A stretch of DNA of 64,000 bases, taken from positions 120,293,582-120,357,581 of the forward strand of contig BTPG01000002.1 in NCBI GenBank assembly GCA_036245525.1, given 5' to 3'. The first letter of the stretch is position 1. Every line of letters starts with the position of its first letter. The position numbers and the translations under genes were made by a program. The notes below the pieces were generated by a model. That model saw only the letters and a program-made list of their open reading frames with translations. It was not told where the DNA came from and did no database searches. Shown in pieces: positions 1 to 64,000 of this stretch. The DNA comes from Semisulcospira habei. Taxonomy: Eukaryota > Mollusca > Gastropoda > Semisulcospiridae.

Positions 1-663
1 GGCCTAGTGGGCGGCTTGAAACCGGTTGGAGATGGAGTGGGTGGGCCAGAGGTCCCTGTTCCCGTCCTGCACCACCTGCCAGGAATGAAGCAGAGTGGTT
101 CGCCGATAGGGGCCAGTCGCAGCTGCATCCGTAGGAATGGTGGAAGGTTGGAGCAGGGGAAAAGAACGGCATCCCAGCGTCGCAGGTCGCAATCGCGGCC
201 ATGGTGTTGACAGAAGCGTGGTAAGCCACCCGGGTGGCCAGGGCTAAGGCGAGGATGTCCCCTAACAGCGGTGTGAACGATGGGTGCCAGGCCTCCTGCC
301 CTCGAGAGACAACAGCTTGCGTGACTAAGTCGAGAAATCCAGCACAGGCGAGGGCATTGCGGATAAGGGTCGCTGTCCGTTCAAGACCGGGTGGGACATA
401 ACGGCGCGAAGTCCACCTGCTTGTAGCTGTGCCGACGGGTCCACCGCTGGGAGGTTGGTAGCGAAGCTCTGCGAGTGTCCGGCGTACCAACTCTGCTGAA
501 AGGTGATATCCAAGTCAGCTGGCCAACGGGCATCAGAAAAGAAGAAGACCGCGTCGGAGCCGGAGCCCTGCTGTAGGAGAGCGGAGAAGGCGTCACGAAG
601 ACCTTGGAACCCAGGAGGTTGCGGCAAGGACTTGAACCTTTTAGTCAGCCGATCTGCATCCAC
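1..663 (-). pseudogene. DIRS-like gag (capsid) fragment
   Basis: Two reading segments align with the gag of the complete DIRS at 23746-24720. The first runs from KSLPQPPGFQGLRDAFSALL to WYAGHSQSFA; the second, at about 190-325, carries LVTQAVV...VAYHASVNTMAAIATCD. In the complete element these are KSLPQAGFRDLTDA, YAGHSQAFA and ATQAALQ...SAYHSSATARAAAAKCD. A stop falls between the segments near 325 and the gene leaves the window on the left, so it is broken or partial. Confidence 0.7.
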
Positions 664-684
664 AAAGGCCGAGAGCTTCCTCTT

Positions 685-720
685 GGGGGGGCGGGGGGGG
701 GGGGGGGGGGGGGGAGGGGG
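685..720. repeat. Poly-G tract
   Basis: Almost uninterrupted G run in the DIRS-3 leader. Similar runs occur in the leader of the complete DIRS (25121-25140 and 25602-25630). Confidence 0.9.
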
Positions 721-1938
721 GCAGGCTTACGGGGGAAAAGTCAAAGCGAGCAGGCACGCGGCCTCATCCAGGGTGCACAGGGTCTCCGCGCTAGTCGTCC
801 AAAGCGTAGGCGACGAAGGAGCCTTCGGCGAGCGAGCGTGCTTTTTGTCTTTCTTTGTGGGGAGGCTGAACGGCTAAGGAGCGCTGAAGGGGAATCCTCC
901 ACGGAGATGCTGAGGGCGCCATCATCCTCAGCCGCATGGAAGGACGGCGCTGAGGGGGCAAGGCGGCGGGCTCCGCCGCGACGAAGAGCGAGTCCGAGGA
1001 GAGCGACTGCGATGGCGCGAGCGGGAATGGCAAGTCTGGTGGGGCGAGCGTCCACGGGGGGAGGAGCAGTGAGAGCGTTGCCGAAGGCGTGATGGGGAGG
1101 GGGAAAGGGGGCGGCGGGAGGAACCCCGCCAGGGAGGGAGAGGGAACGGTCCAGGCCAAAAAGCAGGAGAGGGGAAGGGCGGACGATGGAAGAGGCCACC
1201 GAGTGGGAAGCGCGATGACTGCCGGAACGATCCTCCGAGGCCTGTGGGGGAGTCCAAGGACGAGGTTGAGGAGTGCGCGAGCCCGAAGCAGCCCGGGACA
1301 CCGGGCGAGGGGAGTGAGAATGGCGGAAAGCGACCGAAGAGCTGGGCGGGCGAAGACGCTGGAGGTCCGGGAACGAGGAGCCGAAGGGCTGCTGGCGCCG
1401 CAGTCCAAGAAGAAACGCGTCGGCGAGGGCTCCGTTCGCGTGACCCGGCATCCAAGGTCCAGATGCTGTGTCCGGTCTGTCGCGTTCCAGGGGTCGCCTG
1501 TCATGGGCAGCAAGACGAACCGAAGGTCCGGCGTCGGGACACGCGTGGTTTACTTCTCTCCTTGTGATGCTTGTGTTCCGCAAAGCGGAGCGAGCGAACT
1601 CGCTGCAGGCCAGGCTCGAGTGAGCTGGTGCGCAAGGGGTTAGTTAGTTAGTTATTTGGGTTTAATGCCGAGCAGGCGACTAAGGCCATCTTACGGCGTG
1701 ATGGGTAAAAATCTGGTCAGCCAGACTAAAAGACAAGATGTAAATATAGCTTAAAAATGTCAGGCTAAAATGTCACATGTCTTTAAAAGAAATGTCTACA
1801 GGAGGAGGAGAACCTGACACGATCTCTTAGAAGGAGGGGGCGCCACCGAGGGGCCAAGGGCCGCACACATCGTGCAAGGGCGCCGAGTCCGCAATGTAAG
1901 TCCCAGAAGTCCGGCAACACGAGAACTTGTCAGAGGGC

Positions 1939-2165
1939 ACCAGAAGAAGAAGCACCCAAGGAACAACAGTTTAAGGGCTCCGAGGCCCGGCACAACACAC
2001 AGCTGGGAACAAGTCTCTAAGTCGAAGGTACAACCGATGCAGAACACCAGAAGAAGAAGCACATAAGTAACAACAGTCCAAGGGCCCCGAGGCAAGGCTA
2101 CTAATACACAGCCGGGAACCAAGTCTCTAACTCGAAGGTACAACCAGTACAGAACCATACACAGC
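1939..2165. repeat. Two tandem copies of a 107-bp leader repeat
   Basis: ACCAGAAGAAGAAGCAC begins copies at 1939 and 2045. Both contain CAGCYGGGAACMAAGTCTC and end near AAGGTACAACC. Lies near the 5' end of DIRS-3, in the position of the tandem repeats seen in the other DIRS leaders. Confidence 0.75.
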
Positions 2166-2627
2166 CGTAGGCTAAACACTGCAGCTGGCTAACACACGTC
2201 TGTACTCTGTAAGCTAAGAGAATAAACTGGCGTGCCTGCACAGGGCAGTTACCCGTATGGGGTGGGACAGGAGGCTACTCGGGGTAATGGGTCACGGCGC
2301 CCCTAGATTGCCTCCCTTGGCCCTATAGGCTAAAATTATGTAAGCTACGAGACGGTTCCTTGTAGTAATGGCATCGGTAATGTTTATGAGGAAACAAAGC
2401 GTTCACCCATATCCCTTTCTTTTGACCACTGTTTGTCCCAGCCTGGCACCCTCAACTCCCCCACCTGTTCCCACAACCCCCTACAAACAACCTCAGCAAA
2501 ACAAAAACAAAGCAAAACAAGAAACGCAACCACCCTTGCACCCCCCCCCCCCTCTTCCTCCATGCATGTAAAGTACATTGAACAACTTTGACACAACCCT
2601 TCTTTTTCTGGGTCAAATAACCATCGT

Positions 2628-2685
2628 ATGTGTGCTGGTCTGGTCTTCAGAGCCGTAATGTGCACAATCACAGACCAGCACACAA
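2628..2685. mobile_element. Hairpin element, family B
   Basis: Inverted arms GTGTGCTGGTCTG and CAGACCAGCACAC around a diverged centre. Just downstream of the FARS2 stop, so it would be transcribed in that 3' end. Confidence 0.65.
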
Positions 2686-2755
2686 ATTTTTCACAAAGCA
2701 GAAGGCATCCACCGAATCACTTTACTTTCACCGCCGTTAAATCACTGCATCCACT

Positions 2756-3052
2756 TCACCGAATCTCCACCCCCAGAAGCTTGGTTGCCTCCACTTCGAT
2801 TTTCCGGTGAATCACGTTGACCTCCTCCTGGGTCAAAGTTCGTTCCATGTGCCGGTAGATGATGCGGTAACAGTGACTGACGCGTTGTTTTTTTGGGTGC
2901 AAAAACTCATCGAAAAGGTACACTTGTTCCACCAGGTCAGCGCCGATATTTCGCACAAGGTCATAAAAGTCATTGGGAGTGAAGGTCGACTGAGAGGAAG
3001 ATGGAAGCCAGAAGGAAATGTCGTTGGTGCACTGAGGGAAAATGCTGACCGG
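2756..3052 (-). CDS. FARS2: FARS2 terminal exon, FDX-ACB anticodon-binding domain
   Basis: Encodes [13 protein letters not shown] through to the stop TGA at 2756-2758. The segment [18 protein letters not shown] and [11 protein letters not shown] identify the ferredoxin-fold anticodon-binding domain. The acceptor is CATTCCAG. I saw no clear AATAAA downstream on this strand; a family B hairpin lies 70 bp past the stop. Confidence 0.95.
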
Positions 3053-6000
3053 CTGGAATGAGAGTCAAACCAAAATATGTATTTAATTTTTTTTTAAAAA
3101 TAGAGTCTTATCATGTCAGAAGCAAACAACCGAAAGGTACAAAGGAGAACACTGCTGCTTAACAGAGACTCCAATGGTAGAGGGAAACCAACTCCACCTC
3201 CACCCCCCCCCCCCCCCCCCCCTTTAAATTTTGTTTTTTTCATAGTCTATCATGTCAGAAGCAAGCAACCAAAAGGTACAAAGCAACACTGCTGCTTAAC
3301 AGAGACTCCAATGGTAGAGGGAAACCAACAACCAACCCCCCCCCCCCCCCCCCCCCCCCCACACCCCTCCATGCACACTTCCGTCTTTATTTCTCTCCTC
3401 TTTTTTTTGAGGGTGTGTGTGTGTGTACACAAACCCCATAATAGCAACACAGTAATCAGTCTGTTGATTTTGATCGCTCTATGGAAGAAGAAGATGAAGA
3501 ACACACTGACGAGTGCCTCGCAGTTCAGGAGGCATATCAACCATGTTAGTTCAAGGGTGGTGCCAGAACAGCTACAGACTAGGTGGTGCCTACAGACACG
3601 AAGCCATTCTGGCACCACACTTGAACTATGATTGTCAATTCCTTTCCTGCTGCTGTTGTCGGGGATGAATGGATTGAGATACCGAGACCCGAAGTCCACA
3701 TTACCAAATGTACTGTTGTCCTGTTTTAGTTCTGTGGACAAAACTGACTGTGATCATGCAAGGGTGGTATGGCTATTCAGGCGTCTGTCACAGTCAATGG
3801 AGAATGGGTTAAGTGTTTTGTTATATTTTACATTGAAAATGCTGATCAATAATTTCTGCATGTGAATCTCCCCACGAAAACCCACAAATTTGTTAGCCAA
3901 GGGGAGGTATTGCAGAGGTGTGATAAATTTCAAAGAACACACTCATCGTTACAGTAAATTACGGGAATTGTTTTGGACAGATTAGTGAAAGGTGTGAAAG
4001 TTGGAAGGGACAGAGGGGGAATTACATTCTGCAAAGTTCACCCTGTCAACCTGTTCAGCATTGACACACTGCAATAGGGGTATGGATCAACCACGCTGTT
4101 TCAAGGGTGGTGTCAGAATAGCTTGGCGCCTCTAGGCGCCAAGCTATTCTGGCACCACCCTTGAACTAATGCGGTTGATTTGGCTCCTCAACTGTACCGT
4201 AAAAAATTATCAGAGAGAAAATTTCCAACTTTGAAAATTTCCACTTTGGGGCTCAGTATGTTACCTACCATACACTACCTGCTTACAGTGCTGGTGGCTG
4301 CATTTACAGGGAAGGTGGTGGGGGTGGGGGGGGGGGGGGGGTGGAGAGAGATAATGCATTAACCCCCCACTACATTGAGCCATCTGTACTGTTAATAGTA
4401 CCAGCAGCTGCACGCACAAGGAGATTAAACTGTACACAACACTGTTACGTGGTAGTTGTATCGTAGTATGATGCAATCACACCAGACGCATGCACGTATG
4501 GTTCTTGTAAAGAAACTTCACTCAGCTGCAACTCGTCACACGTGGCACAAGGTTGTAGACCACACTGGAGTAACAGTTCCAACAATATTTTATTGCAGCG
4601 ATGCAATCTCCGCACAATACAGCCACAAATGCACCAACACTGATACACTGTCTCCTCTACAATACATCAACACTTTTGACACACTGCATCTCTCAATCAA
4701 TGTACACACATATTTCCTAACATCGTCTTTTATACTATACAGATTTCCAGAACAATCCAGCAAATTCACAAAACTCAACCAATCAGAAAAGAAAACGTAA
4801 CCAAAACTTATTAATATTCAAGAAAAAGAACACTCTATATCCGACTACAAATTTCCACTACCATCTAGACGCATTCGATAAAATGTTGCAAAATGTAACC
4901 AACAACTTTGACGTCATATTTGAGGTCATTAGAATAATCACGCCTTGTCCAGAACGTTCTAGGTCAAACGAGGTCGGACTACAGCAAAAATGTAACGAAA
5001 AGACAAGTCATTTTAGCTATACAACAGAAATCGATCGCAATTCTCTGTGCAAAAGAAAATGAATCCTACCAAAAAGGTACGTATTTCTTATCCAAAATAA
5101 CTCAAATGAATATCAGATCTTTCCAATAATCAACACACACATGCTCTCAAAAGATAAACACAACCACAAACGTAACAAACACTGACTTTGTACGTGATGG
5201 GCTTGTCAAGGTCATCTACGTCAAACTGGGACAGGAATCCAGAATCATTACTCCAGAAGAGGCGAATATCAGGAATGGAGAACAACTTCATGGCCAGTCG
5301 CTCCAGTCCCAGACCAAATGCCCAGCCCACCTGGTTACCGCTACCCGCTGGAGAAAATAAGACACAAACCAATCAAACAAAAACACAGTGGAATGAACTG
5401 AGATGAATCATACAGGCTTTTACTGCAAATACTGGAAAAGGAAAGGAAAGTAGTAACCTGTAGAAGATACTGGTTAGAACTGACAAATACCACTTATAAT
5501 ATATAGTCAGAAATACAAAAATATTTGTACAATACCAGAACTGACCATGAAGTTGATTTTAGATTGTTCTGCTGTATAGTCCAAAATCACAGACCAGCAC
5601 AAATTTGGGCCTATTTAACCCTTTTAGCCCCAAGGTCCCATTTTTGAGGGTGTTGCCTAACCACTATGTACCAGTTGCAGGAGATGGCTTGACTATGATA
5701 ATTCAAGGGTAGTGCCAGGTTAGCTTGGCGCCTTCAGGCACCAAGCTAATCTGGCACTACCCTTGAATTATCATGGTCAAGCCATCTCCTGCTGTAGGGA
5801 TCTGGTGCTAAAAGGGTTAACCCCTTCACTGCTAGGAAAAATGACACCACCACCCAACTGCAAGATGTAAAGAACCTCATATGGGGGCTCACGAGGTTCT
5901 TAGCTTCTTGCTGACCCTGTACATATCTGTGATACTTGGGTTCATGGGATTATTCAGTGTTGCATTTGCCCTTCATTTAACCCATTTAGCACCGAGTCCC

Positions 6001-9000
6001 TACAGCAGGAGATTGATTGACCATAATAATTCAAGGGTAGTGCCAGATTAGCTTGGCGCCTTCAGGTGCCAAGCTAATCTGGCACTACCCCTGAATTATC
6101 ATGGTCAATCCATCCCCTGCAAATGGTACACAGGCAACACACAAAATTTGAGAAATGGGACCTTGGTGCTAAAAGGGTTAAAGACATCATTTTAAGTCTA
6201 CTGCCAGTGAAGGGGTCAAAAGTGCATATGATTATAATGCACAGACGGATGTATCCACCTGAGTGCAGAAGTTTCTGCTCGATGACGCCACAGCCAAGCA
6301 CCTCCAGCCAGTCCCCCTTGTACTGAACCTCCAGCTCCCATGACGGGTGAGTGAAGGGGAAGTAAGCGTCCACCCACCGTGTCTCGATAGCTGAAAAAGC
6401 ACATCAGAAAGTAAGCATCGATCGATGGAGCTACACAGGGCCTGGGAACTTACATCAACCCTCCTGGTGTTTTTTTTTAATTTCTTTAAATTTAACCCGT
6501 TAAGTACCAGTTTATGCAGACTGTGTTTCTGCAATCTTTGTTAATTCAATGCCAAAAGACCCTGGTTGTCCCAGGAATAAAGATTCAAAGTGGTGTCACC
6601 AAGAGGCATGGACCCTCATGAGCCCCGAAATCTGCAGGGGCTCATGAAGATCTATACCTCTTGCAGCTGTGTGGTAGTCATTTTTTTTTCGGCACTAAAC
6701 TGGTCAAAGAAAAAACATTCTCCTTACTGAAAAACATTAACCCATTAACCCCCAAGAAAAAGTAAGCACAAAAGTAAATACTTGTATACATAACAAGATC
6801 AAATCTATAACAAAAGTAACACACATACCAACATACAGTCACATTGTAACCGACTGTTGTGGGCATGTGGAGGCAGGAGATTTAACAAAAACCATTTACA
6901 ACTGACTCTGCATATATCTAACAAGATCAGATATAAAAGTAGCATTTATACCAAACATCTTCAGATGCCTGAGGTTACATCTTTTCTTTGACAATTACTT
7001 TGCTTGTTATAATGATAACTTCAGATAAAACTAATAAAACAATTCTAGTCCCATGGCATTTGGTTATCTGAAATTTACTGTATATATCCTTGCATAAATC
7101 ATAGTATCTAAAGCACTGCTCATCCCTCAGACACCTTTTCCAAAGATGTGTTTGGTGAGGTTCACAAGCGTTGTTTTCAGATTGTGTTCCAGGAGCTTGG
7201 CAGCCTCCATGCTGTGTTCCTCCTGCTTGTCTGGCATCCGTTTCCCATCCACCTCGAAGATGCCCAGGTGTGATGGGTCTCGCACCTTCTGGAACAACTG
7301 CTAACACAACCAGTCAAAGCTATCACACCAGCCAAGCACAGACCTATACATTTGCATGACATATTCTCAAGAGTTCCTGCAGTTGAAGGGTCTCATGAGA
7401 ATCTACACCTTTTGCTAACCAAGACTGACACCATCACATCAGCTAAACAAAATTATACATCAAGCTCATTTTATCTGCAAGAGACATAGATTGACAAAAG
7501 CCCCTGCATGAACAGGGCTCATGAGAATCTATGCTTCTTGCTGACATCATCATATCGGCTCAAAAACTTTACATTCCTTCATCCAGCAGTTTCCATCTGC
7601 AAAGAGTTACACTCACAGATTCACTTGCAGCTGCAGTGTCTCATGTGAACTATGCCTTTTGTTGACCAAGATTACAGACCCTGTACAAATGTCAAATGAT
7701 TGTCATATTAACCCAATGTCACCTACAGCGATATTCTGCCACATTGCTCTTATCAGATCTCTAAATAAAGAAAAGTAACTTCTAAAACAGCACATTGAAT
7801 TTACAGCAATAGCAGATGATCTACAGCAGACAACCACGTGTGGAAGAGCAAAGAAAATGAAACCCAGAAACTGTACTCATGTGTATGAGACTTCCTTGCT
7901 GGCCATTTACTACAACACTTTGAAGACTGTGTCTACTGTGACAATTTATTTTAATCATTATTTATGCATAGAAGTTCCGTTTTATGTTTTGTGTTGAGAT
8001 GATGACACGTGCTTTTTAGGCGACGTCAAAAACATTTGACGTAGGATATTTGTTTTGACGGACGGTATGTGTCATCGCTGATATGCAGACACATCAGCAC
8101 ACAAGAGATTTTGCTCTTACACAGAAATTAGTTTTGTAGGAAGTCGAGGCAGTAGGTGATGCTGCGCAGTGATCTATTGATTGAATAGATGAGGGAGGAG
8201 CAGAATGCTCATAGTGCTAGTGTAGGAAAGGGTGTGTATTTGGAGAACTACAAAGTGACGGAACTGACAAACCGGTGACCTTGTCAACAGCCATGGTGGG
8301 CAGCGGACAGGCACAAAATTAGTCAACGGGATAAACAATTCACATATCATTGGATGCACTCCAGGTGTGATGAGAGTTACTCCAGGTGTGATGAGAGTTA
8401 CTCCAGGTGTGATGAGAGTCACTCCAGGTGTGATGAGAATTGCCCAAGGCGGGTTGAAGATCGCTTAACGTCCTGACAGCAACAAGACTTTCTCAGGACG
8501 TGCCTGCACTGCTTGTGAAAAAAGAAACTAAACAGAATATTGAATGTATGTCACCAGCCAGTCTAATACACTAAATAAACCTAAGACCATTTAGTAACAC
8601 ACATCCAATATCAAGAGCTACAGGCAGCGCAGACAGTAGGGAGAGTTTAAAAAAGGAAAGTACGGTTGGATGGACCAAGGGTAGACAGAAACACATGCCC
8701 CATAATAGAGGGGAAAACCCACCCTGTGGGGCTGACCAGGGTGACCTTGGGAGCTAAAAGGTAGTTAACCCCACCCAAGTCCCCCAGGGCAGACCCGGGT
8801 GGGAGAGGCGGGATGAAGAGTCAACCTAGGCATACGGGAGAAGTTATCCAGCTGTGCAGGAGAATTGCCTCAGATATTCCAGGCACATTCAATGGGTAAG
8901 CAGGAGAACTGAAACAACGGGCCACCATGAGAGACAGTCTGCTTATTCAACAAGTGACGTAGGTCAACGAGCAGCGACGGCAACAACTCATATTCATCTT

Positions 9001-12000
9001 CAATTCACGGTAGGATGTAATCAGACTGTTTAAATACCTTCGAGGAACTAAAAATCAGCTTAAGCAGTAGACAGTTTTCAGCAGACAATGAGATGAAACA
9101 TTGCACTTGAAGGAACAATGAGTGTATGAAATATGATTAGTGCTTCAAACTCTGTGTGAATGCTTAAGTGTATGCGTTTAATTCATTGTATTACAGGTGC
9201 ATGTATGAATTGACTGAGTAGTGGGTTGGTTTGTGTACGGCTTTGTTTATCATTTGTCGTGCGAAAGAGAAAATCAATCATTAAAAGTTAATTTTTCTCT
9301 AAAATGTTTTTTTTCGAAAAATACTTACCGATGGCATGACTGTCAGGAAATAGTCTACTTGCTTACCAATTTTAGCCTAAGACCCAAAGGGTCCCCCCAG
9401 GAGGCTCTCGGGGATCCCTAACAGGGACGAGAGTAGCCTTCCCTGCCCATCCGATCACGTGTGGAGGCGTCATCTAACTATGCACCTGTTGCAGGAGATG
9501 GATCAACTATGACAATTCAAGGGTAGTGCAAGATCTATCATGGTCGACCCATCTCCTGCTGTAGTGCGTCAGGGCTGAATGAGTTAACTCATTCTACCCC
9601 AGACACATCACAGCAAGATATGAATCGACCATGATAGTTCAAGGGTGATGCTGGTCTTTGGGTCTTAGGCTAAAATTGGTAAGCAAGTAGACTATTTCCT
9701 GACAGTCATGTCATCGGTAATGTGTTTTGAGGAAACAAATCAATCAGAAAAATGCAACAATTCTGTGTGACCTCGAACCTTCCTCCCTGGTGTGACAACT
9801 GGATCCGAGGCTCGGGAAGACGCACCAAGTTGCGGTCGGTCACCAAATCCATCCCCAGGTGAACAAGTGGCGAGAGGGCGAGAGGTCGGACTGTTGGCGC
9901 TGACCAGGGCGACCAGGCGAGCAAACCGGAGGAGGAGAGCCTCCCTGCCCTACGAAGAGGGACCACTGACTGATACTGCAGAAGCAGGTCGACCAAGGAG
10001 GAGAACGGCTGGCGGAAGATCGAAGGTCTCGGGCAACCAAGGCATCCACGATCCACGCAAGGACCCAGGGCTGAGGGGGAGACCACACCGGAGAGGCCGA
10101 GCTGGAAACAGTCCCGTCAACGGCAAGCGAAGACAACGGCGGGGGCGGGAGGCATGGGGACGCATAGAAGCAACGGGTAGGTCCAGGCTGGCGACGACGA
10201 CCAAGGGCTGAAGGCAACGTGAAGGGTCCGAGGCGGGGGAGCCGTGCCGAGCGACGAGCAGCATCGCAACTTCCCCAGGAAGAGCGGAGACCTGCGCTCG
10301 AAGGGCGAGGGCCTTGGTCCGAAGGGGCGGGAACTCAATCCACAAGGGTGGCGCTGGGCCCACAGGCCTAGAAGGGTTCCTTCAGAGACTGCCAGGCAGG
10401 GCCGAAAGACGCGGGTACCCACAGGAGCACGGTAGAGCTGCAACGTCGCATCAGGGGAGATGGTCAGGAAGGAGCCAGGCTGCCACGAATGAAGGAAGGC
10501 AAGGGGCGGAGGGTTCGAAGCCACGCAGAAGATCCGCTAGAGCTGGGAAGGGTTGCCGCAAGCACAAGCGCCGGCGGAACCACCAGAGGCAGCGAGCACG
10601 AAGGGGAGCGAGTGGCCAGCGAACCGGGGAGCCGAAGGCTAGGACGCCAGCAGGCCAGCGGCGAATGCAGGACGCCGAGTCATCCACCGGAGAGGGTCGG
10701 GGAGACGCTGGAGGCGAAGGGTGCAGGGAGCGGGGAAGAGGATGTCCCGAGGAGAACGACAGCGCCGAGCACAAGGCGGAGGTCGACAGGGACACCGGAG
10801 GGAGTCGAGCGGGCGGGCGACGAACGTCGGGCGCCGCAACTATCCAGGCGACGAGGGCGAAGACGTCGATCCCCACTGCACTGGGTGTACCCCAAGGGGC
10901 ACCCATCCGAGTGCTAACAGAGCGCGACGTAGCTTCACTTCGGTGAACAGACGAGAACTGGTGAAAACGTGGAAAGGCCATAGGCGCCAGGGGAAACGGC
11001 CCGAAGTCCCGAGGTACGTGAAGGACGAACCAGACGCAGAGCGCGAGGTTCCAGGAGGGGGCACGTAGCTGGCTGGGGGACTCGACAGAGGAGTCAGCGG
11101 GTTGGAAGGAGGGCCATAAGGCCGACTAGGGTACCAACAGGCGATAAGGGTCGCGGTGCCCGGGGCTCAAGGAGGGGGCACAAGCGGCTTGGCGGCTCGC
11201 CGTAGGAGTCAGCGGGCCCAGAGACTGAGGCCGAAGTGCCGAAGCGAGAACGAAGGCGACAAGGTCGCGGTGCCCGGCTCAAGGAGGGGGGCACATAGTC
11301 GGCTAGACGACTCGCCATAGGAGTCAGCGGACTTAAGGCTGGCGCCGAAGGCCGACGCGTGAACTAATTGGCGACAAGGTCGCGGTGCCCAGGGCTCAAG
11401 GCGGGGGCACATAGCGGCTCGGCGACTCGCCGGAGGAGTCCGCAGGCTTATGAGGGGCCGAGAGGCCAACGCATCTACAATAGGCGACAAGGTCGCAGTG
11501 CCCAGGGCTCAAGGAGGGGGGCACGTAGCCGGCTTGGCGACTCGCCGGAGGAGTCAGCGGGCTGAGCAGGTCCGAAGGCCGACGCGTAGACTAGTTAGCG
11601 ACAAAGTCGCGGTGCCCGGGGCTCAAGGAGGGGGGCACGTAGCCGGCTTGGCGACTCGCCGGAGGAGTCAGCGGGCTTAGAAGAAGGGCCGAAGGCCAAC
11701 GCATAAGCTAATTAGCGACAAAGGTCACGGTGCCCGGGGCTCAAGGAGGGGGGCATGTAGCTGGCTTGGCGACTCGCCGGATGAGTCAGCGGGCTCAGGA
11801 GGGGCCGCGAGGCCAAGCGTCAACTTCTTTTTTTTTGTATGTAACAGGCGACAAGGTCGCGGTGCCCGGGGCTCAAGGAGGGGGGCACGTATCCGGATAG
11901 GCGACTCGCCGGAGGAGTCAGCGGGCTTAGAAGAAGGGCCGAAGGCCGACGCTTAAACTAATTAGCGACAAGGGTCGCAGTGCCCGGGGCTCAAGGAGGG

Positions 12001-15000
12001 GGGCACGTAGCCGGCTTGGCGACTCGCCGGAGAGTCAGCGGGCTTGAGGTTTGGCCAAAGGCCGACGCGTGAACTAAAGGCGACAAGGTCGCGGTGCCCG
12101 GGGCTCCTTTTTAAAGGAGGGGGGCACGTAGCCGGCTTGGCGACTCGCCGGAGGAGTCAGCGGGCTTAACGTGTCTACGAATAAGCTACAAACTTACCAG
12201 GGACGTGAGGTGTGGGGTATCCCAAGTCCGAGGGGAGCTTGAACAATCCCACCGTGCCGCGGGAGGTCCCAAGGAAGGCGGAAAGTCGCGGGTCGCTCTG
12301 CGGTGGAAACCAGAGTAGAGACCAAGAACCTCCAGTCAAGAGGGGCAGCCAGCGCAGCTGATGACAGAGGAGCAGGCGGCACCCGGTCGACACCAGGCCA
12401 CTGGAAGTCGCCGTCCTGGGCAGATGAACACTTGGTACTGCAACACATACCTATACATGAAAGGTGACGGGCGGCGGGCAACTAACGCCGCCAGTTAAAG
12501 CTCCGAAGTAAGTAACGAGCGAAACTCACCGTGAAATGCGGAGAGAAAACAAACAGAAGTCCGAGCCAATCACGACGTCCGGCCCCGCAGGGCGAGACGT
12601 AGGAAGCGGCCGAGACTTTACCTTTTCATGGCGGAACGGCAGAGTGACGAAGCACAAAGCACCGGACACTAGGTCACTGGAAGTCGCCGTACTGGGGAGA
12701 GGCGCACTTGGTAACTGCAACCCAAACCCAAACATGAAAGGCGACCGGCGGCGGGTAACAACGCCGCCATTTAAAGCTTCGAAATTTAAGAACACGCGAA
12801 ACTGACAGTGAAATGCAAAGAGAAAACAACAGTAGCTCGAGCGAAGCCCGACGTCCGGCCCAGCCAGGCGAGACATAGGAAGCGGCCGAGACTTTACCTT
12901 TCCATGGCGGAACGGCCGAGTGACGAAGCACAAAGTACCGGACAGTAGCAGCCCTGAAAGTCTAAAATTTTGCCCACCGGCATTTGGCTAGTGACTTGCA
13001 AGTTTTACTAGCCAAACTGAAAATGTTACTAGCCAAAACTGAAAATTTTACTACTGAAAATAGCCCCCCAACTCAACAATATAATGTACCACAAGTGTTT
13101 GACGCCCATTGTTAGAGAGTGTTTTCTGCCCAGAGGCATTGAAAACAAATATTTGAACAGACAATCATAACCAAGTCGGCAAGTTAATGTTTATGTCCTG
13201 ACTTCAGGCTTTTGATAGTATCAAGTGGAGAAATAACTGACAAAATCCCCATGTGAACTGTGGTGGGATTTTTTATTTATTTATATTTTTAAGTAGAGCT
13301 GGGCTTCTGTTTGCACAACAGGTTAAAGGGTCTGTAGACCCCCAGGTATAAATTTTAGAGGGTACACAGACCCCCATCCTAGCATTATAGAGGGTCCGCA
13401 GATTTATTTAAGAAAAACTGCATCATCTGTATGTTCCTTAAAATAAATTATCCACACCCGGGTCTGCCCTGGGGGACTTGGGTGGGATTAACTACATTTT
13501 AGTTCCCAGGGTCACCCTGGTCAGCCCCACAGACAGGGTGTGTTTTTTCTGGGGCATGTGTTTCTGTCTACCCTTGGTCCATTCACCTGTATTTCTCTTT
13601 TTAAAACTCTCCCAACTGTCTGCACTGCCTGTAGCTCTTGATATTGGATGTGTGTTGCTAAATGGTCTAGCTTTATTTAGGCCCCATGGTGTAGGTTTAT
13701 TTAACGTATTGGACCGGCTGGCGACATACATTCAATATTCTGTTTCTTTTTTTTTTTCACAAGCAGTGCAGGCACGTCCTGAGAAAGCCTTGTTGCTGTC
13801 GGGACGATAAACAATGTACAATCAATCAATCATTAAAATAAATTATCTCATTTCGCTCTCTCCTCTTTAAATGTGTTGTGACAGTGTGTGTGTGTCCTTT
13901 CCATGATCTGATTCTTTAACTGGTGAGCTATCGCGCAAAAGCCGGTCTCCTTAGCTCTCTCAAACACAGAAAAAAAGATCTCTATTTATTTATTTGTATG
14001 ATCGTTTGATAATGTATTGTAACAGAGAATATAGCGTTTTCTGCTGAACGCGACAGATTGACAACCGAAGTGTGACTTGTCTAAACTCTGTGTGTGTGTG
14101 TTTGTGTGTGTGTGCTGTGTGTGTGTGTGTGTAAACTGATGTACTTCAAAGTTAGTTTCAACCCGTTTAACCACTCAGAACTGAGACGTGTTTCTCCAAT
14201 GTTTGCCTAATAACTGTGTACCAGAAGATGGATCGACCACGATTAAAAAAAAACTGACAAACTTATTTCTGTTCAAATTTCTGGACTTGCTTTTTGAGTT
14301 TGCCTCAGTGCACATTGCGCATACCATTCGAGTGCCCGTCGAGCTTTAGCCATGGAAATACACTCAGCACAGCCATGGACTCTGAAAACTGTGTCGTAGC
14401 GGCGGTGCCACACACGGCCCAGGGGTAGCATTTCTGGTACTGTCGCTTGTCGATGGAGATGGCGATGTCGAAGTGCAACTTTCTTCTTAGCGATTATCAA
14501 GATCAGACGGTGCCGGATTAAAGAATCCGAAGCATTCCAGCTCTTCCTTTGCTTTTTCTCCGCCATGTACAACTTCGTTCTAGATCGAAAGCGAAACGCA
14601 CGATGCCGTATCCCATAATAGTATGTACGGTGACGTCACAGCAAGTAACGCGTTCAACATGTAGCGCGCACTTTGTAATAACATGCTGACACCACACATA
14701 AACTAACAGTTTGCCCGCCCTGTTACACTCGCACGGACGCCGGCGTCGGGTCGATTCTGAACGCAGCCGCGACTGAGCGAGCCGCTAAACGAACCAATTC
14801 ATCACTAAAAATAGAACGACTGTCACCGACCACTGTTATGGTACGCACAGTTCGAGTGACGTGTTCGGCTACTGCCGCAAAGTGATGTAGGCGACTCACG
14901 GTGCGGTCAGGTCACGCGCCGGCGTACCTGGTGTTCGGCTGGCGGTTAGCCGTTGGATTGAAAAACGCACGAGCGCACTGACTCGCATTTGGCGAGTGAG

Positions 15001-17423
15001 TTTTTTTTTTTACTCGCCAAATAAAAAATCCACTCGCCATGGCGAGTAAATTACTCGCCATTTTCAGGGCTGAGTAGGTCACTGGAAGTCGCCGTACTGG
15101 GGAGAGGCGCACTTGGTAACTGCAACCCATACCCAAACATGAAAGGCGACCGGCGGCGGGTAACGAACCCCGCCATTTAAAGCTTCGAAATCAAGAAACA
15201 CTTGAAACTCACCGTGAAATGCGGAGAGAAAACAACAGTAGCTCGAGCGAAGCCCGACGTCCGGCCCAGCCAGGCGAGATGTAGGAAACGGCCGAGACTT
15301 TACCTGTCCATGGCGGAATGGCAGGGTGACGAAGCACAACCACCGCGCGACGGAAGCCTAGAAGGTTCCAGGGCCAGCCAAGTGCACGAGGCACAGACGA
15401 GGGCTAACAGAGAAGACGCAGGCCACGCCAGAAGCAGTAGACGAGAGGCTAGGCGAAGGCAGGCCGGTAAGGGACGGTCGAACCGTACACAGTCTTTCCA
15501 AGGGTCAGAGGCTCAGGTAAAAGCGTCCGAATGCTAACAGCGAAGTAGACAACTGGCTAAAGGAGACACCACCGGGCACGTGACCGGATGGGCAGGGGAG
15601 GCTACTCTCGTCCCTGTTAGGGATCCCCGAGAGCCTCCTGGGGGGACCCTTTGGGTCTTAGGCTAAAATTGGTAAGCAAGTAGACTATTTCCTGACAGTC
15701 ATGTCATCGGTAATGTGTTTTGAGAAAACAAATCAATCAGAAAAATGCAACAATTCTGTGTGATCTCGAACCTTCCTCCCTGGTGTGACAACTACCTTTT
15801 CACCGTGATGGATGGTGGAATAGGGAACGAAAAGCACCTAGTGTGAAAAGTGTGTAGGGTGAGATTGGCTTACAGAACAAGCAACTGTTGTGCAAGCAGA
15901 AGTTAGAACCTATTCATTTTAACAAATATCTAATTACTTTAACAAATATCTGTCTACATCTTAATCCGCTGAGCCTTGCAACAAACTATGGATTGTCAAT
16001 CATCATTTAAGGGTGGTGCCAAAATAGCTTGGCACCTCCAGGTGCCAAGGTATTCTAGCACCACGCTTGAACTACCATTGTCGACCATTCTCCAGATCTA
16101 GCACATAGTCTTGAATTCTTGAAAGAGAATTTTTCTCCAAAATTTGGGACGTTAGACTTCAGGGTACAATGTGTCAACTTACATCATGCTGGGTGAAAAG
16201 ACGGACACCCTCCACCTGATGAAAGACAGGGTAGTGTGTGGCGTTAACCTCGTCTCTTCGATACACATCACCGATCACCAGAAATGCGTCCAGCCCACTC
16301 TTGATCAAATCCCTCTGATGTGCAGATGTGTGGGCTCGAAGCATGTACTCCGAGTTGATGTAATAACTCTCCGAGAGGGCTCGACTGACGTGGTTTTCCG
16401 GCACCAGCAGACTGTCAAAGTTCTGTTCTGGAGTCACGACAGGGCTGAGCGAGTCATAAATGGAGAAGATGGGGTTCCCTCGCCGATTAACATAGTGGTG
16501 GTAGAAGAAGTTCTCAATGCGTTTGCGGATGAGATGCAGGGGATGATTGTGCTTCTGGTGCAGATTCTGCCCAACCTAATTTTCAGACAATTGAAAAGAT
16601 AATCATAACTCAATCAGGCCTGAAATACTACAACTTGTACAACAAGATACTGATCAACCATGACACTTCAAGCATGGCGTCATGCTGGCACCACACTATT
16701 CTTGAATCTATAATGGTCACTCTATCTCCTGAAATATACAATCATAAAAATGTCTTGCAAAAGTTGGAATTTTGACCTCAGGGCTCAAACATAAACTAAC
16801 TTTCTGAGTTTCTCTTTGGAACAACATCTAGTGAACCATAATCAGTTCTACATTCACACTGTTTAACTTTTCACTCATGAATGTCATACACATGACATAA
16901 GCATTGTTCAACTTCAAGCACACAATTGTAAAATAATTTGATTGTGATAGCTCAAAGGTACCAGTAATGACTGAACAGCTTGGTACACAATATATATATG
17001 TAAAGACAACAATTACAAATCAGGCACTACCTTTCAGCTAGTGTGGTCAACCTATCTTTACAGTGTGCAATGTAGTATCCTATGAACAATTATGCCAGTC
17101 AGTAATTCAAGCCAAATGGTCCAAAATCATAGACCAGCATGAACTTGATCATTATGCTAAGCAGATCATAAAGAAAAAATGACTATAACATGTGTACAAA
17201 GTAACGAAGCTTTTTTATCAGCATCAAGGATACTACCTTTGCCAAGATGTTGGGTGTAACATTGGTGCAGCTGTCCGTGGGGTGGGTAGCTTTGTCCACT
17301 GTCACCGAGTCACCAAGCACAGCTACAGCTGGATTAGGTTTTCCAGATGTCTGACTTGCAATACATCTCACTGGCTGCAGTCTAAGGATGCATGCACATG
17401 ATACCTTGATCACCTTTTTCAGC
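2756..17423 (-). CDS. FARS2: Mitochondrial phenylalanyl-tRNA synthetase (FARS2), six recognisable coding exons
   Basis: Class II aminoacyl-tRNA synthetase that charges mitochondrial tRNA-Phe in the matrix. Minus-strand coding exons, in order, are 17423-17237, 16575-16183, 7300-7135, 6390-6259, 5347-5187 and 3052-2756. All internal junctions are GT-AG and the reading phase is continuous. The last five exons encode 382 residues and align throughout with the FARS2 family: the HTSAHQ segment, motif 2 (PVFHQVEG), the [13 protein letters not shown] motif 3, and a C-terminal FDX-ACB anticodon-binding domain with [15 protein letters not shown]. The N-terminus is unresolved: the first exon has no Met in frame after its candidate acceptor, so either the exon starts at the Met at 17542 or a further 5' exon exists. 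Introns carry many hairpin elements, and the 8.9 kb intron holds a nested DIRS element. No stop or frameshift is seen in the conserved part, so the gene looks functional. Confidence 0.95.
3090..3363. repeat. Tandem duplication of about 137 bp with C tracts
   Basis: TATCATGTCAGAAGCAA starts matching copies at about 3111 and 3248. Each runs through CTGCTGCTTAACAGAGACTC into a poly-C tract (3203-3222 and 3337-3360). Lies in the last FARS2 intron. Confidence 0.85.
3533..3640. mobile_element. Hairpin element, family A (diverged)
   Basis: Arms TTCAAGGGTGGTGCCAGAA and TTCTGGCACCACACTTGAA with a degraded centre. Intron of FARS2. Confidence 0.75.
4084..4181. mobile_element. Hairpin element, family A
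   Basis: Near-perfect palindrome centred on GCTTGGCGCCTCTAGGCGCC. Both arms carry the GGTGGTG...AGAATAG variant rather than GGTAGTG...AGATTAG. Lies in a FARS2 intron. Confidence 0.85.
4388..4428. repeat. Family E half element
   Basis: AGTACCAGCAGCTGCACGCA followed by AAGGAGATTAA, the right half of the family E hairpin. A weak left half may begin near 4261, with a poly-G tract (4328-4340) between them. Confidence 0.5.
4430..5180. other. FARS2 intron, AT-rich, nothing recognised
   Basis: No repeat family, RNA gene or coding signal seen in this stretch of the last intron. Confidence 0.5.
5187..5347 (-). CDS. FARS2: FARS2 exon, motif 3
   Basis: Contains [13 protein letters not shown], the class II motif 3 with its ATP-binding arginine, followed by [19 protein letters not shown]. 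The acceptor is TTCTCCAG. The donor is AAA|GTCAGT, in phase 0. Confidence 0.96.
5577..5603. repeat. Family B half element
   Basis: GTCCAAAATCACAGACCAGC, the right arm only. It lies 12 bp before a full family A element. Confidence 0.55.
5615..5820. mobile_element. Hairpin element, family A, complete with TTAA ends
   Basis: 206 bp from TTAACCCTTTTAGC to GCTAAAAGGGTTAA. The palindromic core (about 5690-5785) has arms CAAGGGTAGTGCCAGGTTAG and CTAATCTGGCACTACCCTTG. The outer arms also match each other. Its right TTAA is also the left TTAA of a family C element. Confidence 0.88.
5817..6220. mobile_element. Hairpin element, family C, interrupted by a family A element
   Basis: The left part starts TTAACCCCTTCACTGC and carries GGGGGCTCACGAGG and CTTCTTGCTGACC. 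The right part ends CTGCCAGTGAAGGGGTCAA. The family A element at 5977-6181 sits between the two, bounded on both sides by TTAA. This reads as insertion into a TTAA within a pre-existing family C copy. Confidence 0.7.
5977..6181. mobile_element. Hairpin element, family A, nested in family C
   Basis: 205 bp from TTAACCCATTTAGC to GCTAAAAGGGTTAA. Arms CAAGGGTAGTGCCAGATTAG and CTAATCTGGCACTACCCCTG are nearly perfect. Confidence 0.88.
6259..6390 (-). CDS. FARS2: FARS2 exon, [13 protein letters not shown] segment
   Basis: Encodes [19 protein letters not shown] and then [17 protein letters not shown], a nearly invariant part of the FARS2 active-site fold. The acceptor is TTTTTCAG and the donor is CTCAG|GTGGAT. 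Confidence 0.95.
6492..6706. mobile_element. Hairpin element, family C
   Basis: Starts TTAACCCGTTAAGTACCAG. The core at 6595-6666 pairs AAGAGGCATGGACCCTCATGA with TCATGAAGATCTATACCTCTT. The right end (CGGCACTAAACTGGTCAA) is eroded. Confidence 0.75.
7135..7300 (-). CDS. FARS2: FARS2 exon, central
   Basis: Encodes [15 protein letters not shown], then [15 protein letters not shown] and ending HIFGK plus one base. The acceptor could be at 7300 or, by a CAG slip, at 7297; both keep the frame. The donor is AAAAG|GTGTCT, which completes an Ala codon with the next exon. Confidence 0.92.
7370..7670. repeat. Three eroded family C halves
   Basis: GGGTCTCATGAGAATCTACA (about 7388), GGGCTCATGAGAATCTATGC (about 7513) and GTCTCATGTGAACTATGCC (about 7638) are successive right arms without convincing left arms. 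Lies in the large FARS2 intron. Confidence 0.55.
7680..8340. other. FARS2 intron, nothing recognised
   Basis: No element or gene recognised. CGACGTCAAAAACATTTGACG near 8022 is a short imperfect inverted repeat. Confidence 0.45.
8358..8440. repeat. Minisatellite, 21-bp unit, four copies
   Basis: ACTCCAGGTGTGATGAGAGTT repeats four times with one or two changes. Lies in a FARS2 intron. Confidence 0.92.
8461..8801 (-). mobile_element. SINE copy 1, tail-truncated
   Basis: Reverse-complement match to the SINEs at 13453-13832 and 40226-40615. The 5' end is CACCCGGGTCTGCCCTGGGG, and the body carries the GATATTGGATGTGTGTTACT and CCTGAGAAAG segments. The AATC tail is missing. Confidence 0.85.
9288..9462. 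repeat. Left inverted terminal repeat of DIRS-2
   Basis: Matches the reverse complement of 15585-15727, from TTACCGATGGCATGACTGTC through GGATCCCTAACAGGGACGAG to CACGTG. Confidence 0.85.
9463..9655. mobile_element. Broken family A hairpin element(s) inside the DIRS-2 end
   Basis: GTTGCAGGAGATGGATCAAC and CGACCCATCTCCTGCTGTAG pair, but the central arms are mostly deleted. After GAGTTAACTC a second half copy (CTACCCCAGACACATCACAG to CAAGGGTGATGCTGG) follows and runs straight into DIRS terminus sequence. Confidence 0.7.
9655..9795. repeat. Duplicated DIRS-2 right terminus plus flank
   Basis: Direct repeat of 15649-15793: TCTTTGGGTCTTAGGC, the CATCGGTAATGTGTTTTGAG terminus, and about 45 bp of the same flank ending TGGTGTGACAACT. 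Confidence 0.85.
9796..11050 (-). other. GC-rich DIRS-2 interior without a recognisable protein
   Basis: Several overlapping open frames on both strands reflect high GC. None shows gag, RT or recombinase motifs, so no CDS is claimed. Confidence 0.5.
11050..12172. repeat. GC-rich tandem array, 110-130 bp units, about ten copies
   Basis: The unit contains GCGACAAGGTCGCGGTGCCC, GGGGCTCAAGGAGGGGGGCA and GGCGACTCGCCGGAGGAGTC. Copies start near 11140, 11258, 11371, 11482, 11600, 11715, 11847, 11966 and 12078, after a partial one. Occupies the leader position of DIRS-2. Confidence 0.95.
13453..13832 (+). mobile_element. SINE copy 2, full length with (AATC)n tail
   Basis: 380 bp flanked by the perfect 15-bp duplication TTAAAATAAATTATC (13438-13452 and 13833-13847). 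The body runs from CACACCCGGGTCTGCCCTGG to GTTGCTGTCGGGACGATAAA, with an AATCAATCAATC tail. No tRNA-like A/B box was recognised, so the head is of unknown origin. Confidence 0.92.
14085..14135. repeat. (GT)n microsatellite
   Basis: Interrupted GT dinucleotide run inside the TIR transposon. Confidence 0.9.
15585..15727. repeat. Right inverted terminal repeat of DIRS-2
   Basis: CACGTGACCGGATGGGCAGG through GGATCCCCGAGAGCC to CATGTCATCGGTAATG; the inverse of 9288-9462. Confidence 0.85.
15961..16100. mobile_element. Hairpin element, family A
   Basis: Starts TTAATCCGCTGAGCC. Core arms AAGGGTGGTGCCAAAATAGC and GGTATTCTAGCACCACGCTT surround GGCACCTCCAGGTGCC. Lies 83 bp from a FARS2 exon. Confidence 0.75.
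16183..16575 (-). CDS. FARS2: FARS2 exon, catalytic core N-terminal part
   Basis: Encodes 131 residues, from VGQNLHQ to LFTQHD. It includes the family segment [28 protein letters not shown] and motif 2, [21 protein letters not shown]. The acceptor is ATTAG and the donor is GAT|GTAAGT. It is the best conserved exon. Confidence 0.96.
16646..16729. repeat. Degenerate family A hairpin
   Basis: GATCAACCATGACACTTCAA and TTGAATCTATAATGGTCACT pair imperfectly. The centre retains CTGGCACCACAC only. Confidence 0.5.
17118..17145. repeat. Family B half element
   Basis: GGTCCAAAATCATAGACCAG, one arm only. Confidence 0.5.
17237..17423 (-). CDS. FARS2: FARS2 exon, N-terminal (5' limit uncertain)
   Basis: Ends in [11 protein letters not shown] followed by donor GTAGTA, and joins in phase 0 to VGQNLH of the next exon. 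The acceptor at 17424-17426 (TTTCAG) is a guess; the frame stays open upstream to a Met at 17542. The segment before CTNVT should contain the mitochondrial targeting peptide, but it is poorly conserved and only weakly basic here. Confidence 0.75.
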
Positions 17424-17579
17424 CTGAAATTGAATTTGAAACATGTTTGAAGGTACACAGTAGAGTAGGTCAAGTTGAACACAAGCAGAAAACATTTTGC
17501 CTCCCTCAATCCAGGAGTGTAAGGGGTTGAAGGCAGTAACATGTGTGCATGCTGCTAAAAACACCTCCATCCTATGATG

Positions 17580-18423
17580 TTAATTGACGTTAAGAACTTA
17601 ATATTAATCTTCGTTAAACTATCTGAAGCTTATCCTATCCTCTTAAGATGGCGGATGACGCACCCACGCTCCTAGGCAATGCGGGAAACTTCCCCCGAGA
17701 CCCATACCTACACTGTACGTACATTTTTGTTTTTGAATCTTGGTTCATTCAACCAACAAAAGCAAAAACCGTCCAAGAAACATGGATACAAACTGGTCTC
17801 AACAAGAGGCATAGATCCTTATGAACCATCGCAGTTGCGGGGGCTCATGAGGATCTATGTTTCTTGCAATTGGATCATGTTCACTTTTTACTCAGCAGTG
17901 AAGGGGTTAATACCATATGCATACACTGAATTGGACGTCTACGGTACAATCGAGAAGAATGAGATATAATGCACTTGTGTGACAACTGACATGCACACGT
18001 CAAGAAATGCAACAGCCTTGATCAAATCGGGGTTCTCTGAAAGAAAATAAAGCAACACATGTAACTTTACCTGAATGTCATCTTGAAAAATGAGATGCAG
18101 AACAAGGCAGCATGCTAATTCAGAACTATCATACAATGAAAACCCTAGAATCCGTTAGAAACACGAAATCATTATGTAAGAAAACAGGTTTTTTCACAAG
18201 ATTGGGTCAAGGGCGCCGCCATGATTACATAAACGGAATTGTTGTCGTGCTAAATGTATCAATGTTTTAAACAGATGAGACAATCATAGATTATGTCACA
18301 AGTAGTTACAATATTCATTAATTTCTACATAAAAAAATGAAGAGGGTTGTAAATGTCAAATGTCTCATAAATATTTTATTTGCGACAACCCAAAAATTGA
18401 GTGATGTAACCTGCGGACGCCGC
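17580..18423. promoter_or_regulatory. Probable bidirectional promoter of FARS2 and LYRM4
   Basis: The only gap between the divergently transcribed FARS2 and LYRM4. It holds two YY1-like ATGGCGG motifs: AAGATGGCGG at 17645-17654 (plus) and ATGGCGGCGCC read on the minus strand near 18212-18222. The minus-strand motif could mark a FARS2 leader exon, since its own frame stops after 16 codons. A family C hairpin (about 17760-17910) sits inside the region. Promoter function is inferred from gene layout and motifs; no TATA box was identified. Confidence 0.55.
17760..17910. mobile_element. Hairpin element, family C, in the FARS2/LYRM4 promoter gap
   Basis: The core pairs AAGAGGCATAGATCCTTATGA with CATGAGGATCTATGTTTCTT around CGCAGTTGCGG. 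The right end is CAGCAGTGAAGGGGTTAA (TTAA 17907-17910). The left end is eroded. Confidence 0.75.
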
Positions 18424-18509
18424 ATGATGACTTCCACAAGGTTGCAAGTCCTTTCTCTTTACAAGAAACTTCTGCGAGAAGGAAGAAAATTTACAGATTA
18501 CAATTTCAG
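18424..18509 (+). CDS. LYRM4: LYRM4 exon 1
   Basis: MMTSTRLQVLSLYKKLLRE to DYNF plus two bases. Intron position after YNF(R) matches the human gene. Confidence 0.9.
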
Positions 18510-19596
18510 GTGCGCGTTCATACACTTTTCGTATCAAGACTGCATTATTTTTTATTCACGTTCATGGGCTCTCTTGTCCTGTGCTGTGCATGATCCGTTT
18601 ATGGTCATCCCTAAGCAGAAATCCTTGCACATGTGTGCGTAATAATGTTTGGTAGGCCTATCTATACGTTTGCTTTCTCCTTAGGTTATTTCGTGCCTAT
18701 GTTCAAAGCAGATGTGGAAAACTCATCAGCTGCGGGGTGTCTGCATGAATCTGTTCCGCGTAGTTATTCACTTTGCTTGACATTACGTGTTTTGCCTGGC
18801 CATTCGAATCGTGTTTCAATGTATGTTTTCTGCATAGTCATTCTTATTTGTTCTTCAGTGCATTATTTTCTGCATAGGCATTACCTTTTTATATTTTCAG
18901 GATGTACACACTCGCCAAAGTGAAATATGAGTTTCGCAATAACAAGACGACCAATGATTCGGCCAGAGTTCAGGAACTTCTCAAGGAGGGAGAGGAGAAT
19001 CTCAAAATGATTCAGAGACAGGTGAATTTGATAAATAATGGTATACTGTAATTTCACACAGTAGTGTGGATAACAGGAAGTAAAATACTCAGCATGCCTC
19101 TAACGTGTTTGAACACCACCAAACTGCAAGATATACTATATAGGTCCTCATGACGCCCCCCCCCCCCCCCTTCCCAAATTGTGGGGGCTTATGGGGATCT
19201 ATACCTCTTGCTGACACTATTTTGAATTTTGGACAGCTAGGGTTCTTTGATGTTGAATCAACAAAAGTTACAGAAACCCAGTCAGCATCAGCTGGCACTG
19301 AACGGGTTAACGTAAAGTACCATTACGCATAAATATGAAGACACATTTCAGCACCACTTGTGTTTGTTATATAAATGCTTTCTCAACACACCTAGTGAAC
19401 TTTAACAGCAGTTTGGACACACAGAAACTGGTAAAGTTTACTGTACTGGTGGTTGCAAACACATGGGAGTTGTAAAATATTTGCCTCAGCATGGTTGTTT
19501 TCTGTGCAGGTACTGATTGGCCAGATGTATGGAGAAGGAAAACTTGTCATCGAGTCTCAGATGAAATCCGTGAGTGGAGGAAATTCAAATAGATGA
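18424..19596 (+). CDS. LYRM4: LYRM4/ISD11, iron-sulfur cluster assembly factor, three exons
   Basis: Small mitochondrial LYR-family protein that binds and stabilises the cysteine desulfurase NFS1 (with acyl carrier protein) in Fe-S cluster assembly. Exons are 18424-18509 (donor AG|GTGCGC), 18901-19021 (acceptor TTTCAG, donor CAG|GTGAAT) and 19510-19596 (acceptor GTGCAG, stop TGA). The product is 97 residues, against about 91 in human. Recognisable parts are TRLQVLSLYKKLLREGRKF, DYNFR at the first junction, and IQRQVLIGQMYGEGKLVIE at the C-terminus. The eponymous LYR tripeptide reads LYK here (residues 12-14), a conservative change. Two ATGs lie in tandem, so the start may be one codon later. 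Confidence 0.93.
18901..19021 (+). CDS. LYRM4: LYRM4 exon 2
   Basis: Starts after ATATTTTCAG; encodes MYTLAKVKYEFRNN and ends LKMIQRQ, followed by GTGAAT. Confidence 0.92.
19105..19310. mobile_element. Hairpin element, family C, in LYRM4 intron 2
   Basis: Arms AGGTCCTCATGACGCCCC and GGGGGCTTATGGGGATCT flank a poly-C tract (19147-19170). The right end is CTGGCACTGAACGGGTTAA. Confidence 0.7.
19510..19596 (+). CDS. LYRM4: LYRM4 exon 3
   Basis: Starts after TCTGTGCAG; encodes VLIGQMYGEGKLVIESQ and ends SNR-stop. Confidence 0.88.
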   Translation, partial: VLIGQMYGEGKLVIESQMKSVSGGNSNR

Positions 19597-20351
19597 TCAC
19601 CGGTGCTTGTAGAATTAGAGGGACTTTTGTATTTGTTTGATGTCTGTCTGAGTTTAACTCCTCCACTTTCAGTGCCAATGAAAAGTTGTGGATTTACTGA
19701 GATAGCGCAAGGATATTGTCTGATTAGCTTGGTGCCTGCAGTTGCCAAGCTAATCCGACTTAACATTGGGTTTAGCACTGTTTCAAAATCAGATTGAACA
19801 TTTTAGAGCAGTTTTTTGTTTTTGCCTGGCCTGTGGGTTGTGTGTGATCTCAGCTACTCTCTTTTATTTTGAGTAAATGGGCTATTCTGTAGTGGGACAT
19901 ATTTGAAGGCAAGTGAATACTTTTCAGGAGTTTGATTTTGAAACAGTATTATATATATCCAACTGTGTAGTGTGACCTGTTCATATTGTTTTGCACATGC
20001 TTCTACATAGTAAACTGAGACATCTGGCTCTGAATGTGAAAGACTTCAAAGAGATAAGGTGATCAACAAAGAAAGTAGCACCCAGTTTTCACTGCTTGCT
20101 CACTGTGGGCTCCACACTGGTTGCTTCCATCAATTAATGACCAGCAGTAGCAAATTGAGGGAGACAACCAGTGTGTGTGGAGACTGCATTTTTATCTCAG
20201 GCTGACATTTTAGCAGACTGACTTGTGAAGTGTTTGTATTATTTTTCAACTGCCAAGCAACATTTTGTGACAGCATGTATTGAACAAGAGTGAAACACCG
20301 CCTGATGTTATTAGGTACACATGTACCTGTATGTGTAAAGATACCTAAAAT
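19597..20351 (+). other. LYRM4 downstream sequence up to the DIRS insertion
   Basis: No AATAAA was found between the LYRM4 stop and the DIRS at 20352. The first plus-strand AATAAA noticed beyond it is at 27579-27584. The 3' UTR may therefore end at a variant signal here, or the DIRS may lie within it. A family H hairpin is at 20111-20178. Confidence 0.4.
20111..20178. mobile_element. Hairpin element, family H
   Basis: CACACTGGTTGCTTCCATCA and TGAGGGAGACAACCAGTGTG are inverted arms around a diverged centre. Confidence 0.75.
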
Positions 20352-20569
20352 ATGAATTTTTTTTCTAAAATGTATTTTTTTGAAAAATACTTACCGATGG
20401 CATTACTATCTGGGAATACACTCTATTGCCTATAGATTTCAGCAAAATTGTGTGTAGCACACAACTGGGGAGGAGACACCGGGGATCCAAGCACTATGAC
20501 CCCGGGTGGCCTCCCCTTACTACCCTATCCCGGCGAGCACAGGGCGACCTCGTCAGTTTCACACATAGC
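20352..20569. repeat. DIRS-1 inverted terminal repeat (3' side of the element)
   Basis: From GAATTTTTTTTCTAAAATG through TTACCGATGGCAT to CGTCAGTTTCACACATAGC; the reverse complement of 26550-26751 except for the outer extension. Confidence 0.92.
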
Positions 20570-20610
20570 CACAAGAGGCAAGCGGGGCAGGCGGGAGGGC
20601 CATTCGAGTA

Positions 20611-20695
20611 ATGCCATCGGTAAGTATTTTTCAAAAAAATACATTTTAGAAAAAAAATTCATTTGTTTTTTCAAAATACATTACCGATGGCATTA
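20611..20695. repeat. DIRS-1 internal complementary region
   Basis: ATGCCATCGGTAAGTATTTT and on to AAAAAAAATTCAT complements the left outer extension. ATTTGTTTTTTCAAAATACA followed by TTACCGATGGCATT complements the right one. The junction falls at the shared AT, giving the predicted ends of the element. Confidence 0.9.
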
Positions 20696-20871
20696 CTATC
20701 TGGGAGAATGGCGAACAGGCGGAGGGTGCCGTATCTAACCACAACCCAACCACTCCGCCGGCCCCCTCGAGAGAGAACTCCCGACGATTTCAGCTATGAT
20801 GTGCCTAAGACGCCAGCAGTGCTCGGAGGGAGTGCTGGGCCGCGGAGATGTCGCCCACCCGTGCCAGGGAG

Positions 20872-21823
20872 TCACGTCAGCCGGATAGGTCTCTTAAGGT
20901 AGAAGCGTGCGAAAGTGGAGTCTGAGCGCCAGCCACCCGCTGCCAAAATATCTTTGACCGAGCAGTTGCGGTCCAGGGCTAGACTGGTGGCTACTGCTCT
21001 CACTTCATGCGCCCGGATTTGTAAAGGCTCAGCGCCGCGTGGGGAGAGGTCTAGGTAGTCTGACCTAATCACCCACCGCAGCCAGGATGACACGATCTGG
21101 GCCGAGATGTGGCGTCTGCCCGCGGACAAGGTAAGAAGAGGCGCGAGCGCCCCCGGCGCTGCGGCTGAGAGCGGCGCAGGTAAATCTTTAGCGCCCGCAC
21201 TGGGTCCTGTTGCCGCGATCCAGGGGAGAGGTCCGCTCCACAGAGGGGCCGTATCGTTAGCACCTGAGGAGCCGCCGCGGGCGGCGGTTCTTGGCCAGGA
21301 AGGACGGATCGGAGAGCCTCTGCGCAGAGCCGTCGGAACGAACCGCAACCAGGCTGGGAGCATCGAGAGCGCGTGAAGCTCGCTGACTCGGGACGCTGTA
21401 ACGAGAGCCAGAAGGAAACAGGTTTTCCGGGTCAAGTCTGAGAACCGAGCCAAGGGGAGGGGCTCAACCGGTCCGTATTGAACCACGTCAGTACCCAGGC
21501 AAGATCCCACCGGGGTACTAGGGAACGTGAAACCGGACGTCGGAGTTCAAAGTGAGCCAGAAATTCGACAGATCCTTGCAGGCGCCTGGGTCCGGAAGAC
21601 ACCGGTGACGGTAGATGTCCGCGAACGTAGCGCGGTAGCCCTTGATGGCGACCGGGGCTAAGCCCCGGTCGTCGAAGAGCCACAGGAAGAGCTCCGCCAG
21701 TTGGTGGGAGGCTAGGTTAGTGGGAGGGTGCCCATGGGAGGTGCACCAGGTCTGAAAGACCCTCCACGTGCCTTCGTACACCTTCCTTGTAGAGAGTCTG
21801 CGGGCTGCTGCAATTGCCGCCAC
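20872..21823 (-). pseudogene. DIRS-1 tyrosine recombinase (two frames)
   Basis: Integrates the circular DNA intermediate. The N-terminal core-binding part (21518-21823) reads STRKVYEGTWRVFQTWC and VAIKGYRATFADIYRHR. The catalytic part (20872-21510) has TASRVSELHAL (first Arg), HEVRAVATSLAL (HxxR) and GGWRSDSTFARFYLKRPI with the nucleophile Tyr. The two parts are in different frames, meeting near 21515, so a frameshift splits the gene. Confidence 0.88.
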
Positions 21824-23703
21824 TGCTGCATCCGAGAACCTCTAGCGGCGCGGGCGTGCCGGACAACCTCCAAGCGTGTAGGCGGAGGCGTACGGGGCAC
21901 GGATGGAAAAGCCGCTGACGGGGCTGCTTGAGCATCGTGGAAGGGGTAGGAAGCTCCAGAGGAGGGTCCGTCGCAAGCGCGAGGAGGTCCGTGGTCCAGC
22001 TCTTGGTCCAGTTGAAGGGGGCCACCAGCAGGAGGACCGCCGAGCATCCCAGAAGCTTCCGCAGTACCTTCGGAACGAGGACTGCCGGGGGGTAGGCGTA
22101 AGCAATCCGGCCGACCCAAGGAATGGGGAGCGCGTCCACTGCCCACGCGAGTGGATCCAGGACTGGCGAGACGTAGACCGGGAGCTGGCTGCTTCATCTG
22201 GTGGCAAACAGATCCACTAGCGGCGTTTCCCAGTGAGAGCAGAGCAGGCGAAAAATATCCGGGCGTAGGGACCGCTCCGTGTGGAGCAACTGTCCGCGAC
22301 GAGACAGGGCGTCCGCCTTCACGTTGAGGTGGCCAGGGATGTGGCGGGCTCGTAGGCCAATGCCTCGATCCCTGCACCAGAGGCGAAGGTGGCACCGAAG
22401 AATGCAAAGGGAGGGCGAGTGAGTGCCACCCTGATTCTGTATGTAAGCCACCACCGTCGAGTTGTCGGAGAGCACGAGGACGTCCTGATTGGCCAAGGTC
22501 TCCTGCCAACGTCGAATGCCAATCCAACTGCCTTCAGCTCCAGCCAGTTGACGTGATTCCCGAACAGCTCCCGAAGCCAACGCCCGAGGCCGAGAGAAAT
22601 CCGGTAACAGGTGCGCGCCCCAGCCGGCCTGGCTCGCCTCTGTACAGAGAGACCACCGAGGCGGCGGGGAGTGTAGGGCACCCCCGAAGCCAGCCAAGCG
22701 AGGTCCGCCCACCTCTCGAGGTGAGGACGAGCCCGAGGCGTGACAGGTACTAGATCCAACAGAGCGCCCGAGGGTCGCCAGTGAAGGAGACGTAGCTGGA
22801 GAGGCCGAGCATAAAGTCTGCCCAAGGGAAGCAGGTCCGCAGCCGCCCTGAGGAGGCCCAGGAGTTGAAGCCAGACCCTGGCGGTGAAGGAGGATCCCAT
22901 CCCCATCGAAGTCGCTAAGTCGACTATCTTCTGTCGCCTGGCCAGAGGCAGGCGGGCAAGGTTGAGGTCGGTCAGGAATTTCATCCCCCGATGTAGAAAC
23001 CGTCGAGAGGGAGAAGAACGGATTTCCCCAATGAGTAGGAAACCTAGACGACGCAGAAGGGAAAGCAGGGCATCCCTGTCCGTCTGGAGGGCTGCGGAGA
23101 CCAAGTTGCGCAGTAGAAGGTCGTCCAAGTAATTGGAGGCCGGGCTCAAGGAGCGCTGACGGAAATTGGCTATCACGGCGTCGAGCAGTCTTGTAAACAC
23201 CCACGGACTGATGTTGAGGCCGAAAGGAAGGGCGCAGAACTGGTAGACGATCCCCCCAAGTCAAACCGAAGGTACCGGCGAACGACGGATGAATCGGGAC
23301 GTGCAGATAGGCGTCTGACAGATCGAGGCTGATCGCAAAGTCCATCGGCCGGAGGGCCGCACGGAGAGTCCTGGCCGTCTCCATCCTGAATCGAGGGGCC
23401 AAGCATCCTGAATCGAGGCCAAGCTGATAAGTCGATAACTGGACGCCACTTGCCGCCTGGTTTGGGAGCTAGAAGAGTCGGCTGTAGAACGCCGGAGAGT
23501 CCTGCCGCAAAACCACCTCTGTCGCCGCTTTGGTGAGGAGGGTCGCCACTTCCCCGTGCAGAGCGTCCGCCTGTGTGCCGTCGAGCGGTTCCTGGGTCCA
23601 CATGGGTGCTCAGCGAAGAGGCGGAGGCGACAGGAACGAAAGTTGCAGGCCTGCGGTAACGGTGGAAAGAATCCAGGGGTCGTCCGGGAACAGCGATCTC
23701 CAA
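21717..23703 (-). pseudogene. DIRS-1 reverse transcriptase / RNase H (frameshifted)
   Basis: Reading 5' to 3' on the minus strand: LLAPKPGGKWRPVIDLS, then FRMETARTLR...SLDLSDAYLHVPIHP, then FCALPFGLNISPWVFTRLLD, then SNYLDDLLLRN (catalytic YLDD), then the RNase H segment VLSDNSTVVAYIQNQGG and ADALSRRG, and finally DALPIPWVGRIAYAYPP. At least three frame changes interrupt it. The first, near 23391-23430, is a tandem duplication of 20-22 bp (CATCCTGAATCGAGG twice); another lies near 23230. Confidence 0.88.
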
Positions 23704-23745
23704 GATCGCTGAAGAGCGACAGCCGCCCGCCGACGGGAGGCCCGA

Positions 23746-24720
23746 TTAATGAGGCGGGGGCGGAGGCGGGGGCGAGTCAAAGAGCCCGACCGCGGCCCGA
23801 TCTACGGGCACCGCGGGGCCAAGAAGGGCGAGGGGCGGGGCCGGCCTGAGTAGCCTGGAATGGACGGGCCCGACCTCGTGAAGATCTGACTGTAGAGAAG
23901 GAGGGCCTGAAAGACCGCTGGGCACGACCCCCGCCGTGCGGGGGGCGCGAAAGCGGGTCGAGGCTGGGTTAGATGCAGGCTTGGGCCACAAGTCCTTGGG
24001 AGATTTCTTAAAGGTGTGCCAAGTGTCGCCGAACAGCTGAGGACCCCCTAAGGGGGCGTGACGGAGCTGGGTCTTCACTGACAAGGGAAGGTCCGAGCAG
24101 AGGCGCAAAAGGGTATCCCTCCTCCAGAGGTCGCATTTGGCAGCCGCTGCCCTGGCGGTGGCGGAAGAATGGTAGGCGGACCGGTTGGCCGCTATCAGGA
24201 TGGACTGCACGTCACGAAGCGGGGACTGAGCCTCCAGGTCCCACGTATCCTGTAGGCACTGCAGTGCTGCCTGGGTAGCCAGTTTCAAACCCGAGCACGC
24301 CAGCGAGTTCCGCGCTAAGGAGGCGATCCTGTCGAGAGGCCGAGGCCACGAGTTCTGGACGAGCCTGCGGCCGCCCGCCTGTAGTAAGGCCGCCACATCC
24401 ACCGCTGGAAAAGGTAAGGCGAAGGCTTGGGAGTGTCCAGCGTACTAGGCCTGGCGGAAGCTTAAGTTGATTTCCACCGGCGATCGAGCGGCGGTAAAGT
24501 ATCCCGTGTCGCCGAAAGCGTCGTTACGCAGCTGGGCGGAGAAGCATCGGTGAGGTCCCGGAAGCCGGCTTGCGGGAGGGACTTGCGGCGCTGGACTTGC
24601 CTCTGCGCGTCGACCATGGCCGAAGCCTGTCTCTTCGGAGGAGGCGAAGGCGGACAGACGTCGGGCGGTAGGGACTTGGCGATAAGCCTTGAAGCCTCAC
24701 CCATAGCGTGGACCGACTGT
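23746..24720 (-). pseudogene. DIRS-1 gag-like gene (one frameshift, one in-frame stop)
   Basis: Starts around MVDAQRQVQRRKSLPQAGFR, shifts frame near 24540, has a TAG at the Trp position of the WYAGHSQ segment, and then runs open for 218 residues from MDVAALLQAGG to [10 protein letters not shown]. It is similar in order and sequence to the gag fragment at 1-663. Presumed nucleocapsid function follows from DIRS gene order only. Confidence 0.7.
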
Positions 24721-25082
24721 GATCCGAGCGAAGGGCCGGCAACGTCTGACGAGGCGGCGGCAGACGCGACAGCGGAAAAAGGCGGGAAGGAGAACCCGCC
24801 GCCGAGTCCTGCAAGAAGATCGCCGAGGCCGAGTCCGACGGATGAAGGCTGAGGACGTCCGTTCCAAACTGATCTTCTCGCGGCAAAGACGAAAGGGGCG
24901 AGCGGCTACGAGAGTGCCGCACCGCCGCGCGCGAGGTAGACGCAGCCGCCCGCGACGCACGCAAAGAGGCGCGCCGCGGCGACGGAGGGACCGTGGCAAA
25001 GCGACGGTCCACCTCGAAGTCGGGATCCGCACGCGGCAGCCGACGTTAGCGACAAACCGCGATCGGAATACCGAGGAAGTGG

Positions 25083-25990
25083 CCTGGTCACCCCTGGCCC
25101 GCCCGGGAGAACCGGTGCGAGGGGGGGGGGGGGGGGGGGGACCGCCAATAGTCTCCCCTAGCCCGCTCAGGAAAGGCGGAGCGGGGAGGGGACAAATACC
25201 GGGCACGCGGCCCCCCGTCCGATGTGTCGGACCGTGGAGGACGCGCGATGTCACACCGGGCCCGCCTGGTCGATACGAGGCGGGGGGGGGACAGTCTAGG
25301 GTCACGCCAAGCCCGCTCAGGAAAGGCGGAGCGGGGAGGGGACGATTTATGAGCCCGCTGCCCCAGCTCCGAAGCTTCGGAGCGAGGGGGGGGGGGGGGG
25401 GGCGAGGGTCCAAGTCACACCGGGCCCGTCCGGTCGATACGAGACGGGGGGGGGGACAGTCTACGGTCACGCCAAGCCCGCTCAGGCGAAACGAAGCGGG
25501 GAGGGGACCATTATGTGCACGCGACCCCCGCTCCGACTCCTCGGAGCGTGGGGGGCGAGAGTCAACCACACCCCGGGCCCGCCCAGGCGAGACGGGGCGG
25601 GCGGGGGGGGGGGGGGGGGGGGGGGGGGGGAAGAAAGCGAAGCATGCCTTGCCCGTTCGGAAAATACAGAGCGGGGAGGCAGCATTACTAACGGTCTCGA
25701 GTCACGTTCCGAAGCCTCGGTGCGTGAGCGAGAGCATTTCTTATCACGTTTACTCTCTTTCTTATGCTTGCGTTCCGTCACCCGTCCCCGCTCCGGAGAC
25801 CTAGAGCCGGGGGTGGCCGACGAACGCTCATCTCTCCCAGACCGCTCGCCCGAAGCAGAGCGGGGGGTGGGAACCAAAATGGGCTCAAGCCACGCGCTAA
25901 CGAAGCAGAGCGTGGGGAGCGTGACTCCGAAACTCGCCTACCCTGCTCCGAAGACTCGGAGAGGGGAGGGAGAACCTGTGAGGTAACGGT
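25083..25990. repeat. DIRS-1 GC-rich leader repeats, roughly 150-175 bp units
   Basis: CCCGCTCAGGAAAGGCGGAG recurs near 25158 and 25308, with diverged forms near 25477, 25650 and 25838. Each is followed by CGGGGAGGGG and preceded by variable G runs (25121-25140, 25387-25402, 25602-25630). Confidence 0.85.
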
Positions 25991-26549
25991 ACAAGAAGGG
26001 GACTTACCTGTGGGCCGGAAAGCCCGATGCGCCGAGGGAAGTACGTCCACCCGTGGAGGATCCCGTGGAGACCGAAGCGGGCGAGGGGACCGGTCACGCC
26101 TGAAGAAGTCCCACCTGCGCGAACACCGGTCTTCCGTCCAAGCGGCGCCACCATCACACGTTCCGTCCGAAGCACAGCCCGAACACGGCAAGCAAGAGTC
26201 GAGTGCATCAACCGGCCACTGGAAGTCCCCGCACGGCGGCAAGTCTTCGACACAGAAGAAGCCATAAGGCCCTAAACCAGCTACGCCGGCGAAGAAAGTC
26301 AACCGTGCACAAACCAGCCGGGCACAAGTCACGTGCGTCGTCGAACCCCAAGGCCAAGCCAAGGGTGAACTCACAAGTCAGAGCCGGTAAAACCGGTCGG
26401 CGCACAGGTCACAATGAGTCCAATTGTCAAAGGAAAAACCACGAATGTAGTGAGTCCAGGGCTGAATCGAAGACTCCAATTCAAGCCCACAGTCAAAAAC
26501 CACTGAAACCCGTAGAACGGAGAAAGGCAAAAACTCGACCGTCCCCGGT

Positions 26550-26751
26550 CGAGCTATGAGTGAAACTGACGAGGTCGCCCTGTGCTCGCCGGGATAGGGT
26601 AGTAAGGGGAGGCCACCCGGGGTCATAGTGCTTGGATCCCCGGTGTCTCCTCCCCAGTTGTGTGCTACACACAATTTTGCTGAAATCTATAGGCAATAGA
26701 GTGTATTCCCAGATAGTAATGCCATCGGTAATGTATTTTGAAAAAACAAAT
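26550..26751. repeat. DIRS-1 inverted terminal repeat (5' side of the element)
   Basis: GAGCTATGAGTGAAACTGAC through CTATAGGCAATAGAGTGTAT to GCCATCGGTAATG, with the outer extension ending AACAAAT. Confidence 0.92.
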
Positions 26752-26869
26752 ACTCATGTTCAAGTGTGACAAGTTTGCAAGGAGATATTCATCGACTGTA
26801 CCAGTCAAATGTTTTTCTTTTCCCTTCCAGGTGGCTTGATCACAACTTTTTTGTAGTCTCTGGAAATAT

Positions 26870-26940
26870 TTAATCTCCTTGAGCATGCAGCTGATAGTAA
26901 CTGAAAACAGTAGTGGTGGCTGCATGCAGAAGGAGATTAA
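26870..26940. mobile_element. Hairpin element, family E, TTAA-bounded
   Basis: 71 bp from TTAATCTCCTTGAGCATGCA to TGCATGCAGAAGGAGATTAA. Both ends read TTAATCTCCTT, which differs from the CCCCCTTG ends of other copies. Confidence 0.85.
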
Positions 26941-28515
26941 GTAGACAGGTATCCTGTGCTTCACACCTATTAAGAGAATAGAACAAGATAAAGGCAAATA
27001 CAGTTGTAAATGCATGGCCTGGATGTTTTCTCCACGTTTTCTTGCTCGTCTTGGTTATGCGTTTTGAAAATCCCAGTCAGAGGCTGGGATGGCATTGACT
27101 TTAAATTTAGTTTTCCTGGGTTTTGTCTCTCATCATTGACTTGAAATAGAGGCCTCCCCATCATTTTTTCTTGATGAAAACAGTGTGTTTAAAAGCCCAG
27201 ACAAACATTTGGTATCGCATGTTTGGGCATTTAATCCGCTGTTTTTATAGAAATATGCAATTTCGACCTATTTCTAATTTCCAAATGTCTATTACTGTGG
27301 TTGGGATCTCATATCCTCATTATATGGGGGACGTGATATATAAATTAAGGGAAACTAAATTAAAACGATTGCTGAGTCAACCTCTGCCTGTGTTTGAAAT
27401 ACTCATTTTCATGTACAAGGACTTATTCTTAAAATCACCACATAATATTCTGATTCTTAAAATCACCACATAATATTCTGAAACTTTATCATCAGCATTT
27501 TGTACAGTGTAGTGAACATTTGAAATCATGTTTGTGTAAAGCAAACATTAATGTACTATCACTGCTGTCTATTTTGACAATAAAAGTATTGGTGCTTTTG
27601 TTGTTCCCTGCTGTTTCATTCTATATATACACATACACCAGTGCACCAACGCTAGTACAGCCGACTTCAATGCGTTGATATGATTATCTCCCTTGGGCTG
27701 TGGCTTGCACGCTTTCAGACTTGGGAGACGAACAGTGTTTCTAGTATACGAAAATCACCAAAGATTTTTTTAAAAATTGCATTGTAACTACACGCACACA
27801 CACGTATGCACACACACACACACACACACACATTTACTCAACCTTTTGTGATGTTATATCAAGAGCTTTCCATTTTTGCTTTATTTGTCAGTTTTGCAGT
27901 TGACATTAAAGTTGCTGTCACAATTTTGCAACTTTGTGTAAATATACTTATAAATAACATTACATTTTGGGCATTTTCAGTGTGCAGAATTAAATTTTAA
28001 TGTGCGTGATTTTGTTGGGTAGTGCTACCAGTAGTTGTCATGTACAGCCCCAGCCATAATTGTTGATATTCAGTTGTCGATTTATGTCAGTCTCATTGTC
28101 AATCATGACAATTGGATGACACGGAGCAGTACTGCTTTGCAGCATGACCTGTATATGACTTGTGATTATTGAAGCCTCGTGAGTACATATTGATATAGAA
28201 AATACAGTTTCTGTAAGTCAGCCCTAGAGTGCACGACACACTCAATTGAGTAGTGTATGTGGTGTGGTGGTTGACTCGCAGAAACCGTAGTTCGTATAAA
28301 TGAGCATTTAATTAAGTATGTGTCCTGTGCGCGTGGTGGATGACTCACAGAAGCTGTATTATATTATGTATATCAACATGTGCCTATGCATGTGTCATAT
28401 GCGCTGTACTCGAGTTACAGGCCTGAACAACTTAAATTCTAAAATGTTAGCAAAATTGCTTTTGAAGTTGTACAGTAAATGGTAACAATTTGTTCAAGTT
28501 GGCTTTAGTTACTCT
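26941..28515. other. AT-rich intergenic sequence with two small repeats
   Basis: A 27-bp tandem duplication (ATTCTTAAAATCACCACATA at about 27424-27480) and a (CA)n run at 27781-27832. An AATAAA at 27579-27584 could serve LYRM4. The stretch 28165-28370 holds several forms of GTGGTKGAYTCRCAGAARC in both orientations. Otherwise nothing was recognised. Confidence 0.5.
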
Positions 28516-28517
28516 TG

Positions 28518-29200
28518 TTTCCCAGACTGTGTATGTGTGCATACTGTTCCAGACTTCCTTTTCTGCCTGCAAATGTAAACAGCGCTGAGTCTCTGACAGC
28601 AAGAGGCATAGATTCTCATGAGCACCTGCAGCTTGGCTTTTCTTTAACCCATATCATACTGAGGCTAAAAGCTTCAAATTTGTACACTGCCATATGCAAG
28701 GTACATTATAGGACTTACAGATAAGGATATAGACCAATGCTTTAGTTCAAGGGTGGTGCCAGAATAGCTTGGCGCCTAGAGGCGCCAAGCTATTCTGGCA
28801 CTACCCTTGAACTATTTTAGTCAAACTTATTTCACACACTGGTGTATTCCGAATGACAAGGGTCAAGGTTGTTTCTCAGACTGTGTATGTGTGCATACAG
28901 TTCAAGATTGTACTTTTCCTGCCTGCAAATGCAAACAAAGCTGAATCTCTGACAGCAAGAGTCATAGATTCTCATGAGCACCTGCAGCTTGGCTGTCATT
29001 ACTGCTGTTCTTCTCAGATTGTTCCTGCGGGCATACAGTCCCACACTATAGGTTTTATGCCTCCAAATGTAAACAATGCTGAGATTCTGACAGCAAGAGG
29101 CATAGATTCTTATGAGCCCCTGCGGCTGCAAGGGATCATGAAAATCTACCTCTTGCAAGCTGAAGTTGCAGGGGTTCATAAGACTCAATGCCTCTTGTAG
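28518..29200. repeat. Triplicated segment carrying family C halves
   Basis: A unit of about 120 bp (CAGACTGTGTATGTGTGCAT, GCCTGCAAATGTAAACA, GACAGCAAGAGGCATAGATT) recurs at 28518-28640, 28872-28996 and 29010-29110. The third copy continues into a full family C hairpin (29088-29155), then another half (to 29200). A family A hairpin separates the first two. Confidence 0.75.
28736..28826. mobile_element. Hairpin element, family A
   Basis: Arms CAAGGGTGGTGCCAGAATAG and CTATTCTGGCACTACCCTTG, centre GCGCCTAGAGGCGC. Confidence 0.85.
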
Positions 29201-29940
29201 ATGAAAGGACATTGTCTCTTGGGCTGCAACACCTGTCCTTGTTACCCGATGATGTTGAGTGAATTCTATTTTCCAAATTGAAATATGCATGTATGCAGAG
29301 GTGTGTCGGTTTGTAAATGTCTGTTATTGAGTGTTTTGCTATGTTTGACTGACAATAAAACAGTGGCAAGAATCAAAGTTGGTCAGTTGAATTTTGTTCA
29401 CCTCCATTCTGAAAGAGATGTCTAGGGGATATTTTCGTGAAACGGTTCACAGTACAGTGCGTATGGGTCATATGAGTACAGGCCTGTTTGCACTTTTATT
29501 TAATATGTTACAGAAAAATAAAAACTAGGACAGGGGCGGATCTACTGGGGGTTTCAGCTATTTCCCCTCCACCCCCCCCCCCCCAGCACTCTCCTCCCAT
29601 ATTTGGGCACAACCCAAAAGGGGCAGCAGTGGCGCCCCTCAACTATGTTGAACGTACGTGTTGCACACTGGCACACACACGCTCTCTCACACACTCGTTC
29701 TAGATTTTTTCCTTACAGTAATGTACCCTAGTATGGTTCGTCGCCCTCGGCGTTAGTAAATAAGGTCAAGGCACTGACCTACTCAGCACAACACAAACAA
29801 AAAATGCTGAGTGAGTATATAAGGGGATGGAGGGGCAGGACTGGAGGTGGGGGGGGGGGGGGGTGTCCCAAAACTGGTCTCAGTAGTATTAGCCCAGTTG
29901 GTCTCCTCAACGAAAATATGGAACGAAGCAAATTAACCCT

Positions 29941-30006
29941 AAAAAGAGTCATAGATTCTCATGAGCCCCTGCGGATGCAGGGGATCATGAGAATCTGTGG
30001 TCTCTT
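29941..30006. mobile_element. Hairpin element, family C core
   Basis: AGATTCTCATGAGCCCCTGC and GCAGGGGATCATGAGAATCT pair around GGAT. Outer arms not recognised. Confidence 0.75.
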
Positions 30007-30628
30007 AATAGCCTGTCATTAGTATCCCGACACTGTCTAGCTATTTACTGACATGCGCCGTGCATACTGTTCTTGGTGTTCCGTTGTAGTGTTTTTCTTT
30101 GTTTTTGTCTGCTGTCTCGGTTCACACAGACACAAATATACACTATGATGGAATGTTAGGGCTGATATAGTGATAACCACATTCCGAAAGTACTTTGTTC
30201 ATTTGTTCCACAATATGTGCGTGTCCAGTCTGTTCTTCCTCGGTGTCTTGTTTTGCCATTATTATTATTATCATTATTATTATTTACTTACTTATTTATT
30301 TTGGAGAGAGACTGGGCGCATATGATTAATTGTTATAACACTGAGATATATTTGCTTTCTCACGTCTTTCAGTGACCCGAAAACATCCATTCTAGAAACT
30401 TGATTCTTTGAGATAACACTGATTTATCTTCTCTCTCTTTTTGTGTGTGTGTATGCAACATAAGAAAAAAGGTAAAAACTCGTCGCTCTATATACTACAC
30501 TGTTTTCAGATTTTCAAATCGTTTTCTGCTGTTCACAATTATGTAATGTCAGTTTAACATTTATAACAAAACAAAACAAACCACAAAAAGAAGCACTGCC
30601 TGCTTATTTCAAAAGGATGAGTGGTTTT
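30007..30628. other. Intergenic, nothing recognised
   Basis: Only an (ATT)n-rich patch at 30258-30300 and short AT-rich runs. Confidence 0.45.
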
Positions 30629-30724
30629 TATCCTTTGGCTGTAGGTAACGCGTTTTGTCCAGGTCGTGATTTCTGGAGGAATCACCTCAGCGAGAAGCGC
30701 TGTCGACTGCCAAAGGGATTTTTA
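30629..30724. mobile_element. Hairpin element, family D (diverged)
   Basis: CCTTTGGCTGTAGGTAACGC and GCGCTGTCGACTGCCAAAGG are the arms. The right end is TTTTTAA. Confidence 0.7.
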
Positions 30725-30888
30725 ACAAGTTTGAATTTGATCAGGAGAAGAAACTTGCTACAACCTCTTTCACAACAACGACAAATCATGCGTTTCAGGC
30801 ACAACAAATATAACTTGAACTGTAGTTATACTTTTTATAAGTGAAAATGTGAAGAGGGGCCGTAAATAAATGTGCGAATGGTTAGATT

Positions 30889-31085
30889 TTAATCCCCACA
30901 GCCGTATATCCCACATTATTGATGTGTCATTGAACGTCACTGCGTCAGTTGCAGGAGATGGGTCGACCATGATAATTCAAGGGCATTACCAGATCAGCTG
31001 GACGCCGTCCGGCGCCAAGCTGATCTGGCACTACCCTTGAATTATCATGGTCGATCCGCCTCCTGTTGTAGGGCCTTGCGGTTAA
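30889..31085. mobile_element. Hairpin element, family A, TTAA-bounded
   Basis: From TTAATCCCCACAGCC to GGCCTTGCGGTTAA. Both arms carry GATCAGCT where most copies have GATTAGCT, so the pairing is kept. Confidence 0.82.
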
Positions 31086-31149
31086 ATGTGATAATTAATG
31101 ATTTTCCAGTAGGGCCTTGCGGTTAAATGTGATAATTAATGATTTTCCA
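31069..31149. repeat. Short tandem duplication of about 40 bp
   Basis: TAGGGCCTTGCGGTTAAATG through to GATTTTCCA occurs twice in a row, duplicating the end of the family A element with its TTAA. Confidence 0.9.
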
Positions 31150-31500
31150 CTTATCACAGTGACAATTTGTGAACCAGCAAAGCAAATTTTCACTGAGGTA
31201 ATTAATTATTAACTTATTTTTATTCTGGAAAAGGCGGCATGGTCAAACTGACGTGGACGTGCTTGTGCAGCCAATCTATTTCCAAGACCTCGACCTGCCC
31301 TTCCATTAAAAACCCCGGGTGTTTGGCTGCCCTATCTTTTATGCGATAAAAGTCCTGTAATGGCGCAATCGTGTGTCAACCGAATGAACTCCCGGATAGT
31401 TTATAATGACACCTTCTGAAAAGCGGTCGTGTTAAGAATGAGCGGGAGCCAATTTTAATTTTGCTGATATAATCATCTTCTTTTATGCCAGGAGTCTAAC

Positions 31501-31576
31501 TTAACACTACCAGTGCGCATGCAGCCACAAGTGCCGCTGTTCACAGTACCGGTGGCTGCGTGTGCAAGGGGGTTAA
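31501..31576. mobile_element. Hairpin element, family E, TTAA-bounded
   Basis: 76 bp from TTAACACTACCAGTGCGCAT to GGCTGCGTGTGCAAGGGGGTTAA. Confidence 0.82.
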
Positions 31577-31733
31577 CACGCTTCTTTCATCCCCAGAGCC
31601 AAATGTCTGACACTGCAGCGAAATCGTCTTTTACCTAAGCACTAAGCGAATTCGGAGTTCTTATTGGTTTAATGAAACCCCTTTCATGTTGTACAGCAGA
31701 AGTCGGTTTTGAGCGAGTATGAGAGATCAGTCT

Positions 31734-31809
31734 GGCTGTAGCCACCTAAATGATGGTCTTTAATGACAGGTGACACTGGAGCCGCTGAGAGAACACCTGT
31801 CCTTAAGAC
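31734..31809. repeat. Family I element, diverged
   Basis: GCCACCTAAATGATGGTCTT followed by ACAGGTG, then CACCTGTCCTTAAGACCAT. Related to the perfect hairpin at 39465-39536. Confidence 0.6.
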
Positions 31810-32212
31810 CATATTTTTTTTCTTTTAAAAAATAGTGTTTGCTCAAAACTGTTTTTACTACTGTCTAGCGTTATGGTGGTAAACTTTTCTGCCAGTTGGT
31901 GCTGTAACTGAAAAGGACAACCAAGCAGAGCGTCAGCGCTTTCGTGCCAACGCGCTCCATGATTCGATCACTGACCGCCTAAGTGTTTCTGGTGGGGACA
32001 ACGACGTCTGCAAGAAACAATCGGGCAGACGGAGGCCAGATAAAAGGTTATCTACATCGGGTATATGCTAGTACTCGGCTACTCAGTCCGCCGGGACCCA
32101 TTCACACAGGGGTAGGTCGGGCGTGTGTACGTTTGCGTGACCCTAAGCACGTCCAGCCAAGGTTCATTGATATGATTTGCCGATGAACTGGCGATGTGCG
32201 CTGCTCACTGTT

Positions 32213-32416
32213 TTAACTCATTCAGCCCGACGCACGTAGTCCCAAATTTTGGAGGCGTCATCTAACGCCGGGACTATGGACCTGTTGCAGGAGATGGATC
32301 GACCATAATTCAAGGGTAGTGCCAGATTAGCTTGGCGCCGACAGGCGCCAAGCTAATCTGGCACTACCCTTGAATTGTCATCTGCTGTAGTGCGTCAGGG
32401 CTGAATGGCGGGTTAA
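32213..32416. mobile_element. Hairpin element, family A, TTAA-bounded
   Basis: From TTAACTCATTCAGCCC to GGGCTGAATGGCGGGTTAA. Core arms CAAGGGTAGTGCCAGATTAG and CTAATCTGGCACTACCCTTG around CGCCGACAGGCG. Confidence 0.88.
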
Positions 32417-32539
32417 AAATTGGTAACCAAAAATATGATCTTCAAAATTGCAGCATTTGTTATTTCTCAGTTTCTCAGTTTTCCCCCCCTTTTCTACGAT
32501 GATGCTTTGACTGACTTTTCCATCAGTTCTGACACACTA

Positions 32540-32665
32540 GACCATGCTATAAATCGACTATTATATTCCAATGGTGATGTCAGAACAGCTTGGTGCCAAG
32601 AAGCACCAAGCTAGTATCATTCTGGAACCACCCTTGAACTATCATGGTTAAGCCAGTCTCCTGTT
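32540..32665. mobile_element. Hairpin element, family A (diverged)
   Basis: GTGATGTCAGAACAGCTTGG and CATTCTGGAACCACCCTTGA flank GTGCCAAGAAGCAC. Confidence 0.7.
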
Positions 32666-32887
32666 TTACATGTAATGTAGTCTTTACGGGGCGCAAACCC
32701 TAACTCAAATAACTTGATTTGAGAATTTTGACCCTAGAACTTAGCATAAGTAATTTCTGAATTTGATTGCATCCCTTGACAATACTGAAACATAAAGCAG
32801 AAACAATTGGAGCATTTTGCTTGATCCGCGATGCACTAGCCTCCCTCCTGGGACAGACACTGAAAGAGACAAGGGTCTTCGATGCAG

Positions 32888-33107
32888 TTAACTCATTCTA
32901 CCCCAACACCGAAATCCCAACATTTTGCCGTTGTCTTTTGAAGACCGTCTAACGTAGCGCAGGCCACAGGTCGACCATGATAGTTCAAGGGTGATGCAAG
33001 ACTGAATAGCTTGGCGCCCATAGGCGCCAAGCTATTCTGGCATCACCCTTGAACTATCATGGTCGATCTTTATCTTGCTGTGGTGTGTCCGGGGTAGAAT
33101 GAGTTAA
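32888..33107. mobile_element. Hairpin element, family A variant, TTAA-bounded
   Basis: From TTAACTCATTCTACCCC to GGGGTAGAATGAGTTAA. Both arms have GTGATG/CATCAC and the GAATAG/CTATTC form. This variant shares its end with the half copy at 9582-9655. Confidence 0.88.
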
Positions 33108-33660
33108 CGAGAGACGACTACCTCGAATCTGCATTGTGCTGACTCGGAACTGCAGTATCTGTGATTTGTGTGCTATAGCCTGACCTACTTCTGTGCCTTA
33201 GTGATGAATTCTGTGATTCAGTGGCGGAAAACTCCGGTCGGTATTGCCTGGCACTCAAGACCGGGCCCTACTTCTGTTCGGCATTTTACATGTTTAAGCC
33301 TAGGCCGGAATGGCCTTGGTCCCACCTGGCATGGACTACAAGACAAACATTACATTAGCCTGGTGCCGTGCCGGCACTGAAACTGTATCCCAGCGAGCAA
33401 AAGCGGGTCCTTGGGCCGACGTCGGCCCTATGACATTGTGTGCACTGGCGGGGGTTTGCGGCGGGTAGCCGGGATGCACACCAGGTACCTGTTGCCCAAA
33501 TGACGACTGAGTTGACTCTTAGTCTGGTTACTGGAGATACACGCTTCATTCACAGCTGAACACATCGTCCACCAATGTACTTTTAGGAGCTTTTCTAGTA
33601 TTCTTCCCGTTGGAAAAGTTTTTCTAAATGTCCGATACTTAGGACCTGCTCAGTCAAGCT
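33108..33660. other. Intergenic, one family G fragment
   Basis: GGGCCGACGTCGGCCC near 33413 resembles family G, in a GC-richer patch. No gene recognised. Confidence 0.4.
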
Positions 33661-33779
33661 AGGGTATGGATCCGGTTGCTCGGCACACAAACACGTTCAG
33701 TGGAACCCCCTTCCCTCCCCCCTGGATCCTGGGGATGAGGTGCATATGTTTGTCGGACACAATTGTCGAGAGGGAGGGG

Positions 33780-34135
33780 GGCGGAGGACTGAGGAGGGGC
33801 GGGGGGGGGGGGGGGGGGGTAGAGGTGTTATTACTGTTCATATTGACTGAGGATAGACGGAGCTGTGAAATAGAGGAAGGGCTGTTTCAACACCACAACA
33901 CTGTATGACCCCCACCCCCCCCCCCCACCCAACCCCCCAAAAAACAACAACAAACAAACAAACAAAAAACAACAACAAAAAAAACCAACCAACAACAAAA
34001 CCACACTGACGCTGAGTTTACTGCAGCGTCAGCGTTTTTTTTTTTGGGGGGGGGGGGGTGGGGGTGGGGGGTGGGGGTGGTTGGGGGTGAGATGAGATTG
34101 GGTGGGTGAGGGGGTGGGTGGGTGGTGGTGGTGTT
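33780..34135. repeat. Low-complexity G- and C-rich patch
   Basis: Poly-G 33800-33819, C-rich 33911-33937, an AAC-rich run, then TGGGGGTGGG repeats to 34135. Inverted G and C blocks 33911-34060 could pair. Confidence 0.85.
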
Positions 34136-34220
34136 GAAATTGTCCTCAACCGTGGTCACAAGAAAGAAAGCGCAACCTAGTCTCAGTCTACTCTCCCTAA
34201 CACTAACCGATGGCCTCTTC

Positions 34221-34300
34221 TAAACCAGGGCAGTGCCCGATTAGCTTGGCGCCTTTCAAGGCGCCCAGCTAGTCATGCAGTGGAGCAGCCAAGCTCGACT
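34221..34300. repeat. Degraded family A hairpin
   Basis: CAGTGCCCGATTAGCTTGGC, CTTTCAAGG, then CAGCTAGTCATGCAGTG. Confidence 0.55.
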
Positions 34301-35635
34301 GATCTGTCTCCCGCACTCAGTTGAGGCTGGAAGTGAGGGAGCCGCAGTTTTTCTTCGCGAAGATGTTCGTGGCAATGTCGCGATGCAGTGCATACACCGA
34401 AAAGAACACAGTATATAACTCAACGGACACAGAGATTACTCCGAACTGAGGCAGTCGCTACAGCTCCAAAAACACATGGCCCCACGAGCTCCTTAGCATC
34501 CGCGTTATCGCGGAATTGTTTATATTACAGCGGACGGCAGGCGAAGCCGTCCCGTTTCTCACTTTCCTTTTTTGTCCCTTGTCTCCTTGACTGCTTGCGC
34601 AAAATAAGGTGAATTTGTGTGAAATCATTGAAAATTCACATCAACTTCATTTAAAAACAAATGAACTCTAGCATTTTTTAGTGCGTGTACGGGTTAGCGC
34701 ATTTTTTGGGGAAACAATAGGCGCACAGGCCTCTTTTCGTGTTTGTCCTTGCTAAACTACAACATTCTTAGAGAGAGAAAGAGAGATGAAATGAAACTTT
34801 ATTAAGAGAGAGAGAAAAAAAAAAAAAACCAACAACAGCCTAGTGATAATAAAGTGTAAAAAATGGTTATAACTAAATAGTGTATACACGGTATAAGTGA
34901 AGACACAGTCGTACTATCCGTGAACTGAAAAACTCGAAAAGCTTTTGGTCAGGCATGGAGCCGCAGGAGCCAAAGGGAGGGGAGGAAATACGGTCGCAGC
35001 GGGTTTGATATGTGCCAGATATCTCTCACGACAGCTTGATGATAACTGACTCGCACCCACACTTGCCGGAATTCAGGGACCTTTTTTCTCTGTCCGTTGA
35101 GTTATAGACTGAACAGGGGTATCTGCTTTCTACGGTTAACTCGCGTTAGCAATAGACATAGAATCTCATAAGCCCTCGCACCTTGTGACTCGATCTTGAG
35201 CACACAGCCTGTGCTTTCGATACAGGGGTATTTTATCGTGTAGTTACATAATGTGAATCAAGTCGAACACTGAATTCGTGTCACGCTATGATTCCGGCAT
35301 GTAATGGAATCTCTGCCGGCTCAGGGACTCGCCATCAATGCCATACCGGCCACTGATTGCCGCTCAGCATAAGTAAAGCCAAAGGTGGTTCTACTGAGAC
35401 ACTGGGACATTGACGCGGCTGAGGTTCGGTGTTGGAAGAGTTAAATCTACAACGAAGAAGTGTTTTTGCCTGACTGACTGAAGAATCCAGCTGCCAAACT
35501 AGCGTCTTCTGCAGGTGACTTTCAAACTCCTAAGTTTTGTCACATCAGTTTTAGCGGCCCCTGATATCAGTCGAATTTAAAAACCATATCATGTTCTGAC
35601 TCGGAGTTGGAGTTATGACACAAAGCCGCAAATCG
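34301..35635. other. Intergenic, nothing firm
   Basis: AG-rich runs at 34766-34830 with AACTTTATTAAGAGAG resemble an eroded minus-strand LINE tail. A family C half (ATAGAATCTCATAAGCCC) lies at about 35157. No gene recognised. Confidence 0.4.
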
Positions 35636-35759
35636 GCTTTGACAGTTCAAGGGTAGTGCAAAACTGAGCAGCGGCTTGTCATTCCGGCGGCGCCTCAGAC
35701 CTGCATGGTGGCATATATCCTTGTTGAACAGCGATTGAACTACTATGCAGCTGTCGGTC

Positions 35760-35836
35760 ATGACACTGCTGGTTATCTCCCTAGATTCGCTACCGCTGTA
35801 CAGCGGTAACAAATCGAGGGAGACAACCAGTGTCAG
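35760..35836. mobile_element. Hairpin element, family H
   Basis: GACACTGCTGGTTATCTCCC and GGGAGACAACCAGTGTC are the arms, centred on TACCGCTGTACAGCGGTA. A family A half (GTTCAAGGGTAGTGCAAAAC) lies at 35646. Confidence 0.8.
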
Positions 35837-35849
35837 TAGTGCGCTAAAA

Positions 35850-37142
35850 AGCCGGCTATCATTAATGTCAGTTGCAACTTGAACAGAACTGAGTTGCTAC
35901 ACTGAAGGCTACTGAACGGTTCCACTACAGACAGGGCTAAAGTTAACCAGTCTTTTGCCTAGACTGGCCTTGCCGCAGGACAAACGTCGGAGACCGTTTT
36001 CTCCGTGTTTTCGGACGGCAGCCAGCTGACAGATGTGACATAACATTTCCTTCCTCTCGCATCCGACAGCCCATTGTTCAGATTTCGCACCATCGGTTAC
36101 CCTCGTCTTAACTATAGCTGCTTTTAGTCCAGAGAACCTCAGTAAGCAAAGTGCCCTCGGCCGCATTGAGTTGGCTTGGCGCTCACCGGCGGCCGCTGTG
36201 CGTAAGCTAACTGCGTCGATCAGACGTCGGCTTGAGGATCTTACGCGCATTGAGTGTTGGCACAACGTTACAAACCCGCCGCCGGCAACGCCGGAGAACT
36301 TTCTGGTGTTCGCGAGACCGCCGCTAAAGCAGCCACGTGCTTTTATTTATTTACAACCCAGCTGGTTGACCTAGTGAACCCTGAAGGGTCATATGACGTC
36401 ACACGTTTCGGTTAATGATATGAGAGGACGTTCGCCGCGGCTCCGACCTTGGTCGTGACATTGCACAAGCTATGTTTGAGCGAATTTCGTGGTTCCCGAA
36501 GCGTCACTTTTCATTCGCGCTGACAGGGTGTGTAGTTTAGGCATATGAGTTCAGACGGCTACCGTTAAAAAGGCTACATACGTTGAAATCGGTCTTGGAA
36601 TTATCCCTAACAAATCGGCGGCGGTGTCAGCGAACGACCTTGCAGGCGTGCGAGGGTCTAGGTCACGTCCGTAGCGCGTCACTGAGCTCGATCGGCGAGG
36701 AAAACACGAACACTTACGCACAGCACATTCAAAGGCGAGCCACTGTGACTATAGAACCACTGCCGACTATAAATAACGCCGACTACAGAGCGTGGAGTGC
36801 GTGTAGTGTTGAGGCTGTGCGCGGCGGTGGTGCTGTGCTGTGCTGCGTTAGTGTTTACGCCAACACCACCCCCTCACCTGCCTACCGGCCCCCACCATCA
36901 TGTTGACGAGTGTTCATAATACGGAAGCGCTGGGCTGTGTAACCACAAAGTCTCGCAGTCTCATTTCACGTGGAGTGGTGCTGCCTTCCTCGCCATGGCT
37001 TGTCTTCAATATTCGGGACTCTCTTCGTCTGTACGAAGCTGTGTGACGGTCAGTTTATTTTCTTCCTTCTGTGTACAGCGTGTTGGATCGAAACACGAGT
37101 GTTCACCGGCATCAGTAGCTAGTCGGGACTGGTCGGGCAATA
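35850..37142. other. Upstream region of PPP1R3
   Basis: GC-richer than the surroundings and free of hairpin elements. Contains the CRE-like site at 36394. Promoter and leader exons of PPP1R3 are expected here, but no start site or splice pattern could be fixed. Confidence 0.4.
36394..36401. promoter_or_regulatory. CRE-like TGACGTCA upstream of PPP1R3
   Basis: Perfect palindromic cAMP-response element, 742 bp before the first Met of the PPP1R3 frame and in GC-richer sequence than the surroundings. A role in transcription is inferred only. Confidence 0.3.
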
Positions 37143-38780
37143 ATGTACTTCTGTCCGTGCTCCTGCTCCAAACCGGACGGTGAAACAGAAGAGGATGTGT
37201 TGATTTGCTTGCCGAGAAATCTCTCCTACGTCGGCGAGAGTTATCTGGACCGTTTCAGTGTGAGCTCTGCGTTCGTGCATAATCCAAAAATAGAGAAACA
37301 GCTCCTGCAGGCAGATGTAGAGGAGCACTACTTAATAGCCGGCGCCAGCCACTGCGCAGAAGTGTTACAGATCGAGAAAGAACAACAGGGACATAATCAA
37401 CAACAACTACAACTCAAAAACGATCAAGCCATGGCAGACGACACGTCACTTAGAGACGAGACTTTGCTGTCTCGGACAATGTGTGGTCACGGTAGGGGTC
37501 CGGACGCTTGTGACATTAGTGCCACAGCCACGGTAACAATAAGGGCTTCCCGGTCCTCTACGAGGTACGCCAGGCCCCCTCCCTCCCCCTCCCTGTCCAT
37601 CCCTGCCTCCTTCCGACCCTACCTGAAGGTGGACACGAGGGGCGATAGCGATTTGGATGGGGTGACGGTCGATGGGTGTCGCGAGAAGGACTCGACGTGT
37701 GTGGTGGAATCTCCGGACTCGGACTTGGTGAGCGAAGAGGGGATCTTCGTCAACATGATGGACGACCTGGACGGGGACGGGGCCGACAGTGCTAACTGCA
37801 AGTCCACGGCCAGCGAGGCCAGCGACGACACGTGCGTGTCGGGCGACTCCATGTACTACAGTCCTGACGATCTGGGGTGTCTTGAAGACGAAGAGGCGCG
37901 GGCCGAGAGACAACAGACCCTGGAGGAGGCCGTGCAGCATGCGGCCATCAGCCTGCCCCCAGACCCTCCAGAACCCGGTACAGACTCAGACGTGCAGCTG
38001 ACAACCAAGGTTAGTGACATGAAAATCACGCTCAATGATATTCCCTTCTCCAAAGAGGAGAGGCAGCGATCCTTGCTGGACCTTGTCTCTCCCGACAGTC
38101 CCGTGTACGAGGATCGCGAGTTCAACTTCACCAAGGCGGAGCTACGTAAATCCGCATCCCTCAAGTCGTCCAAGACACCGCCCGGAACCCCGAGGCGTAA
38201 AAAGGTTGTGAGGTTCGCGGACGCCATGGGGCTGGACCTGGAGTCTGTGAGACACATCCTTAACCTCGAGTCCCCGCCCAAGATCCCGGCCTCCGCCATG
38301 AAGGATTTGCTGCCTGGTTTGGGTCAGGAGCGCAAGGAGATGGGGACAAAATACCTGACGCCGTGTTTTGAGCAGCCCGGGTGTGAGGGCACGTTCATCC
38401 AGCGGGTGCTGAGCGAGAAGGTGAGTCTGGAGAACGCCATCGCCGTCACGGGCACCAACATCACCGGCGTCGTCCGCGTGGCCAACATCTCTTTCCACAA
38501 GAACGTCCGCGTGCGCTTCACCACTAACGGCTGGACAACCTTCCACGACATCGCCGCCTCCTACGTTCAGAACTCGAACGACGGACCCACGGATCGCTTC
38601 AGCTTCAGCATCGTGGCACCAGCCGACTTCGTCCCCGGGTCAAAGTTGGAGTTTGCAGTGAACTTCTGCGCTAACGGGACAGAATATTGGGACAATAACC
38701 GCGGTAAGAACTACGTGTTCGAGTGCTTCGCCAAAACCATCCCCACTGAGGCGGAAAATTCATGGATGCATTTCCTCTGA
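37143..38780 (+). CDS. PPP1R3: PPP1R3-family glycogen-targeting subunit of protein phosphatase 1
   Basis: Single open frame of 545 residues. This family tethers PP1 to glycogen and steers dephosphorylation of glycogen synthase and phosphorylase. The PP1-docking RVxF-type site is KKVVRFAD near residues 353-360, followed by the family segment MGLDLESVRHIL. The last 140 or so residues form a CBM21 glycogen-binding domain, with VRVANISFHKNVRVRF, W..FHD and EYWDNNRGKNYVFEC. The N-terminal 340 residues are low complexity, Ser/Asp/Pro-rich and without a known domain. Start is uncertain: Met1 (37143) has a weak context, while Met97 (37431) has GCCATGG and gives 449 residues. Position beside LYRM4/FARS2 argues for the PPP1R3G lineage, but sequence alone places it only in PPP1R3. 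No introns are seen in the coding part. Confidence 0.93.
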   Translation: MYFCPCSCSKPDGETEEDVLICLPRNLSYVGESYLDRFSVSSAFVHNPKIEKQLLQADVEEHYLIAGASHCAEVLQIEKEQQGHNQQQLQLKNDQAMADDTSLRDETLLSRTMCGHGRGPDACDISATATVTIRASRSSTRYARPPPSPSLSIPASFRPYLKVDTRGDSDLDGVTVDGCREKDSTCVVESPDSDLVSEEGIFVNMMDDLDGDGADSANCKSTASEASDDTCVSGDSMYYSPDDLGCLEDEEARAERQQTLEEAVQHAAISLPPDPPEPGTDSDVQLTTKVSDMKITLNDIPFSKEERQRSLLDLVSPDSPVYEDREFNFTKAELRKSASLKSSKTPPGTPRRKKVVRFADAMGLDLESVRHILNLESPPKIPASAMKDLLPGLGQERKEMGTKYLTPCFEQPGCEGTFIQRVLSEKVSLENAIAVTGTNITGVVRVANISFHKNVRVRFTTNGWTTFHDIAASYVQNSNDGPTDRFSFSIVAPADFVPGSKLEFAVNFCANGTEYWDNNRGKNYVFECFAKTIPTEAENSWMHFL

Positions 38781-38784
38781 TTTC

Positions 38785-38865
38785 ATAACTCATTCGGGAC
38801 GTACTGCATTCGGATACACGGCTGAAGGCCGCGTATCCGAATGCAGCACGTCTCGAATGTGTTAA
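38785..38865. mobile_element. Hairpin element, family F, right after the PPP1R3 stop
   Basis: ACTCATTCGGGACGTACTGC and GCAGCACGTCTCGAATGTGTTAA pair around GGCTGAAGGCC. It starts about 5 bases past TGA, so it lies in the 3' UTR. Its right TTAA (38862-38865) starts a family E half. Confidence 0.85.
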
Positions 38866-38915
38866 CCCCTTGAAGTTGTGCGTGCAGCCACTCGGTGGTA
38901 CTGCTTCCAGAGGGT
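38862..38915. repeat. Family E half element
   Basis: TTAACCCCTTGAAGTTGTGCG followed by GCAGCCACTCGGTGGTACT; the right half is missing. Confidence 0.65.
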
Positions 38916-39114
38916 GACTGTCAAAGAAATAACCTAGAAAGAAAGGAGCAAGATTCCAAAGAAGCGCAAAGCAGTTTAATTGTGTGCATGTTCTTTAAAA
39001 ATCGTGCTTGGTTCTCGCTTGGTTATTTCTTCGTTGGATTATTCTCGGCCACTGGCATTTTCTACAGTACTGATGCTGCATGTACAGAGCGGGGGAAAGG
39101 AGTGGGGTGGGGTA

Positions 39115-39179
39115 ACCACACTGGATACCTCCCTCGATCTGCCGCAGGTGTAGCGTATAGAGGGAAGCAGCCGGTGTGA
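39115..39179. mobile_element. Hairpin element, family H (diverged)
   Basis: CACACTGGATACCTCCCTCG and GAGGGAAGCAGCCGGTGTG are the arms. Confidence 0.7.
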
Positions 39180-39303
39180 CGCTTCAGTCCTGAATAACAC
39201 CCCTAAATGAGGAACAGCAGGATGCTTTCATTGTTAGGAACTGTAGAGAGGCCGCGTAGAGTTTTACAACTGGGGGATCGGACGAATATGTTCTGACTGT
39301 GGT

Positions 39304-39307
<4 letters not shown>

Positions 39308-39341
<34 letters not shown>
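39308..39341. repeat. Poly-T tract
   Basis: About 34 consecutive T bases. Confidence 0.95.
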
Positions 39342-39464
39342 TGGAGCGTCGGATTGCCAGACCGAATTATAACTTGTGCTTAGCTTCAATACAGCAGAAC
39401 CTGCTTTCAGCGACCACCCTTTTTGGGGATCATTTGTCATTAAAGATCATTTGTCATTAAAAGT

Positions 39465-39536
39465 GGCACCTGTCTTTAGAGACCATCATTTAGGTGGCTG
39501 TAGCCACCTAAATGATGGTCTCTAAAGACAGGTGCC
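39465..39536. mobile_element. Perfect hairpin, family I
   Basis: Two 35-base arms, starting GGCACCTGTCTTTAGAGACC, are exact inverse copies separated by two bases. It sits inside a longer repeat (about 39390-39650) with AACCTGCTTTCAGCGACCAC. Confidence 0.92.
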
Positions 39537-39711
39537 AATTTTTGCCCTTCAACTTCAAGACTTGTTTTGAGAAAGCACCTGTCTCAGTTTTTAAGACCAC
39601 TGCTTTCGTCATGCGAAAAAGGTGGTTGCTCAAAACAGCGGATCAGCTGCACCCCTCTCTGTGGCGGTAACTGCACAGTTCAATGATTTCCGCAGTGTGA
39701 AGAGCCTGGGG

Positions 39712-39790
39712 CATTGAGAGCGAGAGGCATAGATTCTCACGAGCCCGTGCAGGCGCAGATGCTCATGAGAATCCATACCTCGTACAGTCG
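39712..39790. mobile_element. Hairpin element, family C
   Basis: GAGGCATAGATTCTCACGAG and CTCATGAGAATCCATACCTC pair around a GC-rich centre. Confidence 0.75.
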
Positions 39791-40225
39791 CTAGGGGCTC
39801 TGGAACAAAACTATCAACCGTGGATTAGTAGTGTTTCCGTTGCATATTCAGTTCTGGATTACCAGCAGACGGCCATGTGTTTTTGCGCTTGACTACGTAT
39901 ACTGGCTTAGCTTACAAACACCTTCGACGAAGAGCGTCGGCCTCATTACTGTATCAGCAGTTTTGAATGCGACCCTAAGCGTCTTCCTCTTCAGTTTTCT
40001 TCCTCTCGGAGTGGAAACCCCTATGAAAGGGGGGGGGGGGGGGGGGGAGGGGACGACCCACTGAGATGATTGGTTGTTAAAGGCGGGTCTACGAATTATA
40101 CACGATCTTTTGAGATCTGAATGAGAAAGATCATGTACTGTTTGATCCTGATATTATTGTTGGATTATACTGAACAGTTTGTAAAATGTTCCTTTAAGCT
40201 ACCTACCCATCCACCTACAGCTTCA

Positions 40226-40615
40226 CCCCCACCCGGGTCTGCCCTGGGGGACTTGGGTGGGGTTAACTACTTTTTAGTTCCCAGGGTCACCTTGGTCAGC
40301 CCCACAGGGTGGGTTTTCCTCTCTATTCTGGGGCATGAGTTTTTGTCTACCCGTGGTCCATTCACCTGTATTTTCCTATTTTAAACTGTCCCTACTGTCT
40401 GCGCTGCCTGTAGCTCTTGATATTGGATGTGTGTTGCTAAATGGTCTTAGCTTTATTTAGGCCCCATATCGTAGGTTTATTTAACGTATTGGACCGGCTG
40501 GCAACATACATTCAATGTTCTGTCTAGTTGTTTTTTTTTTCACAAGCAGCGCAGGCACGCCCTGAGAAAGCCTTGTTGCTGTCGGGACGTTAAGCAATGT
40601 ACAATCAATCAATCA
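40226..40615 (+). mobile_element. SINE copy 3, full length
   Basis: 390 bp flanked by the 13-bp duplication ACCTACAGCTTCA (40213-40225 and 40616-40628). Same body as the copy at 13453 and an AATCAATCAATC tail. Confidence 0.92.
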
Positions 40616-40628
40616 ACCTACAGCTTCA

Positions 40629-41288
40629 AGGGGAACACTAGTGAAGTGCTAGACTGGTGTTAAACAAACCTTTTTCCCAATGGGGTGGGAGTTATACTCA
40701 GTAGATGCTCTTTGTGTGTGATATAACTGATAAATTTTCAGTCATGTCTTTGAGCAGGGTGCACACTGTGCTGCTGAAGTGAACGCTTAGTTTTCCTATA
40801 GAGCTAGTGTACGCGTGTTGTCTTCTGTGCTACACTGACAAGTATCATAATAACTGTTACGAAACGAAAATCATATTTTGATCATCATCTGCTATTAATG
40901 TGTGATTCGTGTGTGTTCTTTACTACTGTGTGAGTGTACTTTACTTACAAGCTGTGGTAGATAACTTACAAGCTGTGGTGTGGTAGATAAATTGTATACG
41001 TTTTCCTCGATCTGTATATTAGTGCACTGTATTTATTTATTCTTCTCATGGTGCAATGACAAGAAAAAATAGATACTGTACACTCACACACATCCTAGTG
41101 AAAACGCATCAACAAACAATCTGTGTCCCATCCTTTGCTGTTTTCTGAAGAGATTCTTTCGATGTTACTGTGCATTTTTGGAATGTTTTGAGTGCAAAAC
41201 ATGAATTTTTTTCTCCACCGACTTTGAGTCCATTCGTTCAGTTGAGGTCGTGCCAGGTATCATCATTGTAGTGCATCTCAGTCTTTAA
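40629..41288. other. Intergenic, nothing recognised
   Basis: A short tandem duplication CTTACAAGCTGTGGT (about 40944-40985); otherwise unremarkable AT-rich sequence. Confidence 0.45.
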
Positions 41289-41380
41289 TTAACCTTTTGG
41301 CTGTCGGTCACGCATTTTGTCGAGGTGATTCCTGCAGGAATCACCTCAACAAAATGCGTGACCGACAGCCCAATTGTTAA
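41289..41380. mobile_element. Hairpin element, family D, TTAA-bounded
   Basis: 92 bp. Arms CTGTCGGTCACGCATTTTGT and ACAAAATGCGTGACCGACAG. Both arms carry GTCACGC where other copies have GTAGCG. Centre GATTCCTGCAGGAATC. Confidence 0.9.
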
Positions 41381-41777
41381 TCATTTATCGGTTTCCACTC
41401 TGGTATGTGATTCTTGACCGTACGAGTTCTACCAGAAGTTCTAAAAACATAAACCGGTGCATTTGCCTCAGCGTTTGAACTAATTGTGAATGGTGATGCT
41501 TGTGTCACAGTGAAAACTCCATATTAATATATTTGTTTTGTTTGTTGAATCATGCTTTCTACTCATTTCAGTTTCTGAATTTGTCCCATTCGTTTTTGTG
41601 ATTTTTTCCCCCGGGTTTTTGTAGGGATCCACACGTTTACCGCTGGCGATGAAAATCATGTTGCTGTATATGGGTTTGTGCTGTAAACGTTTTTCAGTGG
41701 TTTGTCAAGACTGATGGGTTTTTTTTTTTTTGTGTGTGTGTGTGATCGTAATTGTGCTAACTTTCGACGTCAATCTC

Positions 41778-41867
41778 TTAACCCTTAGACTGTCGGTAGC
41801 GTTTTTTGTCGCGATGATTCCTGCCGTAATCATCGCAACAAGAACCGCTACCGACAGCCAAGGGTAA
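41778..41867. mobile_element. Hairpin element, family D
   Basis: Starts TTAACCCTTAGACTGTCGG; arms GGTAGCG and CGCTACC; centre GATGATTCCTGCCGTAATCATC. The right TTAA is mutated to GTAA. Confidence 0.87.
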
Positions 41868-41956
41868 ATCTTACTGTGGTTGACCTCGTCACACGATCAT
41901 GAGTACTGAAGAAGAATGAGGTACTGACTAGCGAACTACAAGGCTGCGCCTCTCTT

Positions 41957-42047
41957 TTAACCCTTTGGCTGTCGGTAGCGCTTTTCTATAGGTGATTCCT
42001 TGCAGGAATCGCCAAGACTAAAAGCGCTACCGACAGCCAAACGGTTG
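41957..42047. mobile_element. Hairpin element, family D
   Basis: Starts TTAACCCTTTGGCTGTCGG; arms GGTAGCGCTTTT and AAAAGCGCTACC. The right end is GGTTGA. Confidence 0.87.
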
Positions 42048-42617
42048 AAGTTATGCGAGCACGTAGGCATACCAGCTCTCTACAGAATCAAGCATTGGAA
42101 CCAACTTTCTAAGCACACAATTCCCATGGAACAGTGCGAAGGTTGGATTTACTCTTTTGTGTAACATGGCACTGTGTTACCGTGCTGTTTTTCTGTAATA
42201 TTACACTGTGTAAAGTACTTTGCACGGCCTTTTGTACAAAGCCACGATTGTCATCGTGTAAAGACCCGGACAAATATCGAGCGTACGTGTGATCTTGCAT
42301 TCAGCGTTTGTCTGACTGGACAGAAGGAAGGAAAAATGTTGACTGAACTCGTTCAACCGTTTTAGGTTTCGCACTAAAACAACAAAATTTATGGCGGTAT
42401 TTTGTGACTCTGATAAGCTAATACTTTTGGCGCAAGATTAATTGTAGTGCACTTCACTACCTCAGTGTCAGACAACTAGTGTTTTTAACGTCTCGTTACA
42501 CTTGACTGCGGTCTTACGTATGCTGACTCCACCAGGCATTTACAAAACCGTCCTGGTCGCGTTTTGGTATCCTTTTCAAGTAGATGCGCCAAAATTGGAA
42601 TGTAGATGGACATGCAT
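42048..42617. other. Intergenic, nothing recognised
   Basis: TAACATGGCACTGTGTTACC and the following ATTACACTGTGTAAAG form small inverted motifs; nothing else seen. Confidence 0.4.
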
Positions 42618-42697
42618 AGCTCAGGAGCGGTACCAGATTGGCTCAGCGCCTCAACAAGAGACAAGCTGTTCAGGCACTAGCCCTGAGATATTTTAAA
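42618..42697. repeat. Degraded family A hairpin
   Basis: GCTCAGGAGCGGTACCAGAT and TTCAGGCACTAGCCCTGAG are diverged arms. Confidence 0.6.
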
Positions 42698-42829
42698 TAT
42701 GTACAGATTTCACTTTTTAGTGTCTTCGCAAATTCTTGTTGATCTGCTTCGCGCGACTAAGCACGCGTAGCGCAATGCAGAGGATTCTAGAATGTTGGAG
42801 ATTTGGCTGTGGAAAGGAAAAGGTTATAT

Positions 42830-42901
42830 GTGTGTGCTGGTCTGTGATTTTGGACCTTAAGGCTTCGGCCGTTAGGTCCAAAATCACAGACAAGCACACA
42901 A
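42830..42901. mobile_element. Hairpin element, family B
   Basis: GTGTGCTGGTCTGTGATTTT and AAAATCACAGACAAGCACAC, centre GGACCTTAAGGCTTCGGCCG. Confidence 0.88.
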
Positions 42902-43026
42902 TCGGGCTTTTTCGGTGTATTAATTATGCGTCTGTCACGGTGCGGCGTGTGCGTGCGTAGCAATTATACAGTGATGACATGAATGCGAAGCATTATACAA
43001 CAAAAGACCGACAGTGATACATTTCC

Positions 43027-43143
43027 AATCCGCAAAAGGCCATCGGGCCGACGTCGGCCGCCGTTGGCCGCCGTTGGCCCGCGCACAGCTGTGCGCGGAC
43101 CAACGGCGGCCGACGTCGGCCCGATGGCCTTTGCGCATTGGGT
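43027..43143. mobile_element. Hairpin element, family G
   Basis: GCAAAAGGCCATCGGGCCGA and TCGGCCCGATGGCCTTTGC are the arms, continuing through GACGTCGGCCGCCGTTGG to the centre GCGCACAGCTGTGCGC. One arm has an extra CCGCCGTTGG copy. Confidence 0.9.
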
Positions 43144-43248
43144 TCTTAATTGTGCCCTTTTATATTGTTTAGTCACGGATGACTTGGCAGCCACCTGTCC
43201 TCAAAGATTTTGCCTTTGTAAATTAAGTGGTCAGCAATCTGTGAACAT

Positions 43249-44137
43249 CTTCCTGGAAGAATCATGACGGACGCTCTGAAAGATCATGAAGGAACTGTCA
43301 GTATTGGAAGCAGAACAATCACGAACTTGCGCTTTGCGGACGACATTGATGGCCTTGCAGGAACAGAGAAGGAGCTAGCTCAGCTGGTGGAAAAGTTGGA
43401 TAGTACAGCCATTGCGTATGGGATGGAAATCAGTGCAGAGAAGACCAAACTGGTGACCAATAACGCCAGTGGCATTGGCACTGAAATCATGGTTGGAGGC
43501 CAAAAACTGGAAACGGTTAAGAAATTCAAATACTTAGGAGCCATTGTGACAGATGAGGGATCAAAACCAGAAATACTGTGCAGGATTGCGCAGACAACAA
43601 CAGCGCTGACAAGACTGAAGACCATATGGAAGGACAGAAACATCACGCTCTACTCCAAAATCAGACTGATGCGCTCCTTAGTCATCTCAGTGTTCTAGTA
43701 TGCCTGCGGGTCATGGACCCTCACAGCAGACCTTGAAAGGATACAAGCCACTGAAATGAGATGTTTTCGAAGGCTGCTTGGCTTCTCATACAGAGATCAC
43801 ATCACGAACTAGAAAGTGGGAAGCAGAATCAGGCAAGCCATCGGGCCCTATGAAGACCTATTAGCCATTGTGAAAAAACGCAAACTGAAGTGGTATGGTC
43901 ATGTCACGCGTTCAGCAGGGCTTGCAAAACAATCCTGCAAGGCACTGTGCAAGGAGGACAAAGGATAGGAAGACAGAGGAAAAGATGGGAGGACAATATC
44001 TCAGAGTGGACAGGACTGAAGCTGGGCGATACGCTGAGAATGGCAAAGAACGGAGAGGAATGGAGGGAGCTGGTTGCAAAGTCATCAGTGGTGCCCCAAC
44101 GCCGGGTCGGCAAGACTACGGGATATAGATAGATAGT
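43249..44137 (+). mobile_element. 5'-truncated LINE, copy 1 (RT C-terminal half, broken)
   Basis: Encodes ITNLRFADDIDGLAGTEKEL (catalytic FADD), AYGMEISAEKTKLV, YLGAIVTDEG, KWYGHVTRS and RKRWEDNISEWTGL, the same order as the LINE at 55681. Stops at 43696 and 43810 and a one-base loss near 43261 break it. The tail is GATA-like (44120-44137). Possible 12-bp duplication ATCTGTGAACAT / ATCTGTCAACAT (43237-43248 and 44138-44149). Confidence 0.88.
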
Positions 44138-44380
44138 ATCTGTCAACATGCATTTCAACAGCCGGTAAATAATCGTAGAGTGGGCAGGGGCCTGTACACA
44201 CCACACTCCGTAACCTCCGTAAACTCACACAAGCGGATCTGATTAGTGTATAATCTCAGAAGGTTTAGCCAAACTTCAGCGTTTATTGTGCGATACGGTC
44301 GACTGTGGTTTGCTTGTTGCAACCATGAAAAGTTGATTTTTTTGTGGCAAAAGTTACGGTAACAGGCGTGACTGGAACTT

Positions 44381-44455
44381 GTTACCTGATTTGAGGTGTA
44401 CAGATACGCGGCGAACGAAGTTTCATTTGCCGCGTATCCGAATACAGCAGGTCAC
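44381..44455. mobile_element. Hairpin element, family F (diverged)
   Basis: ACAGATACGCGGC and GCCGCGTATCCGAATACAGC surround a diverged loop. Confidence 0.7.
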
Positions 44456-45012
44456 AGATGAATAGATTGCTGTGTCGTGAATGTTAGACTGCCTGCAAAC
44501 TTGAGTTATGCGTTACTGGAAATTTTTGTCGTACAAAGATTTTCGAGACGATGACTGGATTTAGTTTACTTTTGAAGAATTAACAGGACTGAAGTCAAAA
44601 CAAAGAATGGAAGACATTGTCGGCGCGACGAAAATACCAGTATGGCTATTTAGTAAGGTTTACAGTCCGTGGCGTCAGTGTTTAGTTGAAAATCAGCCAC
44701 ATTGAGAAATGCTGTCACTTGAGGTTGGAACGCAGCGTTTCGAATGACATTTATGTTGAATGTATAAAATCGAAGATTATTATCTTTGATGGAGCAACGA
44801 CGTTGACTCAAATATCATCCTGGTCATAAAGGGAAATAACTCCATGTACGGCAAATGAGTTATCCACTCCTTTGGCCAGGATGACACACGATTACGTTTT
44901 TAGTGGTAATAAACATCTAAATCAGGAAATTTTTATCATGTCAAATGTGTAATTGCACTTCATGTCTCCTTTGAAAACTAAGTCACACTGCCTCGGTATC
45001 AAAATTATAATT
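44456..45012. other. Intergenic with one imperfect inverted repeat
   Basis: ATCATCCTGGTCATAAAGGG and CTCCTTTGGCCAGGATGA (44813-44886) pair loosely and resemble no other family here. Confidence 0.45.
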
Positions 45013-45104
45013 TTAACCCTTTGCGTGCCGGTAGCGGTTTTTGTCGCGATGATTTCTGTAGGAATCATCGCGACTAAAACCGCTAGCGACACGCTAAGGG
45101 TTCA
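45013..45104. mobile_element. Hairpin element, family D
   Basis: Starts TTAACCCTTTGCGTGCCGG and ends CGACACGCTAAGGGTTCA. Both arms carry GCGTG/CACGC where the other copies have GGCTG/CAGCC. Confidence 0.87.
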
Positions 45105-45180
45105 GTACGGGACGTCTATGGGCCAGCATGACACGGTCGTGAAACAGGAAGATTATTGTGCTGAGTCAGAAGGTCAGAAG

Positions 45181-45201
45181 TTTTTTTTTTTTTTTTTTTT
45201 C
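45181..45201. repeat. Poly-T tract
   Basis: About 20 T bases. Confidence 0.9.
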
Positions 45202-45559
45202 TTTCCTTTCCTGATAAATCAACATTTCTGCTCGGAGATTTGATTCACTTTTACTTCTGCCGCCAAATATCGGTTCGACCGTGACAGCTGGCAGATGTTA
45301 TCTCTGAGAGGCGCCAGGCTAATCGGACAATATCTTTGAGGCATGTGGTCGGCACTGTGCGCCAAAGTATTAACGGCATTTGGCTTTGAACATGCACGAA
45401 AAGCTTGAACGCATAAATGTCCACGGATTCTCGGTTTGTACATAGCTTAAATGGAGAGGCGCATTTACAATGTAGGTATGCTCTAATCAGTGAATACTGG
45501 ATACAGTCTCCCAAGAAGACTTCTGTAATGCGTAACACAGGACGGTGATTATACTATAG

Positions 45560-45925
45560 TCACAGGCATGGAATGATCCAGCCAATCATCTCTTCGAGCT
45601 TCTGCCCTCTGGTCGGCGGTTTCGTGCTTTGAAAGCCAGAACATCTCGATTCAGATGCAGTTTCTTTCCAGAAGTTGTCCTCAGTTCATCACCATCCATG
45701 GAACAACGTGATTCCTTGATTGTGACATAGGACTGATTGTGTGTAATATTGTGTTTCTCTATCCTTAGTGCTGTATACAGGACGATCGCCAACTGAGTGT
45801 ATGACATGATGAATGCATGTGCAGCCCTACAAGTGAGGATGTATTGTACTTTCGCCATGTCACAGAAAATCCTTGAGTAACGCTTTACTTTGTTGAATAA
45901 ATGTCTTATGTCTTATTATTATGTT
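45560..45925 (+). mobile_element. LINE 3' remnant (RT C-terminal tail)
   Basis: The plus frame reads NDPANHLFELLPSGRRFRAL and KARTSRFRCSFFPEVV, the usual end of L2/CR1-type LINE proteins, and stops near 45729. A 3' end with GTTGAATAAATGTCTTATG and ATT repeats follows. Confidence 0.75.
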
Positions 45926-46269
45926 ATGATCACTGCATAACCGATCACCCGTGTTATATTGATGATAGACTGCGCAGCGATCAGCCCATGCCTGTGAATA
46001 TTAACAGCGAAAGACTCGACGAGCCATTTCGATGTTTGGGTGAAAAACTGGACTTTCTTGATTCACCTTGTTGAACTGTGCTGTCTGTTTTGTCAGCTAT
46101 AGTTGTTGGTGAAAATCAGTGCTGATTTGTGCGGGAGTTGGTGTTTTGCTTGAATGATCATGCGTGTCAGTTGTCGTCAGTGGATGACAGTCACTGTCTT
46201 TCAAACTGTACAGTGGAGCTTGTTTTGATAACAAACCTTTTAGCTGAAGCAGAATTTGTCCTTTCGTGC

Positions 46270-46331
46270 CATACTGGTTGCTTCCCTCGATTCGCTACCG
46301 CTGTAGCGAATCGATGGAAACAACCAGTGTG
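46270..46331. mobile_element. Hairpin element, family H
   Basis: ATACTGGTTGCTTCCCTCGA and TCGATGGAAACAACCAGTGT, centred on TTCGCTACCGCTGTAGCGAA. Confidence 0.88.
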
Positions 46332-46374
46332 GCTTCGCGCAAGTATTGCGCTGCACAGTAAGCATCAGTGCTCA

Positions 46375-46482
46375 GTTGCATGAGTGAGCTTCGTTCTGCG
46401 CCAGCCCTAAGCAAGGTGCTCCGCTATAGCGGAGCACCTTGTTCAGTGGCTGGCGCAGGACTAAGCTCACCGCTCATGCAAC
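46375..46482. repeat. Single-copy hairpin (J)
   Basis: GTTGCATGAGTGAGCTT and CTGCGCCAGCC pair with GGCTGGCGCAG and AAGCTCACCGCTCATGCAAC. Centre AAGGTGCTCCGCTATAGCGG. No other copy in the window. Confidence 0.85.
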
Positions 46483-46492
46483 TTGTCTTCAG

Positions 46493-46550
46493 GCCACCAT
46501 TGGCCATCACTGAGTAGCTGTGTGTGCGGGCCAACGGCGGCCTGAAGAAC
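46493..46550. repeat. Family G fragment
   Basis: AGGCCACCATTGGCC and GGGCCAACGGCGGCCT are degraded arms. Confidence 0.5.
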
Positions 46551-46745
46551 ATTTGTTAACTGGGTATTTTGTATATTATAAGAGTACGATGTTAATACAA
46601 CACGTCAGTATAACCATTTTTGTGCTGTGTTTGCTTGTGTTAATCTGTGTGGCCGATAGCATTATGCTGTCAAATGTCGACAAAGTGACCCCAGCGGTCA
46701 ATATTCTTACATTTCAGAGTTGTTCTACGTACCGTTTCGGGAGCA

Positions 46746-46873
46746 CTGCCCAGACAGACTCGGGACTACGCCACATGTACTCTTTTATTCAAATGAGATC
46801 ATGCTTACTATCTTATTTGAATAGAACTTAGAAGTGTACGTGTGGCGTACTCCCCAATTGAGTCTATCTGCCG
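46746..46873. repeat. Single-copy long hairpin (K)
   Basis: CAGACTCGGGACTACGCCAC and GTGGCGTACTCCCCAATTGA pair loosely; inner arms ATTCAAATGAGA and TTATTTGAAT. Confidence 0.65.
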
Positions 46874-47314
46874 CAAACGGTACGAGCGTCTAAAGACTGC
46901 AAAACAAAAACAGTGTTCAACTCTGAAGGATTTTCTCCAGAATCCTTTGCATTGTTAACTTATTTACACTGACGTTTTGTAGTACATGTATGTTTTCTAT
47001 GTAACTAGGTTATATCCTGTTTGCTTTTACTTTGTTGTTCAAGGAAATACTGATACGTGCACACTGACAAGCCCTGATATCAAACATTGCAATGTATATG
47101 TAGCCATAGAAAAGGCTGGTCTGTTAGACCCTCGCTGAACAGGCCTATACATTACATAGGAAAGGAAACGCAAACATTACGTCAGGGATCGGCAAGTCGC
47201 GTCTCTCCGTTTACTTTCTCATAAACCATATATACTCCTCTTTGTAGGCCTATAGCTTCTGGAACTAGATGTAACTCGCTCCTCGGCGGCGTTCTTTTGT
47301 GGCAACAGATTTTT
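46874..47314. other. Intergenic, nothing recognised
   Basis: No repeat family or gene signal seen. Confidence 0.4.
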
Positions 47315-47396
47315 TTAAAGACATTCGAGACTTGCTGCATTGGGATACGCGGCTTTAGGCCGCGTCTCGGAATGCGGTACGTCTCGAATGAGTTAA
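47315..47396. mobile_element. Hairpin element, family F, TTAA-bounded
   Basis: From TTAAAGACATTCGAGACTTG to GTACGTCTCGAATGAGTTAA; inner arms GATACGCGGC and GCCGCGTCTC. Confidence 0.85.
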
Positions 47397-47536
47397 CGCT
47401 TAAGTCGATTAAAGTGTCATCTATAGTTTTGATAGACTTGTGGCTAATTTTATGCACCTCATCCTTTGAAGCTGCTCAGCTCATCCCCCCTCCCCGGCCC
47501 CGAAGACACTACAGCAAGAAGTAGCCCAGCTGTGCT

Positions 47537-47622
47537 TACTAGTTCAAAGGTAGTTTTTGCCAGATTAGTTTGGCACCTGGGATGGCGCCATGCTAATCTG
47601 GCACTACCTTTGAACTATCAGT
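47537..47622. mobile_element. Hairpin element, family A
   Basis: TAGTTCAAAGGTAG and CTACCTTTGAACTA: both arms have AAAGG/CCTTT where other copies have AAGGG/CCCTT. Confidence 0.85.
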
Positions 47623-47850
47623 TCTCCCGCACGGTTTCTACACTGACTTTAGAGACACGTCCCAAATTTGTTTAGGTGTGAAATAGTCAATATTGTATTG
47701 TTCATTTGCTGGTGTGGTATCTCTTTCCATCGGCATTATTTAGCGGGAAGTTTCGCGAACAATCATTATCGCCACATATCTACTGATATTAACCAGATGT
47801 AGCGAGTCACGTCATTAACGACGCAACCCATATTTGATTAGTATACCGGC

Positions 47851-47937
47851 ATTTTACCCTTTGGCTGTCTGTAGTGCTTCTTGTTCAGATTTGATTCATG
47901 TAGAAACACAAAGCGCTACCAGACATGCATAGGGTGA
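47851..47937. mobile_element. Hairpin element, family D (diverged)
   Basis: TTTACCCTTTGGCTGTCTGT and GCGCTACCAGACATGCATAG are the arms. Confidence 0.7.
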
Positions 47938-48832
47938 ATATTGATTTTTGATATTTGCTGCACGGTATTCAGTGGATGCTTGCTCAGGATTATCTTTGAA
48001 AAACAGTATTGCTTTCATTAATTTCATTCCCCAGTTATATCCCAACTCCCTTCTCACCAGTTGCTTTCAGTTTCCTCGATAATCGGCGTTTTTGTAAAAC
48101 CGCAGTTTACAAGTTTTATTTTCACTTTTTGTAACGTTTACAAAAAGTTACTCGTTATTTGCTTTCTTAATTTGTGTGTTCCTTTTGACCTTGAAGTGTG
48201 TTTTTCATTGGGCTATTTTTGTTAGCAGAATACCTCAAGCCAGTGAACTGATGAGAAACTGCGTTTTGCAAATTTGTTTTCTAGGTCAAAGTGCTTTCAG
48301 CGTCCGATGTCGCAAGACAGTCATTGCAGTCACTGGAGATATAAATATGTGAGCTTCGCATTATGTTGGTGTACTGTGTCAGACATTTTCTGCCGCTATT
48401 ACATGATCTCGACCCGTAGTTACGCGTCTTTCCGCCGAACGGTGTCGTCAGCAGCAGACACGGGGTTTATCTTGTTCCCTGAACTGAATGGGTGTGATTA
48501 TACACTTGATGTGATTTCAACAGGATATTTATCTTTAGCTCTGTGCGTCACACGTATTTAAACTTACTCAACCGACTGCATATTCGTTGTTTGTCTTGCT
48601 TTTTGATTTTTTTTTTTGGTTATTTTTTTTTTTACAACGGCCTTTTGAATCTTACACACTCCAATCACTTTACAGCTTCACTCAGATATTATTATCGCAA
48701 ACAGAGTACCGACCATTTTGACGATACGACATTGCCAAATTAATCTCTTTGAATCACTGTTGTTCTCTTTTGACGGAATTGTGTTATTTTCATTGTGTTT
48801 TCCTCAGTCGTCGCTGCTTCGAATTCACGAAG
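47938..48832. other. AT-rich intergenic, nothing recognised
   Basis: GTTTACAAGTTTTATTTTC and nearby GTAACGTTTACAAAAAGTTAC are local inverted motifs; no gene or known element. Confidence 0.4.
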
Positions 48833-48885
48833 TTAACTCATTCGAGACGGGTCGCATCCGGATACGCGGTATCATACAACCCAAC
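48833..48885. repeat. Family F half element
   Basis: GTTAACTCATTCGAGACGGG followed by TCCGGATACGCGG; no right arm. Confidence 0.6.
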
Positions 48886-48889
48886 AATC

Positions 48890-49650
48890 CGCCGCGTTCC
48901 GGGGCTTGTCCCATGCGATGTAGTCCCGCAGTCGTCGGCTTACATCCTCAGTTGCGCACGCGCACAGCATGACGTCACGCCATGCGTCTTGTGTTTGACA
49001 CCGCACGTGCTACTCCATCTGCGCCAGTGTCTCGCTCGCTCAGCTGGCAGTATCCAGCACTTGTACGAATGTAGTAGTAACTTACGGTGTGTACCGTTGC
49101 TGACGTCAACCCGCGTGCGAAGAACGTGCGTGTGTTCATACTGAGTAAGCGGCGCTCATTTGCATGTAACCTCACTTTGGGGATGAGGTTGGTTAGTCAG
49201 TTTCCAGTGTGGGTCAGTTTTGATGATGGACCGGCCTTTAGTTACCGTTCTTACAGGGTGGCCAACTCTTTTGTAAGTGACGGCCGGAAAAAAAATAGTT
49301 GCCAAAACCTGGAAAGGACTGCTATATCAGTATGTGTGAGTGTGGGTATGTTCGTGTGCTTATTGGGTGGAGCGATGAATGGATGGAACCGGGCGAACGA
49401 TGGACTGATTGAAACGGTTAGTGGTATCGACGCCGGCTTAGCCCAAGACAGCATTGCACATCAGCATTGCACGGTTACATGCAAGTGCCGCGCCACAATA
49501 TAGGTGCACGTGCGGCGCGCGTTCTTTTGCAACCCTCATGTTAATTCCCTGCTCACTTTTTCTCGCGGATAAATCACCAGACTGAGACCTAGACAGATAC
49601 GCTGCCGAGAGCTGGAGGGAAGGTTGTGGGTTTCACTGATTGACCACGTC
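48890..49650. other. Intergenic, GC-richer, one CRE-like site
   Basis: TGACGTCA at 48970-48977 in a CpG-rich patch (48895-49135) could be a promoter of an unidentified transcript. The open frame 49087-49503 has no recognisable domain. Confidence 0.3.
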
Positions 49651-49852
49651 ATTTTAGCTCATTTAGCCCCGACGCACTACAGCAGGACATGATCGACCAT
49701 GATAATTCAAGGGTAGTGCCAGATTAACTTGGCGCCACCAGGCGCCAAGCTAATTTGGCACTACCCTTGAATGTTATTATCATTGTTGATCTGTTTCTGC
49801 AACCCGGCGGTACAGTCATTTGAACTATGCGGCCTTGGGTTAAATGAGTTAA
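49651..49852. mobile_element. Hairpin element, family A, joined to family E
   Basis: Core arms CAAGGGTAGTGCCAGATTAA and CTAATTTGGCACTACCCTTG, centre GGCGCCACCAGGCGCC. It ends GGGTTAAATGAGTTAA, and the last TTAA opens the next element. Confidence 0.85.
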
Positions 49853-49913
49853 CCGCTTTGTGCATGCAGCCACCGGTACACAGTACCAGTGGCTGCACGC
49901 ACAAGAGGGTTAA
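49849..49913. mobile_element. Hairpin element, family E, TTAA-bounded
   Basis: 65 bp: TTAACCGCTTTGTGCATGC, CAGCCACCGGTAC, GTACCAGTGGCTG, and GCACGCACAAGAGGGTTAA. Confidence 0.9.
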
Positions 49914-50160
49914 TCAGCAGGGAGGATAGCTGATAGGGCCGTGGGAGAAGTTTTCTTGGTTCGACGTTCTTGTTTTACCGTGAAGGTGGTTTGGCAGAGG
50001 ACAGGGCGCCTTCGCTGCCTCTGAGTCTCCAATTTAGAGCGAAGCAAGCCGGTGCTTGTGAGTTGCACGTGCTGAGATAAATTGCTCGAGTGCGCGTATG
50101 GTTAAAAACGACCTACTTGTCGCAAACAAACAGTGCAGTCTCGCCTTGACTGCTTTAACA

Positions 50161-50213
<53 letters not shown>
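50161..50213. repeat. (ATT)n microsatellite
   Basis: About 17 ATT units. Such runs often mark LINE 3' tails, but no LINE body is recognisable upstream. Confidence 0.95.
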
Positions 50214-50214
<1 letters not shown>

Positions 50215-50548
50215 GACTGGAACTGAATGCATGCTTCTTTGCGACCCCTTCTCAGTAGCTGGTCACTGTTTCAATCATCTAAATGACAATGGGAATACTG
50301 ACTGGCAAAGTACTAGCGCGATTTTTGTTAAGTTGAGATTACATAATTAGATGTGAAGCATCCCTTAAATGTGTGCTCGGAAAATGACTGGAAAACGGCA
50401 AACTCGGATATGAATTGTGATTTTTTTTTTCATTGTGTCTTGTAGAACAATATTGAATAATTATGATTTCATTTCATTGAGTGTCATTTTCTGTTGTCAG
50501 ATCTTTTCGATGTGGGAGTTGTAATTAGTATTGAATGTTATCCCACGG

Positions 50549-50622
50549 TGTGTGTGCTGGTCTGTGATTTTGGACCTTACTTCTTATGGCCGTAAGGTCC
50601 AAAATCACAGGCCAGCACACAC
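50549..50622. mobile_element. Hairpin element, family B
   Basis: GTGTGTGCTGGTCTGTGATT and AATCACAGGCCAGCACACAC, with TTGGACCTTAC and GTAAGGTCCAA inside. Confidence 0.9.
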
Positions 50623-50908
50623 AGGTACAATGCTATATATGACGTTGATGTGTCACACTATCACATGATCAATGTAACATAGTGAAGTAAATAGCAGGTG
50701 TGTGTCACGAGCACATTATTCATTAAGCCGAGTGAACCGGTTTTCCTCTCGACTGTAGAATACAGTGTTGCCGTATGATAACATATGTGTACAGTGGATT
50801 TCACTTTTAACAATGTGTATTAAGTTGTTTAACCAGTTTTTTTGTTATTGTTGTCTTTTTTTGCTTGTTTGTGTCTGAGGTACGAGATTCAAGTTTCAAT
50901 CGACTTTA

Positions 50909-51123
50909 TTAACCCATTCAGCTCTGACGCACTACAGCAGGAGATGGGTTGATCCATGATAATTCAAGGGTAGTGCCAGATTAGCATGGCGCCTGTCGGC
51001 GCCAAGCGAATCTGGCACTGCCCTTGAATTATCATGGTCGATCCATCTCCTGCAACTGGTGCATAATCATTAGATGACGCCTCCAAAATTTGGGAAATAC
51101 GGCCGTCGGGCTGAATGAGTTAA
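50909..51123. mobile_element. Hairpin element, family A, TTAA-bounded
   Basis: 215 bp from TTAACCCATTCAGCTCTGAC to GTCGGGCTGAATGAGTTAA. Core arms CAAGGGTAGTGCCAGATTAG and CGAATCTGGCACTGCCCTTG. It follows AATCGACTTTATT, so it may sit in a LINE tail. Confidence 0.9.
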
Positions 51124-51328
51124 TTAATCATCTTCAATCAAAGTTATTACTCCCCTGTGAGGGACTGATAAAGTTTATTGAATTCTGAATCTGCAATATA
51201 CATGTAAACGTCATAAGCGGAGAATGACAGGACTAGGATTTGGAGGATGACACGACTATTTGAAATTTTGGCGTTCGTTTTCCGGAATATGAGACCCAAA
51301 TCGCAAACTGATATATTGCTGATAATAA

Positions 51329-51463
51329 GTTGAAGACCACCCTGCAAAATGGTCATGGTTTCAAATGAGCACAACTTCGTCATATTTTTAAGATTTTGTC
51401 TTGAAACTTTTGACCAAGACTGTACGTGACTTCGTGTACAGTCATGTTCAAAAGTTTCAAGAC

Positions 51464-51494
<31 letters not shown>

Positions 51495-51552
51495 AAATTT
51501 TATAACGTTGTGCTCATTTGAAATGATTACCAATTTTCAGGATAGTCTTTAA
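51329..51552. repeat. Long single-copy inverted repeat (L) with an A tract
   Basis: Arms of roughly 90-110 bp: AAGACTGTACGTGACTTCGT forms the turn; TTTGTCTTGAAACTTTTGA pairs with TCAAAAGTTTCAAGACAAA; TTTCAAATGAGCACAAC pairs with GTTGTGCTCATTTGAAA. One arm carries a poly-A expansion (51466-51489). Confidence 0.85.
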
Positions 51553-51715
51553 TCCTTTTGTTAGTGGCATAGTCGTAAACTGAATTTCAAATCAGATATG
51601 TGTCTGCCTCCGATGTCTTGGTTAGAAACGCGTAGAAAATATATATTTTTTCCTTTATAATATTTCCCTTGGACCTCCTTTCCCCCTGTAAATGTTCCCT
51701 TCTATCTGATATGTA

Positions 51716-51788
51716 AATGTGTCCTGGTCTTGATTTTAGACCTTACGGACATAGACCGCAAGGTCCAAAATCACAGACCACAACACAA
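51716..51788. mobile_element. Hairpin element, family B
   Basis: GTGTCCTGGTCTTGATTTTA and AAAATCACAGACCACAACAC; inner GACCTTACGG and CGCAAGGTC. Confidence 0.8.
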
Positions 51789-52262
51789 AAGTGTGGCGTT
51801 TTAACCCCTTTCCCGCCTGTAAATGAAGTCCCCAATCCTACAGCTCTTGCCTTTGCCGTGTCCGCAAATCATGAAATAAACAGAATCTTGTACATAATGC
51901 ACATGTGTGATAGCAGCGCCGCTGATGTATGCTCATATAAATTATACTTATATGCCAATCGGCTGTTGTTGAGTCAGTGATATAAAAAGTTGATATGAGA
52001 AATGTTACAAAATGGGTAGCTTATCATGGATTGTATTCAGTCGCACAGTTGGCACAGAGAACACAAACAGAATGGTTTAATTTCAGATGTTTGCATCCAT
52101 CTAAAAACAAGAAAGATACATCGTCATACTTTCACTGGATTTTCAAAACAAGAGTAGTCAGCTTAATTATTGGGCTTCGTCTCAGTCTTGAGTGTTTTTT
52201 TTTTTGGGTTGGTTTGTTTACTAACAACACTGTTTGTGACAACTGTAGCGTGACTGAATCAT

Positions 52263-52347
52263 TAACTAAACACATTCGTGGCGCGCGGCATTCGGAAACG
52301 AGGCTTTATGCCGCGCATCTGGATGCGGCACGTCTCGAACGAGTCAA
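52263..52347. mobile_element. Hairpin element, family F
   Basis: CATTCGTGGCGCGCGGCATT and GATGCGGCACGTCTCGAACG; centre GAGGCTTTATGCC. Confidence 0.75.
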
Positions 52348-52507
52348 TACCAACGTTCAGCTGGTACTGTCTTCGCCGCACCAGAGGCATCTGCCATACA
52401 TCATATTTGACGTATGTAATGTGACGTCAGATCATGACGTATGGCAACTGCGTGCAGTTCAAATGACGACACATTGCCTCTGGCAGCGTACAGCCCGGCA
52501 GTGCCAA

Positions 52508-52651
52508 TCAACCCATTTACTGCTAGTAGAGGCGGACTGTGTTTCTGAAATCAACGCCAAAGAGCCCCAGCCCTCCAAGGAACACGGATACAAATTGGGA
52601 TCAGCAAGGGGCATAGATCCACATGACAGACCCCGGCAGTGAAGGGGTTAA
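52508..52651. mobile_element. Family C element with its right arm deleted
   Basis: Starts TCAACCCATTTACTGCTAG, retains AAGGGGCATAGATCCACATGA and ends GGCAGTGAAGGGGTTAA. Confidence 0.75.
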
Positions 52652-52887
52652 GCCAGGTCGCCCATAGGCTGTGTACATAGCATTCATTCGTGTTAATGAT
52701 TAATACCTCACTCATTCTGACTTTATAGAAACGAACTTCCAGCTTCCACGGCACTGTGATAGCAAGTTGTTATCAGTCTGCATACAGCATCCGCCTTGGA
52801 GAATTTCAGCTAAATGGACCGCAAGTCTGGAGAGAAGATTGTTACTACAAGCAGCGCAGCTGGCAGAACAAGTCCCATGTTGTTGAA

Positions 52888-52958
52888 GTAACTCCCAAAT
52901 GCGGGCATCCCCCGCGACTGTGAACAGTACCTGTGGCTGCAGTCGTGAGGGGGTTTAA
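52888..52958. mobile_element. Hairpin element, family E (diverged), joined to family F
   Basis: CAGTACCTGTGGCTGCAGTC followed by GTGAGGGGGTTTAA. The left arm is poorly kept. Its TTAA (52955-52958) is shared with the next element. Confidence 0.65.
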
Positions 52959-53031
52959 CTCATTTAAGAGGTGCTGCAACAAAAGATCCGCGCGACGCGT
53001 ATCCGTATGCAACACGTCTAGAGTGAGTTAA
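52955..53031. mobile_element. Hairpin element, family F, TTAA-bounded
   Basis: From TTAACTCATTTAAGAGGTGC to CAACACGTCTAGAGTGAGTTAA; the inner arms are short and diverged. Confidence 0.75.
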
Positions 53032-53185
53032 CTAGCGCCTCCGTCTGTACCTGTGGCGGGGCTGAGATGGGACTCGCTTGTTTTGCTGGCTGTTTATTTC
53101 TGGGCGAGTTGCATAAAGGTAAGCCGAACGGCCTCAGGCACTGCCCTACAGCTGTCATGGCCGGTCCATTTCCCTCTGTGGCGTC

Positions 53186-53402
53186 TTAACCCCTTCACTG
53201 CCAGTGGATGCAGCTTGCCTTTTTGAAATCAATGTAAATTCAACATCAAAGTACCCAGCCATCAAAGGAATTGAGGCCGGACAAAATGGTTTCAGTAAGA
53301 GGCATAGATCATCATAAGCCCCCGCAACACCCGGGGTTCATGAGGATCTATACCTCTTGCAGTTGTGTGTTGTTAAGTTTTTCTCGGCAGTGAAGGGGTT
53401 AA
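53186..53402. mobile_element. Hairpin element, family C, complete, TTAA-bounded
   Basis: 217 bp from TTAACCCCTTCACTGCCAG to CGGCAGTGAAGGGGTTAA. The core pairs AAGAGGCATAGATCATCATAA with TCATGAGGATCTATACCTCTT. Serves as the reference copy for this family. Confidence 0.9.
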
Positions 53403-53709
53403 GGATGAACGTGTTTAGCTGTCATCATCCCTGACGTGGATTTGGATTTTTGTGTGATGTACAGCATTTCTGTTCTGACCTGCATGCAACTCGACCCGGA
53501 AGTTGTTGACGTTGGTTCTCGGCGCACTGTCCCAGTACTTGTAGATAGCCCTTAGCGCGTAATGACACCATTTATGTTTTCAGTTTGGTAGAGATCTGTA
53601 GTTGAATAAAAATGTACTATTATGGGCATTTTTTAAAATGCTGAACCCCACGTTGTTATGAAGCAAGTAAAAAGTAACAAACATGGTGTTCAAAGTACTG
53701 AGGTACTCT

Positions 53710-53794
53710 TTGTGTGTGTGTGCGCGCGCACTTTCCTGCGTGTGTGTGTGCGTGCGTGCGTGTGCGTGCGTGTGTGTGCGTGTGTGTGTGTGTG
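53710..53794. repeat. (GT)n/(GC) microsatellite
   Basis: Alternating GTGT and GCGT repeats, interrupted. Confidence 0.93.
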
Positions 53795-54115
53795 TTTATT
53801 ATGTTGTTTCACCGACGAGCAAAAGTATGGCGCTATCGACTGAATCATCGAAAACATTGAAGTTGAAATGTCTCGTTTCTTTTTGCTCGTCAGTATGGTT
53901 GTAGACGTAGAATATTATTACTTCACCATCAGTGTGAGGTAAACTGAGGAACTTCAGCACAATATGCTTTGGCAGTGTGTCCAGAAATGATGATGAAACC
54001 ACTCCTGTTTCGTCAGCTTAGTATACACGTAAACTTCATACCACACTGCACCACCTCAACTGCTTGTATTTCATATCCAGCGCCAAATGTGTCGGCGGTT
54101 ATGGCCAAATCCATC

Positions 54116-54190
54116 GACTATGAAAGTTCAAGGGTAGCGCCTGGTTAGCTTGGCGCCTCTCTTGAGCTATCATCATGGTGTAATCCATGT
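54116..54190. repeat. Truncated family A hairpin
   Basis: GTTCAAGGGTAGCGCCTGGT, then the centre GCTTGGCGCC; most of the right arm is deleted (CTCTTGAGCTATCAT). Confidence 0.65.
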
Positions 54191-54303
54191 TCATTGACCA
54201 GAATGTAATGTTGGCTTATGATTTGTTTACAATTCGAGATACGGGGTCCTTTAATTAATATCGACTGTAATAGCTAAGAAAATATAACCTCTGGAGTGGG
54301 TCT

Positions 54304-54514
54304 TTACCTTGTGACCTCACGGCAGCATTTCCCAACTTTTGGAAGCGTTAGCTAACGACTATGTAGCAGTTGCAGGTGATGGATTGACCATGATAATTCG
54401 AGGGTTGTGCCAGATTAGCTTGGCGCCTAAGGCGCCAAGCTAATCTGGCACTACCCTCGAATTATCATGGTCAGTCCATCACCTGCTGCCAGGCGTCGGG
54501 GCTAAATGGGCTAA
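54304..54514. mobile_element. Hairpin element, family A
   Basis: Core arms ATAATTCGAGGG and CCCTCGAATTAT: both have CGAGGG/CCCTCG where other copies have CAAGGG/CCCTTG. Ends GGGGCTAAATGGGCTAA. Confidence 0.87.
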
Positions 54515-54526
54515 AGACATGAGATG

Positions 54527-54742
54527 TTAAGCACGTCACTGCCGGTGGAGGCAGATAGTGTTCAGAAAATCTTCTTGTGAATTCAGCGTGAAAGATCCCC
54601 GGCCGTCATAGAAACATGAATACCAAGTGGCTTCAGCAAGAGGCATAGATCCTCATGAGCCCCCGCAATTGCGGGGGCTCATGAAGATCTATACCTCTTG
54701 CAGATGGGTGGTGTTCAATTTTTCACGGCAGTGAAGGAGCGG
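54527..54742. mobile_element. Hairpin element, family C
   Basis: Starts TTAAGCACGTCACTGCCGG and ends GGCAGTGAAGGAGCGG. The core is a perfect palindrome around AGCCCCCGCAATTGCGGGGGCT. It lies 13 bp after a family A element. Confidence 0.88.
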
Positions 54743-54799
54743 AATCGCCGAACCCTTGACCTTCCGTACACAGTGTCTACACCGCGTGTCTGCAGCGAG

Positions 54800-54856
54800 G
54801 GTCTTTGATTTTGAACCGTGCATCTCCAGTCCCTGAGATCCAAAATCATAGACTAT
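54800..54856. mobile_element. Hairpin element, family B (diverged)
   Basis: GGTCTTTGATTTTGAACC and GATCCAAAATCATAGACTAT are the arms. Confidence 0.65.
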
Positions 54857-54999
54857 AAGCCGTTTGACATCGGAGCGCACAACGTTTTCGCTGGCAAATC
54901 CGAAAGAAAAACTTTTTTGGTAACAATTCAAAAACAAGTATCATTTAGTGCCCATTGATCTAATATGGTATATTTATACTGAACTCCTGTGATTTCAGT

Positions 55000-55670
55000 T
55001 GTCGATTAGTTTGCCGTACAGTCGTAAAAAATTGTGAAATGACGAGAACAAGCCATTTTTAATACCCTAAATAGAGCCCCGGCAGATTTCAATATCGAGG
55101 TCAAGCATGCAGACTTCATGTACGTCTGCGCTGTTTCAGGTGATCTTTCTTATACTGGGCTTAATATATCTGGGGCACATTAAAATTTAAGGATGTAAAA
55201 TCAGTCATTTAATGAAAAAAATTCAGATTTTTTTTTGTTTAACGACAGTACAGATAAGATTTGTATAGAAGATTGCTATTGTTAGCATAAAGCTAAGTGA
55301 GGGAAGGATAGAAAACCAGTGGGAGGAGAAGAGGCAGCGCAGACGAAAGAAAGAAGAGCCCGTGCCCACAGCAATAGTCGCAGGCTTCACCTCAGTAGCA
55401 AATGCAACAGACTCCGCCGTTCTCACTCGCATTGGACTGATTAGTCATAACAGGCACCTGCAAATCTTAAAACGGACTGACCCAGCAAGCGCATATACTC
55501 CATTGTCTTCCGAGGCAGAAGGATGCCAACAACAACAATGAATTGTTCTACGATTTGTATAGAAAAGTGGCTCATTGCGGCGGAGTTAGGAGTTGAGAAA
55601 AACGTTGTGCGCTACGCCGATGTCAAACGACCTATACCGGCCACACTGAATAACCGTATTGTCTAGCCTA
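55000..55670. other. Intergenic, nothing recognised
   Basis: Sequence directly 5' of the LINE insertion; no repeat family or gene seen. Confidence 0.4.
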
Positions 55671-55680
55671 GCCTAGCCTG

Positions 55681-57538
55681 GAAGAGGATGAAAGAAGCCA
55701 AAGAAGATTGGATTGAAGACCAGTGTCGTAGCGTGGAAGAGGGCATGGCAAACGGCAACAGCAAGAAGGCTTATGAAACGCTAAGGACCCTCACCAAGAC
55801 TCAACAGCGAACAGCCACAGTCATCGAAGACAGCAGCGGCCAACTCCTTACGGAAAACACTGCTGTACTAAACAGATGGACTGAGTACTGCCGAGACTTG
55901 TATAACTACAAGCCTGAGCCAGACACCAGCATCCTCCAAAACAACCAGGCTGGGGCCAGGAAGGCCGAAGACCTGCCAGTGTTAGCTGAAGAGGTGGAAA
56001 TAGCCGTACGCGGCCTGAAGGGAGGAAAGTCTCCAGGTGTAGACAACGTACCTGCTGAACTGTTGAAACATGGAGGAGAAGTAACAACGAAGGTACTCAC
56101 TACACTCTGTCAAAAGATCTGGGAGCAAAAGAAATGGCCAGTAGAATGGACACAGTCTCTAGTGATCCCGCTCCCCAAGAAAGGAAACCTGAAACAGTGC
56201 CAGAACTACAGAACTATCAGTCTGATAAGTCACCCTAGCAAAGTAATGCTTAGGATCATTCTCAACCGCCTCAAAACTTTCGCCGAGGAACTGCTGGCAG
56301 AAGAACAGGCTGGCTTCAGACTGTGAGTTGGAAGAAGCACTGTAGAGCAGATTTTCAACTGCCGCGTCCTGATTGAGAAACATCTGCAGCATCAGCGCGA
56401 ACTCTACCACAACTTCATTGATTTCAGGAAAGCATTTGATCGCGTCTGGCACGACGGACTCTGGCAAGTCATGAGATCGTTCAACATAGAGGAGGGACTG
56501 ATCCAAATGATAGAAGCGCTTTACAAGAACGCCTGCAGCGCGGTTCTACTTAACAATCAGTCAGGCGTGTTCTTCAGGACGACGATCGGTGTCCGTCAAG
56601 GATGCCTGCTCTCTCCTGTCCTTTTCAACATATTCCTGGAGAAGATCATGCAGGAAACCCTCCACGACCACCATACTTCAATCTCTATTGGTGGCAGATC
56701 CCTGTGCAATCTTCGATTCGCAGACGACATTGACCTCATGGCAGGCAGCAATAGTGAGCTTCAAAACCTGACAGACAAACTTTCAAGTAGCGCAGGGTCT
56801 TATGGCATGGAGATCAGTACGGATAAAAGCAAAGTGATGATCAACACCACAAGCGACAGCAGCAGCAACATTCACATGAACGGCCAGAAGCTAGAAGAGG
56901 TCAATAGCTTCAAGTACTTGGGAGCCACCCTGTCCAAAGACGGTAGTTGCATAGCAGAGATCCGTATCAGGATAGGTACAGCAACATCCGCAATGGCCAG
57001 GCTGGACAGGATATGGCGAAGTAACTCCATCAGCTTCACCATCAAGTACAGGCTTTACAAGTCCCTCGTAGTGTCTATTCTACTCTACGGCTGTGAGACT
57101 TGGACACTGCTTGCAGACTCAGAAAAGAAAATCCAGGCCTTTGAGAACAAGTGCCTGAGGAAGTTGCTCCGCATCTCGTACCGCGAGCACAAGACCAACG
57201 AATATGTACGGAGCATCGTCACTTCCCTGGTGGGCCCACATGAACCCCTTCTGGCAACCGTGAAACGGCGCAAGCTTGCTTGGTTTGGCCACGTGACCCG
57301 ACACAACACCTTGTCCAAGACTATCCTCCAAGGCACTCTCGAAGGAAGTCGTCGGCGAGGTCGTCAGAGAAAGAGTTGGGTCGCAAACATAAAAGAATGG
57401 ACCGAACTCGAGATGCCAGACTTGCTTGCCACCGCCCAAAATAGAACTCAGTGGAGAGCACTGTCTGTTGCTGCTGCCTTTTAGTCCCCCCAACGCCCAG
57501 TTCGGGCAAGGGACTGATGATGATGATGATGATGATGA
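55681..57538 (+). mobile_element. 5'-truncated LINE, copy 2, nearly open RT
   Basis: Flanked by a perfect 10-bp duplication GCCTAGCCTG (55671-55680 and 57539-57548), with a (TGA)n 3' tail at 57514-57538. Encodes the reverse transcriptase from LKGGKSPGVDNVPAELLKHG through VIPLPKKGNLKQCQNYRTIS, EEQAGFR, FIDFRKAFDRVWH, VRQGCLLSPVLFNIF and LRFADDIDLMAG (catalytic FADD) to the C-terminal WFGHVTRH and RGRQRKSW segments. One in-frame TGA at about 56324 interrupts 55688-57484. The endonuclease domain is missing. APE-type LINE; the clade cannot be fixed by eye. Confidence 0.93.
55688..57484 (+). pseudogene. LINE reverse transcriptase reading frame with one stop
   Basis: Two open segments in the same frame, 55688-56326 and 56327-57484, are separated only by the TGA in the GFRL-stop-VGRST segment. 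All seven RT blocks are present, and about 150 C-terminal residues follow the catalytic domain. Low decay and a perfect target duplication suggest a young insertion. Confidence 0.88.
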
Positions 57539-57554
57539 GCCTAGCCTGAGGTTT

Positions 57555-57650
57555 CAAGAACTCATTCAACTCTGACACGCCACGGCAAGACATGGATCGA
57601 GCGTGATAGTTCAAGGCCGGTTGTGCCGCCAGAATAGCTTGAGCTTAGTA
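57555..57650. repeat. Family A half element
   Basis: CTCATTCAACTCTGACACGC, CGTGATAGTTCAAGGCCGG and CAGAATAGCTTGAG; the right arm is lost. It lies right after the LINE. Confidence 0.6.
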
Positions 57651-58079
57651 GGTGTTGGCGCCGGCGCACGCGCTGGCCGGCAGCGGAGCGGTTTGCATTT
57701 GAGTCAAAGATCATCGGGCCCCTATCAGTCCATGCCTTATGCAAACAAGCGTCACAATATCCGCTTACGCAAATTCAGCGCATATCGACATTAACCCTAG
57801 CTGGACGTAGCTACGTGTAGGCCTTGCGGATCCATAAGTTCTGAAATGGTGGCCCCAGGCGCTTATGGGAATTTCTGCCGCTTGCAGTTGCATAGGAGGG
57901 ACCGCCACTGAGCTTCGCGCAGGCGTAATTGGAGTGTTGTATACTTCTGCTAGCTTCGCCAAACCGCGGCATGCATTTTCTGACCAGCCCTTTTCGTTTA
58001 TGAACAACTTGCAACAAACTAGCTGTTCTTGTCAGTCTGAAATCTTTGGCTGAGGTCATTACACTCAGCGCCATAGTCT

Positions 58080-58280
58080 GCCGAGAAAAAGTGAACACGA
58101 TCCAACTGCAAGGGACATAGATCTTCATGAGCCCCCGCAGATGCATGGGCTCATCATGATCTATGCCTCTTACTGACACCACTTTGAATACATGATCCTG
58201 GGACGGCTAATGCTCTTTGGCGTCGAATTAATGAAAGTTGCGGTGAACACAATCTGCGTCCAATGGCAGTGAAGGGGTCA
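58080..58280. mobile_element. Hairpin element, family C
   Basis: The core pairs AGATCTTCATGAGCCCCCGC with ATGGGCTCATCATGATCT; right end CAATGGCAGTGAAGGGGTCAA. The left end is eroded. Confidence 0.75.
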
Positions 58281-58655
58281 AAACCGTCGTATGGCGTCAT
58301 TTGTCTCGACTCTCGGCTAGCGCGGAACGCCAGTGGAGCGTGAACGTGGAACTAGATGCACCATTTTACCAATGGTACAAGTTGGCACGAGTCCTAAATC
58401 TGCCACGTAGTGGTATTTGATTACTTGTCTATAGCACTGTACTGCCTATGCTTATTTACCTAGCGTATATTGCACCACAACAAGACGACGGAGCCTAGTG
58501 AAAGAAAGTTCAAGTAGTGAACTGACAAGCGGTTAAATCCATGTAAAAGGTTGGAATGTGTGTAGTTACGACAAACACATCAACTAACAAAAGAGAAAGC
58601 CGAAAGTCCATGGATATCTACTTAATAAAGAAAGAGAGCAAGAAAGGACCCAGCA

Positions 58656-58735
58656 AGCACTGCCCCATACGCAAAGGGCCTCGGCCCCACGACGGCCGAA
58701 GTGGGGCCGATGACGTTTTGCTACTGGGATGGGCA
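58656..58735. mobile_element. Hairpin element, family G (diverged)
   Basis: ATACGCAAAGGGCCTCGGCC and CCGATGACGTTTTGCTACTG; inner GGCCCCACGACGGCCGAAGT. Confidence 0.65.
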
Positions 58736-59000
58736 AGAAAGAAGCAAGCACTGAAGCAAGTTTGCAGGCAAGCAAGCAAGCACACAAACACAAACGTAAG
58801 GGAAAGTCTAAGGACACTCATGTTATCCAACCAACCAACCAGCCAACCAACCAACCCATGAATTCTGATCAATTTGCTCTGCCCAGTGTACCCAATCAGA
58901 ACGTTTTACTTCAAATGAATTTTACCGTGAAATCCGTCTACTCTCAAGAGGTTTCAGTCTGAGAATGTGGAGAATGTTCTCTCATTTCTCACAATACAGG

Positions 59001-59043
<43 letters not shown>

Positions 59044-59052
59044 TGGGTGTGT

Positions 59053-59087
<35 letters not shown>

Positions 59088-59132
59088 CGTATGTGTGTGT
59101 GTGTGTGCGCGCGTGTGTGCGTGTGTGCGCGT

Positions 59133-59196
<64 letters not shown>
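59001..59196. repeat. (GT)n followed by (GA)n microsatellite
   Basis: GT/GC repeats to 59166, then about 15 GA units. Creates open frames on both strands that are not genes. Confidence 0.97.
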
Positions 59197-59198
<2 letters not shown>

Positions 59199-59319
59199 CT
59201 TTTTTTATTCAGGATAAATAAACTCACTTCTTCCAGCTTGCTTTTCCTCTGTCGTAGATCCGTGGTCCTGTTGTATTTATTTGTAATGTTATTGTATTCG
59301 TCTATGTCATGTTTGACTG

Positions 59320-59402
59320 CGTGTGTTAGCGCAATGAGTTTTTGCCACAAAAAGATTTTGCGCTATACAAGAACCATTCATTATTATTATTATTATTATT
59401 AT
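59320..59402. repeat. LINE-like 3' tail with (ATT)n
   Basis: GTGTTAGCGCAATGAG, GCGCTATACAAGAACCATTC, then about eight ATT units. The form is typical of CR1/L2-type tails; no body upstream. Confidence 0.7.
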
Positions 59403-59799
59403 AAAGCTATTAGGCAACTCAATGCCTGTCTTACAAGCTGTCCTGGAAACAAAACACCATAACAGGAAAATAAACATAGCATGCAAATAATAATAATAAC
59501 AATAATAAAAAGAAGAAGAGGAAGAAAAATTACGGAAAAAAAACAGAAAAGGTGAATTAATGAAAGGAGAAAAAAAATGGCATTGGAGAATTTGAAACTG
59601 TCACCAATACAAAAAGCAAGGGAAATAAATGAGTGCATAGCATTAATAGTATACTCATCTAAGACAGTGACATAGAATCAGCAGCATCAAGAGCGTATAG
59701 CGACACCGACAAGACAAAGAATATCAGTTAGCAAATGTAAGGAGAAAGCGAAAATAATTGACGTTCACGTGTTATCAGCAGTATTACACATATGGCAAA

Positions 59800-61445
59800 C
59801 TGAAATCAGGCGGAATGGAAGAGCGTGTGCAAAGCACGTTTAAATTGGGCCTTACCTGAACATGATTTAGTGTTTAAAGGCAATGAGTTCCAGACAGAAC
59901 TACCTGAAAATAGAAGGCTTGACTTATAGAGATCTATCCTGGGGCGGGGTAAATGAAGCAAGCCATGTCTCGTGTGTAGTTGATGCCTAGTGCTGAAGTT
60001 AAATAGTGTGCACAGATATTCGGGGACCTGACAATGAAATATTTGGTGCATTTGTTAAATTTGAGTTGTTCCTTCAGTGGAAGCAGGCCAAGGGATTTTA
60101 TTTTTTTCGTCAGTGGAAGTAGGGTTTGGAATAATTATATTAACTTGAACGACGATACAGCGAGTGGATTTTCACTCTTTTAATATGACGTTCACTGCAT
60201 TCGTCCCACAAAGAGGACGCATAGTCACAGTGGCTCTTAATGTGTGCGTGAAAGAACAGTGTACAGCACTTTGTACTAGTGGGAGACTGAACCATCTGAT
60301 GCAAGCCAAATAATGAGGTGGTGTAATTCCACGCTGCATGAACAGTCTTTAGAAGGTCAATATTAAAATCGCCTAAAAGGTGTATGTCTTTGTTGTTACG
60401 TAGTTGCACCTTATCCATCATGGTGACAAAATCATCATACCATGAGAATGTGGCTAAAGGGGTGCGATCATAAATAAATCCGATAAATGTGGGGGAAGAT
60501 TTGTCACATTTGAATTCAAGGAATAAACTTTCTACGTGACTAGACTCTAAATCCATGCGGCGGGTAACGCACTGGCAGATAGAGTTATGAATGTACACAG
60601 CTATACCGGTATGACCAGCGGATGACTGCTGATCTCTACGGAATATAGCATAGTTATGAATGGAGATCAAGTCGTCACTAATATGGTCTCTGAGTCTAGA
60701 CACCGTAAATCAAATACATGAAATGGTTGGGGTTGTGAAAGTAAAACAGTGGCGTCGGGCACTTTGTTGTACAAATGATAAATGTTAAGATGCCCTATCC
60801 GTAAATCTTGCTTTTGAAGCGAACACTGACTGGAGCTCAGTTGGGCCGGCAGGCATAATGAATCAACACGTGGGGCCGGGAAATAATGTGTACGAAAGGC
60901 AAATAAGAACAAATGAATGCTGATGAACGCTAACAAAGTTAAACAAAACCCAGGAGAAAATACAGAGCTGAAATTTCAGCTCTGTCGCTTTCTCTGCAGG
61001 CAACGTCACGCCCCACGTCGGGGAAATAAAGTCGCAGCTGAGGTCAATGGGCAGGTGACCGTTACGGTGCAAGCCGCCTAGAGGCGGTATGGGGGGTCCG
61101 TAATGCAGGGGGTCGTCACACATAGTTGGCCACAGCCCAGGCTGGTGCCAGTGGGCAAAGCTAGACCGCACAGACGGCAGGGTTGTACGAGCAGTGGACC
61201 TAAGGTTGAAGGCAAGTCGCAAGGCCCTCTCAGTGCTTGGATGGAAATTATCATTCTGTCTTGTCAAGAGCAGTTTACGTGAGACCCCACCACGAGACAG
61301 AAACACTGGCCCTCGCCTGATCGCACGCCGCCATCACTGAGGTGCCTGTTGGATGGTATGATGGCACTGTTGGCGGGGTGTCGATCAAAAGCAGGCAAGA
61401 CAGACGACATTTTGACGGCGGCGCATGGAAACTTAATTTTTATCA
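59800..61445 (-). mobile_element. Internally deleted LINE of a second type
   Basis: Minus-strand pieces in order: LRIGHLNIYHLYNKVPDATV (start of an APE-type endonuclease), a frameshift near 60690, RLRDHISDDLISIHNYAIFR and GHTGIAVYIHNSICQ, LLGDFNIDLL, then a jump to the RT C-terminal DYASSLWDECSERHIKRV, ending with RHGLLHLPRPRIDLYKSSLLFSGSSVWNSLP near 59806. Most of the RT core is missing. The upstream part (60863-61445) is open but not recognised. Not the same family as the LINE at 55681. Confidence 0.8.
60140..60703 (-). pseudogene. LINE endonuclease fragment fused to RT C-terminus by deletion
   Basis: 187-residue open frame. The first 150 residues are endonuclease/exonuclease/phosphatase-like, with GIAVYIH and the LLGDFNID active-site segment; the last 35 come from the end of the RT. 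It reads through the deletion junction near 60250 without a shift. Confidence 0.78.
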
Positions 61446-61486
61446 TTTTGAGGAGTTCGGCCTAGGTGTCCACACCGGCTGATCAC

Positions 61487-61634
61487 TTGTCGGCGTTTGC
61501 CTTCAGACGCCAAGATGATAATCTCGCGATACCCTTGAATTATCATGGTCAAGCCATCTCCTGCAACTGGTTCATAGTCGTTAGACAACACCGCCAAAAT
61601 TTGAAAAATGGGACGTTGGGGCCAAAAGGGTTAA
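61487..61634. repeat. Family A right half
   Basis: CGATACCCTTGAATTATCATGG, GCCATCTCCTGCAACTGG, and an end GGGGCCAAAAGGGTTAA; the left arm is eroded. Confidence 0.7.
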
Positions 61635-61639
61635 CAGGG

Positions 61640-62400
61640 GCGCGATGCCGCATGTCTCGCCGCTCTGTGGCAACACGGGCACGAAAGCGATTTTCCCGCC
61701 TGCTGCTCAGCAGTACTTTAGTATTGGCGGCCATGTCGCGGCTTACCGCTTTCAGGTAACTCAGTAAATGGAAACACAGCCTTAAACTTAAAGATATGTT
61801 ACAATATCCACGAATCCGGCATAGAAATACATCGGGACCTGATATGGCAATGTAATTTTCGTTCATAATTCGTCAGTGGAGCGCGTGTTTCCCGAATAAG
61901 TACAACATCCGATTTCCGCCTTTGTGGGAACTACTGATAGGACGCAAAGATCAGAACAGTTTGAGAACTTGCGACAGATGACAAAATTTACTGTCTGTCC
62001 GGACACATCTGACATCCGAAAACTGGTTACCATGAGCGAAAGAAATATTGTGTCCTGTTAAGGCGCCAACCCATAAACACAAATCCTGCGGGTATGACTC
62101 ATACGAACCCGATCCGAATGCGAAGTGGGTCCGAAACAGGAAGGTTTGTGCAAGTCCTTTTCGAGTCATGTTTGTGAGTTTCCATATGCCCGATGCGGAC
62201 ACGAATTCGCATCCGGCATCGAACGAAAATGACGCAATTTTTAACGGAAAATTGCATCACCGCATCGGGTTCGGATCGTATTCGAATCGGATTCGTGCTT
62301 ATGGAAACGTTGCTTTAGTTTCGCATTCGGATGCATCGGAGACACAATAACGTGATTTGCACGGCTGCTCTGTTTCGGAAGCGCTTCGGTTTCAGATCGT
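61640..62400. other. Intergenic, one cluster of GAATCGGATTC-like motifs
   Basis: 62090-62400 is dense in CGGATTCGAATC-type words (TCGCATCCG, TCGGGTTCGGATCG, TTCGAATCGGATTCG) in both orientations, suggesting an old unclassified inverted repeat. No gene seen. Confidence 0.4.
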
Positions 62401-62406
62401 ACTCGT

Positions 62407-62488
62407 ACCCAATGCGCAAAAGGCCATAGGGCCGATCTCGGCTGCCGCCGGGTTGGCCCGCCCGATGGCCTTTGCGCACTGGGTATTG
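62407..62488. mobile_element. Hairpin element, family G
   Basis: CCCAATGCGCAAAAGGCCAT and ATGGCCTTTGCGCACTGGG are the arms. The centre is shorter than in the copy at 43027. Confidence 0.82.
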
Positions 62489-62668
62489 GATACGTGCTTA
62501 TAGAAAAGTAGTTTATGGCATGTTCCGGATCCGGACGTCGATTTTTTGGGGTCACTGGTTTGGAATATTTGCACAGAGAAAATCAGACCGTCTTGAAAAA
62601 AAAAAAAAGTAAAAAAAAGTGCAAACAAAGTGAAGTTTGCAATACATCCGGATATGTATGCTGAACTG

Positions 62669-62879
62669 TTAACCTATTTATCCCGGACGCACCACAACAG
62701 GACATGCCGCATGAATCTTTCATTATAATTCAAGGGTAGTGCCAAATTAGCTCGGCGCCTGCTGAAGCCAAGCTAATCTGGCACTACCGTTGAATTACCA
62801 TTAAAGATCCATCTCCTGCTACTGATAAATAGTCGTTAGGTGACACCTGAATTGTTATGTAATGCGGCCTTGGGGCTGG
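62669..62879. mobile_element. Hairpin element, family A
   Basis: Starts TTAACCTATTTATCCCGG; core arms CAAGGGTAGTGCCAAATTAG and CTAATCTGGCACTACCGTTG. The right end runs directly into a family B half. Confidence 0.8.
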
Positions 62880-62913
62880 AAGCCGTAAGGTCCAAAATCA
62901 CACACCAGCACAG
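62880..62913. repeat. Family B half element
   Basis: CCGTAAGGTCCAAAATCACA followed by CACCAGCACAG. Confidence 0.6.
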
Positions 62914-63199
62914 ACATTTTAAAATTTTCCCTGTTCTCAAAGTATATATTATCAGGTTAACCTTTGGAACTAATGGCGCCTTTACTTAGGACAACGCCGT
63001 AGAGCAAAATCCTGAACGCACTATGTATATAATAAAAACTAACATCGCTCACAAGTCACAACACACCTCAGATATCCCACAATAAAATAAATTATGCTGA
63101 TACCCTGACGTTTGTTATATCTAGTGTTAACTTGTCTTTTGTGGCAGGCTTAGTTTCTCTTCTTTGTAATGTATCTATCTTTTTTTAAAATTATTATTG

Positions 63200-63255
63200 A
63201 GATGTGATTGTAAAGCGCCTAGAGCACCTTGTGATGGACTAAACAGAAATTGCCT

Positions 63256-63330
<75 letters not shown>
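63200..63330. repeat. LINE-like 3' tail with (ATT)n
   Basis: TGATTGTAAAGCGCCTAGAG followed by TTGCCTGT and about 24 ATT units (63258-63329). The sequence before it (62914-63200) shows nothing else. Confidence 0.8.
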
Positions 63331-63527
63331 CATTATCTGCATCGGTTGGCGGTGGAAAGAAAAGATATGTCACACCTGATAACCTTGAGTCAGCAGCTCA
63401 CATACTGAGGTCAACTGCCGATGGTGCATCACTCTACTTACGTGTGCAGCGTCGAGGTCAGAATTAGTCATACAATACATTTCCACCATCTACTCGACCT
63501 GACGAGTAATAGTAAAAGTAATAGTCG

Positions 63528-63600
63528 TCAAGAAGAGGCAAGGATTCTCATGAGCCTTTGCACCTACGGGGGCACATGAAAATCTGTGCATCTTACAGAT
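63528..63600. mobile_element. Hairpin element, family C (diverged)
   Basis: GAGGCAAGGATTCTCATGAG and CACATGAAAATCTGTGCATC are the arms. Confidence 0.7.
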
Positions 63601-63664
63601 AGATTGAAATAGTCCACACACACGGCATCCTTCGTTTCGGAATGTAAATGATCAGATATATGAT

Positions 63665-63737
63665 GGCAGCAAGAGGCATAGATTCTCATGAGCCCCAGTT
63701 CTACAGGGGCTCATCAGAATCTATGCCTCTTGCAGAT
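63665..63737. mobile_element. Hairpin element, family C
   Basis: AAGAGGCATAGATTCTCATGA and TCATCAGAATCTATGCCTCTT around CCCCAGTTCTACAGGGG. Confidence 0.85.
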
Positions 63738-64000
63738 GGAGGGAAGGGTCGAGGGATTATAATAATAGGGTCGCTAGATGTCGGGGTCAACTGCCAAGAG
63801 GTCAAGTTCTCATAGGTCCGTGTACTACTTGCGCTTATCTCAGGAAACCACATATGTTTGTTTTGATATCGTGGATCAAAGGACACGGTCATTATATGGT
63901 CATATCCAAATGTTCTATAGATAATACTTGACTGACCATGAATTAAACATACAATTCCTAATAAATTTCGCTGCTCAAATCATCTCAGCGATAACAAAAA

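What the first reader, a model, noticed from the sequence alone, without database searches (positions are those of the whole stretch)
30889..54514. Both arms of one hairpin share copy-specific substitutions
Base changes that set a copy apart from its family appear in both arms, so pairing is kept. Family A: CGAGGG/CCCTCG at 54304-54514; AAAGG/CCTTT at 47537-47622; GATCAG/CTGATC at 30889-31085; GTGATG/CATCAC at 32888-33107. Family D: GTCACGC in both arms at 41289-41380; GCGTG/CACGC at 45013-45104. Independent mutation of two arms would break pairing instead. This implies arm-to-arm copying (hairpin template switching or gene conversion), or regeneration of the palindrome at each transposition, or selection on the folded RNA or DNA.
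Basis: seen in the sequence. Interest (0 to 1): 0.8.

Follow-up and report, generated by a model that had tools for sequence, protein, structure and literature searches.

The report
Hairpin repeats whose arms change together
Very common short mobile-DNA hairpins, probably in an animal genome, sometimes carry the same base change on both arms far more often than chance, probably because one arm is now and then copied onto the other, although most changes still hit one arm only and several of the reported cases are simply inherited.

Summary
The six paired changes are real but selected: the same families carry far more unpaired ones. The repeats are TTAA-flanked, MITE-like hairpin elements (family A about 216 bp, D about 92 bp) in a 1.98-Gb genome. 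Three examples (32888, 45013, most of 41289) are states shared with relatives. In 102 family-A copies, 29 rare paired changes stand against 279 rare single-arm ones, with 3.1 paired expected under shuffled partners. At one arm position genome-wide, paired T>C is 415 (3.0 expected; 615 single-arm) and paired T>A 80 (1.8 expected; 473 single-arm), partly inherited, but the T>C copies sit on unrelated outer sequences. Paired and single changes have the same transition/transversion mix. One copy's right arm carries bases matching a left-arm deletion junction. Against this, own-arm divergence (8.0%) is barely below that between relatives (8.7%); in 42 copies inside another repeat, paired changes are not above shuffle expectation; paired indels are almost absent. 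Shared mismatches exclude regeneration at each transposition. Best reading: occasional arm-to-arm templating, mostly before the present insertion, on top of inheritance; selection on source hairpins is the main rival.

The parts
54304..54514 (+). Family A (A1) hairpin element; paired A>G (CGAGGG/CCCTCG) at arm column 29 and A>T at column 6; 2 unpaired columns
   Evidence: folded as single-stranded DNA -79.4 kcal/mol, z -14.8
47498..47620 (.). Degenerate family A copy; AAAGG/CCTTT paired G>A at column 31; too low-scoring for the counted groups
   Evidence: same paired change in L093 and L164
30889..31100 (+). Family A (A2) copy; GATCAG/CTGATC paired T>C at column 45, plus 9 unpaired arm columns
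   Evidence: 415 genome copies with the paired state
32887..33108 (+). Family A (A3) copy; GTGATG/CATCAC is the A3 subfamily state; 2 unpaired columns
32211..32418 (+). Family A (A2) copy, 1 unpaired column, no paired change
50909..51123 (-). Family A (A2) copy, 5 unpaired columns, no paired change
49654..49798 (-). Family A (A1) copy, 7 unpaired columns
28743..28828 (.). Family A related hairpin core in a different outer sequence
41288..41381 (.). Family D palindrome; GTCACGC in both arms, mostly D2 subfamily states
45013..45105 (.). Family D palindrome; GCGTG/CACGC shared with L027:3008
41777..41870 (.). Family D palindrome
41957..42046 (.). Family D palindrome

Best explanation
These are short non-autonomous hairpin elements with inverted ends at TTAA. 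Many paired differences are ordinary subfamily inheritance. Besides these there is a real, recurrent process that puts a base change of one arm into the other. The best-supported form is occasional DNA-level arm-to-arm templating (quasipalindrome correction or template switching at the hairpin), with short tracts, mostly in the lineages that produced the present copies; copying in place after insertion is at most rare. Shown: the excess, its recurrence on unrelated backgrounds, its concentration in the hairpin, the unbiased spectrum, and one apparently templated insertion. Inferred: the replication mechanism and the timing.
For: Rare paired 29 vs 3.09 expected. A1 partner-site correlation 0.31 (37 alleles) vs 0.005 for neighbours in one arm (1067 comparisons). 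Column 45 genome-wide: consensus 31,334, T>C 615 single / 415 paired, T>A 473 / 80, against 3.0 and 1.8 expected. Paired T>C copies are no closer to each other in outer sequence (0.313) than to scanned copies (0.300) for 16 A1 copies; for only 4 A2 copies 0.170 vs 0.200. Paired transversions are as common as among single changes (23 of 42 vs 186 of 392, p = 0.42). L027:5154: left-arm deletion junction GTTCACCGAAGGG, right arm CCCTTCGGTGAAC with four extra bases that 0 of 20 fetched relatives (20 of 39) have there. L050 carries on its right arm alone part of a haplotype that L026:3343 has in both arms. L126 has in both arms a change that 5 other nested copies have on the left arm only. Terminal repeats show a weaker excess (7 vs 2.7 expected, 202 single). 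Palindromic loops in copies with a paired column-45 change, hand count 14 of 142 vs 3 of 250 (p = 1e-4); after an estimated removal of what looks like a second family 9 of 130 (p = 0.004).
Against: Own-arm divergence is only slightly below between-copy divergence. Nested set of 42 copies: 0 rare paired vs 0.19 expected with 60 single at the 10% threshold, 1 vs 0.73 with 72 single at 20%, so no in-place excess; the further paired G>C clade lies at a column with many other changes (7 left, 4 right Fitch events), and L126's right-arm change also occurs alone in two other copies. Carriers of paired changes have no fewer arm mismatches (p = 0.34-0.35). Paired indels almost absent: 1 automatic hit that is probably spurious and 1 one-base deletion pair in a copy of what looks like another family, beside 35 insertions and 38 deletions in 162 copies; the L027:5154 case was found by eye. 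Some 'rare' paired alleles are large subfamilies (T>G at column 45: 42 of 50 listed doubles, hand count). The family-D excess is weak (5 vs 1.5 expected, 121 single, in 30 copies; 4 vs 0.77, 55 single, in the 21 of D2).
Confidence: 0.55

Rival explanations
1. Two ordinary mutations in sequence, kept because amplifying sources need a well-paired hairpin (selection on the folded DNA or RNA in sources).
For: Arms are about half as diverged as the other parts in scanned copies (A1, 22 copies: arms 6.7 and 7.8% vs 14.7 and 18.2%; A2, 11 copies: 5.2 and 5.4% vs 12.2 and 10.7%), while inside the nested host repeat arms evolve at least as fast as the rest (71 Fitch events in 92 arm sites vs 134 in 215 other sites), so the constraint acts on sources. 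Carriers of paired changes do not look older. Paired indels are almost absent.
Against: Mismatches are shared by many amplified copies, transversions are not depleted, single-arm G.T and A.C mismatches are about equal (111 vs 95), and an apparently templated insertion exists.
Confidence: 0.22
2. Simple subfamily inheritance of changes already present in sources explains every pair.
For: True for 32888, 45013 and most of 41289, and for most T>G at column 45.
Against: Paired T>C occurs on unrelated outer sequences and many loop types, and paired T>A with many loop types; neighbouring sites show no linkage while partners do. It also leaves open how sources became paired.
Confidence: 0.1
3. Ectopic gene conversion between copies moves whole hairpins with both arms changed.
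For: Would put paired alleles on unrelated backgrounds; column 35 A>G resembles the state of the A3b relatives.
Against: Loops 12 nt from column 45 are diverse among paired copies; 8 of 29 rare paired alleles are seen in one copy only.
Confidence: 0.1
4. The palindrome is rebuilt from one arm at every transposition.
For: Would give paired changes and near-perfect young copies.
Against: Shared mismatches at A2 columns 12 and 34; A1 column 6 has all four states (35 A/A, 11 T/T, 6 T/A, 3 A/T of 57); only 3 of 162 copies have zero arm mismatches.
Confidence: 0.03

Closest known systems
Template-switch homogenization of short inverted-repeat arms (quasipalindrome mutations; yeast and bacteria)
   Same: One arm becomes the template for the other and differences between arms vanish. 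PMC8604942 (abstract and passages seen) and PMC3820800 (abstract and passages seen) describe such changes.
   Different: Here the arms are 46-57 bp in a very abundant mobile element, tested by counting copies and not in strains; no replication or repair genetics.
Template switching proposed as origin of compensatory changes in RNA hairpins (PMC8794818, passages seen)
   Same: Proposes that paired changes in stems, and matching loop changes, come from copying one side onto the other.
   Different: Here no RNA function is known, and most mutations remain unpaired.
TTAA-inserting MITEs (piggyBac or Kolobok type; recalled; KolobokP, PMC9587614, seen only in a search listing)
   Same: Short, no coding sequence, inverted ends, TTAA at the ends, huge copy number.
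   Different: A long near-perfect internal hairpin beside a non-palindromic segment; no transposase was sought.
Conversion of terminal repeats in insertion sequence ISWpi1 (PMC3004938, passages seen)
   Same: Left and right repeats of one element become identical.
   Different: Bacterial insertion sequence with inversion of the inner part; here terminal repeats show a weaker pairing excess than the hairpin.

Membership tests
MITE | Short, dispersed, very high copy number | tested here: met
   About 216 bp; 68 hits in 264 kb of window plus 20 stretches of 10 kb at preset places
MITE | Terminal inverted repeats | tested here: met
   TTAACCCATTTA.../...TAAATGGGTTAA and variants
MITE with TTAA duplication (piggyBac/Kolobok type) | TTAA target-site duplication shown by an empty site | tested here: inconclusive
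   TTAA at both ends in 77 of 126 copies, at one end in 38; no empty site sought
MITE with TTAA duplication (piggyBac/Kolobok type) | Autonomous partner with transposase and matching ends | not tested
   No search made
Quasipalindrome template-switch mutation | Changes extend identity between the arms beyond chance | tested here: met
   29 vs 3.09; 415 vs 3.0 and 80 vs 1.8, partly inherited. Not met in the nested set alone
Quasipalindrome template-switch mutation | New bases traceable to the other arm, with direction | tested here: met
   L027:5154, one case
Quasipalindrome template-switch mutation | Indels copied as often as substitutions | tested here: inconclusive
   Paired indels almost absent in 162 copies; many deletions remove the homology needed
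Quasipalindrome template-switch mutation | Dependence on replication direction and repair genes | not testable with these tools
   Needs strains
Conserved structured RNA | Known family match or wobble-biased intermediates | tested here: not met
   No Rfam match at the elements at gathering thresholds; G.T 111 vs A.C 95

The most novel reading that the evidence does not exclude
In an abundant genomic hairpin with no known RNA role, DNA arm copying alone makes fully compensated base pairs, transversions included, reach a sixth to two thirds of the single-arm frequency at one site (counts that include some inherited pairs). This would mean that covariation by itself does not prove RNA structure, and that this genome is a ready natural assay of the process.
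Probability: 0.4. Interest if true: 0.6.

Novelty: new member of a known kind. Interest (0 to 1): 0.4.

Why it matters
Paired changes in hairpins are commonly read as proof of selection on RNA structure. An extremely numerous hairpin with recurrent paired changes, single-arm intermediates and non-palindromic control sequence in the same copies would let the rate of arm-to-arm copying be measured directly, and separated from inheritance and selection.

Tried and rejected
Regeneration at each transposition: rejected because of shared mismatches.

Strand bias: an early G.T over A.C excess (76 vs 43) suggested strand-specific mutation or RNA selection; it shrank to 111 vs 95 with more copies and was dropped.

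Palindromic loops: the first tally (14 of 142 vs 3 of 250) was partly confounded. Five of the seven palindromic T>A copies align poorly to family A and look like another hairpin family; the corrected 9 of 130 uses my estimate of that family's share among the unfetched copies. The T>G part of the tally (4 of 42) was counted by hand; the other loop tallies were checked.

Column 45 T>G looked like a rare paired change in my sample but is a large subfamily, so part of the 29 'rare' pairs may be inherited too. Fewer mismatches in paired copies, expected from whole-arm conversion, was not found. (a window gene against phages) was uninformative. One search was a failed script.

Rows dropped before counts: 69 of 91 family-A hits had enough of both arms and were kept. 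Groups then left out A1/A2 copies scoring under 100 and A3 copies under 150, and the nested duplicate L010:2580 (the other, L017:3684, had already fallen out). L148 (score 49) stayed. Column 45 was excluded. The copies labelled 'scan' in my scripts come from the window and L002-L028; L002-L008 were fetched as relatives of 54304, so they are not wholly unbiased.
Full report
What it is. The window lies on contig C2 of a 1.98-Gb genome in 507 contigs; the eight contigs sampled are 178 to 344 Mb long. The window carries an open frame with a CBM_21 domain; that the host is an animal is my inference. The hairpins belong to two dispersed families. Family A is about 216 bp: an inverted end at TTAA, a roughly 50-nt non-palindromic segment, then a 46-57-bp arm, a short loop, the second arm and the other end. 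Family D is a nearly perfect palindrome of about 92 bp, often with TTAA at the ends. In 264 kb (the window plus 20 stretches of 10 kb at preset places) there are 68 family-A and 11 family-D hits. The 54304 copy, folded as single-stranded DNA, has -79.4 kcal/mol against a mean of -27.7 for shuffles. No Rfam family matches the elements at gathering thresholds.

The six examples. All are present. The one at 32888 is the A3 subfamily state. 45013 shares its pair with L027:3008, and 41289 shares four paired columns with 16 to 20 of 20 fetched relatives. 54304 CGAGGG is paired in none of 27 fetched nearest relatives, though it is single-arm in two, and paired again in L171 and L087. 47537 AAAGG recurs paired in L093 and L164. 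30889 GATCAG is one of 415 paired copies.

Is it more than chance? Within four groups of related copies (102 in all) I compared rare alleles with a shuffle of right arms between copies: 29 paired, 3.09 expected, 279 single-arm. In copies from the window and L002-L028 alone it was 16, 2.31 and 138. With 40 more copies, column 45 left out: 42, 4.89 and 392. The same test on terminal repeats gives 7, 2.69 and 202, so the effect is strongest in the hairpin. In A1, partner sites on opposite arms correlate at 0.31 on average (37 alleles) while sites within 15 nt in one arm correlate at 0.005, so the pairs are not parts of large shared haplotypes. The paired fraction is lower in the outer 14 arm columns (6 of 122) than in columns 15-42 (33 of 269; p = 0.028). 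Columns 43-56, partly fixed by how 40 copies were chosen, have 3 of 43.

Genome-wide counts at one position. Exact patterns across the hairpin centre count 31,334 consensus hairpins, 615 with T>C on one arm, 415 with T>C on both, 473 with T>A on one and 80 on both. Independence predicts 3.0 and 1.8 paired. Any double variant totals 5,355; of the 50 listed, 42 are paired T>G, which is a large subfamily, and 4 are non-complementary (hand count). Twenty T>C paired copies were fetched (of 415). The sixteen in A1 differ from each other in outer sequence as much (0.313) as from scanned copies (0.300); the four in A2 show 0.170 against 0.200. T>C pairing therefore has many origins, although the TGAT loop is over-represented (15 of 50 against 4 of 50 in the consensus class), which points to some shared descent. 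Of 13 fetched T>A paired copies (of 80; seven were chosen for palindromic loops), six look like another hairpin family, so part of the T>A count is inherited there. Pattern GATAATGCAAGGGTAGTGCCAG (column 27 T>G) has 638 arm hits; of the 98 copies listed, 2 have it in both arms, so pairing is far from automatic.

Direction and intermediates. In L027:5154 a left-arm deletion left the junction GTTCACCGAAGGG, and the right arm carries its complement, with four extra bases that none of 20 fetched relatives has there. L050 has part of the haplotype of L026:3343 on the right arm alone, while L026:3343 has it in both. One A3 copy sits inside a larger repeat that was itself multiplied; 42 such copies were compared. 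A tree from non-arm columns puts 17 copies with a paired G>C at column 4 in one clade, together with five of mixed state; that column changes often (7 left, 4 right events). Copy L126 has in both arms a change that five other copies have on the left only, but two further copies have it on the right only. By the shuffle test the nested set shows no excess (0 vs 0.19 expected with 60 single; 1 vs 0.73 with 72 single), so copying in place is at most slow. Arms there change at least as fast as the rest (71 events in 92 sites vs 134 in 215), whereas among scanned copies arms are about half as diverged as the rest. Constraint or homogenization therefore acts mostly on the source lineages.

Negative results. 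Own-arm divergence is 8.0%, against 8.7% between a copy's left arm and right arms of its three nearest relatives, and 10.5% against all others (57 A1 copies). Copies with paired changes have no fewer mismatches. Paired indels are almost absent. The family-D excess is weak (5 vs 1.5 expected, 30 copies). Mismatches at A2 columns 12 and 34 are shared by 13 and 9 of 24 copies, which excludes strict regeneration at each transposition.

Mechanism. Transitions and transversions are about equally represented among paired and single changes, and G.T and A.C mismatches are roughly balanced (111 vs 95); neither fits RNA selection through wobble pairs. Templating of one arm by the other is a known process (PMC8604942, PMC3820800, PMC8794818; passages seen). 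I take it as the likeliest source of the recurrent pairs, at 0.55, with selection on sources as the main rival. The loop association (weakened) is suggestive only.

Novelty. The searches, judged by listed titles and abstract starts in an open-access library, showed no paper reporting this in a MITE family. The process is known; the element family is a new member and the scale is unusual.

Noticed in passing
window 10870-10985 (-): 5S rRNA-like match just above Rfam threshold (40 bits, cut-off 38), possibly a 5S-derived repeat.
   Followed up: no
window 37143-38780 (+): 545-aa open frame with a CBM_21 domain, like glycogen-targeting subunits of protein phosphatase 1 (that name is recalled; the domain is).
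   Followed up: partly
window 55688-57484 (+): Two reading frames with reverse transcriptase (RVT_1) matches (the first below Pfam's cut-off), a LINE-like element.
   Followed up: partly
window 31064-31144: A tandem duplication of about 40 bp (GTAGGGCCTTGCGG...TTTTCCA) at the right end of the 30889 copy.
   Followed up: no
L017:5423-6280, L010:2385-3251 and 39 further places: A larger repeat carrying an A3 hairpin element inside it, multiplied genome-wide; useful for dating events in place.
   Followed up: yes
L069-L088: A3b copies show many different deletions next to the loop in one arm, as if the hairpin is a deletion hotspot.
   Followed up: no
L188-L192, L207: What looks like another hairpin family with the same core but different outer sequence, with GATAAGC arms; five of these six were chosen for palindromic loops TATA or TGCA.
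   Followed up: partly
L007:974-1166, L026:1072-1275: Two family-A hairpins arranged head to tail within one hit, satellite-like.
   Followed up: no
window 39459-39542, 50549-50623, 54633-54704: Other near-perfect palindromes not hit by the family A and D queries.
   Followed up: no
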